Position numbers and translations under genes: made by a program. The notes beneath the pieces were generated by a model. It was not told where the DNA came from, did no database searches, and worked only from the letters and a program-made list of their open reading frames with translations. Of a DNA stretch of 37,121 nucleotides, positions 1-37,121 are shown one piece after another; position 1 is the first letter of the stretch; the number at the start of each line of letters is the position of its first letter. Source of the DNA: an uncultured Actinomycetes bacterium (GTDB lineage: Bacteria; Actinomycetota; Actinomycetes; Actinomycetales; Microbacteriaceae); assembly GCA_903920435.1 (NCBI GenBank), contig CAIXMB010000057.1, positions 1 to 37,121 on the forward strand, read 5' to 3'.

Positions 1-584
1 CGCTCGCCGGCGCGGTGGTGGCGATCGCCGGATGCGGCATGCTCGGGCTCACCGCGACCGCCGTCGCCGTGGCGGCGGGAGCCGTCGTGATCGCCGGCGA
101 CCCGGACCCCGACCGGCGTGAGCTCGCGCGGGACTTCGGGGCGGCGGCCGTCGCCGACGGCACGCTCGCGGGCTGGCAGGCGGCATTCGCGAAGGTGCCC
201 GCCGCACGCCAGGGCTACACGATCGCGCTCGAGCTCTCGGGCGCACCCCTCTCGGTGCAGCAGCTCCTGCAGAACGCCGACATCGGGGCGGTGCTCGTGC
301 TCATCGGCAGCGTGTTCCCCGCCGGCACCGTCGCGATCGATCCCGAGACGACGGTGCGCGGCATGCTGACCATCCGCGGCGTGCACAACTACACGCCGGA
401 GCACCTGGTGCAGGCCGTGCGCTTCCTCGAGGGGGCGGATGCCGCGGCCTTCGCCGCGCTCGTCGGCGAGGTGCACCCGCTCGACGGCATCGACGCCGCG
501 GTGGCCGCCGCGCGCACGCGTGCCGCCACACGTGTCGGTCTCGACCCGGGCGCCCGCTCCGCGACGACGACCCCCTCCCGGTGA
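1..584 (+). CDS. Zinc-type (MDR) dehydrogenase, C-terminal part, partial at the window edge
   Basis: The reading frame is open from the first bases, so the start and the N-terminal catalytic domain lie outside the window. The visible ~193 residues are the NAD(P)-binding Rossmann domain and C-terminal end of a medium-chain dehydrogenase: a glycine-rich turn (AGCGMLGLTA) after a hydrophobic strand, then an acidic strand end (AGDPDPDRRELA), and an Ala-rich helix. The GCGMLGLTA turn resembles the group annotated as phosphonate-catabolism-associated alcohol dehydrogenases, but no phosphonate gene is visible here, so the substrate is open. No zinc ligands can be checked because that part is missing. 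The gene ends 62 bases before the next one on the same strand. Confidence 0.75.
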   Translation, partial: LAGAVVAIAGCGMLGLTATAVAVAAGAVVIAGDPDPDRRELARDFGAAAVADGTLAGWQAAFAKVPAARQGYTIALELSGAPLSVQQLLQNADIGAVLVLIGSVFPAGTVAIDPETTVRGMLTIRGVHNYTPEHLVQAVRFLEGADAAAFAALVGEVHPLDGIDAAVAAARTRAATRVGLDPGARSATTTPSR

Positions 585-646
585 ACACTTGCTGTGAATG
601 ACCGAATTCGGTTGTCACGGCGCCCGGTGAGGGAAAAGCTCAGATC

Positions 647-859
647 ATGACGACGGAACTGAGCGACCAGGAAGTCATGAATCAGGTCGCCGAGAAGCTC
701 AGCGAGAAGAACACCGACGTACCGCGCACGGTCATCAACGACGTTGTGCGCGAGGAGTACCTCGCCCTCGCCGGTCGCCCGGTGCGCGACTACCTCTCGG
801 TGCTCACTGAGCGTGCGGCGAAGAAGCGCCTCAAGAAGCTGGCCAAGGCCGCAGCCTGA
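647..859 (+). CDS. Small three-helix bundle protein
   Basis: A 70-residue, highly charged protein predicted to be nearly all helical. It contains the stretch GRPVRDYLSVLTERAAKKRL, which resembles actinobacterial proteins annotated as three-helix bundle dimerization domain proteins; their function is not known. It has no signal peptide and no Cys. A GAGGGA element 12 nt before the ATG supports the start. The C-terminus is Lys/Ala rich (KKRLKKLAKAAA), which could favour contact with nucleic acid or acidic partners, though that is a guess. Its end is 14 bases from the convergent glycosyltransferase gene. The 12-bp perfect palindrome ACCGAATTCGGT lies at 601-612 in its upstream region. Confidence 0.7.
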   Translation: MTTELSDQEVMNQVAEKLSEKNTDVPRTVINDVVREEYLALAGRPVRDYLSVLTERAAKKRLKKLAKAAA

Positions 860-873
860 GCTTCTGGCTCCCG

Positions 874-2106
874 CTACACCCGGGCGGGCCCCAGCCGCGC
901 CTTCACGCGCCGCAGCAGTCGCACTCCCCCGCGCAACGGGATGCCGACGGCGAGCGCGAGGTAGCCCTCCGGCGATCGGTCGTACGGGCCGAGCGCCACT
1001 TTGCGGTCCCAGATGCGCCGCAGGTTGCCGCCGAGGTTCGCACGGAACTGCGGGCGCAGCGGAAGCGGGCCGTGCTCGCGGCGCGCGACGCCCGCCTCGA
1101 TGGCGGTGATCCAGGTCTCGTCGGCGGCGGGGTGGAAGTAGTTGGCGTCGCGCCACCCGGGCTCGGGCGTCGGGAATTCGCCCGCGATGAGCTCGCGCGA
1201 AGAGGCGAGGAGCCCGCTGCCCTCGAACACGAGGTTGATGAGCCTGCCGCTCACGCCGAAGTCGTCGATCGCGAGCACCGGAACCCCCATGGCTACGGCC
1301 TCGATCGCCGCCGTCGAGCTGACGGTCACGAGCGCCGCCGCGCGCTCGAGGTGCTCTGACATCGGGCCCGTGGAGACCACGAGGTTATTGGGCGCATCAT
1401 CGAGCTCGCCGAGGAGCACGTCGAACGGGTAGCGCTCGGAGTGCGTCTGCGCCTCACCCGTGACGCCGCGCAGCTTCAGGATCACGCGGCGGTCGGGTCG
1501 CGCGCGGGCGGCCTCCGCGAGCCAGCCGAGTAGCCTCTGCCGATCCTCGAGAGTGCGCGGCACCTTCGCCTGGGCCGCGAACACGACGTCGGAGCCACCC
1601 TCGGCTGCGGGCAGCCCGGAGAGGAACGGCAGCGTCGCGAGACCGAAGTCCTGACGGATGCCCCAGCTCGCCGCGAGGGTGCCGAACTCCTCGATCTCGC
1701 GCTTGCTGTGCAGGATGAGCAGGTCGACCTGCGACCGGTAGTACAGCGCGAGCAGGGTCGCCGGGATCGAGATGCCCGGCAGCCCGCTCACGATCAGCGG
1801 GCGGTGCGGGCCGGCCGCCACGATCGCCCGCACGAGCACGCGCACCACGGGGCCGCGCACCGACAGCAGCACGACGTCGGGGCGCTCGTGCGCGAGATGC
1901 GCGGCGAGCTCATCGAGGTCGACGAGGGGGGCCTCCGCCGGCGAGAAGCCCGTGCCCGCCAACGCCGACTCGAGCTGCCCAGCGCTCGGCAGGGCCGGGG
2001 TGCGGATGATGACGAGTCCGCGCGACCAGGAGGCGGGCATCCGGTTCAGGATCGAGGCGCCCCACTTGATGTATGAGTCGGAATCGGCGACGCCGAGGAC
2101 TTTCAC
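874..2106 (-). CDS. Putative glycosyltransferase of the nonulosonic acid module (DUF6716-like)
   Basis: A 410-residue protein beginning MKVLGVADSDSYIKWGASIL. The GTG start is chosen because it overlaps the NeuB stop as GTGA, which is typical of coupled translation. It looks like the actinobacterial family annotated as DUF6716 putative glycosyltransferase. Two Rossmann-like halves are visible: the N-terminal half ends near VSGLPGISIPATLLALYYR, and the C-terminal half carries a GT-B-like segment VTVSSTAAIEAVAMGVPVLA, where a donor sugar nucleotide would bind. It is the last gene of a three-gene unit with CMP-nonulosonate synthesis enzymes, so it may transfer a sialic-type sugar to a surface glycan. 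The acceptor, and the enzymatic activity itself, are inferred from family resemblance and neighbours. Confidence 0.65.
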   Translation of the reverse strand: MKVLGVADSDSYIKWGASILNRMPASWSRGLVIIRTPALPSAGQLESALAGTGFSPAEAPLVDLDELAAHLAHERPDVVLLSVRGPVVRVLVRAIVAAGPHRPLIVSGLPGISIPATLLALYYRSQVDLLILHSKREIEEFGTLAASWGIRQDFGLATLPFLSGLPAAEGGSDVVFAAQAKVPRTLEDRQRLLGWLAEAARARPDRRVILKLRGVTGEAQTHSERYPFDVLLGELDDAPNNLVVSTGPMSEHLERAAALVTVSSTAAIEAVAMGVPVLAIDDFGVSGRLINLVFEGSGLLASSRELIAGEFPTPEPGWRDANYFHPAADETWITAIEAGVARREHGPLPLRPQFRANLGGNLRRIWDRKVALGPYDRSPEGYLALAVGIPLRGGVRLLRRVKARLGPARV

Positions 2107-2972
2107 GCAACCACTCGGCGCAGCTTCTCGAGCGAGGGCAGCTCGCCCGGGTACACGCGCTTGACGCCGTCGCCCAGCGCCTCCTCGATGATCCGGATGT
2201 CGCGCACGAGGTGCTCGAGGCCGCTCGGCTCGAGGGAGGCGGCCTGGTCCGAGCCCCACATCGTGCGGTCCAGAGTGATGTGCCGTTCGACCGCGACCGC
2301 GCCGAGCGCAACGGCGGCGAGCGAGATCTGCAGGCCGCGCTCGTGGCCCGAGTAGCCGATCGGGATACCCGGGTAGCGGTCGCCGAGGGAGGTGATCATG
2401 CGCAGGTTGGCCTCCTCGGGCGAGAGGGGGTAGGTCGACGTGGCGTGCAGGATGACGAGCTTGGCGGGGTCGAAGAGCTCGACCGCGGCGTCGATCTGGT
2501 CGAGGGTCGACATGCCCGTGGACAGGATGACCGTCTTGCCGGTCTCGGCCATCGCGCGCAGCAGCTCGATGTCGGTGACCGAGGCGGAGGCGACCTTGTG
2601 TGCGACGACGTTGAGGTCTTCGAGGAACTCGAGCGACGGCACATCCCACGGAGAGGCGAACCAGTCGAGGCCGCGCAGGTTCGCGTAGTCGCCGATCTCG
2701 ACGTACTGGTCGCGGTCGAACTCGACGCGGTAGCGGTAGTCGAGGTAGCTCATCGTGCCCCACGGCGTCTCGCGCGGGATCGAGCGCATGTGCTCGGGCG
2801 TCGAGATGAGCGGCGTGCGCTTCTGGAACTTCACGGCCTGGACGCCGGCCTCGGCGGCGACGTCGATGAGTCGCTTGGCGATCTCGACGTCACCGTTGTG
2901 GTTGAGCCCGATCTCGCCGATGACGTAGACGGGGTTGCCCGTGCCTATCGGGTTGGACGCGATCGAGACCAT
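2103..2972 (-). CDS. neuB: NeuB-family nonulosonate (sialic acid-type) synthase, short form without SAF domain
   Basis: A 289-residue TIM-barrel enzyme that would condense PEP with an N-acyl hexosamine derivative to give a nine-carbon nonulosonic acid. Visible family motifs are EIGLNHNGD near the N-terminus, KFQKRTP, LSTGMST, HATSTYPL, IGYSGHERG and VERHITLDRTMWGSDQAASL. The usual NeuB has about 340 residues and a C-terminal antifreeze-like SAF domain; this one stops after the barrel. The second metal-ligand position, normally DHxAS, reads DQAAS, a His-to-Gln change. The ATG at 2972 is chosen because GGAGG lies 5 nt upstream; it lies inside the upstream NeuA-HAD gene (28-nt overlap). Whether the product is sialic, legionaminic or another acid cannot be told. 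Confidence 0.88.
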   Translation of the reverse strand: MVSIASNPIGTGNPVYVIGEIGLNHNGDVEIAKRLIDVAAEAGVQAVKFQKRTPLISTPEHMRSIPRETPWGTMSYLDYRYRVEFDRDQYVEIGDYANLRGLDWFASPWDVPSLEFLEDLNVVAHKVASASVTDIELLRAMAETGKTVILSTGMSTLDQIDAAVELFDPAKLVILHATSTYPLSPEEANLRMITSLGDRYPGIPIGYSGHERGLQISLAAVALGAVAVERHITLDRTMWGSDQAASLEPSGLEHLVRDIRIIEEALGDGVKRVYPGELPSLEKLRRVVA

Positions 2973-4162
2973 AGTTCCTCCAGTGTTGGGCCAGCTGTTC
3001 CGCGAGCATCGAGAATGCGGTCTGCGAGTTCGCGGATCGCGCCGTGGCCGCCCTTGGCCGACAGGATCACGCGCGCCGCAGCGAGCACGAGCGGGTGCGC
3101 GTCGGCGACAGCGATGGGCCACCCGACCATCCCCATGCAGCCGAGGTCGTTGACGTCGTTGCCGACGTAGGCGACCCGGTCGAGGCCGAGGTCGTGGTTG
3201 GCGCTCCAGTGTGCGAGCGCCGCCGCCTTGTCGTCGACAGCCTGGATGACGGGCACCATGAGCTTCTCGGCGCGCGCGGCGACCACCGGGTTCGTCTCGG
3301 ACGACATGATGAGGAAGGCGAGACCAGCGCGGCGCAGGAGCGAGACGCCCATGCCGTCGGCCCGGCTCGCGGTCACGAATTCGGTGCCGTCCGCCGAGAG
3401 GTGCACCCGGTCGTCGGTGTGCACTCCGTCGAAGTCGGTCACCACGGCGTCGACGTCGATCACGCCGCGGGTGGTGAGCATGGGTGCGATGCGCGTCGCG
3501 AGTTCGAGGTCATCCACCGAGTCGATGTCGATAGCCGTGAGGTCGTCGACGAGCGCGACGCCGATGCGCCCGAAGAAGCGGTACCCGGCCGTGCGGAATC
3601 CGGGAGCGCGCATCACGTAGAACGCGCCGGTCTCCTGGTACTGCGGCTCGAGGTCCTGTCGGCGCAGGCGGAACGACGCGTCGTGGTTGACGCCTACCGC
3701 GGCGGTGCCGGTGATGCGCCAGAGGAAGGCGTGGGTCTTCTTGGCGGCGAACACGACGTCGCACTCGTCCTCGACGATGCGGGCGACGGCGGCGTCGAGG
3801 TCGTCCGGGCTGATGAACGGCGAGGTGGCCTGGATGAAGACGAGCACGTCGGGCGGGGTGGGCAACGAGTCGAGCGCGTGCAGGAGTGCCGCCTCCGAGC
3901 TCGCGCTGTCGCCGGAGAGGTCCGCCGGGCGGTCGATCACGAGCGCCCCGGCGGAGCGCGCGGCGGCGGCGATCGCGGGGTCGTCGGTGCTCACGTAGAC
4001 CGCGTCGATCGACTCGGCGGCAGCCGCTGCGGTGACCGCACGCGCGACGAGCGAGATGCCGCCCACCTTCTTGAGGTTCTTGCCGGGCACGCCCTTGGAG
4101 CCCCCGCGGGCCGGGATGACCGCGACGACCCTCGGCGCGGGGCCGGGCTCGTGTGTGGTCAT
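2945..4162 (-). CDS. neuA: Fused CMP-nonulosonate cytidylyltransferase (NeuA) and KdsC-like HAD phosphatase
   Basis: A 405-residue two-domain protein. Residues ~11-225 are a NeuA-type cytidylyltransferase, with the CTP-binding signature ARGGSKGVPGKNL at 18-30, followed by STDD and IQATSPF. Residues ~235-390 are a HAD phosphatase of the KdsC/NeuA-C type: motif I DFDGVHTDD, motif II-like MSSE, and motif IV VGNDVNDLGCMGMVG. The protein could thus dephosphorylate a nonulosonate 9-phosphate and activate the free acid with CTP, in the cytoplasm. It is the first gene of the leftward unit. A -10-like TAGGTT (complement of 4169-4174) lies 6 nt before the ATG, suggesting a leaderless transcript. No sugar epimerase (neuC) is in the window, so precursor supply must be encoded elsewhere. 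Confidence 0.88.
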   Translation of the reverse strand: MTTHEPGPAPRVVAVIPARGGSKGVPGKNLKKVGGISLVARAVTAAAAAESIDAVYVSTDDPAIAAAARSAGALVIDRPADLSGDSASSEAALLHALDSLPTPPDVLVFIQATSPFISPDDLDAAVARIVEDECDVVFAAKKTHAFLWRITGTAAVGVNHDASFRLRRQDLEPQYQETGAFYVMRAPGFRTAGYRFFGRIGVALVDDLTAIDIDSVDDLELATRIAPMLTTRGVIDVDAVVTDFDGVHTDDRVHLSADGTEFVTASRADGMGVSLLRRAGLAFLIMSSETNPVVAARAEKLMVPVIQAVDDKAAALAHWSANHDLGLDRVAYVGNDVNDLGCMGMVGWPIAVADAHPLVLAAARVILSAKGGHGAIRELADRILDARGTAGPTLEELWSRSRPTR

Positions 4163-4226
4163 TGGGCGAACCTACGTGGCGCGCACGTACGGCAGGCCAA
4201 CCCCACGTGAACGTTCGGGTGGGATA

Positions 4227-4270
4227 TTGAACCTTGTGGTTCACTGTGCAATACTGAACAACATGGTTCA
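4227..4270 (+). promoter_or_regulatory. arsR promoter with two 16-bp operator palindromes
   Basis: TTGAAC at 4227-4232 and AATACT at 4250-4255 are separated by 17 bp, which puts the start of transcription at or next to the ATG at 4263 (leaderless). Two near-identical palindromes lie in this short stretch: TGAACCTTGTGGTTCA at 4228-4243, over the -35 and spacer, and TGAACAACATGGTTCA at 4255-4270, over the start codon (one mismatch between arms). Their centres are 27 bp apart. The placement fits autorepression by the ArsR protein encoded immediately downstream. Confidence 0.75.
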
Positions 4271-4604
4271 CCAAAGTGACGTACTCGATCGGGCGTTCTC
4301 CGCACTCTCGGATGCCACCCGGCGCGACATCCTCACCCGGCTGGGCGAGGGCCCGGCGACGATCGGCCAGCTCGCCGAGCCCACGGGCATGACGCTCACC
4401 GGGCTCAAGAAGCACGTGCAGGTGCTCGAAGATGCCGGCCTCGTCGTCTCCGAGAAGGTCGGGCGGTCACGCCAGTGCCGTCTGGGCGACGAGCGATTGG
4501 ACGACGTCATGGCCTGGCTCGCGTTCTACCAGCGCCTGTGGGAGCGCCGACTCGACGGCCTCGAGGCCTACTTCACCCTAGAGAGAGGTACTACTGATGA
4601 CTGA
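4263..4604 (+). CDS. ArsR-family winged-helix repressor
   Basis: A 113-residue protein made almost entirely of a winged helix-turn-helix: FSALSDATRRDILTRLGEGP, then IGQLAEPTGMTLTGLKKHVQVL as the recognition segment, then a wing around SEKVGRSRQCRLG. It has a single Cys and none of the usual ArsR/SmtB Cys metal sites, so it is probably not a classical metal sensor. The ATG at 4263 coincides with the predicted transcription start and lies inside an operator palindrome. Its end overlaps the start of the SRPBCC gene by 8 nt, and ArsR-SRPBCC pairs are common in actinobacteria. It likely represses itself and the downstream gene; the inducer is unknown. Confidence 0.88.
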   Translation: MVHQSDVLDRAFSALSDATRRDILTRLGEGPATIGQLAEPTGMTLTGLKKHVQVLEDAGLVVSEKVGRSRQCRLGDERLDDVMAWLAFYQRLWERRLDGLEAYFTLERGTTDD

Positions 4605-5064
4605 CACGACCACATTCGACCTCCGGATGACCCGGCTCCTGCCCGCGACACCGGAGGAGGTGTTCGACGCCTACACCGACGCCGACAAGCAGAAGATCTG
4701 GTTCTCGCTGCTCAGCACCGAGCCCGGCATCGTGGAGATCGACGTCGACCTCCGGGTCGGCGGCGTGCAGCACGCGAAGTGGGGCCCGAGCGCCGACCAG
4801 TTGTTCTGGGAGGACCAGACCTTCCTCGAGATCGACCGCCCGCACCGGCTCGTCACGTCGTCGACCGGCGGCACGCCCGACGGCGACACGATGACCACGC
4901 GCATCGAGATCACGTTCGAGGCGGTCGGCGACGACACGCTCATGACCGTGGCGCAGACCGGCTTCCCGAGCGAGGAGATGCGCGACTTCTTCGCCACGTA
5001 CGCGTGGGTCGGGGCGATCGACCGCATCGCGGCGTACCTGGAGATGACCTCCGCGCGAGCCTGA
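4597..5064 (+). CDS. SRPBCC (AHSA1-like) ligand-binding protein
   Basis: A 155-residue START/Bet v1-like fold protein. The pattern is typical: LLPATPEEVFDAYTDADKQK at the start of the first helix region, then W-F, a long beta-sheet section with WEDQTFLEIDRPHRLV, and a C-terminal amphipathic helix. This family binds hydrophobic ligands in a cavity or acts as a cochaperone-like domain; the ligand here is unknown. Its ATG lies in the last codons of arsR (8-nt overlap), with GAGAGAGG 7-8 nt upstream, so the two are co-transcribed and likely coupled. Confidence 0.85.
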   Translation: MTDTTTFDLRMTRLLPATPEEVFDAYTDADKQKIWFSLLSTEPGIVEIDVDLRVGGVQHAKWGPSADQLFWEDQTFLEIDRPHRLVTSSTGGTPDGDTMTTRIEITFEAVGDDTLMTVAQTGFPSEEMRDFFATYAWVGAIDRIAAYLEMTSARA

Positions 5065-5078
5065 CGTACTCTGGCCCG

Positions 5079-6023
5079 GTGAGACTCCCCGCCCTGCGCA
5101 ACCCCGGTGTGCAAGCGGGCATCGGCGCCGCCGTGCTGTTCGGGGCCGGGACGCCGCTGGCCAAGCTGCTCCTCGGCGAGGTCAGCCCGTGGCTGCTCGC
5201 GGGCCTGCTCTACGCAGGGTCGGGCCTGGGCCTCGGGGTGTACCGGCTCATCGCGAGACCCGGCCGGGTGCGGCTCGCCCGAGGCGACGTGCTGCCGCTC
5301 GTGGGCGCGATCGGCTTCGGCGGCGTTCTCGGCCCGGTGCTGCTGATGTTCGGGCTCTCCTCGATGCCGGCGACCGGTGCGTCGCTGCTCCTGAACGCCG
5401 AGGGCGTCTTCACCGCGGTCATCGCCTGGGTGGTGTTCCGCGAGAACGTGGACAGGAGGATCGCCCTCGGCATGGCGGCCATCGTCGCCGGTGCGGTCGT
5501 GCTAAGCATCCCCACCGGTGCCGATTTCGGCGCGGTCTGGCCGGCGCTGGCGATCCTCGGTGCCTGCCTCTGCTGGGGAATCGACAACAACCTCACGAGG
5601 AAGGTCGCCATGACCGACGCCTCGTGGCTCGCCGCGGTGAAGGGCGGTGTCGCCGGTCCCGTGAACCTCATCATCGCGTTCCTGCTCGGCGCCCAGCTGC
5701 CGGCGCTCCCCGCCATCGGCGCAGCGATGGTCGTCGGGTTCTTCGCCTACGGGGTGAGTCTCGTGCTCTTCATCGTCGCGCTGCGCCACCTCGGAACCGC
5801 TCGGGCCGGTGCCTACTTCTCGGTCGCACCGTTCTTCGGCGCCGCTCTGGCGGTCGCACTGGGTGCCGCCGTCACGATCCCCCTCATCATCGCGGCGGCC
5901 CTCATGGGCGTCGGAGTGTGGTTGCACCTGACCGAGCGGCACGAGCACGAGCACACCCACGACGACGGCACCACCCACACGCACGCCCACTACCCGGATG
6001 CCGCGCACAGGCACTCGCACTGA
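5079..6023 (+). CDS. EamA/DMT-family transporter with histidine-rich C-terminal tail
   Basis: A 314-residue inner-membrane protein with about ten hydrophobic segments in two EamA repeats, e.g. GIGAAVLFGAGTPLAKLLL in the first and ILGACLCWGIDNN in the second. Members of the family move metabolites (amino acids, sugars, drugs) across the membrane, usually outward. The last ~27 residues are unusual: a cytosolic-looking tail with ten His (HEHEHTHDDG...HRHSH), a possible metal-binding strip. The GTG start at 5079 is chosen because a -10-like TACTCT (5067-5072) lies 6 nt before it, as in other leaderless genes here, and because the first repeat then begins right after the start. The substrate is unknown. 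Confidence 0.85.
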   Translation: MRLPALRNPGVQAGIGAAVLFGAGTPLAKLLLGEVSPWLLAGLLYAGSGLGLGVYRLIARPGRVRLARGDVLPLVGAIGFGGVLGPVLLMFGLSSMPATGASLLLNAEGVFTAVIAWVVFRENVDRRIALGMAAIVAGAVVLSIPTGADFGAVWPALAILGACLCWGIDNNLTRKVAMTDASWLAAVKGGVAGPVNLIIAFLLGAQLPALPAIGAAMVVGFFAYGVSLVLFIVALRHLGTARAGAYFSVAPFFGAALAVALGAAVTIPLIIAAALMGVGVWLHLTERHEHEHTHDDGTTHTHAHYPDAAHRHSH

Positions 6024-6058
6024 TTTGTCAACCGGTCAGCGCCGATGGATTCGGCGAA

Positions 6059-6087
6059 TTGACATTGCCTCGCTCCCGCCACACGAT
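6059..6087 (+). promoter_or_regulatory. Promoter for the GGDEF gene
   Basis: TTGACA (6059-6064), a consensus -35, is followed after 17 bp by CACGAT (6082-6087). The expected transcription start falls at about the GTG at 6095, which makes the transcript leaderless. The -10 matches the consensus at only three positions. Confidence 0.55.
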
Positions 6088-6094
6088 TTTCACT

Positions 6095-7426
6095 GTGACC
6101 GTTCCCGTTCCCCCGCTGTGCGGCGTCGTCGACGTCACGCTCGAGGGGACGATCGTGAGCGTGAGCCAGACGCTGCTCGAGTTGGTGGACAGGACTGCCG
6201 ACGATCTCGTGGGCGAACCGCTCGCCGTGCTCCTCGAGACCCGCCTGCCCCTCACCGGGTCGGACTACGTTCCGGCCGACGCGGTCCTCCGCTCGCGCAC
6301 CGGGACGATCCACCCCGTCGTGGTCGGCATGCTCCCCCAGCGCGGCGAGCACGCGTCGATCGCGGTGTTCGACGTCGGCCCGGCGAGCCCGTTCGAGCGC
6401 GGGTTCGCGACGGCGACGGGGCGGGGTTCCCGCGGACAGGAACGGCTGCAGATCCTGCTCGGCGCGTCTGTCGGTTTCGCCGGGGTTCACGACGAGCTCG
6501 CGGCATCGGAGTTGCTCGCAGATGTCGCCAAGAGCGCGTTTCGTGCCTCGCACGTGAGTGTGCACCTGCGCACCGACGGCGAGCTCGTCCGCGTGGCCGG
6601 CGAGAGCCCCCTTACCCCGTTCTGGCCGGAGGGGTATCAGCCCACCGGTGCCCGCACACTGGTCGGCGGCGAGGTGATCGTGGTGAACTCGGCGGCGGAT
6701 GCCCGGCGCTTCGTACCCGAAGTCCCGATGGACGAGGTCTTCAGGAAGGCCGGAGTCCACGCGGCGATCGCGGCTCCGATCATCCACGACGGCGGCGCCA
6801 TCGGCTCCTTCATCTGCTACTTCGACCACCCGCGCACCTTCGACGACGAGGCCGTGCCGTTGGCCGAGGCGCTCGCGGGCCAGGCGGGGCAGGCGATCAG
6901 GCGCATCCGGCTCGAGGCGACACTGCGGCGCGCGTCGATGATCGACGCCATCACCGGGCTGCCCAGCCGACGGTTGTTCGAGGAGGAGGCGATGCAGTCC
7001 CTCTCGATCGATGCGCCCGCCGTGTGCGTGCTGTTCATCGACCTCGACGGCTTCAAGGCGGTCAACGACACCCTCGGCCACAGCGCCGGCGACATCCTGC
7101 TCGGCCAGGTCGGGCAGCGACTCCGATCCATGGTGCGCGAGGGAGACACGATCGGCCGCTTCGGCGGTGACGAGTTCATCGCGGTCGCCGCGGTCAGGGA
7201 CGAGTCAGAGGCCCGGATGCTCGCCGAGCGGATCCGCGCGGGCATCGAGCAGCCGTTCGCCGCCATCCCCGCGACGCTCACCGTCACCGCCAGCATCGGA
7301 CTCGTCGTCGCGTACGCCGATGCGGGCCGCGCTTTCACCCTCGACCTGCTCATCCGCGCCGCCGACCACGCCATGTACGAGGCCAAGGCCAGTGGCGGCA
7401 ACCGCGTGTCGGCCGGGCCCTACTAG
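6095..7426 (+). CDS. PAS-GAF-GGDEF diguanylate cyclase
   Basis: A 443-residue cytoplasmic protein that would make cyclic di-GMP from two GTP. The N-terminal ~60 residues resemble a PAS half (GTIVSVSQTLLELVDRTADD), residues ~140-275 look like a GAF domain (ASHVSVHLRTDGELVRVAGE, AAIAAPIIHDGGAIGSFICY), and residues ~285-440 form the GGDEF domain. The active-site GGDEF is intact at 357-361, and a product-inhibition I-site RxxD (R348-D351) lies five residues before it. There is no EAL domain and no membrane segment, so its input is probably a soluble ligand or redox cue. The GTG at 6095 is chosen because of the consensus -35 and the fitting -10 position upstream. Confidence 0.88.
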   Translation: MTVPVPPLCGVVDVTLEGTIVSVSQTLLELVDRTADDLVGEPLAVLLETRLPLTGSDYVPADAVLRSRTGTIHPVVVGMLPQRGEHASIAVFDVGPASPFERGFATATGRGSRGQERLQILLGASVGFAGVHDELAASELLADVAKSAFRASHVSVHLRTDGELVRVAGESPLTPFWPEGYQPTGARTLVGGEVIVVNSAADARRFVPEVPMDEVFRKAGVHAAIAAPIIHDGGAIGSFICYFDHPRTFDDEAVPLAEALAGQAGQAIRRIRLEATLRRASMIDAITGLPSRRLFEEEAMQSLSIDAPAVCVLFIDLDGFKAVNDTLGHSAGDILLGQVGQRLRSMVREGDTIGRFGGDEFIAVAAVRDESEARMLAERIRAGIEQPFAAIPATLTVTASIGLVVAYADAGRAFTLDLLIRAADHAMYEAKASGGNRVSAGPY

Positions 7427-7448
7427 CCGTAGAAGACCGCGAGCTCCA

Positions 7449-7973
7449 TCAGCGCTTGGCGGGAGTCCGGTTCTCGGCGGAGGCCATCCAGGCGAACTGC
7501 TCGAGGCTCTGGATGATCGCGTGCAGGATGTCGGCGGAGGTGGGGTCCTCCTCGTCGACCCGGTCGTGCACGTCGCGCATCGTGGCGACCACGGCTTCGA
7601 GGCGCACGGTCACGAGGTCGATGGTCTCCGACGTGTCGACCTCGCCCGCCGGGTACTCCGGCAGCGTCGTCGCCTTGGCCACCGTGCTGCTGCGGCCGTC
7701 GGGGATCCCGTGCAGCGCGCGCATGCGCTCAGCGACCTCGTCGCTGAACCCGCGGGCGGCCTCGATGATCTCGTCGAGCATCCGGTGGGTGTCCCTGAAG
7801 TTCTTGCCGACGACGTTCCAGTGCGCCTGCTTGCCCTGGCCCGCGAGCTCGACGAGGTCGACGAGCACCTTCTGCAGGTCGTCGATGAGGGTCTTCGAAG
7901 CAGCGAAGCCGTGCTCGGCATTCTGGCGGCGGGTCTTCTGCGCGCCCGCGGGCGCAGTCTCGGTAGTGGTCAT
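7449..7973 (-). CDS. dps: Dps-family ferritin-like DNA-protection protein
   Basis: A 174-residue four-helix-bundle protein that forms a 12-subunit shell, oxidises Fe(II) with peroxide and stores iron, protecting DNA. The inter-subunit ferroxidase residues are all present and fall on the same numbers as in E. coli Dps: H51 and H63 (AHWNVVGKNFRDTHRMLDE), D67, D78 and E82 (FSDEVAER). The N-terminal ~18 residues include KTRR, a basic tail that could touch DNA. A TTGGCG-17 bp-CAGGGT promoter candidate lies just before the ATG, giving a leaderless or very short leader transcript. It converges on the diguanylate cyclase gene with a 22-base gap. Confidence 0.93.
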   Translation of the reverse strand: MTTTETAPAGAQKTRRQNAEHGFAASKTLIDDLQKVLVDLVELAGQGKQAHWNVVGKNFRDTHRMLDEIIEAARGFSDEVAERMRALHGIPDGRSSTVAKATTLPEYPAGEVDTSETIDLVTVRLEAVVATMRDVHDRVDEEDPTSADILHAIIQSLEQFAWMASAENRTPAKR

Positions 7974-8021
7974 GGTTCAACCCTGCGCGCCGTCGGCGAT
8001 GGCGCCAACCCCTTGCGTTTC

Positions 8022-8720
8022 CTACCGGGGTGAGTAATGAAGGGTGAAGAGCACGGGTCGGTGGTCGGACTTTCCTGCGGGCAGGGTCTCCGCATCGCCG
8101 ACGTCGAGGCCGGCGGCCGTCGCGAGGTCGAACTTGCCGCGCATGAGGTTGCCGTCGCGGTGGAACGTGCTCGTCGCCGTGAAGGCGAGGGTGTAGCCCT
8201 GGCGCTTCACGTGCCGGCGGAGCATCCCGAGGAGGATCGGGTGGTTGTAGTCGCCCGCCATCATGCTCGGTAGATCGGGCCCCAACTCCCGCATCGCCCG
8301 GTGCGCGTCATCGACCTGCAGGCGGCGGAACGCGTTCGAATCGGTGAAGGGGGTGCCGTGGAACGAACCCAGGACGATGCGCGTGCCCGCGACCGTGTCG
8401 TTGACCCGTGCCGCCACGAGGCGGTGGTCGGTGCCGCCGACGAGCCGGTCGTGCCGCGAGGTGGAGACCGAGAATGCGCCGGACTCCTCGACCTCGAACC
8501 GGGGCGTGCGCGCGTAGAGCGCGACCCCCAGTCGATTGCGGGGGGTGACCGCCGCGAGCGCCAGGTCTCCCAGCTGATGCGGAAGCGCGTGCGCGTGGGC
8601 CTCCTGCAGGCACACCACATCGGGGTCGTGCGCCTGCACCAGGGAGGCGAGCTCGTGCTGGGCGCGCGCGTGCCACAGGTTGTAGCTCAGGACGACGAGG
8701 GAGTCGGCGGCCGCGGTCAC
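8022..8720 (-). CDS. Endonuclease/exonuclease/phosphatase (EEP) family protein
   Basis: A 232-residue metal-dependent phosphodiesterase-fold protein. Landmark motifs of the DNase I-like superfamily are visible in order: VVLSYNLWH (Asn metal site), VVCLQEAHAH (catalytic Glu), GSFHGTP (catalytic His), AGDYNHP (Asp and Asn), and GKSDHRPVLF (terminal Asp-His pair). The substrate could be DNA, a phospholipid head group or a nucleotide; the sequence does not say. I place the start at the GTG at 8720 because a CAGACT -10-like element sits 6 nt upstream. An in-frame GTG at 8753 would add 11 residues. Confidence 0.82.
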   Translation of the reverse strand: MTAAADSLVVLSYNLWHARAQHELASLVQAHDPDVVCLQEAHAHALPHQLGDLALAAVTPRNRLGVALYARTPRFEVEESGAFSVSTSRHDRLVGGTDHRLVAARVNDTVAGTRIVLGSFHGTPFTDSNAFRRLQVDDAHRAMRELGPDLPSMMAGDYNHPILLGMLRRHVKRQGYTLAFTATSTFHRDGNLMRGKFDLATAAGLDVGDAETLPAGKSDHRPVLFTLHYSPR

Positions 8721-8768
8721 TGCACCAGTCTGCCAGCCCGACGGAGGCGTCACGTGCGCGCGGGCCGG

Positions 8769-9167
8769 CTAGCGCTGGTAGAGCCGCCCGGTGATCTCCA
8801 CCGCGCGAATCCGCACGAACGCGCCGGGCGTCTCCGGCGTCCAGATCCAGGTGGGCAGGGATCGCGCGTGCGACAGGTCTCTGTCGGTCATCCGTTCGGC
8901 CACGCCCTTGACCATCACGCTCCAGGCCCGCTGGTCGTTCGAGTCGTCGACGCCCAGCACCACGATCTCGCCGGGCAGCGTGTCGTGCAGCTGGTCACCG
9001 TCCACGTCGTGGACGTACAGACCGTCGCCCGTGGAGAGGTAGTTGACGGGCACGATGTGCGGTCGTCCCGCGCGCACGATGCCCAGCCTGCCGAAGCTCT
9101 TCGTGCCCAGTCTCACCCGCGATTCGGCGACGTCGAGGGGCATGGCATATCGGGTTGCCAAGAGCAT
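8769..9167 (-). CDS. Pyridoxamine 5'-phosphate oxidase-like split-barrel protein
   Basis: A 132-residue flavin/F420-binding split barrel. The pattern LGTKSFGRLGIVRAGRPHIVPVNY is the first two strands of the fold, followed by GDQLHDTLPGEIVVLGVDD and the WSVMVKGVAERMTD segment common in the PPOX family. Such proteins in actinobacteria are oxidoreductases using FMN or F420, or heme-binding proteins. The ATG at 9167 is taken as start because GGAAGG lies 10 nt upstream; a TTG at 9218 would extend it by 17 residues, and an ATG at 9143 is also possible. It stands alone, with an AT-rich upstream region at 9255-9310. Confidence 0.78.
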   Translation of the reverse strand: MLLATRYAMPLDVAESRVRLGTKSFGRLGIVRAGRPHIVPVNYLSTGDGLYVHDVDGDQLHDTLPGEIVVLGVDDSNDQRAWSVMVKGVAERMTDRDLSHARSLPTWIWTPETPGAFVRIRAVEITGRLYQR

Positions 9168-9346
9168 GGCGGGGGCACCTTCCAGTTGTGCTGTGGGGGG
9201 GGTCGCAGTGCGGGCCAAGGCCAGCGCCCGTCGTGGGGGTTCCTGCGCGCATCCACAAAATAGCTCAACAAGTGAACTGTTTAGAAGTCGTTTTATTCAC
9301 TTTGTGAGGTTCTACCCCAGCATTGGGGGGACCTGCGCGCTCCCGC

Positions 9347-10477
9347 TCAGCGCGCTCCCATCGTGACCACCGCGCGCCCCGTGATCCGGCCGTGCGCCAG
9401 GTCGTCGAACGCCTGCGGCGCCTCCTCGAGGTCGTAGTGCCTGGTGACGGCGCGCTCGAGGTCGAACGAGCCGCTGGCAGCGAGCGCCACCACCGCCGGC
9501 AGGTCGACGCGGGTGCGGGCACCGAAGCTGCCCTTGATCGTGAGCCCCCGGCGCACGAGCGGAGTGATCGGTACGGATGCCGCGGCCTCCCCGGCCCCGA
9601 TGCCCACCGCGATCATGCGGCCACCCTCGCGCAGCGAGGCGACGGCGGTGCCGAAGGTCGCGGGAAGGCCGAGCGCCTCGAACGCGACGTGCACGCCCTC
9701 GCCCCCGGTCAGTCGCTTGATCTCGGCGACGGGGTCGACCACCGAGGAGTTGATCGTGACGTCCGCGCCGAGCTCGGCGGCCGCGGCGAGCTTCTCGTCG
9801 TCGATGTCGACGGCGATGATCGGCGCCGCACCGAGCTGCTTGCAGATCTGGATGATGCTCGCGCCCACCCCGCCGACCGCGACCACTGCCACCGACTCGC
9901 CGCGCACGACCTCGGCGGCGCGCCGCACCGCACCGTAGGCGGTGAACACCGCGCACCCCAGGATCGCCGCCTCTACCTCGGGAATACCGTCGGGCACTGC
10001 GGCGAGCGCCGAGACCGGCACGACCGAGTACTCCGCGAGGCCGGCCATGGAGTACATCGCCAGCGGCGAGCCGTCCACGCGCGCAAGGCGGCTCTCGCCG
10101 TCGTAGAGCGTGCCGTTGAGCCGGTTCTGGGCGAAGAAGTTCAGGCACAGGTCATCCCTGCCCTCGAGGCAGCGCTCGCAGGTCTCGCACGGCATGATGA
10201 ACGCGCCAACCACTCGGGAGCCGACGGCCAGGCCCGTGTCGTCGCAGTCCGGCCCGAGCTCGACGACGGTTCCACTGATCTCGTGGCCGAGGACGGCCGG
10301 ATGCGGGAACCGCACCTCCCCCTTCATGACGTGCAGGTCGGTGTGGCACACCCCGCACGAGGTGACCTTGACGAGCGCCTCGCGCGATCGCGGTCGGGGA
10401 ACCTTGATCGTCTGCACGGTCAGGCCCTCACCCTCCCAGACCGCGGCCCTCATGTGCTCGGGGTGGCTGGTGCTCAT
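9347..10477 (-). CDS. Zinc-dependent alcohol dehydrogenase (MDR family)
   Basis: A 376-residue NAD(P)-linked dehydrogenase. The catalytic zinc site is visible as SCGVCHTDLH and the following LGHEISG, and the structural zinc site as four Cys in CETCERCLEGRDDLC. The Rossmann domain shows VAVVAVGGVGASIIQICKQL with a downstream acidic VDIDDEKL, suggesting NAD(H) preference. The start has GAGGAG 7 nt upstream. It stands alone between an AT-rich stretch and the tRNA-Lys terminator. Its substrate is unknown; it may be unrelated to the neighbouring catabolic island, since no island operator lies upstream. Confidence 0.88.
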   Translation of the reverse strand: MSTSHPEHMRAAVWEGEGLTVQTIKVPRPRSREALVKVTSCGVCHTDLHVMKGEVRFPHPAVLGHEISGTVVELGPDCDDTGLAVGSRVVGAFIMPCETCERCLEGRDDLCLNFFAQNRLNGTLYDGESRLARVDGSPLAMYSMAGLAEYSVVPVSALAAVPDGIPEVEAAILGCAVFTAYGAVRRAAEVVRGESVAVVAVGGVGASIIQICKQLGAAPIIAVDIDDEKLAAAAELGADVTINSSVVDPVAEIKRLTGGEGVHVAFEALGLPATFGTAVASLREGGRMIAVGIGAGEAAASVPITPLVRRGLTIKGSFGARTRVDLPAVVALAASGSFDLERAVTRHYDLEEAPQAFDDLAHGRITGRAVVTMGAR

Positions 10478-10528
10478 GGTGCTCCTCGTCTGCGTCGTTG
10501 CGGCGATGCCGGAGCGGAACCAACGACG

Positions 10529-10556
10529 AAGGCCCCGCTCTGCTGAGCGGGGCCTT
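10529..10556 (-). terminator. Hairpin terminator after tRNA-Lys
   Basis: A perfect 12-bp stem (AAGGCCCCGCTC paired with GAGCGGGGCCTT) with a 4-nt loop lies directly downstream of the tRNA on the minus strand. There is no clear U-run after it, which is common for high-GC actinobacterial terminators. It separates the tRNA from the dehydrogenase gene. Confidence 0.8.
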
Positions 10557-10562
10557 GACCTG

Positions 10563-10635
<73 letters not shown>

Positions 10636-10722
10636 GCACCGTGCGAGACGGAACCTGTCTATGTTACTACACCCGGCAGCCCCGTACGCACTCGCGGTCG
10701 GTGACCGTGAAGGCGTACGCAG

Positions 10723-10736
10723 ATCAATCGATTGTC
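10723..10736. promoter_or_regulatory. Island operator, CG-centred (MBL gene, distal site)
   Basis: ATCAATCGATTGTC is a 14-bp near-palindrome with a central CpG (core TCAATCGATTGT, one mismatch). It lies 67 bp centre to centre before the second site at 10790-10803 and belongs to the set of six similar sites in the window. The central CpG is the hallmark of LacI-family operators. Confidence 0.55.
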
Positions 10737-10789
10737 GAGGCTTTCATCTGGCTACGACAATGCCGAGAATAGCCTCACGCACACGGCAA

Positions 10790-10803
10790 GTCAATCCATT
10801 GAC
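10790..10803. promoter_or_regulatory. Island operator, CC-centred (MBL gene, proximal site)
   Basis: GTCAATCCATTGAC has perfect 6-bp arms around CC and is identical over all 14 bases to the site at 32128-32141. Its right arm supplies the TTGAC of the -35 element at 10799, so a bound repressor would block RNA polymerase. Confidence 0.7.
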
Positions 10804-10827
10804 CTTTGCAGACTGCCGATCTAGAGT
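10799..10827 (+). promoter_or_regulatory. Promoter of the MBL-fold gene
   Basis: TTGACC (10799-10804), 17 bp, TAGAGT (10822-10827), giving a start of transcription near 10834 and a ~32-nt leader. A second -10-like TAGGGT (10853-10858) lies 7 nt before the ATG and could give a leaderless transcript, but it has a poor -35. Confidence 0.65.
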
Positions 10828-10865
10828 CGACTCGAAGTACCGCGCGCGAGGATAGGGTCCACGTC

Positions 10866-11744
10866 ATGATCGCACTACCCGAACACCAGATCCCGGGCGT
10901 CTACCACCGCAAGATCGGCGACATCGTCGTCACCGCGATCAGCGACGGCTACCTGGTCATGGATCGCGTCATGACCCGCAACCTCCCCGACGGCGAGCTC
11001 ACCCCCGCCCTCTCCGCCCAGTTCCGCGACGAGCTGGTGTTCTCGGTGAACTCGTTCCTCATCCGCTCGAAGGACCGGGTCGCCCTCATCGACACCGGCT
11101 CGGGCGACTACCTCGGCCCGACCGCCGGGCATGTGGAGGCGAATCTCGCCGCCGCGGGCGTCTCCCCCGCGGAGGTCGACACCGTGCTGCTCACGCACAT
11201 GCACCCCGACCACTCCGCGGGCCTCACCGACATGGGCACGGGCGATCTCCGCTTCCCCAACGCCGAGCTCGTCGTGCACGAAGCCGAGCCGCGGCACTGG
11301 TTCGACGATGCGCAGATGGCGCGGGCATCCGACCTCTACAAGCACCTGCACTTCCGGATGACGCGTGAGCAGGTGACCCCCTACCTCGACCGCATGCGCA
11401 CCTTCCGCGAGGGCGAGGTGCTGCCCGGCGTAACGGCGGTGCCGCTGCCGGGCCACACGCCGGGACACACCGGCTACCTCGTGGAGTCGGGCGGGGAGGC
11501 GCTGCTCATCTGGGGCGACGTCATCCACATTCCCGAGGTGCAGTTCGCGCGCCCCGAGATCACGATGGTGCCCGACCTCGACCCCGACGCCGCGGTGGCG
11601 TCGCGCCGCCGCATCCTCGACATGGCGGCGCAGGACGGGCTGCTGGTGACCGGGATGCACCTGCACTACCCCGGCTTCGGCAACGTGTCCGTCGAGAACG
11701 GCGTCTTCCGCCACCACCCGGAGGCCTGGCGCCAGAAGTGGTGA
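10866..11744 (+). CDS. Metallo-beta-lactamase-fold hydrolase
   Basis: A 292-residue cytoplasmic MBL-fold enzyme with a binuclear zinc site. The HxHxDH motif is THMHPDHSAG, later ligands are PLPGHTPGH (His), IWGDVIH (Asp) and the final His in GMHLHYPG. This arrangement matches lactonase/thioesterase-like MBL proteins (AHL-lactonase or N-acyl hydrolase type); here a lactone or ester in the catabolic pathway is a reasonable but unproven substrate. There is no signal peptide. It is controlled by two island operators and a -35 element overlapping one of them, so it belongs to the island's regulon although transcribed toward the leftward block. Its stop codon directly abuts the stop of the convergent SDR gene. 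Confidence 0.87.
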   Translation: MIALPEHQIPGVYHRKIGDIVVTAISDGYLVMDRVMTRNLPDGELTPALSAQFRDELVFSVNSFLIRSKDRVALIDTGSGDYLGPTAGHVEANLAAAGVSPAEVDTVLLTHMHPDHSAGLTDMGTGDLRFPNAELVVHEAEPRHWFDDAQMARASDLYKHLHFRMTREQVTPYLDRMRTFREGEVLPGVTAVPLPGHTPGHTGYLVESGGEALLIWGDVIHIPEVQFARPEITMVPDLDPDAAVASRRRILDMAAQDGLLVTGMHLHYPGFGNVSVENGVFRHHPEAWRQKW

Positions 11745-12500
11745 CTAGGCGGGGTCGCTGACGTCCCAGACCTCGCCCGAGCCGAATCCCTCGAGCCGCG
11801 AGACGAGCACCTCCGCCGAGCGCTCCGGCGGCAGGAGTGTGCCCGAACGGTGGTTCTCGACGAACCTGCCGTGCAGCTCGCTGCCGATGACCGCCGGGTC
11901 CTGCTCCCGCACCCACTGCTGCATCGACGTGTCGACGACCCCGGGCCGGTAGACGTTCGCGGTGACCCCCGTGCCGTCGAGCTCCGTGGCCAGGGCGAGC
12001 ACGTGCGCCTCGAGCGCGGATTTCGTCGCGGCATAGACACCGCTGCCGACCGCGCGGCTCGGCGCGCTGACGATGCCGCTCGAGACGGCGACGACCCGGC
12101 CCCACCCGCGCTCGACCATGCCCGGCACGATCCGCCCCGCGAGCACGATCGGCGACACCGAGTTCAGTCGGAACGCGGCCTCGATCTCGGTCGCGGCGAG
12201 CGTCGCGGTGTTCCCCAGCGGCGCGACGGTCGCCGCATTGTTGATCAGCACGTCGACCGGGCCGAGCAGATCGGCCCACTCACCCACGGTGTCGGGCCGG
12301 GCCAGGTCGGCCGCGACCACCATGGCCTCGGCGCCCACCCGCCGCACATCGGAGGCCGCGTCGTCGAGCTGGGCGGCACTGCGTGCGACGAGCACGATGC
12401 GGGATGCCCCGCTGCGCGCCAGGGCGACCGCGATCGCGCGGCCCAGGCCGCGCCCCGCGCCCGTGACGACCGCCGTGCGACCCGCGAGCGTCGAGCTCAC
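11745..12500 (-). CDS. SDR-family oxidoreductase, last gene of the leftward block
   Basis: A 251-residue short-chain dehydrogenase. The cofactor motif TGAGRGLGRAI lies near the N-terminus, VLINNAA marks the fourth strand, and the catalytic triad is visible as VSSGI followed by VYAATKSA (Ser, Tyr, Lys). The GTG at 12500 is chosen because it overlaps the transketolase stop as GTGA. The substrate is unknown; its place after the transketolase subunits suggests it reduces or oxidises a keto sugar or hydroxyketone made or used by that enzyme. No terminator hairpin is visible, and the stop abuts that of the MBL gene. Confidence 0.88.
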   Translation of the reverse strand: MSSTLAGRTAVVTGAGRGLGRAIAVALARSGASRIVLVARSAAQLDDAASDVRRVGAEAMVVAADLARPDTVGEWADLLGPVDVLINNAATVAPLGNTATLAATEIEAAFRLNSVSPIVLAGRIVPGMVERGWGRVVAVSSGIVSAPSRAVGSGVYAATKSALEAHVLALATELDGTGVTANVYRPGVVDTSMQQWVREQDPAVIGSELHGRFVENHRSGTLLPPERSAEVLVSRLEGFGSGEVWDVSDPA

Positions 12501-13507
12501 GCCGAGGCGGAACCGGCGCCGGCGGTGGCGAGCGCGCCGCGCGCGAAAGCCTCGATCCGCGCCGCGAGGTGCTGGCCGGTCAGTCCGAAGGCCTCGAGCA
12601 GCTCCCGTGGCGAGCCGCTCTCGCCGTACCGGTCGTCGATGCCCAGTCGCAGCAGGCGCGTCGGCAGCTGCGCCGAGAGGAGCTCGGCGACGGCACCGCC
12701 GAAGCCGCCCGCGATCTGCGCCTCCTCGGCGGTCACCACGAGCCCCGTCTTGCGCGCGCTGGCCAGCAGGGTCTGCTCGTCGAGCGGCTTGATGGTCGGC
12801 ACGTGCACGACCTCCGCGTCGATGCCGAGCTGCTCGAGGAGGTCGGCGGCGACCACGAGCTCGTAGGTCATGGTGCCGGTGCCCGCGATGGTGACATCCG
12901 TTCCCTCGCGCAGCACGTAGGCGCGTCCGAGCTCGAAGGGCGTCTCGGGCAGGGTGAAGACCGGGGTCGCATCCCGCGTGAGGCGGAGGTAGGCGGGCGA
13001 GCCGCTCGCGGCGATCGCGAGGGTCGCCTTCTCGGCCTCGATGCTGTCGGCAGGTGCGACGACGGTCATGTTGGGCATCACGCGCATGAGGGCGATGTCC
13101 TCGAGCATCTGGTGGGTGGCACCGTCGGGGCCGACGTTCACGCCGGTGTGCGAGCCCACGACCTTGACGGGCATGTCGTTGAGGGCGGCCGTCGTCTTGA
13201 TCTGCTCCCAATTGCGTCCGGGGCTGAATGCGGCGTAGCTGGAGGTGAAGGGCACCTTGCCCGCGCGGGCCATGCCGCTCGCGACCGTGACGAGGTTCTG
13301 CTCGGCGATGCCGACCTCGACGAACCGCTTCGGGAACTCGTCGCGGAACATGTGCATCATGGTGCTCTCGGTGAGGTCGGCGCACAGGGCGACCACGCGC
13401 TCGTCACGACGGCCCGCTTCGAGCAGTCCACGGCCGAAGCCGGCCCGCATGGGCTCCTGCACCGGGGCGACGCCGTCGGCGCTGCGCTGGATCGGGTACT
13501 CGGTCAT
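12497..13507 (-). CDS. Split transketolase, C-terminal subunit (Pyr and C domains)
   Basis: A 336-residue protein that corresponds to the second half of a transketolase: the pyrimidine-binding domain with the essential Glu in VEVGIAEQNLV (E69), the segment VGSHTGVNVGPDGATHQMLED, and the C-terminal domain with TIKPLDEQTLL and EEAQIAGGFGGAVAELL. It needs the partner encoded just upstream to make an active ThDP enzyme that transfers two-carbon ketol units. The ATG overlaps the partner's stop as ATGA. Split transketolases of this size occur in catabolic operons for unusual sugars; what this one uses is not evident. Confidence 0.9.
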   Translation of the reverse strand: MTEYPIQRSADGVAPVQEPMRAGFGRGLLEAGRRDERVVALCADLTESTMMHMFRDEFPKRFVEVGIAEQNLVTVASGMARAGKVPFTSSYAAFSPGRNWEQIKTTAALNDMPVKVVGSHTGVNVGPDGATHQMLEDIALMRVMPNMTVVAPADSIEAEKATLAIAASGSPAYLRLTRDATPVFTLPETPFELGRAYVLREGTDVTIAGTGTMTYELVVAADLLEQLGIDAEVVHVPTIKPLDEQTLLASARKTGLVVTAEEAQIAGGFGGAVAELLSAQLPTRLLRLGIDDRYGESGSPRELLEAFGLTGQHLAARIEAFARGALATAGAGSASA

Positions 13508-14352
13508 GCTCCTGCTCCCTGTCGGATGCCCGCCACTGCCTGCGTCGCCTGCTCCGGTGTGGGCGGCTTGCCGTGCCAGCGGTAGTCGTACTCCATGAAC
13601 GGCACACCCTTGCCCGGCACCGTGTAGGCGAGGATGACGCTCGGCTTCTGCGCGACGGCCTTGGCCTGGTTGATCGCGCTCATGAGGCCGGCGACGTCAT
13701 GGCCGTCGACCTCGAGCACGTGCCATCCGAACGACTCCCACTTGGCGCGCAGGTCGTCGAGGGGCATGACGTCCTCGGTGAGGCCGTCGATCTGGATGTA
13801 GTTGCGATCGACGATGCCGATGAGCCTGCCGAGCTTGTACTTGCCCGCGAACATCGCGGCCTCCCAGATGTTGCCCTCGTTGAGCTCGCCGTCGCCCATG
13901 GCCACGTAGGTGAACCGGTGCAGCTCGTCGTCGATGTGCTGCAGGGCGTACGCGTAGCCGGCGGCCTGGGAGAGCCCGCTACCGAGCGGCCCGCTCGTGT
14001 TCTCGAGACCCGGCAGCGCCGTGCGCTCGGGATGCCCCTGCAGCCGCGAACCGTACTGCCGCAGGGTCAGCAGCTCCTCGACGGGGAAGTACCCGGAGTG
14101 GGCGAGGGTGGCATAGAGCACGGGAGCGGTGTGGCCGTTGCTCAGGAAGAAGACATCCCGCTCCGACCAGTCGGGGTCTGCGGGGTCGTGCTTCATGACG
14201 TTGAAGTAGAGGACGGTGAGGATCTCGGCCATCCCGAGCGGGCCCGCGCTGTGGCCGCTCTTGGCCGCAGCGAGCATCTCGAGGATGGAGATGCGCGTGC
14301 GGTCGGCCTGGGCTTTGAGCTCGGGCACGTCGAGTAGGGGTGCAGGATTCAT
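13504..14352 (-). CDS. Split transketolase, N-terminal ThDP-binding subunit
   Basis: A 282-residue protein equal to the PP domain of transketolase. The ThDP/Mg motif starts MGDGELNEGNIWEAA (GDG at 153-155) and closes with the Asn of IVDRNYIQIDG (N184). The active-site His region SGHSAGPLG lies at 32-40, and TSGPLGSGLSQAAGYAYA is present. It pairs with the next gene (ATGA overlap). The gene begins 35 nt after the LacI stop, with only a weak ribosome-binding site, so it is probably transcribed through from upstream. Its co-occurrence with acyl-CoA enzymes is unusual. Confidence 0.9.
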   Translation of the reverse strand: MNPAPLLDVPELKAQADRTRISILEMLAAAKSGHSAGPLGMAEILTVLYFNVMKHDPADPDWSERDVFFLSNGHTAPVLYATLAHSGYFPVEELLTLRQYGSRLQGHPERTALPGLENTSGPLGSGLSQAAGYAYALQHIDDELHRFTYVAMGDGELNEGNIWEAAMFAGKYKLGRLIGIVDRNYIQIDGLTEDVMPLDDLRAKWESFGWHVLEVDGHDVAGLMSAINQAKAVAQKPSVILAYTVPGKGVPFMEYDYRWHGKPPTPEQATQAVAGIRQGAGA

Positions 14353-14387
14353 GTCTACCGGTCCGTTCGGTGGGGTTTCGGGTGGAG

Positions 14388-15428
14388 CTAGGTGCGCGCC
14401 CGGCTCGTCGACTGGCGCTCGATCAGCTCGAGCGGCGCGTCGACCACGCGCTCGATGGCCTCGCTCGCGGTCTTCTCGGCGAGCAGCTGCACGGCCTGGC
14501 GCCCCATCTCCTGGATGGGCATCCGTACGACGGTGAGGGGCGGCGAGGCGTACTCGGCGAGATCGACATCGTGGATCGAGATCAGCGAGAGGTCGTTGGG
14601 CACGCTCACGTTCTCGGCGTAGGCGGCGCTCATCGCACCGAGCGCGGAGCTCACGTTCGCGGCGAGCACCGCCTTGGGCGGGTTCTCGAGCTGGAGCAGC
14701 GTGCGCATGGCGTGGTACCCACCGCGGGGCGTGTAGTCGGCGTGCGCCACGTACGACATGGGCACGGTCAGCCCGGCCTCCCTCATCGCCGAGGTGAAGC
14801 CGTCGAGACGGCGGCTCGAGGTGTCGAGGTCGCGGGGACCGGAGATGTACCCGATGCGGGTGTGGCCGAGTTCGACGAGGTGCCGCACGGCCTGCTGCGC
14901 GGCGGAGAAGTCGTCGAGGATGACGTACCGGTCGAGGCCGGGGATGCGGCCGTTGACCGAGAGCACCGGGGTGCCACTGCGCCGGAACAGGCGCACGAGC
15001 TCGTCGGCCTGTGCAGACCCGGCGACGAGGAGGCCGTCGATGGTGCCGTTGCCGAACAGGTCGGTGAACTGGGCGCCCTCGGCTCCGGTGCGGTCGGCGC
15101 TCACGGTGAGCAGCGCGAAGTTCATCGCGTGCGCGGCCTCCTGAGCGCCGTCGATGATGCCCGAGTACACGCTGTTGTGGAAGTCGGGAACGATGAGGCC
15201 GAACGCGTCGGCGCGCGATCGGCGCAGCGACCGGGCGGCGTAGTTCGGACGGTAGTCGAGCTGTGCCACGGCGCGCTGCACGCGCTCGCGCGTCTCGGCG
15301 CGCACCGAGAGTGAGGCGTCGCCGCTGAGCATCTTCGAGACCACCGCGACGTCGACGCCGGCCAGCTGGGCGACATCGCGCATGGTGACGCGGCGCGCCA
15401 CCGGCTCTGCAGATTCGCTGCTCGCCAT
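14388..15428 (-). CDS. LacI-family transcriptional regulator of the catabolic island
   Basis: A 346-residue repressor. The N-terminal helix-turn-helix is VTMRDVAQLAGVDVAVVSKM (14-33), followed by the hinge region NYAARSLRRSRADAFG, and then a periplasmic-binding-protein-like effector domain (FGLIVPDFHNSVYSGIIDG, then GYISGPRDLDTSSRR). The base-reading positions after AGV-D are Val-Ala, with Lys in place of the more usual Arg (VSK), which could explain an uncommon half-site. AAGGAGTAGCG before the ATG is a strong ribosome-binding site. It sits inside the leftward block, 48 nt after the thiolase-like gene, and is the best candidate to bind the six TCAA-N4-TTGA palindromes. No such palindrome lies directly before its own gene. 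The effector is unknown. Confidence 0.92.
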   Translation of the reverse strand: MASSESAEPVARRVTMRDVAQLAGVDVAVVSKMLSGDASLSVRAETRERVQRAVAQLDYRPNYAARSLRRSRADAFGLIVPDFHNSVYSGIIDGAQEAAHAMNFALLTVSADRTGAEGAQFTDLFGNGTIDGLLVAGSAQADELVRLFRRSGTPVLSVNGRIPGLDRYVILDDFSAAQQAVRHLVELGHTRIGYISGPRDLDTSSRRLDGFTSAMREAGLTVPMSYVAHADYTPRGGYHAMRTLLQLENPPKAVLAANVSSALGAMSAAYAENVSVPNDLSLISIHDVDLAEYASPPLTVVRMPIQEMGRQAVQLLAEKTASEAIERVVDAPLELIERQSTSRART

Positions 15429-15476
15429 CGCTACTCCTTGAGTTTCTGTCGTTGTCGATCGGGTGCTGAGTGGAGC

Positions 15477-16631
15477 CTAGAGGGTGCCGGCGCTGCCGAG
15501 TAGCGCCGTGGCCTGGGCCGAGAGAACTGCCCCGTTCGCCTGCACGAGAGCAACCTCCGCGCCCGCCACCTGACGGGCTCCGGTGCCTCCGCGAAGCTGG
15601 CGGACGGCCTCGACGAGCAGGAAGATGCCGTACATCCCCGGATGCGCGTACGAGAGCCCACCGCCGTTGGTGTTCACCGGGAGGGTGCCGCCCGGGGCGA
15701 TCCTGCCTTCGGAGACGAAGGCGCCGCCCTCACCCTTCGCGCAGAAGCCCAGGTCTTCCAGGAAGAGCGGGACGTTGATCGTGAAGGCGTCGTACAACTC
15801 GACGACGTCGACGTCGGCAACATCCAGCCCGGCCATCGCGAAGGCTCGAACGCCCGAGTCTAGCGCCGCGGTCGTCGTGAGCGACGGCATCTGGGAGATG
15901 CTCCGGTGCCAGTGCGCCTCGCCCACACCCAGCACCGGGATGAGGGGCTGACGCAGGTCACGGGCGCGCTCGGTCGTGGTGACGATGATCGCGCCGCCAC
16001 CGTCGGTCACGAGGCAGCAGTCCGCGACGGTGAGCGGGTCGCTGACCATGCGAGACGCGAGGACGTCGACGATAGTGAGGGGTTCCGTGCTGAACGCCCC
16101 GGGCGTGAGTCGGGCCCACTCGCGCGCGGCGACGGCGACCGACGCGAGCTGCTCGCGTGTCGTGCCGAACTCGTGCATGTGGCGCGCCGCGGCGAGGGCG
16201 TACATGGAGACCGGGTACCGCGGGCGGTAGGCGCTCTCGTACAGGTTGGGCGCCGATGCGGTCACGAGCTTCCCGCCGTCGGAGAGCTGCGTGCTGCCGT
16301 AGGCGATGAGCGCAGTCGTGCAGAGACCGGCACGGATCGCGGCGATGGCGTGCAGGAGGTGCGAGACGAACGAGGCGCCGCCCAGGTTGTTCGAGTCGGA
16401 GTAGCGGGGGCGGATGCCGAGGTACTCCGCGAGCTCGAGCCCCGACATCGCGTAGTGCGACGTGGCGCAGAAGATCCCGTCGACCTCGTGGATGCCGATG
16501 CCCGCGTCGTCCGCGGCGCGCAGTGCTGCCTGCCCCGCGAGGTCGAGACTCGTGAGGCCGTCGGCGACGCGGCCGAGGTCGGACTCGGCAGCCCCGACGA
16601 TCGAGATGACCCCGCGCGACGGGTCGCTCAT
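15477..16631 (-). CDS. Thiolase-like protein, possibly an Ltp2-type retro-aldolase
   Basis: A 384-residue thiolase-fold protein of the SCPx/Ltp2 branch. Where thiolases carry the nucleophilic Cys, it reads NNLGGASF (81-88) with no Cys. Two Tyr are found at positions matching the catalytic tyrosines known from the steroid aldolase Ltp2: Y280 in VELYDAFTI and Y328 in GGGLSYAHPG, 48 residues apart (50 in Ltp2). The C-terminal His of thiolases is kept (AHP, H330). The gene directly upstream codes for an OB-fold zinc-ribbon partner, coupled by ATGA, as expected for Ltp2-type or BbsAB-type complexes. It may therefore cleave a beta-hydroxyacyl-CoA by a retro-aldol reaction instead of thiolysis. That role is inference; ordinary thiolase activity cannot be fully excluded. 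Confidence 0.85.
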   Translation of the reverse strand: MSDPSRGVISIVGAAESDLGRVADGLTSLDLAGQAALRAADDAGIGIHEVDGIFCATSHYAMSGLELAEYLGIRPRYSDSNNLGGASFVSHLLHAIAAIRAGLCTTALIAYGSTQLSDGGKLVTASAPNLYESAYRPRYPVSMYALAAARHMHEFGTTREQLASVAVAAREWARLTPGAFSTEPLTIVDVLASRMVSDPLTVADCCLVTDGGGAIIVTTTERARDLRQPLIPVLGVGEAHWHRSISQMPSLTTTAALDSGVRAFAMAGLDVADVDVVELYDAFTINVPLFLEDLGFCAKGEGGAFVSEGRIAPGGTLPVNTNGGGLSYAHPGMYGIFLLVEAVRQLRGGTGARQVAGAEVALVQANGAVLSAQATALLGSAGTL

Positions 16632-17005
16632 GGCTGCTCCGTCCGTCGGAAGCTCAGCGTCTCCGCTGTGGTGCCCGGGGGTACCACCGCGACGACGCGG
16701 TCGCCGATCCGCGGGTCGCCCGCGATGTCGTCGCGCACCGTGCACATCATGCGGTAGCCCTCGTCCAGATCGATCAGTGCGACGTTGTAGTCACCGGAGC
16801 GCGAGCGGATGGTCGTCGTCGAGTACACGGTGCCGCTGCCCGCGCTCGTCTCCCAGGCCAGGTGCGCGCTGCCGCAGTGCGGGCATCCGACGCGCGGATA
16901 GAACACCGCCCGGCCGCACGAGCCGCACCGCTGGTAGCGAAGGCTGCCGGCGGCGAGGCCCTCGCCGTACACGGCCGCGGGTGATACCTCGAGGTTGCCG
17001 ATCAC
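16628..17005 (-). CDS. OB-fold zinc-ribbon protein (DUF35/ChsH2-C-like), partner of the thiolase-like protein
   Basis: A 125-residue protein with an N-terminal rubredoxin-like zinc ribbon, RCGSCGRAVFYPRVGCPHCG (CxxC-x10-CxxC), followed by an OB-fold domain (SGTVYSTTTIRSRSGDYNVA, then DRVVAVVPPG). Such proteins bind thiolases, HMG-CoA synthases or Ltp2 aldolases and channel acyl-CoA between active sites. The GTG at 17005 overlaps the CoA-transferase stop as GTGA, and the stop overlaps the thiolase-like ATG as ATGA, so expression of the two partners is coupled. Confidence 0.9.
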   Translation of the reverse strand: MIGNLEVSPAAVYGEGLAAGSLRYQRCGSCGRAVFYPRVGCPHCGSAHLAWETSAGSGTVYSTTTIRSRSGDYNVALIDLDEGYRMMCTVRDDIAGDPRIGDRVVAVVPPGTTAETLSFRRTEQP

Positions 17006-18186
17006 GCGACGACCCCCCGGGCGCGCAGGCTCGCCCGCTGCGACGCGTCGCGCCCGAGGCTCTCGAGAATGGCGTCGGTGTGCTCGCCGAGCGCGGGGAT
17101 GGGCTCCATGGCCGGCGTGTAGGCCGAGCTCACGACGGGGGGAAGCGTCGCATCGATGTCTCCGACGGGCGAGCCGACGGTCGTCCACCGGTTGCGCTCG
17201 ACGAGCTGCGGGTGCGCGACCACTGCGGCGAGGTCGTTGACAAGCCCGTTGGGGATGCTCGCGGCGTCGAGCCGCGCGCAGAGCTCCTCGGCCGTCATGG
17301 TGCTGGTCTGCGCCGCGATCAGCCCATCGACGAACTCGCGGTTGTCGCAGCGCGCGATGTTGGTCGCGGTGCGCGGGTCGTCGATGAGTTCGGGCATCCG
17401 GATCACGTGCCGTGCGAAATCGCGCCAGCCCCTGTCGTTCTGGATGCCGATGAGCACGGGCGTGCCGTCGGCGGTCGGGTACGAGTCGTACGGGGTGACC
17501 GTGGGGTGGGCGAGGCCGGACCTCGGGGGTGGGGAGCCGTGGTAGATCTGCCGGTAGAGGGGGTACCCCATCCACTCGACCATTGCGTCGAACAGGCTGA
17601 CCTGGATGAATTCGCCGACCCCGGTGCGCTGACGCAGGAGGACCGCGGCGAGGATGCCCTGGAACAGGTAGGTGCCCGCGGCGATGTCGGCGATCGGGAT
17701 GCCCGACTTGGCGGGCGCGTCGGGCGAGCCGGTGATGGAGACGAAGCCGGCCTCGGCCTGCACGAGCAGGTCGTACGCCTTGCGGTTGCTCATCGGCCCC
17801 TGCTTGCCGTAGCCGGTGAGCTCGGCCACGATCAGCGAGGGTGTGCGCTCACGCACGGCATCCGCGCCGAAGCCCAGCCTCTCGACGGCGCCGGGCCCGA
17901 GGTTGTGCAGGAAGACGTCGGCGCCCGCGATGAGGTCGCTCAGCACCGCCTTGCCCTCCGGGTCGGCCAGGTCGAGGGCGATCGACTGCTTCCCGCGGTT
18001 CAGCCACGCGAAGTGCGTCGCGAGTCCGCCGCGGATCGAGGCGTCGTACTGCCGGGCGAAGTCGCCACCGTCGGTGCGCTCCACCTTGATGACCTCGGCG
18101 CCCAGGTCGGCGAGGTGCCGGGTCGCGAACGGCACGGCGACCGCCTGCTCGAGCGCGATGACACGGAGTCCGTCGAGCGGCCTCAT
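17002..18186 (-). CDS. CaiB/BaiF-type (family III) CoA transferase
   Basis: A 394-residue enzyme that would move CoA from one acyl-CoA to a free carboxylic acid. Family motifs are VIALEQAVAVPFATRHLADL and LGAEVIKVERTDGGDFARQ at the N-terminus, the WLNRGKQSIALDL segment, and the catalytic Asp in RKAYDLLVQAEAG (D139). Length and layout are normal. It sits between the zinc dehydrogenase and the OB-fold gene with ATGA and GTGA overlaps. In this block it is the likely CoA-activating step before MaoC hydration and C-C cleavage. The donor and acceptor acids are unknown. Confidence 0.93.
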   Translation of the reverse strand: MRPLDGLRVIALEQAVAVPFATRHLADLGAEVIKVERTDGGDFARQYDASIRGGLATHFAWLNRGKQSIALDLADPEGKAVLSDLIAGADVFLHNLGPGAVERLGFGADAVRERTPSLIVAELTGYGKQGPMSNRKAYDLLVQAEAGFVSITGSPDAPAKSGIPIADIAAGTYLFQGILAAVLLRQRTGVGEFIQVSLFDAMVEWMGYPLYRQIYHGSPPPRSGLAHPTVTPYDSYPTADGTPVLIGIQNDRGWRDFARHVIRMPELIDDPRTATNIARCDNREFVDGLIAAQTSTMTAEELCARLDAASIPNGLVNDLAAVVAHPQLVERNRWTTVGSPVGDIDATLPPVVSSAYTPAMEPIPALGEHTDAILESLGRDASQRASLRARGVVA

Positions 18187-19238
18187 CGCGTGCCCCCTAC
18201 CTCGAGCACGATGCGGCCGCTGCTGCGCTGCTCCTCCATGTCGATATGGGCTTCGCGCACGTCGTCGAGGGGGATGACGCGATTGATGTCCACAGAGAGT
18301 TCCCCCGCCGCAACGAGCCGCATGACCTCGCTGAGCTCCTCGTTCGAACAGGACTTCGTGCCGAGGAGGCTGATCTCCTTCATCACGAGGTGGGCGATGC
18401 GCACCTCGGAGGGCGCTCCACTCACGTTGCCGATGACGACGACCCGGCCGCCCGTGCGCACGGCGTGCAGCGATTGGGCGAGCGTGGGGTCGCCCGCGAC
18501 CTCGAGCACGAGGTCGGCGCCCCTGCCCGCGGTCAGCTCCTTCACCCGCCGTGCGAACTGCAGGTCGGGGGCGACGATCACCTCGTCGGCACCGTGCTCG
18601 CGCAGGGCGTCCGCCTGCGACTCGCGCGACGTGATCGCGATGACGCGAGCGCGGGCGTGCTTGGCCACGGCGATGGAGTGCAGGCCGATGCCGCCGCTCG
18701 CGCCCGTGATGACGACGGTGTCACCCTCGGCTATGTTCCCGCGGGTGTGTGCGGCGTGGTAGGCGGTGCCCAGCGTGCAGTTGACGACCGCCGCGACCTC
18801 GAGCGAGAGCGCGTCCGGCACGCGGACGAAGGCCCGGTCGGGCGCCCGCAGGTACTCGGCGTAGCCGCCGTCGAAGTCGTCGCCCATGAAGTCGGAACGC
18901 CCGGTCGTGCAGACGGCCTGGTTGCCGGAGAGGCATGCGGCACAGTGCCCGCAGCCCATGAAGATCGTCGACATGACACGCGCGCCCGTCTCCCACTCCG
19001 CGTCCGGCCCGGCGGCAACCACCGTGCCGCTCACCTGGTGCCCGAGCGTAAGTGGCAGCGGCACGCTCGGGAATGCGCCGGCGCGCGTGAGCAGGTCGTG
19101 GCGGCAGACGCCGCAGAACGCCACCTCGACGAGCACCTCGTCGCCCGCCGGAGCGGTCACCGGCTCCGTACGTCGCTGCAGTACCTCCGGTCCGCCGAAT
19201 CCGTCGATGCGCCAGGCGGTCATGGTCTCGGGGATCAC
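18183..19238 (-). CDS. Zinc-dependent alcohol dehydrogenase (MDR), island copy
   Basis: A 351-residue dehydrogenase. Zinc-site regions are [14 protein letters not shown] and [15 protein letters not shown], where the usual GHE is GHQ, and four structural-site Cys occur in [16 protein letters not shown]. The nucleotide domain shows [18 protein letters not shown]. The GTG start at 19238 overlaps the SDR stop as GTGA. It should oxidise or reduce an alcohol/aldehyde or, given the neighbours, a CoA-linked or free hydroxy acid. The Glu-to-Gln change at the zinc motif is notable but occurs in some active family members. Confidence 0.88.
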
Positions 19239-19978
19239 ATGTACCTCCCGCCGCCGATCTCCAGCACGGCGCCCGTCATGTAGCTCGACAGGTCGCTCGC
19301 GAGGAACAGCGCCACCGTCGCGACCTCGTCGGGCTCCCCCGCGCGCCCCATCGGGATCTCCGCGAGCTTCTTGGCCCAGATGTCCGGAGCGAGCGCCTCG
19401 GTCATCGCGGTACGGATGAGGCCCGGCTGCACGGCGTTCGCGCGCACGCCGAAGCGCGCGTACTCCTTCGCCGTGACCTTCGTCAGGCCGATGAGACCTG
19501 CCTTCGCCGTGCTGTAGTTGGCCTGGCCGAAGTTGCCGACCTTGCCCGAGAGCGACGAGATGTTCACGATCGCGCCACCCTGCTGCTCGCGCATCACCTC
19601 TGCGGCGGCCTTCGTCGCGATGAAGGCGCCGCGGAGGTGCACGGACTGCACGAGGTCCCACTCGTCGAGCGTCATCTTGCGGATCGAGGCATCCCGGGTT
19701 ATTCCCGCGTTGTTGATGAGCACGTCGAGCGATCCGGTGGTCTCCACGGCGGTCGCGACCATGCGCTCGACGTCCTCCGGGACGGTGATGTCGGCGCGCA
19801 CCGCGAGTGCGCCGCCGGGCAGCCCGGCCGCGAGCGCCTCCGCCGCGGCAAGATCGAGGTCGGCGACAACGACGCGCGCGCCCTCGGACGCGAAGCGCTC
19901 GGCCATGGCGCGGCCGAGGCCGCCCGCGCCGCCTGTGATCACCGCGGTGCGGCCGGCGAGCAGAGGTTCAGAGGGCAT
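19235..19978 (-). CDS. SDR-family dehydrogenase, FabG-like
   Basis: A 247-residue short-chain dehydrogenase with [11 protein letters not shown] as the cofactor loop, an Asp-Leu-Asp (VADLDL) after the second strand that favours NAD(H), NNAGITRD, and the catalytic SSLSG...NYSTAKAG. It is of the 3-ketoacyl-ACP/CoA reductase type, so it could act on the product of the MaoC hydratase encoded just upstream (11-nt gene overlap). If the thiolase-like enzyme is really an aldolase, this dehydrogenase may act on another hydroxy intermediate. Confidence 0.9.
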
Positions 19979-20432
19979 TGTCGGCCTTTCGGGCGATGAG
20001 GATGGGGCTGATGGTCTCGAGCACGGTCTCGCCCCGCTGGTTGAGCAACTCGAGGCGGCGCTTCACGAGGCCGCGGCCCGTGCTCGTCTCGCGGAGCTCG
20101 ACGACGGTGAACCGGCAGTGCACGGTATCGCCCACGAAGAGCGGTGTGCGGAAGCGCAGCTCGTCGAATCCGAGGAGCGCCTCGACGGTGGTGGTGAACC
20201 ACCCGGCGGCGAAGATCAGGCCGCCCATGATGGCGAGACTGCACACCCCGTGCACGACGCGCTGGCCGAACTCCGTGCCGCTCGCATACTCGGCGTCGAC
20301 GTGGATGCGGTTCCAGTCGCCCGAGAGCATCGCGAACTGCACGAGGTCGGTCTCGGTGACGGTGCGAGCGCCCGAGAGCAGCTCGAGGCCCACCTCGAGG
20401 TCGTCGAAGTGCAGGGGGAACGGCGCGGTCAC
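19968..20432 (-). CDS. MaoC-like enoyl-CoA hydratase
   Basis: A 154-residue single hot-dog-fold protein. The hydratase-2 motif is present: [20 protein letters not shown] carries the catalytic Asp and His (D-x-N-x-x-H), followed by [15 protein letters not shown]. Typical substrates are trans-2-enoyl-CoA thioesters. The GTG at 20432 is chosen because it overlaps the lyase stop as GTGA; an upstream start would only add an unlikely Arg-rich stretch. It is placed for hydration of an unsaturated acyl-CoA. There is no acyl-CoA dehydrogenase in the window, so the double bond may come from the lyase or cycloisomerase encoded ahead of it. Confidence 0.9.
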
Positions 20433-21787
20433 GGCGAGACCGCCCGTGCCTCGGCCCACCCCGCGACTGCGGACTCGACGATGTGCGCGCACTCGCCCAC
20501 GTACTCGGCGGGATCGATGCTGCGCAGCGCGTCGAGACGGTCGGCGGGGATGACGCTCAGGAGGGCATCCTGCAGCGTGACGTCCCGCGCCCGCGACGCG
20601 CCCGCCGCCTCGTAGACGATGTCGTGGGCGCGCTCGCGGCCGAACGACGGCGCGAGGCCGATCATGTAGGCCTCGGCCATGATCAGGCCGTGGTCGAGTT
20701 CGAGGTTCGCGCGCATCTGCTCAGTGTGCACTTGCAGACCTGCGACGAGGCCGACCATCGCGTCGAGGCTCGAGGCGGCGAGCGAGGCGAGGGTGGGCAG
20801 CACGTACCACTCCGCGTGCCACTCCCCCGCCGCGCGTTCGTGACCGGGCTCGACGATGCGCGCCACAGCCGCGCCGAGCGAGCCCGCGATGATCGAGCAT
20901 CCGACGATCGTCTCCGAGGTGATCGGGTTGCGCTTCTGCGGCATCGTCGAAGATGCACCCCGGTGGTGCCCGTCGGGCTCGGAGACCTCGGCGATCTCGT
21001 TACGCGACAGGTCGATGACCTCACGCGCCAGGCGTGCGGCGGTGCCGATGGCGAGCGTCCAGGCCTGCGCCCACTCGGCGAGGCGCACGCGCGAGACGTG
21101 CCACGGCACGTCGACGGCCACGAGCCCGAGTTCTGCGGCGGCGAGGGCGCGCACCTCGCGCGCCCGCGGGCCGTAGGCGGCGGAGGTACCGCCCGCGCCG
21201 TGCAGCGAGATCGTCGCGACCGCCCGGCGCGCTTCAATTGCGCGCTCGCGGTGCCGCGTGACGTCGGCGAGGTAGCCGGCCAGCTTCGCGCCGAAGGTCG
21301 TGGGCACGGCGTGCATGGCGTGCGTGCGACCGGGCATGACCGTCGCGGCGTGCTCAGCGGCACGTCGGGCCAGTTCGTCGCCCACCCGCTCGAGCAGGCC
21401 GATGAGGTAGTCGGACGCGGCGACGAGCTGGAGCACGAGCCCGGTGTCCATGATGTCCTGGGTGGTGGCGCCCATGTGCGTGGTGCCGCGGTCCTCCGGC
21501 GGCAGCAGCTCGTCGACCTGGCGGATCAGCGGCAGGATCGGGTACCCGACGACCCGCGTCTCATCCCACAGGCGTGGCAGGTCGATGCGGTCGGGGTCTG
21601 CTGCGCTCGCTATTGCGTCGCGCGCGTGCCGGGAGATGATGCCCAGCTCCGCCTGGGCTGTGGCAAGGGCGACCTCGGTGCGCAGCCAGGCCTCGACCGT
21701 GGCGCGCTCCGAGAAGATGAGTCTCATCCCGGGATCTCCCGCGACCTGCGAGAGCAGGTCGAACGTCGGTGTAGGTGTGTTGGTCAT
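20429..21787 (-). CDS. Fumarase/aspartase-superfamily lyase, CMLE-like
   Basis: A 452-residue enzyme with the superfamily signature GASSTMPQKRNP and the substrate-site stretches RGTTHMGATTQDIMDTG and PGRTHAMHAVPTTFG. The nearest named types are 3-carboxy-cis,cis-muconate cycloisomerase and adenylosuccinate lyase; members split C-N or C-O bonds to release fumarate, or cycloisomerise. The ATG at 21787 is preferred because AGCAGGA lies upstream and the family normally starts just before FDLLSQVAGDPGM; an ATG at 21823 would add 12 residues and overlap the enolase-like gene by 8 nt. Together with the cycloisomerase upstream it suggests a dicarboxylic or aminodicarboxylic intermediate. Confidence 0.88.
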   Translation of the reverse strand: MTNTPTPTFDLLSQVAGDPGMRLIFSERATVEAWLRTEVALATAQAELGIISRHARDAIASAADPDRIDLPRLWDETRVVGYPILPLIRQVDELLPPEDRGTTHMGATTQDIMDTGLVLQLVAASDYLIGLLERVGDELARRAAEHAATVMPGRTHAMHAVPTTFGAKLAGYLADVTRHRERAIEARRAVATISLHGAGGTSAAYGPRAREVRALAAAELGLVAVDVPWHVSRVRLAEWAQAWTLAIGTAARLAREVIDLSRNEIAEVSEPDGHHRGASSTMPQKRNPITSETIVGCSIIAGSLGAAVARIVEPGHERAAGEWHAEWYVLPTLASLAASSLDAMVGLVAGLQVHTEQMRANLELDHGLIMAEAYMIGLAPSFGRERAHDIVYEAAGASRARDVTLQDALLSVIPADRLDALRSIDPAEYVGECAHIVESAVAGWAEARAVSP

Positions 21788-21815
21788 CGGAGGTTCCTGC
21801 TCATTTCCGTTCTGC

Positions 21816-22919
21816 TCAGACATCGGCGCGGTAATGCGCGAGCTTGTCGTCGTCGATGACGACCCCGTTGCCCGGGATGCTCGGATCCACGCTGATGCGA
21901 CCGCCCGAGATCACCGGGGCGGTCGTGACGATCTGGTCTTTCAGGCCGAGGTAGTAGTCGAGCTCGGCGGGCTCGCCCGCCGTGGACTCGAAGGCGGCGC
22001 CGAAGGTCGTGGAGGTGATCGTGCCGATCGCCGAGTCCCCCTGGCTGCCGATGAGGGTGCGGCTGTGCAGCCCACGCGCGAGGCCGACGATGCGGGCCGC
22101 CTCGGTGAAGCCGCTGCCTGCAGGCTTGATGCTCAGGGCGCGCGCCGAACCCGCGGTGAGCTGCAGCGCCGCCTTCTCGACGGTACGCGCGCTCTCGTCG
22201 GCCATGATGGCGATGCCGCCCGCCGCGGCGATGCGCGCGCGTCCGACGAAGTCGGTGGCCGGCACGGGCTCCTCGAGCAGCTCGACGCCGAGCTCGGCCA
22301 ACCTCCCCAGACCCGCCACCGCGGCCTCGGCGCTGAGGCTCTGGTTCGCGTCGGCGTAGAGCAGGGCATCCGGGCCGAACTGCCCGCGGAGCGCCTCGAG
22401 CAGCACGAGCGCTGCGCTCATGTCGGCGTCGATCTTCACCTTGAACGAGTCGATGCCGTACGTCTGGTTCGCCTCGACGGCGGAGGCCACGACCTCGGCG
22501 GGCTCGCCCATGCCGAGCATCCGGGTCACGCGCAGCGAGGGGGCGGCAGCGCCGAGCAGCCGCCAGGTGGGCTGGCCCACGGCCTTGCCGCGAAGATCGT
22601 GCAGCGCGATGTCGATCGCGCCCTTGGCGGTCTCGTTGGCGACGACCGCGCGCAGCACCCGCTGCGCCGACTCCGTGGCGAACGGGTCGAGGCCGACGAG
22701 TGCCGGGGCGAACCACGCGCGCACCGCTTCGACTATCGAGGCCTGGGACTCGCCGTAGATCATCGACCGCGACATCGCCTCCGCGACTCCGACGAGCCCG
22801 TCGTCGGTCTCGATACTGATGAGCACGTGCGCGGCCTCGGTCACCGTGCCGCTGGCCATGTGGAAGGGATGGAGGTAGGGCAGGACGAAGGGAATTGCGG
22901 TCACCGCACGTATCTTCAT
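21816..22919 (-). CDS. Enolase-superfamily enzyme of the muconate cycloisomerase subgroup
   Basis: A 367-residue enzyme. All subgroup residues are present and keep a constant offset to Pseudomonas MLE numbering: K160-V-K162 (KxK), metal ligands D190 (YADANQ), E216 (LLEEP) and D241 (ADES), and K265 (SIKP) as the opposite-face base. MLE-subgroup members are muconate cycloisomerases, o-succinylbenzoate synthases, dipeptide epimerases and racemases, so the reaction is proton abstraction next to a carboxylate. It is the first gene of the leftward block. An island operator (22929-22942) lies only 10 bp before the ATG, so repressor binding there would also block translation start or elongation. Exact activity is unknown. 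Confidence 0.9.
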   Translation of the reverse strand: MKIRAVTAIPFVLPYLHPFHMASGTVTEAAHVLISIETDDGLVGVAEAMSRSMIYGESQASIVEAVRAWFAPALVGLDPFATESAQRVLRAVVANETAKGAIDIALHDLRGKAVGQPTWRLLGAAAPSLRVTRMLGMGEPAEVVASAVEANQTYGIDSFKVKIDADMSAALVLLEALRGQFGPDALLYADANQSLSAEAAVAGLGRLAELGVELLEEPVPATDFVGRARIAAAGGIAIMADESARTVEKAALQLTAGSARALSIKPAGSGFTEAARIVGLARGLHSRTLIGSQGDSAIGTITSTTFGAAFESTAGEPAELDYYLGLKDQIVTTAPVISGGRISVDPSIPGNGVVIDDDKLAHYRADV

Positions 22920-22928
22920 CGAATTCCA

Positions 22929-22942
22929 ATCAAACGGTTGAG
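22929..22942. promoter_or_regulatory. Island operator, CG-centred (leftward block)
   Basis: ATCAAACGGTTGAG has the core TCAAACGGTTGA, with TCAA/TTGA arms and a CpG in the middle. The same 12-bp core occurs at 32040-32051. It is 10 bp upstream of the start codon of the enolase-like gene. Confidence 0.65.
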
Positions 22943-23051
22943 CAAACTGCTTGAGGTGAAGCTTAGCCCCTCAATCGGCCCCAGTATCTAGCGGTTTTGG
23001 CGTTTCATCGCGCTCGGTCCCTCGTACATGATGTTGATTTCCCGCGAATAA

Positions 23052-23065
23052 ATCAATCCTTTGAT
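23052..23065. promoter_or_regulatory. Island operator, CC-centred (rightward block)
   Basis: ATCAATCCTTTGAT is a near-palindrome (TCAAtCCtTTGA) resembling the two GTCAATCCATTGAC sites. Its right arm overlaps the -35 element at 23061. Confidence 0.6.
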
Positions 23066-23088
23066 TTCTTTCCGGAGTGGTCTACGCT
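23061..23088 (+). promoter_or_regulatory. Promoter of the rightward transport/monooxygenase block
   Basis: TTGATT (23061-23066), 16 bp, TACGCT (23083-23088). Transcription would start near 23095, leaving a leader of about 88 nt before the leader peptide and 138 nt before the permease. Confidence 0.5.
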
Positions 23089-23182
23089 CAAACCAAATCC
23101 GACCGTCCCCGGTGGCTCGCTGAAGCGCCGCGATCAGATCCTGCAAGGTTAGACATGCCCTGCACGATCAGGGAGATGTGAA

Positions 23183-23236
23183 ATGTGTGAACTTCTTGGC
23201 AGCGTCGACAACGCGGGATCCTCGGTGATCTCATGA
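23183..23236 (+). CDS. Leader peptide translationally coupled to the ABC permease
   Basis: A 17-residue open frame, MCELLGSVDNAGSSVIS, has a strong ribosome-binding site (GGGAG, 7 nt before the ATG), whereas the permease ATG has only a weak one. Its stop codon overlaps the permease start as ATGA, the same coupling seen between most genes of the island. The peptide has no signal or membrane segment and no run of one amino acid, so it does not look like a classical amino-acid attenuator. The likely role is to load ribosomes onto the permease start; a regulatory role, or no role beyond coupling, are both possible. Confidence 0.5.
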   Translation: MCELLGSVDNAGSSVIS

Positions 23237-25014
23237 CCGTCCTCGCACCGAAGACCCCCGGGCAACTCGACCCGGCGGTAGCGAATCAGAAGAAGAACTT
23301 CCGGTCCGGCGACAGCCGGTTCACCGCGTTCAGCGGCGTGAGCCTCGGGCTCGCGATCCTCTTCGTCCTGATCACGCTCTACCCGATCGGCATCACCCTC
23401 TCGAGGCTGTTCTTCCCTGACGGGAGCTTCGACCCGGGCGTGCTCGGCAACGTGCTGTCGCAGCCCGGTCTGCTGCAGATCCTCGGCAACACGGTCATCC
23501 TCGTCCTTGCGGGCGGGGCGCTGGCCGTGGTCGGCGGGTCGGTGCTCGCATGGCTCTCCGTGCGCACCGACGCCAAGATCAAGTGGATCGGCGGTGTGCT
23601 GCCGCTGCTGCCCTTCCTGCTGCCCGCGCTCGTCGGCACCATCGGCTGGACGATGCTCCTGTCTCCCCAGTCGGGCTTCATCAACGTCTTCATCCGCGCG
23701 CTGTTCGCCCCTCTCGGACTCGTGGCGACGCAGGGCCCGATCGACATCTACAGCTGGGGTGGCGCGATCTTCATCTACGGCATCTACATGGTGCCGTTCA
23801 CCTTCCTGCTCGTGGCCGCGGGCCTGCAGAACACCGACTCCCAGTTGGAGGAGCAGTCCCGCGTGAGCGGCGCCGGCATCTTCCGCACGATCGTGCGCGT
23901 GACGCTGCCGGCCGTGCGCCCCAGCCTCGGCGCCGCGATGCTGCTGACGGTCTGGTTCGGGTTCGCGTTCTTCTCCGGCCCGGCGATCCTCGCCGGTCGT
24001 TCGGGCATCGACGTGCTGTCGGTGCGCATCGTCGAGCTACTGACCTTCAGCTACCCCGCCGACGTCGGCTCGGCCGTGGGGCTCAGCTTCTTCATGCTCG
24101 TCGCCGTCGCCATCGCCTGGTGGCTGCAGACGCGCGTGCTGCGCAAGTCGACCCACTCCACGATCACGGGGCGCGGAAAGGCGACCGAGATCGAGCTGGG
24201 CAAGCTCCGCTGGGTGGGCCGCGCGATCATCATCGGCTACATCGTCATCTCGTCGGTGCTCCCCGTGCTCGCCCTGCTGTGGGTCGCCCTGCGCGGGTAC
24301 TGGTCGTCGGACTTCACGCTCGAGGGGCTCTCGTTCCAGCAGTTCTACATCGTGCTGTTCCAAGACGCGCTCACCCGCCAGGCGATCATCAACAGCCTGC
24401 AGATCGCCGTGATCGGAGCTACCATCGGCATGCTCGTGGCCGCTGTCATCGCGCGGTTCGTGCAGAGCTCCACCGGCCGACTCGGGCGGGTGGTCGACGT
24501 GCTCATCAAGATCGGTGCGCCGATCCCCGCAGTCGTCCTCGCCGTCGGTGTGCTCCTGACCTTCGCCGGGCCGCCCTTCTCGCTCGGCGGTTCGGTGGTG
24601 AGCCTGCTCGTCGCGGACCTCGCTCACTTCCTGCCGCAGGCGACGGTCAACGCGGATGCGGCGGCCGCGCAGGTCGGGCCGCAGTTGCTCGAGGCGTCCC
24701 ACATCTCGGGTGCCGGAGATGCGCGCACCTTCGGCCGGATCAGCCTGCCGCTCATGCTCCCCGACCTCATCGCGGGCTGGGCGCTGCTGTTCCTCTGGAT
24801 GTTCGGCGAGGTCAACGCGTCGATCATCCTCGCCTCGACCCGCAACCCGGTGGTCGGCATGCAGGTCTACAACCTCTACGAGCAGGGCTTCTTCGGCAAG
24901 CTCGCCGCCCTCGCCATCCTCGTGCTCCTCATCGGCGGCATCGTCGTCACCGCGGCGACCCTGCTCGCCCGCTGGATCCGAGGCGGCCAGACCAAGGTGG
25001 CGAAGCTCCGATGA
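23233..25014 (+). CDS. ABC transporter permease, fused two-domain (iron(III)/FbpB-like type)
   Basis: A 593-residue inner-membrane protein with about twelve membrane segments in two homologous halves. Each half carries an EAA loop that docks the ATPase: EEQSRVSGAGIFRTIVRVTL in the first and LLEASHISGAGDARTFGRIS in the second. The fused layout is typical of the FbpB/AfuB-like group, whose members carry ferric iron, 2-aminoethylphosphonate, polyamines and many small acids. Here the operon context argues for uptake of the organic substrate of the island. The ATG overlaps the leader peptide stop; the stop overlaps an in-frame ATG ahead of the ATPase. Confidence 0.92.
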   Translation: MTVLAPKTPGQLDPAVANQKKNFRSGDSRFTAFSGVSLGLAILFVLITLYPIGITLSRLFFPDGSFDPGVLGNVLSQPGLLQILGNTVILVLAGGALAVVGGSVLAWLSVRTDAKIKWIGGVLPLLPFLLPALVGTIGWTMLLSPQSGFINVFIRALFAPLGLVATQGPIDIYSWGGAIFIYGIYMVPFTFLLVAAGLQNTDSQLEEQSRVSGAGIFRTIVRVTLPAVRPSLGAAMLLTVWFGFAFFSGPAILAGRSGIDVLSVRIVELLTFSYPADVGSAVGLSFFMLVAVAIAWWLQTRVLRKSTHSTITGRGKATEIELGKLRWVGRAIIIGYIVISSVLPVLALLWVALRGYWSSDFTLEGLSFQQFYIVLFQDALTRQAIINSLQIAVIGATIGMLVAAVIARFVQSSTGRLGRVVDVLIKIGAPIPAVVLAVGVLLTFAGPPFSLGGSVVSLLVADLAHFLPQATVNADAAAAQVGPQLLEASHISGAGDARTFGRISLPLMLPDLIAGWALLFLWMFGEVNASIILASTRNPVVGMQVYNLYEQGFFGKLAALAILVLLIGGIVVTAATLLARWIRGGQTKVAKLR

Positions 25015-25067
25015 CTCCGCTCGCTACCGACATCACGAACAACGACAACCAACTGGAAGGCACTCTC

Positions 25068-26201
25068 ATGGCTTCGGACACCCAGGCGGACACCACCCCG
25101 ATGGTGAAGGTGGATGACCTCGTCAAGCACTTCAAGCGCTCCGACGGTGCGACGGTCACGGCCGTAGACGGAGTCTCGATCGAGGTGATGCCGGGCGAGT
25201 TCACCGTGCTTCTCGGCCCGAGCGGTTGCGGCAAGACCACGCTGCTGCGCTGCGTCGCCGGACTCGAGCGACCGATCGGCGGTCGCATCCAGATCCGCGG
25301 GCGCACCGTCTTCGACGGCGACAAGAAGGTCAACCTCGCCCCGGAGCACCGCGGCCTCAACATGATCTTCCAGTCCTACGCGCTGTGGCCGCACATGACG
25401 GCCGCCCAGAATGTCGCCTACCCGCTCAGCGCGCAGAAGGTTGACAAGAAGGACATCCCGGCGCGCGTGGCGAGAGCCCTCGAGATGGTCGGCATCCCCG
25501 AGCTCGGCAAGCAGTACCCGAGCCAGATGAGCGGCGGCCAGCAGCAGCGCGTCGCGCTCGCCCGCGCACTCGTCTCCAACAGCGACCTCGTGCTGTTCGA
25601 CGAGCCCCTGTCGAACGTCGACGCGAAGGTGCGCGAGCAACTGCGCTTCGAGCTGCTCTCGATGCAGCGCGACCTCGGGTTCGCCGCACTGTACGTGACG
25701 CACGACCAGACCGAGGCGATGGAGCTCGCCAACACGATCGCGGTGCTCGAGCGCGGCAAGGTCGCCCAGCTGGGCACGCCGCAGGAAATCTACCGCGAGC
25801 CGCGCTCGCGCTACGTCGGCGGCTTCATCGGCACGCTCAACGAGATCGAGGGCACCGTGCAGAGCGTCGACAAGGGCGGCGCGGCCACGGTCACGACCGC
25901 CGTGGGCACCCTCACGGCGGCGAGCATCGCACCCGAGGTGAAGGCGGGCGACCGCGTCGTCGTGGTGTCGCGCCCCGAGCGCGTCGAGCTCGCGACCAAG
26001 GAGCCCACGCTCCCCAACCGCTGGAAGGTGACCGTCGAGACGAGCGTGTTCAGCGGCTCGCGCACCGAGCACGTCACGTCGTTCGACGGCAACCCCGACT
26101 TCCGGGTGTGGCGCTCCGACATGGAGCTCTTCCACACGGGGACCCCGGCGTGGGTCGGCCTCGCGAGCCAGGACCTGCGTGTCCTGCCCTTCGGCGCCTA
26201 G
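25068..26201 (+). CDS. ABC transporter ATP-binding protein
   Basis: A 377-residue ATPase. Walker A is GPSGCGKT (50-57), the Q-loop is IFQSYALWPH, the signature is MSGGQQQRVALARAL, Walker B is LVLFDEPLSNVDA and the H-loop is YVTHDQTEAM. The C-terminal ~100 residues form a TOBE-like domain (IEGTVQSVDKGGAATV, VSRPERVELA). The ATG at 25068 is chosen because GGAAGG lies 7 nt upstream; an ATG at 25011 overlaps the permease stop (ATGA) and would add 19 polar residues. It powers the permease encoded just before; the binding protein is encoded 6 kb downstream. Confidence 0.93.
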   Translation: MASDTQADTTPMVKVDDLVKHFKRSDGATVTAVDGVSIEVMPGEFTVLLGPSGCGKTTLLRCVAGLERPIGGRIQIRGRTVFDGDKKVNLAPEHRGLNMIFQSYALWPHMTAAQNVAYPLSAQKVDKKDIPARVARALEMVGIPELGKQYPSQMSGGQQQRVALARALVSNSDLVLFDEPLSNVDAKVREQLRFELLSMQRDLGFAALYVTHDQTEAMELANTIAVLERGKVAQLGTPQEIYREPRSRYVGGFIGTLNEIEGTVQSVDKGGAATVTTAVGTLTAASIAPEVKAGDRVVVVSRPERVELATKEPTLPNRWKVTVETSVFSGSRTEHVTSFDGNPDFRVWRSDMELFHTGTPAWVGLASQDLRVLPFGA

Positions 26202-26213
26202 GAGGTACTGACG

Positions 26214-27563
26214 ATGACACTGGCGCAGACCATGGGCACGTTCGTGTCCGGACTCAGCCTCGATACCGTTCCCGCGACCGTGCTCGACAGCGCCCGCGAC
26301 CGGTTCCTCGATGCCATCAGCACCGCCGTGGCGGGCCGCGACATGCCCGTGACCAAGGCCATCGCGGCCTCGATCGCGGCGGGCGACGGCACGGGGGCCT
26401 GCACGCTGCTCACCGGCGGCACCGCAGGAGCGCAGGACGCCTCCCTCCTCAACGGCACGGCGATCCACGCCCTCCTCTTCGAGGACTACTTCCCCGTCAG
26501 CGGCGACCACCCCGGCGCCGCGGTCGTTCCGGCCGCGCTGGCGGCGGTCGAGAGCGGGGCACGGATGCGCGGCCGCGCCGGCACGGTGGGCGACGTGCTC
26601 GTGGCCGTCGTCGCGGGCTACGAGATCCAGGTGCGCCTCGGACTCATGACGGGAAAGCGCATCTGGAACCGCAACTTCCGCACGACGCCCGTGCTCGGCG
26701 CCGTTGCGGCGAGCGCGGCGGCAGCGAACGCGTTCGGCCTCGACTCCGACCGCACCGCCGCGGCCCTCTCGATGGGCGCCAACATGGCAAGCGGGTTCCT
26801 CGAGGCGTTCGCGCACGGCACGATGGAGCCCTACATCCACGGCGGAATCGCCGCGCGCAACGGAATCGTCGCCGGGTGGATGGGGTACGGCGGCGTGGAC
26901 ACCGCTCCCCCGACGTTCGAGGGCGGTGCCGGCTACTTCGCCGTCTTCGGTGACGGCGAGTTGGCGCGCGCCGACTTCTCCGAGGAGTGGGGCATCCCCA
27001 CTGTCATCGCGAAGACCTACCCGGCCTCGGGCGGCAAGACCAACATGCTCGACAGCGCGGTCGCCCTCCACGAGCAGGGCATCGACGTCGCCGACATCGT
27101 GAGCGTGCTCGTGCGCGAGCCGAGCGAAGTGCACAGCTTCCCCGGCTCCGACAACAAGGGTCCGTTCCACAACATGTACGAGGTGCAGGACAGCACGCAG
27201 TTCCTCGTCGCCGCGTCGCTGCTGGGACGCCCGATGCGGTCTCTCGCGACCATGCAGAACTTCGCCGACGCCGAGGTCGCCGCGCTCGCGCAGCGCATCG
27301 AGTCAGTGGGCGAGGACGGTCGATACTCGAGCGGCTCGGCCCTGGCCACCATCGAGGTCACCCTTCGCGACGGCACGACCGTCGTGAGCGAGATCAACAA
27401 CCCCGCGGCCCACGTGCCCACCGTCGAGCGGATGGCGGACAAGCTCCGCACCCTCGTGGAGGGCGCCTGGTCGCACGAGAAGACGGAGCGCGTCATCGAC
27501 CTTGTCGCCGGCGACCCGGCACGGCCCGTGGAGGAGCTCTCCTCCGCGATCCAGGGCTCCTGA
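26214..27563 (+). CDS. MmgE/PrpD-family protein
   Basis: A 449-residue protein of the family that includes 2-methylcitrate dehydratase, cis-aconitate decarboxylase and iminodisuccinate epimerase. It shows the conserved N-terminal DRFLDAISTAVAGRD, the active-site-region stretch NGTAIHALLFEDYFPVSGDH (most members have HxxDFDD here, so the D-rich site is altered to LLFEDY), and KTYPASGGKTNMLDSAVAL in the lid domain. It starts after a perfect GGAGGT. The reaction is probably dehydration, isomerisation or decarboxylation of a poly-carboxylate. Its role in the pathway is unknown. Confidence 0.88.
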   Translation: MTLAQTMGTFVSGLSLDTVPATVLDSARDRFLDAISTAVAGRDMPVTKAIAASIAAGDGTGACTLLTGGTAGAQDASLLNGTAIHALLFEDYFPVSGDHPGAAVVPAALAAVESGARMRGRAGTVGDVLVAVVAGYEIQVRLGLMTGKRIWNRNFRTTPVLGAVAASAAAANAFGLDSDRTAAALSMGANMASGFLEAFAHGTMEPYIHGGIAARNGIVAGWMGYGGVDTAPPTFEGGAGYFAVFGDGELARADFSEEWGIPTVIAKTYPASGGKTNMLDSAVALHEQGIDVADIVSVLVREPSEVHSFPGSDNKGPFHNMYEVQDSTQFLVAASLLGRPMRSLATMQNFADAEVAALAQRIESVGEDGRYSSGSALATIEVTLRDGTTVVSEINNPAAHVPTVERMADKLRTLVEGAWSHEKTERVIDLVAGDPARPVEELSSAIQGS

Positions 27564-27607
27564 CCGCACGACAACACACGCAGAACGCAGAACGAGGAGA
27601 TGGACGA

Positions 27608-28810
27608 ATGACGAACCCCGCCAAAGGATCGGACAGTGCTGCCGCCGACGCGGCCCGGCACTTCCGCCAGACCTTGGGGCACTACCCGACGGGAGTGGCC
27701 ATCATCACGGCCACTGTCGACGACCGCCCGGTGGGAATGGTCGTCGGGTCGTTCACGTCCGTCTCCCTCGACCCGCCGCTTGTCGCCTTCTTCGCCGACA
27801 ACGGGTCGGAGACCTGGGCGACCCTGAAGCGCTCCGGTTCGTTCTGCGCCAACGTGCTCAGCAGCCCGCAGGAGGCCCTGAGCCGCCAATTCGTCAAGCG
27901 CGGCACCGACCGCTTCGCCGACATCGCGTGGGCACCAGCCCCCTCGGGCTCGCCCATCCTCGACAGCGTCGTGGCATGGGTTGACTGCGACATCGTGTCG
28001 GTCACCGAATACGGCGACCACCAGATGGTGGTCGGCCGGGTGCGCGACCTGGCCGCCAACGACCCCGTGCCACCGCTCATCTTCCACCGCGGCGGCTACG
28101 GCGAGTTCAACCAGCGCTCCCTCATCTCGGCACCGGAGCGCGACCTCGTCGACGCCCTCAAGCTCGTGGACATCTCCCGGGGCATCCTCGACCGCCTCAG
28201 TGCCGACCTGCACCTCGAGTGCACCGTCACCGCGGCGATCGGCAGCAACTCGGTGGTGCTGGCACGCATCTTCCCGGAATTCACGGATGCCGTCGGCTCG
28301 CCCGTCGGCTACCGCGTGCCCCTCGCTCCCCCGCTCGGACCCGCCCTCATGGCATGGGCCACCCAGGAGGAGCTCGACGCCTGGTTCGCGCGCTCGCCCG
28401 TGCGCCTGACCGACGAGGCGAAGGGCCAGTACCTCGAGCTCCTCGCCCGCCTGCGTGAGGACGGGTGGGCCTGGTTCTCGAAAGACACCGACTTCCAGCG
28501 CATTCAGACCCTTCTCGACACCGCGGCGATGGAGGGGCGCCCGAAGGAGGAGGTGCACCGCGACGCGCAGCGGATCGTCGGCGAGCCGGGCTTCCGGTTC
28601 ATGCCCGACCCGCTCGACCCCGGAACGCGCCACGAGCTGTACAGCGTCGTCGCCCCGGTCGTGCTCCCCGACCGCGACACGGTCATCGGCATCAACGTCA
28701 TCGGCGGCGGCAAGGTGTTCACCGCCGAGCAGATCGCCGCGATCGGCGAGCGTCTGCGCAACGCGGCCGCGTCGGTCGCGCAACTGGGCAGCATGAGGGC
28801 CGCGTCATGA
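27608..28810 (+). CDS. Flavin reductase fused to an IclR-type effector-binding domain
   Basis: A 400-residue two-domain protein. Residues ~15-170 are an FMN reductase of the RutF/HpaC type (HYPTGVAIITATVDDRPVGM, GSFTSVSLDPPLVAFF, FCANVLSS). Residues ~190-395 match the effector domain of IclR regulators (LHLECTVTAAIGSNSVVLAR, YRVPLAPPLGPALMAWATQE, LLARLREDGWAWFS), but there is no helix-turn-helix in between. It should supply FMNH2 to the LLM monooxygenases encoded right after it (ATGA overlap). The IclR domain may sense the substrate and gate NADH use, as the C-terminal MarR-like domain does in the p-hydroxyphenylacetate hydroxylase reductase C1. This is inference. GAGGAGATGG precedes the start. 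Confidence 0.9.
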   Translation: MTNPAKGSDSAAADAARHFRQTLGHYPTGVAIITATVDDRPVGMVVGSFTSVSLDPPLVAFFADNGSETWATLKRSGSFCANVLSSPQEALSRQFVKRGTDRFADIAWAPAPSGSPILDSVVAWVDCDIVSVTEYGDHQMVVGRVRDLAANDPVPPLIFHRGGYGEFNQRSLISAPERDLVDALKLVDISRGILDRLSADLHLECTVTAAIGSNSVVLARIFPEFTDAVGSPVGYRVPLAPPLGPALMAWATQEELDAWFARSPVRLTDEAKGQYLELLARLREDGWAWFSKDTDFQRIQTLLDTAAMEGRPKEEVHRDAQRIVGEPGFRFMPDPLDPGTRHELYSVVAPVVLPDRDTVIGINVIGGGKVFTAEQIAAIGERLRNAAASVAQLGSMRAAS

Positions 28811-30138
28811 CCGATGCGCCGCGCCAGATGAATCTCGCGCTCTACAACGCGCCGAGCGGCATCAGTATCGGCTCGTGGCGGCGCGAGAACAGCACCTCAG
28901 ACGAGCTGCTCGGGCTCGACCTCATCACGCGCACCGCCCAGCAGTGCGAGCGGGCGGGCATTGACGCTCTGTTCCTCGCGGACAACGTCTCGACCGGCCC
29001 CGACGACTACCGCCAGGCCCTCAACTACCCCCTGGAGCCCATGGTCGTGCTGGCGGCGGTGGCGGCCAACACGACCCGCATCGGCCTCGTCGCCACCGGT
29101 TCCACGACGTTCATCGAGCCGTACAACCTGGCGAGGTTCATGGCGACCCTCGATCACATCAGCAAGGGCCGCGCCGGGTGGAACATCGTCACCTCGGTGT
29201 CGGGCGCGCACAACTTCACGATGGAGATGCCCTCCCACGCCGAGCGCTACCGCCAGGCCGAGGAGTACATGCAGGTCGTGACGCAGCTGTGGGACAGCTG
29301 GGACGACGACGCGATCGTTCAGGACAGGGAATCCGGTGTCTGGGCAGACACCGACAAGATCCACCGCATCGATTTCGCGGGCGAGTTCCACCAGGTGCAG
29401 GGTCCGCTCAACATCGCCCGCTCGCCCCAGGGCCGGCCGGTGTTCGCGCAGGCCGGGTCATCGCCGGCAGGCATGGGCTTCGCCACCCGGTGGGCCGATC
29501 TCGTGTTCACACCGCAGCCCACGGTCGAGGGTGCACGGGAGTTCTACGCCGCGCTGAAGAAGCAGATCGCCGACGCGGGGCGCGACCCCGGCACCGTGCG
29601 TATCCTGCCGGGCTTCGTGCCGATCATCGCCGACACCGAGACCGAGGCGAAGAAGCTCGCGGCCGAGCTGCTCGACCTCATCGACTTCGAGGCCGGGCGC
29701 GCAGACCTCCAGCGCTTCATGGCGCCCGTGGAGGTCGGCGATCTGGAGCTCGACGAGCCCATCCCCGCCGAGCGCCTCATCCACCCCGACCAGGTGGAGA
29801 CCGGGCGCACGAAGTACAAGCAGCTCTACGAGCTCGCGCTGGGGGGCGCGACGTTGCGGGACCTCGTGCGCGTCAAGTCGAGCCTCAGCGACCACGCGAG
29901 CATCGTCGGCACCGCCGAGCAGGCCGCCGACCTCATGGAGACGTACTTCACCCAGGGCGGCGCCGACGGCTTCATGATCGTGCCGCCGTACATGATGGGC
30001 GGCCTCGACGCCATCACCGAGCAGCTCGTACCCGTGCTCAAGCAGCGCGGGCTGTTCCGCCAGGACTACGAGGGCACCACGTTGCGCGACCACCTCGGGC
30101 TCGAGCGCCCGGGAACCACCACGAAGGGCAAGGCATGA
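28807..30138 (+). CDS. LLM-class FMN-dependent monooxygenase (NtaA/SnaA/DszA type), copy 1
   Basis: A 443-residue TIM-barrel enzyme that uses FMNH2 from the adjacent reductase. Family landmarks are ERAGIDALFLADN, GLVATGSTTFIEPYNLARFM, KGRAGWNIVTS, ERYRQAEEYMQVVTQLWDSW, and RSPQGRPVFAQAGSS. The group includes monooxygenases for nitrilotriacetate, EDTA, pristinamycin and dibenzothiophene sulfone, i.e. C-N, C-S or Baeyer-Villiger type oxidations. It is the first of two tandem paralogues, starting at the reductase stop (ATGA). The substrate is unknown. Confidence 0.93.
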   Translation: MTDAPRQMNLALYNAPSGISIGSWRRENSTSDELLGLDLITRTAQQCERAGIDALFLADNVSTGPDDYRQALNYPLEPMVVLAAVAANTTRIGLVATGSTTFIEPYNLARFMATLDHISKGRAGWNIVTSVSGAHNFTMEMPSHAERYRQAEEYMQVVTQLWDSWDDDAIVQDRESGVWADTDKIHRIDFAGEFHQVQGPLNIARSPQGRPVFAQAGSSPAGMGFATRWADLVFTPQPTVEGAREFYAALKKQIADAGRDPGTVRILPGFVPIIADTETEAKKLAAELLDLIDFEAGRADLQRFMAPVEVGDLELDEPIPAERLIHPDQVETGRTKYKQLYELALGGATLRDLVRVKSSLSDHASIVGTAEQAADLMETYFTQGGADGFMIVPPYMMGGLDAITEQLVPVLKQRGLFRQDYEGTTLRDHLGLERPGTTTKGKA

Positions 30139-31454
30139 CTACCGCACCGCGCCAGATGAACCTCGCGCTCTACAACGCGTCGAGCGGCATCAGCGTCGGC
30201 GCGTGGCGGCGCCCCGACAGCACCTCCGACGAGCTGCTGGGGCTCGACCTCATGGCGCGGATCGCCCAGCAGTGCGAGCGCGCGTGCATGGACGCGTTCT
30301 TCCTCGCCGACAACGTCTCGCCGTCGCCCACGGACTACCGCCAGGCGCCCAACTACCCGCTCGAGCCGATGACCGTGCTCGGCGCCCTCTCGGCGCTGAC
30401 CACCAAGATCGGGCTCATCGCGACCGGATCGACGTCGTACATCTCGCCGTACAACCTCGCGCGCTACATGGCCACCATCGACCACCTGAGCAAGGGCCGC
30501 GCGGGCTGGAACATCGTGACGTCGTACACGGGCAACCAGAACTTCTCGACGACCCTCACGGAGCACGACGAGCGCTACCGCCAGGCCGACGAGTACCTGC
30601 GCGTCGTCACGCAGTTGTGGGACAGCTGGCGCGATGATGCAATCGTCCAGGACCGGGCGACGGGGATGTGGGCCGACCCCTCCCGGGTGAGCCGCATCGA
30701 CTTCGAGGGCGACTACTACCGCGTCGCGGGGCCGCTCAACATCCCGCGCTCGCCCCAGGGCTGGCCGGTGTTCGCCCAGGCCGGGTCGTCGGCGGCGGGC
30801 ATCGGCTTCGCCACGGCGTGGGCCGATCTCGTCTTCACGCCGCAGACGAACCTCGAGAGCGCGCAGGGCTTCTACTCCGACCTCAAGAAGCGGGTCGCCG
30901 ATGCGGGTCGCGATCCCGACGCGGTGCGCGTGCTGCCGGCGTTCGTGCCGATCATCGCGGACACCGAGACGGAGGCCAAGAAGATCAAGGCGAGCCTGCT
31001 CGACCTCATCGACTACGAAGCAGGCCGCGCCGAACTCCAGCGGTTCATCCAGCCCGTCCAGATCGGCGACCTCGAACTCGACGAGCCCATTCCCGCGGAG
31101 CGCCTCGTGCACCCCGACCAGATCGAGGGCGCGCAGACCCGGTACAAGCAGTCGTACGACCTGGCCGCAACCGGGGCGTCACTGCGCGAGATGATCCGCG
31201 TTCGCGCGACCGCGACCGATCACGCGAGCGTCGTGGGGACCGCCGAGCAGGCCGCCGACCTCATGGAGTCGTTCTTCACCCGGGGCGGCGCGGATGGCTT
31301 CATGTTCATGGCCTCGTACATGATGGGCGGCCTCGACGGCATCACCGACCGACTCATCCCCGTACTCCAGGAGCGCGGGCTGTTCCGCACCGAGTACACC
31401 GAGTCGACCCTGCGCGGGCACCTCGGCCTCGAGCGCCCCGCGGGCCGCTCGTGA
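30135..31454 (+). CDS. LLM-class FMN-dependent monooxygenase, copy 2
   Basis: A 439-residue paralogue of the gene before it, about 70% identical by eye (not computed). The cofactor and barrel motifs are the same (YNLARYMATIDHLSKGRAGW, RSPQGWPVFAQAGSS), but likely substrate-lining stretches differ: SYTGNQNFSTTLTEHDE against SVSGAHNFTMEMPSHAE, and ERACMDAFFLADN against ERAGIDALFLADN. It overlaps its neighbour by ATGA and the next gene by GTGA. The two copies may act on successive intermediates, on stereoisomers, or form a heteromer. Confidence 0.93.
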   Translation: MTTAPRQMNLALYNASSGISVGAWRRPDSTSDELLGLDLMARIAQQCERACMDAFFLADNVSPSPTDYRQAPNYPLEPMTVLGALSALTTKIGLIATGSTSYISPYNLARYMATIDHLSKGRAGWNIVTSYTGNQNFSTTLTEHDERYRQADEYLRVVTQLWDSWRDDAIVQDRATGMWADPSRVSRIDFEGDYYRVAGPLNIPRSPQGWPVFAQAGSSAAGIGFATAWADLVFTPQTNLESAQGFYSDLKKRVADAGRDPDAVRVLPAFVPIIADTETEAKKIKASLLDLIDYEAGRAELQRFIQPVQIGDLELDEPIPAERLVHPDQIEGAQTRYKQSYDLAATGASLREMIRVRATATDHASVVGTAEQAADLMESFFTRGGADGFMFMASYMMGGLDGITDRLIPVLQERGLFRTEYTESTLRGHLGLERPAGRS

Positions 31455-32020
31455 GGAACGCCGTCATCCTGCACTGGCTGACGTACGAGCACGAGTACTA
31501 CAGCGACGAGTACCCCGCGGGCAGCGATGCCAACTGGCTGCCCTGGTTGCAGAAGCGGCTCATGATGAACGACATCAAGGCCGATACTCCCGAGGTCACG
31601 CGCCCGTTCGACTTCGACTACGCGTCGTGGGTGCGCGAGATCGAGCGCTACGACATCACCTCGCAGACCACGCTCGTGGGCCTGAGCATGGGCAGCGGGT
31701 TCTGGGTGCGCTACCTGAGCGAGCATCCCGAGATCGAGGTCGACAGGGTCTTCCTCGTGGCGCCGTGGCTCAACGTGCACGGTGAGGAGGCGACCGACTT
31801 CTTCGAGTTCGAGATCGACCCGGGAGTCGTCGCGCGAGCTCGCAACGGCGTCACGATCTTCACCTCGGACAACGACCGGTTCGAGTCGCTCGACTCCGTC
31901 GCGCTGCTGCGCGAGAAGTTGCCGGATGCCGCGGTGAGGGTGTTCCCGGGCTACGGGCACTTCGCGCTGAAGGATCTGGGCACCGAAGCGTTCCCCGAGC
32001 TGCTCGAGGCGATCCTCTGA
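31451..32020 (+). CDS. Alpha/beta hydrolase, RBBP9/YdeN-like
   Basis: A 189-residue small serine hydrolase. The nucleophile motif is GLSMGSG (S79), followed by VFLVAPWLNVHG, the acid region TSDNDRFESLDSV, and the catalytic His in GYGHFALKD. Size and layout fit the RBBP9/YdeN family. Directly after two monooxygenases, it could open a lactone or ester made by Baeyer-Villiger-type oxidation; this is inference. The GTG start overlaps the monooxygenase stop as GTGA. The first residues are unusually rich in aromatic and acidic residues (YEHEYYSDEY). Confidence 0.85.
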   Translation: MRNAVILHWLTYEHEYYSDEYPAGSDANWLPWLQKRLMMNDIKADTPEVTRPFDFDYASWVREIERYDITSQTTLVGLSMGSGFWVRYLSEHPEIEVDRVFLVAPWLNVHGEEATDFFEFEIDPGVVARARNGVTIFTSDNDRFESLDSVALLREKLPDAAVRVFPGYGHFALKDLGTEAFPELLEAIL

Positions 32021-32038
32021 TGCTCAAGTCAACAACCA

Positions 32039-32052
32039 GTCAAACGGTTGAA
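32039..32052. promoter_or_regulatory. Island operator, CG-centred (binding-protein gene, distal site)
   Basis: GTCAAACGGTTGAA shares the 12-bp core TCAAACGGTTGA with the site at 22930-22941. It begins 19 bp after the hydrolase stop and is 89 bp, centre to centre, before the second site. Confidence 0.65.
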
Positions 32053-32127
32053 TCCGTCGTGCTGGGCCGAGTTTACCGCCTGATTACTGGGCATGCAGGT
32101 GTTTTGGGCAAGTTTGATCATGTCACG

Positions 32128-32141
32128 GTCAATCCATTGAC
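32128..32141. promoter_or_regulatory. Island operator, CC-centred (binding-protein gene, proximal site)
   Basis: GTCAATCCATTGAC is a perfect 6-2-6 palindrome identical to 10790-10803. Its right arm forms the TTGAC of the -35 element of the next promoter. Confidence 0.72.
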
Positions 32142-32165
32142 TTTGTAGTTGTTCGGCAGTATCTT
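32137..32165 (+). promoter_or_regulatory. Promoter of the binding-protein gene
   Basis: TTGACT (32137-32142), 17 bp, TATCTT (32160-32165). Transcription would start near 32172, leaving a ~59-nt leader. The promoter lets the binding protein be made in excess of the membrane components. Confidence 0.7.
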
Positions 32166-32230
32166 CGTGTAATCCGCAGCACGCCAGCGACGACTGAAGC
32201 GGAAACCCAATCCGACCAAGGAGACCTTCA

Positions 32231-33286
32231 ATGAAGAATCGTTCCAAGACCTGGTGGCTCGCAGCGGTCACCGTCGGTGCGCTCGCGCTCGCGGGCTGCA
32301 CCTCCGCAACCCCCGCCCCCGACCCCGCCAGCAGCGCCTCCGGCGCTCCGGCGGAAGACCCGGAGTTCACCAAGCTCGTCGAGGCGGCCAAGGCCGAGGG
32401 CACCCTCACCTACTTCAACGACTTCCCGCCCGCGATCAACGACCAGATCGTGGCGCAGTTCCAGGCGGAGTACGGGATCACCATCCAGTACCTCGCACTG
32501 AACAGCGCGCTGCTCATCGAGCGGTACTCGGCCGAGGCCTCGGCGGGCGCGCTGTCCGCCGACGTCGTCTCGATGGCCCAGTCCGCCGACTTCTTCCAGG
32601 ACGCCCTCGACCAGGGTTGGACAGAGGAGCTCACGGCCGCCGAGCTGCCCGCCATGGCGGACTACCCGGAGGACTTCAAGCAGGGTGACACGTCGGCAAC
32701 CGTCGCGTTCGGCGCGTTCCTGATCCTCTACAACAAGGACAAGCTCGACAAGGACATGGTCCCCACCACGTTCGAGGACCTGACGGACAAGAAGTACAAG
32801 GACCAGCTGGTCATCGTCGACCCCACGACGAACAACGCGTTCGTCGGGTTCTACGACGCCCTGCGCACCGCCTACGGTGACAAGTGGTTCGCCGACATCC
32901 TCAAGAACAACCCGAAGTTCTACCCGGCGGCCTCCGCCGGCGCGCAGGCCATGATGGCCGGCGAGGGCCTGCTGATGACCCCCGCCCTCGGCGCGGTCGC
33001 CCAGGCGCTGCTCGACTCGGGTGCTCCCGTAGGAACCGTCACCCCCCCGGTCACGACCGGTCCGCAGTTCAACCTCGTGCTCACCGACCCGTCGATCGCC
33101 CCGCACCCGAACGCCGCGAAGCTCTTCGCGAACTGGATGCTGAGCAAGGAGGGCAACCTCAAGGCGACGGGAGACCTCATCCTCTCCCCGTTCGACCCGT
33201 CGACCGCTCCCGAGGGATACATCCAGATGGAGCGCGTGACCCCGAAGATGAAGAAGGAGATCCTCGCGCTGCTGAAGATCAGCTAG
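32231..33286 (+). CDS. ABC transporter substrate-binding lipoprotein
   Basis: A 351-residue secreted lipoprotein. It has a short basic start (MKNRSK), a hydrophobic core and the lipobox LAGC with the lipidated Cys at 23, then a Ser/Pro/Ala-rich linker and a type-2 periplasmic-binding fold (AKAEGTLTYFNDFPPAINDQ, YNKDKLDKDMVPTTFEDLTD, NAAKLFANWMLSKEGN). It resembles the iron(III)/FbpA-like and related small-anion binding proteins. It would catch the substrate outside the membrane for the permease and ATPase at 23.2-26.2 kb. AAGGAG before the ATG is a good ribosome-binding site. No tyrosine pair typical of ferric-iron binding is obvious, so an organic ligand is more likely. Confidence 0.92.
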   Translation: MKNRSKTWWLAAVTVGALALAGCTSATPAPDPASSASGAPAEDPEFTKLVEAAKAEGTLTYFNDFPPAINDQIVAQFQAEYGITIQYLALNSALLIERYSAEASAGALSADVVSMAQSADFFQDALDQGWTEELTAAELPAMADYPEDFKQGDTSATVAFGAFLILYNKDKLDKDMVPTTFEDLTDKKYKDQLVIVDPTTNNAFVGFYDALRTAYGDKWFADILKNNPKFYPAASAGAQAMMAGEGLLMTPALGAVAQALLDSGAPVGTVTPPVTTGPQFNLVLTDPSIAPHPNAAKLFANWMLSKEGNLKATGDLILSPFDPSTAPEGYIQMERVTPKMKKEILALLKIS

Positions 33287-33303
33287 CTCGAGAGCAGTAT
33301 TCC

Positions 33304-33344
33304 GCCGGCGAGTTCGCACCCTTCACGGGTGCGGGCTCGCCGGC
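33304..33344 (+). terminator. Strong hairpin after the binding-protein gene
   Basis: Arms GCCGGCGAG/CTCGCCGGC and CGCACCC/GGGTGCG form a 16-bp stem with a 2x2 internal mismatch and a 5-nt loop. It has no U-run. It probably acts as a partial terminator or as a 3' end that stabilises the binding-protein part of the transcript. Confidence 0.65.
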
Positions 33345-33369
33345 CCACTGATGACACCAGGAGGACCCC

Positions 33370-34071
33370 ATGACCACCACCCCCGGAATCGTGATCGTCG
33401 CGATCGATCCTGCCGGAGACCTCGCCACCCTCCGGTCGTGGTACGAGGGCACCAAGATCCCCGCCATCACGGCAGTCCCCGGCGTCCTCGGCGCGAAGCG
33501 CTGGTCGATCCTCCACCGGTACGTCGAGTCCCCGGGCAACGGCATGGTCATCGTGCCCGCCCCCGCCGACTACGTGGTGATCTACGAGCTGGCGGACGTC
33601 TCCGTCGCCCGCAGCGACGCCTTCCTCGACGCCGTCGGTCGCGACTTCGCCCTCGAGGGCGAGATCGACGGCCGCCACGTCTCCTTCGAGCAGGTCATGT
33701 CGGTGACCCTCGGCGAGCTGCGCGACGCCGTGAACCCGGGCGTGACCTCCGACGACACCCGCGCCATGCTCGTGGTGTCGATCACCCCGGAGCGCGACTA
33801 CATCGAGAAGTTCCACGCCTGGTACGACGAGGAGCACGTGGGCGAGCTCATGTCGTGCCCCGGCTTCGTCCGCACCCGCCGTTACAAGGCCCTCGACGGT
33901 GTTCCCAACTTCTTCTCCATCTACGAGCTCGATGCGCCGGAGGCGCTGCAGACCGAGAAGTTCCGCTACTTCTCCGGCCGCACGCACGACCAGCTGCCGC
34001 CGATCCACCAGGAGGTCGGCCCGCACATGATGCACAACGTCTGCGACGTCTACCAGTTGATCGAGGACTAG
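33370..34071 (+). CDS. Duplicated dimeric alpha/beta-barrel (ferredoxin-like) protein
   Basis: A 233-residue protein made of two repeats of a ferredoxin-like fold. Each begins with a strand (GIVIVAIDPAG; AMLVVSITPERD) and a helix holding WY: LRSWYEGTKIPAITAVPGV in the first and FHAWYDEEHVGELMSCPGF in the second. The second keeps the YDEEH pattern common in this superfamily; the first has lost its acidic and His residues. Related proteins are decarboxylases, monooxygenases or isomerases, or carry no known activity. It follows the binding protein after a hairpin, with AGGAGG before the ATG. Function is unknown, but the position argues for a pathway step. Confidence 0.8.
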   Translation: MTTTPGIVIVAIDPAGDLATLRSWYEGTKIPAITAVPGVLGAKRWSILHRYVESPGNGMVIVPAPADYVVIYELADVSVARSDAFLDAVGRDFALEGEIDGRHVSFEQVMSVTLGELRDAVNPGVTSDDTRAMLVVSITPERDYIEKFHAWYDEEHVGELMSCPGFVRTRRYKALDGVPNFFSIYELDAPEALQTEKFRYFSGRTHDQLPPIHQEVGPHMMHNVCDVYQLIED

Positions 34072-34079
34072 CCGCGGCC

Positions 34080-34907
34080 ATGGCGACGAAGACCTGGTTA
34101 ATCACCGGCACCTCTCGCGGCTTCGGCCGGCAGTGGGCCACCGCTGCACTCGAGCGCGGCGATCGGGTCGCCGCTGCGGCCCGCGACGTCTCGGCGCTCG
34201 ACGACCTCGTTCGCGTGCACGGCGACGCCGTGCTGCCCATCGCCCTCGACGTGACCGACCGCGAGGCGGATTTCGCCGCCGTGCGTCGCGCCCACGAGCA
34301 CTTCGGCGCGCTCGACGTCGTTATCAACAACGCCGGGTACGGCCAGTTCGGAATGGTGGAGGAGCTCACCGAGGCCGAGGTGCGCGACCAGTTCGAGACC
34401 AACGTGTTCGGCGCGATCTGGGTGACTCAGGCCGCGGTGCCCATCATGCGCGCGCAGGGCTCTGGCCACATTCTCCAGGTCTCGTCGATCGGCGGGCTCT
34501 CGGCGTTCGCGGGCCTCGCCTCCTACAACGCCTCCAAGTGGGCGCTCGAGGGGTTCTCGCAGGCGCTCGCCCAGGAGGTTGCCGAGTTCGGTATCCACGT
34601 GACCCTCATCGAGCCGGGCGGCTTCGCCACCGACTGGTCGGGGGCGAGCGCGCGGCGCTCCCCCGAGAACTCCGCCTACGACGACCTGCGCGAACGGCGC
34701 GCCCAGCAGCGCGCCCGCCAGAACGCCACGGGTCCGGGCGACCCCGAGTCCTCCCGCGCGGCACTCCTGCGCCTCGTCGACGCGCCGCAGCCCCCGCTGC
34801 GCGCGCTCTTCGGCTCCTCGGCCCTGGGCATCGTCCGCGCCGACTACGAATCCCGCCTCGCGGGGTGGGAGCAGTGGGACGACGTCGCGAGGCTCGCCCA
34901 GGGCTGA
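34080..34907 (+). CDS. SDR-family oxidoreductase
   Basis: A 275-residue short-chain dehydrogenase with TGTSRGFGRQW, LDVTDREADF, NNAGYGQFG and the catalytic SSIGGL...SYNASKWALEGF. The phrase GTSRGFG and the downstream LIEPGGFATDWSG are typical of a retinol-dehydrogenase-like subgroup acting on hydrophobic alcohols. It starts 8 bases after the preceding stop without a clear ribosome-binding site, so translation probably continues from the upstream gene. It is the last gene of the rightward block. Confidence 0.88.
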   Translation: MATKTWLITGTSRGFGRQWATAALERGDRVAAAARDVSALDDLVRVHGDAVLPIALDVTDREADFAAVRRAHEHFGALDVVINNAGYGQFGMVEELTEAEVRDQFETNVFGAIWVTQAAVPIMRAQGSGHILQVSSIGGLSAFAGLASYNASKWALEGFSQALAQEVAEFGIHVTLIEPGGFATDWSGASARRSPENSAYDDLRERRAQQRARQNATGPGDPESSRAALLRLVDAPQPPLRALFGSSALGIVRADYESRLAGWEQWDDVARLAQG

Positions 34908-34931
34908 CGCGCGCGCGGATAGCATGAAGGC

Positions 34932-35405
34932 ATGACCGAGCGACTCGAGGCCGGGGCCGTAGCACCGGACTTCACCCTGACCGACCAGGACGGCGCATCC
35001 GTCTCGTTGCACGACTACCGCGGCAGCAAAGTCATCCTCTACTTCTACCCCGAGGCGATGACCGTCGCGTGCGAGAAGCAGGCCTGCGACTTCCGCGACA
35101 ACCTCAACTCCCTCAAGGGCGCCGGCTACACGGTGCTCGGGGTCTCACGCGATGAGCCCGCCAAGCTCGCGACATTCCGCGACAAGGATGCCCTGAACTT
35201 CGAGCTGCTCAGCGACCCCGACCGCGTCGTGCACGAGCAGTACGCGACGTGGGGCGAGAAGAACCTCTACGGCAAGACCGTCACCGGCGTGATCCGCTCG
35301 ACCTTCGTGATCGATGAGGACGGCCGGATCGCCCTGCCGCTCTACGGCGTCAAGGCGACCGGCCACGTGGCATCCCTGCGCAAGAAGCTCGGGATCGACG
35401 CCTAG
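34932..35405 (+). CDS. bcp: Bcp/PrxQ-type thiol peroxidase with an unusual active-site loop
   Basis: A 157-residue thioredoxin-fold peroxiredoxin that reduces peroxides. The PxxxTxxC motif holds the peroxidatic Cys (P40, T44, C47), with a second Cys five residues later (C52) as in atypical 2-Cys BCP proteins. The usual TPGCT loop reads TVACE. A -10-like TAGCAT (34920-34925) lies 6 nt before the ATG, indicating a leaderless transcript independent of the island. Its stop TAG overlaps the permease stop: both use the palindrome CTAG at 35402-35405. Confidence 0.92.
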   Translation: MTERLEAGAVAPDFTLTDQDGASVSLHDYRGSKVILYFYPEAMTVACEKQACDFRDNLNSLKGAGYTVLGVSRDEPAKLATFRDKDALNFELLSDPDRVVHEQYATWGEKNLYGKTVTGVIRSTFVIDEDGRIALPLYGVKATGHVASLRKKLGIDA

Positions 35406-36793
35406 TCGAGCTCCTCGAGCTGCGGGTCGGGGAGCGTCCATCGGTCCTTGCGACCGCGGATGAACGCCGCGTACCAGATGAGCCCCACGACGAGCGTGCC
35501 GAGCGCGATGAGCAGCGGGGTGATGTCGGCGACGACGGTCTGGTAGACGACGTAGGCCATCACCACCAGCACGATCACCGGCGGCACGGGCCAGAGCCAC
35601 ATGCGGTAGCCGCCCTCATGGCCGCCCTTCACGGCGCGCACGCGCAGCGCGCTCAACGCCACGATCGTGTACAGGATGACGACTGCCGACCCGGTCGCGA
35701 GGATGAGCGTCGGGAACGGGATCACCAGCGCCGCGATGATCACGAGCACACCCACGACGACGGTCGCCACGACCGGCGTCTTCGTGCGCGGGTTGACCCG
35801 GCCGAGCACCCGGTCGACGGCTGCCGGCCACGACTTGTCGCGGGCGGAGGCGAAGATAAGGCGGCCGATCTGGATCTGGATGGCGATGACCGCGTTGAAG
35901 ATCGCGACGGCGATCGCGACGCTCACGAGCACGTTGATCACGTCACCGCCCCGGTCGATGAGGAAGTAGTTGATCGGCGCGGGCGAGCCCACCAGCGCCT
36001 CGAGCGAGCGACTGCCGACGACGACGGCCATGAGCGGCACCACCTCGAGCACGACGGTCACGAGCAGCGAGAACATGATCGCCTTGCCGATGGTCTTCGA
36101 CGCGTTCTTCGTCTCCTCCGAGTAGAACACCGAGGCGCCGTAGCCGTTGTACGCGAAGAGCGCGACGGGGATGAGCGAGAACAGCGCGCCGAACGACACC
36201 TGCTGCAGCACTCCCCCGTCGCCGAGGGCCTGCGGGATGAAGAACGCGTCCGCACCGCGGCTGACGTGGGTGAGACCCAGGACGACCAGAACGATGATCG
36301 CGATGACCTCGAGGGCGAGGCAGATGCCCGTGACCCACGCGTTGGTCTTGATCGCGAGCGAGGCGATCGTCGTCGAGATGATCACCACCACCACGCCCGT
36401 CCACGGGCTGTTGAGCGGCGCCCACACGGCCGCGAGGTACTGCCCGACGCCCGAGGTGATGACGGCGATGATGAGCACGCCCATCACGAGCGCCAGCACG
36501 AACGTCGCGAACCCGATCGGCTTGCCGAGCAATCGTGCCGCCCACGGGTACTCGGCGCCGGAGATCGGGTAGCGCGAGGCGAGCTCGGCGTAGCAGAGGC
36601 CCACGAACAGCGCGATCACACCGCCGAGCAGCATCGCGAGGACGCTGCCGCCCGCGAGACCGGCGATGAGCGCCGGCACGATGATGAACACGCTCGACGC
36701 GGGGGTGACCGCCGAGATCGTGATGAGGATGTTCTCCCGGATGCCCAGGGAGCGCTCGAGGTCCTGCGCGTAGCGCGGACTGGTATCGGTCAT
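35402..36793 (-). CDS. APC-superfamily amino acid/polyamine permease
   Basis: A 463-residue inner-membrane transporter with about twelve hydrophobic helices. Characteristic stretches are ISAVTPASSVFIIVPALIAG in the first helix, CYAELASRYPISGAEYPWAA, and SEETKNASKTIGKAI. The APC layout and length are normal. It would import an amino acid, amine or small organic acid in symport. GGAGAG precedes the ATG. It is divergent from a TetR regulator with a shared promoter region full of AGTCAAT repeats, so regulation by that protein is likely. Confidence 0.9.
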   Translation of the reverse strand: MTDTSPRYAQDLERSLGIRENILITISAVTPASSVFIIVPALIAGLAGGSVLAMLLGGVIALFVGLCYAELASRYPISGAEYPWAARLLGKPIGFATFVLALVMGVLIIAVITSGVGQYLAAVWAPLNSPWTGVVVVIISTTIASLAIKTNAWVTGICLALEVIAIIVLVVLGLTHVSRGADAFFIPQALGDGGVLQQVSFGALFSLIPVALFAYNGYGASVFYSEETKNASKTIGKAIMFSLLVTVVLEVVPLMAVVVGSRSLEALVGSPAPINYFLIDRGGDVINVLVSVAIAVAIFNAVIAIQIQIGRLIFASARDKSWPAAVDRVLGRVNPRTKTPVVATVVVGVLVIIAALVIPFPTLILATGSAVVILYTIVALSALRVRAVKGGHEGGYRMWLWPVPPVIVLVVMAYVVYQTVVADITPLLIALGTLVVGLIWYAAFIRGRKDRWTLPDPQLEELD

Positions 36794-36842
36794 GGGTGAC
36801 TCTCCATCGAATCGGGGTGGAAGCGGGTTATGTTGATGCCAG

Positions 36843-36917
36843 AGTCAATACCGCGGTAGTCGTTAAGTCAATGTTTTAAAAGCATGATTGACTCCTGTTG
36901 ACGAGACAGTCAATACT
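36843..36917. promoter_or_regulatory. Divergent TetR/permease control region with AGTCAAT repeats
   Basis: AGTCAAT occurs at 36843, 36866 and 36908, and inverted (ATTGACT) at 36887-36893. The second and the inverted copy form a palindrome with a 14-nt gap; TTGAC-GAGACA-GTCAA at 36898-36913 forms another. TTGACT (36888-36893), 18 bp and AATACT (36912-36917) make a promoter for the TetR gene, with the start of transcription at the ATG at 36924. Confidence 0.6.
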
Positions 36918-36923
36918 GGGCAG

Positions 36924-37121
36924 ATGGCACGACTTCCCATCGCGGTGCGGCGTCTCGAGATTCTCGAGGGCGCCATGCTCGCCCTCAAGGAGCGCGGTCT
37001 CGCCGACCTGCGCATCAAGGACATCGCGGATGCCTCCGGCGCGAGCACGGCGACGATCCACTACCACTTCAGCGACATCGGCGAACTGCTGCTCTCGGTG
37101 CACGACCTCGCCACCGACCGC
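36924..37121 (+). CDS. TetR-family regulator, N-terminal part, cut by the window end
   Basis: The first 66 residues of a TetR regulator. The DNA-binding domain is visible: a first helix LEILEGAMLALKERGL, the helix-turn-helix IKDIADASGASTATIHYHFS (with the family's IHYHF core), and the start of the next helix DIGELLLSVHDLATDR. The ATG at 36924 is the expected transcription start of the promoter just upstream (leaderless). The ligand-binding part is outside the window. It is divergent from the APC permease, its most likely target. Confidence 0.9.
   Translation, partial: MARLPIAVRRLEILEGAMLALKERGLADLRIKDIADASGASTATIHYHFSDIGELLLSVHDLATDR

Follow-up and report, generated by a model that had tools for sequence, protein, structure and literature searches.

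A predicted LacI-family regulon with paired palindromic operators in a catabolic gene island of an uncultured Microbacteriaceae bacterium

The catabolic gene island described here raises the question of whether its gene runs share one regulator and which protein that would be. We analyzed a window of 37,121 nucleotides (the whole stretch of contig CAIXMB010000057.1), in which the initial annotation had pointed to six palindromes with TCAA...TTGA ends. Five are exact TCAA-N4-TTGA palindromes and the sixth, at 10724 (TCAATCGATTGT), has one mismatch, so the description holds strictly for five; they are spread over three intergenic regions. Exact matches to TCAANNNNTTGA lie at 10791, 22930, 23053, 32040 and 32129 (n = 5), and 100 dinucleotide shuffles of the window gave a mean of 0.05 and at most 1. 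As 14-mers, the predicted operators are ATCAATCGATTGTC (10723..10736, CG centre, with the mismatch) and GTCAATCCATTGAC (10790..10803, CC centre), distal and proximal to the metallo-beta-lactamase-fold (MBL) gene; ATCAAACGGTTGAG (22929..22942, CG centre) before the enolase-superfamily gene; ATCAATCCTTTGAT (23052..23065, CC centre) upstream of the permease; GTCAAACGGTTGAA (32039..32052, CG centre); and, for the binding-protein gene, GTCAATCCATTGAC again (32128..32141, CC centre). The two copies of GTCAATCCATTGAC are identical over all 14 bases and TCAAACGGTTGA is also present twice, both as previously reported. Spacing is even in all six sites, the central CpG ascribed to three of them is found in 3/6, the other three have a CC centre, and CC- and CG-centred partners are 67–123 bp apart. 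The island contains further one-mismatch matches at 14193, 23681, 24812, 25123 and 34049, all within predicted coding sequences, so the remaining gaps hold no sites, in agreement with the initial annotation.

The MBL gene (10866..11744, plus strand, start picked by eye) encodes a lactonase-like protein whose best NCBIfam match, AidB, is below the cut-off. The left gene run (11745..22919, minus strand), read from 22919 to 11745 and probably forming one transcript, begins with genes for an enolase-superfamily/muconate cycloisomerase-like protein, an ASL-superfamily lyase, MaoC, SDR, ADH and CoA-transferase III proteins. It continues with a ChsH2-like OB protein, a thiolase, the LacI regulator, the N and C halves of a transketolase and an SDR-like protein, the last identified by inspection and from its 31% match with a second SDR. 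The right run (23233..32020, plus strand) has genes for an ABC permease, an ATPase, MmgE/PrpD, a flavin reductase with an IclR_C domain, two NtaA/DmoA-type monooxygenases and a serine hydrolase. A binding-protein block (32231..34907, plus strand) follows, made up of the binding-protein gene (32231-33286) and a gene without a Pfam match (33370-34071), both with counterparts in the orthologous island discussed below, and a closing SDR gene (about 34071-34907). The enzyme families point to an acid, a lactone or an aromatic compound as the class of substrate, and no finer. A tRNA adjoins the island; no tRNA was found in 60 kb around the orthologous island, so the tRNA is not established as a common boundary.

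The own assembly (3,164,108 bases in 204 contigs, 96% complete) was scanned for the motif, as had been suggested. Exact TCAA-N4-TTGA occurs at five places, all in the island, and nowhere else, and the same pattern read backwards occurs at 10 places. The three exact matches to RTCAAWCSNTTGAY are all island sites; with up to one mismatch it recovers all six sites and seven other places, those seven on one strand only and including one, 9708, that lies within a predicted gene of the window. A chance origin of the sites was ruled out by the shuffles and by this genome-wide absence elsewhere.

Conservation in an orthologous island, the other check named earlier, was examined in G035, a genome of another genus whose LacI is 80% identical to the window's and whose MBL counterpart is 74% identical. 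Five exact and one near-exact site stand before the same three gene sets (MBL, permease/enolase and binding-protein), and the three promoter regions thus retain their sites despite a different gene order. The TCAA halves are kept, the 12-mer upstream of the permease is identical, and the 12-mer of the 22929..22942 operator stands at the same offset, 10 bp, from the start codon of the enolase-superfamily gene in both islands; in the MBL region the CC- and CG-centred sites are in reversed order. Confinement of the sites to the island and their conservation in G035 argue for the earlier proposal that these genes form one regulon.

Three predicted promoters in the window, all on the plus strand, have the -35 box inside the CC-centred operator and a -10-like hexamer 16–17 bp further. 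These are the MBL promoter (10799..10827, TTGACC-17-TAGAGT, 9/12 consensus), the promoter upstream of the permease (23061..23088, TTGATT-16-TACGCT, missed by a stricter promoter scan) and the binding-protein-gene promoter (32137..32165, TTGACT-17-TATCTT, 9/12 consensus), the right halves of the two GTCAATCCATTGAC copies lying within TTGACC and TTGACT. The predicted -35 box is borne by CC-centred sites, not by CG-centred ones. A count over 22 stretches with 109 oriented sites, which admitted one-mismatch sites and demanded A or T ahead of the centre, found TAnnnT 16 times at spacings of 16–18 and five times at the 28 other spacings together; three same-genus promoters among the 16 are near copies. 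Every one of the 16 fitting -10 boxes comes from the family to which the window belongs, with none in seven loci of other families; several of the fitting cases have TTGC as the operator half and one is the backward case at 10791. The MBL operator in G035 has no -10 at a spacing of 16–18.

It is conceivable, but unlikely, that only the CC-centred sites are operators, one per unit, and that the CG-centred sites are remnants or belong to another regulator. With both directions tested in the two islands, a -10-like hexamer lies 16–18 bp towards the gene behind 5/6 CC-centred and 0/6 CG-centred sites, as this arrangement would have it. However, both centre types are present in all three regions of both islands, and CG-centred sites turn up near distant homologues in a strict search whose pattern itself demanded CG.

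The LacI gene (14388..15428, minus strand) had been put forward as the natural candidate for the regulator. Its product belongs to the LacI/GalR family, with an N-terminal LacI HTH domain (PF00356, E 1.5e-13, residues 15-62; containing AGVDVAVVSKMLSG) and a C-terminal Peripla_BP domain (PF13377, E 4.6e-39, residues 181-341), and is the predicted binder of all six operators. It is the sole island protein with a DNA-binding regulator domain in the scans run, Pfam having been applied to part of the genes. The gene lies within the minus-strand run behind the 22930 operator and so sits in one of the runs under its predicted control; the putative operators precede nearby catabolic operons, that of the regulator among them, as expected of a local LacI regulon. 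In the portion of Camas et al. (2010, PMC2978694) drawn on here, the TVSR recognition-code group is characterized by those four residues at positions 17-20 of the recognition helix, together with a G at half-site position -6. The island LacI falls outside this group, with VVSK (as in G035) in the helix and T at position -6; homologues with sites have VISR, VVSR, LVSR, AVSR or AASR.

Searching 29 genomes with a LacI homologue for TCAAWCGWTTGA gave 29 sites, 25 of them within 12.3 kb of the homologue gene (a limit read off after the search) and four away from it, counts that are not independent because 10/29 genomes belong to the window's genus. Homologues at 38–51% identity, some in other families, have nearby sites, and among genomes at E<=1e-64 a near site is found in 19/26, in several families and in otherwise different clusters. 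For TCAANSSNTTGA within 8.5 kb of the homologue, in stretches not chosen by motif and with expectations from single-base composition, 19 sites were observed vs 0.35 expected in 21 genomes (present in 14/21), 14 vs 0.19 with one genome per genus (9/14) and 7 vs 0.05 in other families (6/7). These 21 of the 26 genomes leave out G006, G011, G015 and G026 (window's genus) and G000 (window's own). The count supersedes an earlier one (26 vs 0.42 in 21 genomes, 12 vs 0.06 in other families) in which the stretches of four genomes had been shifted to include known sites and 40 kb was used for G035. The half-site TCAA ranked top of 256 by fold (54-fold; 8.5 kb, 21 homologues) and fifth by p-value, behind GC-rich half-sites with a 3- to 10-fold excess, a class that coding structure raises. 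Near three less related LacI genes there were zero sites, which means little because 0.05 were expected, and G020 has a homologue and no site within 10 kb even with one mismatch. In a family sample the 12-mer was found in 10/16 genomes with the homologue vs 55/382 without (Fisher p 2.5e-5). The 25/29 nearby sites and the excess of TCAA favour the island LacI as the probable regulator.

A regulator encoded outside the window could instead bind the sites of a single regulon, with lacI a mere passenger of its gene run, a prospect we regard as quite improbable. A genome search reveals the motif and not its binder, the assembly carries at least one other LacI-family gene (C56), and the 12-mer is present in those 55/382 family genomes that have no close homologue. 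Because family genomes without this LacI also hold the 12-mer, the link cannot be established from the motif by itself. Of 30 12-mer loci examined, only G052 has a member of this LacI group inside 1.5 kb, and two have distant LacI proteins; in G372 and G380, also among the 30, LacI is farther off than 1.5 kb. Against an outside binder, the sites track this LacI group across families and differing clusters, and CG-centred even palindromes are the LacI-family norm in the part of the Ravcheev catalogue cited here (PMC4052901).

Strict TCAAWCGWTTGA was rejected as a regulon marker, being too loose given its 12-mer in family genomes without a close homologue. In a midpoint-rooted tree with labels set by hand, rows lacking the motif, the majority of them examined only within 1.5 kb, separate the two groups that bear it; the label MOTIF also covers G548 (site 10.9 kb away) and rows whose sole site has one mismatch. 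We also rejected a tie of the motif to the enolase-superfamily gene instead of LacI, as neither a LacI match nor a site is present in the sequence available for four actinobacterial loci that carry a 39–49% homologue of it (L036-L039, of which two are short, 5 and 11 kb). That the palindromes are -35 boxes with chance symmetry and no repressor is strongly disfavoured: the right halves of three sites are indeed TTGA at promoter spacing, but three of the sites in the window lack a -10 at such a distance, the TCAA halves also persist in G035, and the palindrome shows a 54-fold excess in the vicinity of this LacI group.

The sites, their conservation, their co-location with this LacI group and the -35/-10 geometry at the three window promoters are features of the sequence itself, and on these grounds we consider it very likely that all six sites serve as operators for the autoregulated LacI-family repressor encoded in the island itself, which would act sterically and be relieved by a catabolic effector. 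In the absence of ligand, the repressor would occupy all six sites. RNA polymerase would be kept off the MBL, permease-run and binding-protein-gene promoters because the CC-centred operator contains the -35 hexamer, and we infer repression rather than activation. The CG-centred partner may add occupancy or form a loop. The run from the enolase-superfamily gene would be blocked by the operator just before its first start codon, and since this run includes lacI, negative autoregulation would follow. Binding of a pathway substrate or intermediate to the periplasmic-binding-protein-like domain would release the repressor, and the genes for uptake, for oxidation and for CoA-dependent and lactonase-type reactions would be induced jointly. 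The model thereby joins about 23 kb of catabolic genes in a single predicted regulon whose regulator and operators are named. The ligand freeing LacI is expected to be the pathway's substrate or an intermediate early in it, so the island's substrate could be found through that ligand.

A more tentative reading, which we hold somewhat doubtful, is that these proteins form an undescribed actinomycete LacI subfamily. It would have a non-TVSR recognition helix and a TCAA[A/T]C half-site, and would control varied catabolic clusters with many enolase-superfamily, lyase, CoA-transferase and lactonase-type enzymes instead of the usual sugar pathways. Its operators in the window's branch would be paired, one CC-centred and built around the -35 box, the other a CG-centred anchor. 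Because the clusters are of this kind, a sugar acid, a lactone or some other acid is a possible ligand. The regulator-operator pairing would concern actinomycete LacI proteins outside the TVSR group, the group with a published recognition code. Among solved structures, the island protein resembles CcpA- and PurR-type LacI family proteins (CcpA best, E 8e-46), with which it shares the two-domain architecture of HTH and periplasmic-binding-protein-like domain. CcpA- and PurR-type operators have G at half-site position -6, unlike the T of the island.

No published description of this regulon was found in the literature searched. As with the local LacI-family regulons in the portion of the catalogue by Ravcheev et al. 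(2014, PMC4052901) considered here, where several sites per region occur in about 20% of operons, the island has even palindromes, multiple sites per region, neighbouring catabolic operons and predicted autoregulation, which is frequent there. It differs in that nearly 90% of the catalogued regulons are sugar regulons, that the centre is CG for 1173/1303 catalogued regulators vs CC in half of the island sites, and that catalogued pair distances peak at 13, 22 and 32, well short of those in the island. Another likeness is SacR1 of Lactobacillus plantarum, a local LacI-family fructooligosaccharide repressor for which the sections of PMC7419226 used here report, by EMSA and ChIP, binding to a promoter region that includes GTCAAACGATTGAC. 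A mutation in one site reduced this binding (given in that paper as data not shown), and altering both sites abolished it. Its predicted site AATGTCAAACGATTGACATA has the same GTCAA..TTGAC palindrome, whereas SacR1 is from Firmicutes and a PTS sugar cluster, the second site of its promoter is dissimilar, and the likeness drawn here is one of operators. By this analogy, and as far as that source describes it, the operator type is already precedented by SacR1, and the predicted island regulon is a further case of a known switch.

The initial annotation described six 14-bp palindromes with TCAA-N4-TTGA arms in the catabolic island, and we found this observation to be real, although only five are exact matches to TCAANNNNTTGA (10791, 22930, 23053, 32040 and 32129; shuffle mean 0.05) and the sixth, at 10724, carries one mismatch. 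The description of two identical 14-mers and of TCAAACGGTTGA occurring twice is likewise correct. The six sites are confined to three intergenic stretches (10636-10865, 22920-23232 and 32021-32230), with partner sites 67, 123 and 89 bp apart. In the window's own assembly (3.16 Mb, 96% complete) there is no exact match beyond these five, so exact copies are confined to the island. With up to one mismatch allowed, the 14-mer pattern recovers all six sites in this genome and seven further loci, each of the seven matching on one strand only.

The metallo-beta-lactamase-fold, lactonase-like (MBL) gene starts at 10866 and the binding-protein gene at 32231. A minus-strand run (22919-11745) encodes an enolase-superfamily enzyme, an ASL-superfamily lyase, a MaoC protein, an SDR, an alcohol dehydrogenase, a CoA-transferase, a ChsH2-like OB protein, a thiolase, the LacI-family regulator (LacI), a split transketolase and an SDR-like gene at 11745 that was called by eye and from a 31% match. 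The plus-strand run (23233-32020) holds an ABC permease, an ATPase, MmgE/PrpD, a flavin reductase with an IclR_C domain, two NtaA/DmoA-type monooxygenases and a hydrolase. Among the island proteins scanned, LacI alone has a DNA-binding regulator domain, the Pfam scan having covered part of the genes. The predicted operator at 22930 is 10 bp ahead of the enolase-superfamily start codon, heading the run that includes lacI, and has the same offset in G035, a genome of another genus. The flavin reductase fused to the IclR C-terminal domain (27602-28810) has a counterpart in G035 and no DNA-binding domain in the Pfam scan, and the two monooxygenase genes (28807-31454) are in tandem in both genomes.

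Among 149 relatives, G035 is the one genome with an 80% identical LacI, and a 398-genome sample of the family holds no second LacI that close, the next being 42%. Most of the island is present there, with enzymes and transporter mostly at 65–85% identity, pieces of the flavin reductase down to 58%, and the binding protein at 32–53%. The oxygenase genes are located behind the binding-protein gene there, and the 60 kb of G035 examined contains no close counterpart of either transketolase half, the hydrolase or the third SDR. In G035, lacI and MBL converge, with their 3' ends ~55 bp apart; in the window they are separated by the split transketolase and SDR-like gene (11745-14352). A 233-residue protein without a Pfam match (33370-34071) adjoins the binding-protein gene in both genomes and is 51% identical. 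The G035 sites are TCAATCCGTTGA and TCAATCGGTTGT (one mismatch) before MBL, TCAATCGGTTGA and TCAATCCTTTGA between enolase and permease, and TCAATCGTTTGA and TCAATCCATTGA before the binding protein. The half-sites are conserved between the two islands while much of the intervening DNA has diverged. Every region in both genomes pairs a single CC-centred site with a single CG-centred one, the order of the two types in the MBL region being reversed between the genomes, and all six CC-centred sites show TCAATCC when read along the sense strand of the gene downstream. The proposal of one predicted regulon controlled by LacI is well supported.

We searched for TCAAWCGWTTGA in 29 genomes, namely all 26 with a LacI homologue at E<=1e-64 and three weaker ones; ten belong to the window's genus. 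There were 29 sites in 20 genomes; 25 lie no more than 12.3 kb from the homologue, a limit read off after the fact and set by G035, and 19 of the 26 genomes have a near site. The window's genome has no strict TCAAWCGWTTGA site because its sites are CC-centred, GG-ended or mismatched. Far sites occur at G065:C4, G020:C2 and twice at G747:C19, and G020 has no site within 10 kb of its homologue even with one mismatch. At several loci where exact sites are absent (G175, G410, G069, G199 and G354), one-mismatch sites are present. The G747:C19 sites form an exact tandem pair (L121:9958-10016) that immediately precedes a reading frame of 1112 residues weakly matching GH95; no LacI homologue is found in the 20 kb examined, and the pair is a possible distant target of G747's LacI.

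Within 8.5 kb of the homologue's gene, in a set of 21 genomes drawn from the 26 (without the window's own, and with stretches picked regardless of the motif), TCAANSSNTTGA was observed 19 times vs. 0.35 expected (14/21 genomes), 14 vs. 0.19 with one genome per genus (9/14) and 7 vs. 0.05 in other families (6/7). By fold, TCAA tops the 256 half-sites in each of the three sets; by p-value it ranks fifth, fourth and fifth, below GC-rich half-sites whose excess (up to ~12-fold) we attribute to coding structure. Three less related LacI genes had 0 sites around them, with only 0.05 expected, and enolase-superfamily homologues in Arthrobacter, Kribbia and Rhodococcoides, which lack the LacI, had no motif in the DNA searched. 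Family-wide, the strict 12-mer occurs in 10/16 genomes with a homologue vs. 55/382 without (Fisher p 2.5e-5); it is therefore linked to LacI, but not diagnostic alone. In the tree, the window's LacI groups with G035 and seven other-family proteins (support 80/89, not strong), and all nine have sites, counting G548's at 10.9 kb. In a second group, of 21 proteins within the window's family, 18 carry a site label, several by virtue of a one-mismatch site only.

Taking the operator's right half as a -35 element, we looked for TAnnnT at spacings of 5 to 35 bp over 109 oriented sites. It occurs 1, 11 and 4 times at 16, 17 and 18 bp, and five times in all at the 28 other spacings. All 16 fitting hexamers are in the window's family, and the seven other-family loci have none at 16–18 bp. 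The predicted promoters are TTGACC-17-TAGAGT for MBL and TTGACT-17-TATCTT for the binding protein, both also in an independent promoter scan, and TTGATT-16-TACGCT for the permease, which that scan missed. In the two islands, 5/6 CC-centred sites have the hexamer towards their own gene, the exception being G035's MBL site, and 0/6 CG-centred sites have it in either direction. A repressor on the -35 box should keep RNA polymerase out, and repression is therefore the natural reading; partner sites may act through looping or local concentration. A promoter-like TTGACT-17-TATTCT is also present at the MBL-proximal palindrome on the minus strand (10766-10794), facing the tRNA-Lys gene (10562-10635), perhaps a chance match.

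PMC4052901 describes LacI-family operators as for the most part even-length palindromes centred on CG, with more than one operator in ~20% of regulated operons, and nearly 90% of catalogued regulators serving sugar pathways. In the dominant TVSR group, according to PMC2978694, an arginine at helix position 20 is associated with G at half-site -6, whereas the present proteins have VVSK, VISR, AVSR and similar helices and T at -6, and so the published TVSR code does not cover them. A precedent for this operator type is SacR1 of L. plantarum: gel shift and ChIP in PMC7419226 demonstrate its binding to a promoter region that contains AATGTCAAACGATTGACATA. The predicted regulon is new and of a well-known type, and its operator half-site is somewhat unusual. 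Homologue loci carry amidohydrolase/lactonase-type, enolase-superfamily, RraA-type aldolase, MaoC, CoA-transferase, lyase and thiamine-diphosphate enzymes, with sugar-type ABC transporters at some; this enzyme content hints that the substrates and effectors are acids, lactones or sugar acids, and the regulon's pathway is perhaps non-sugar.
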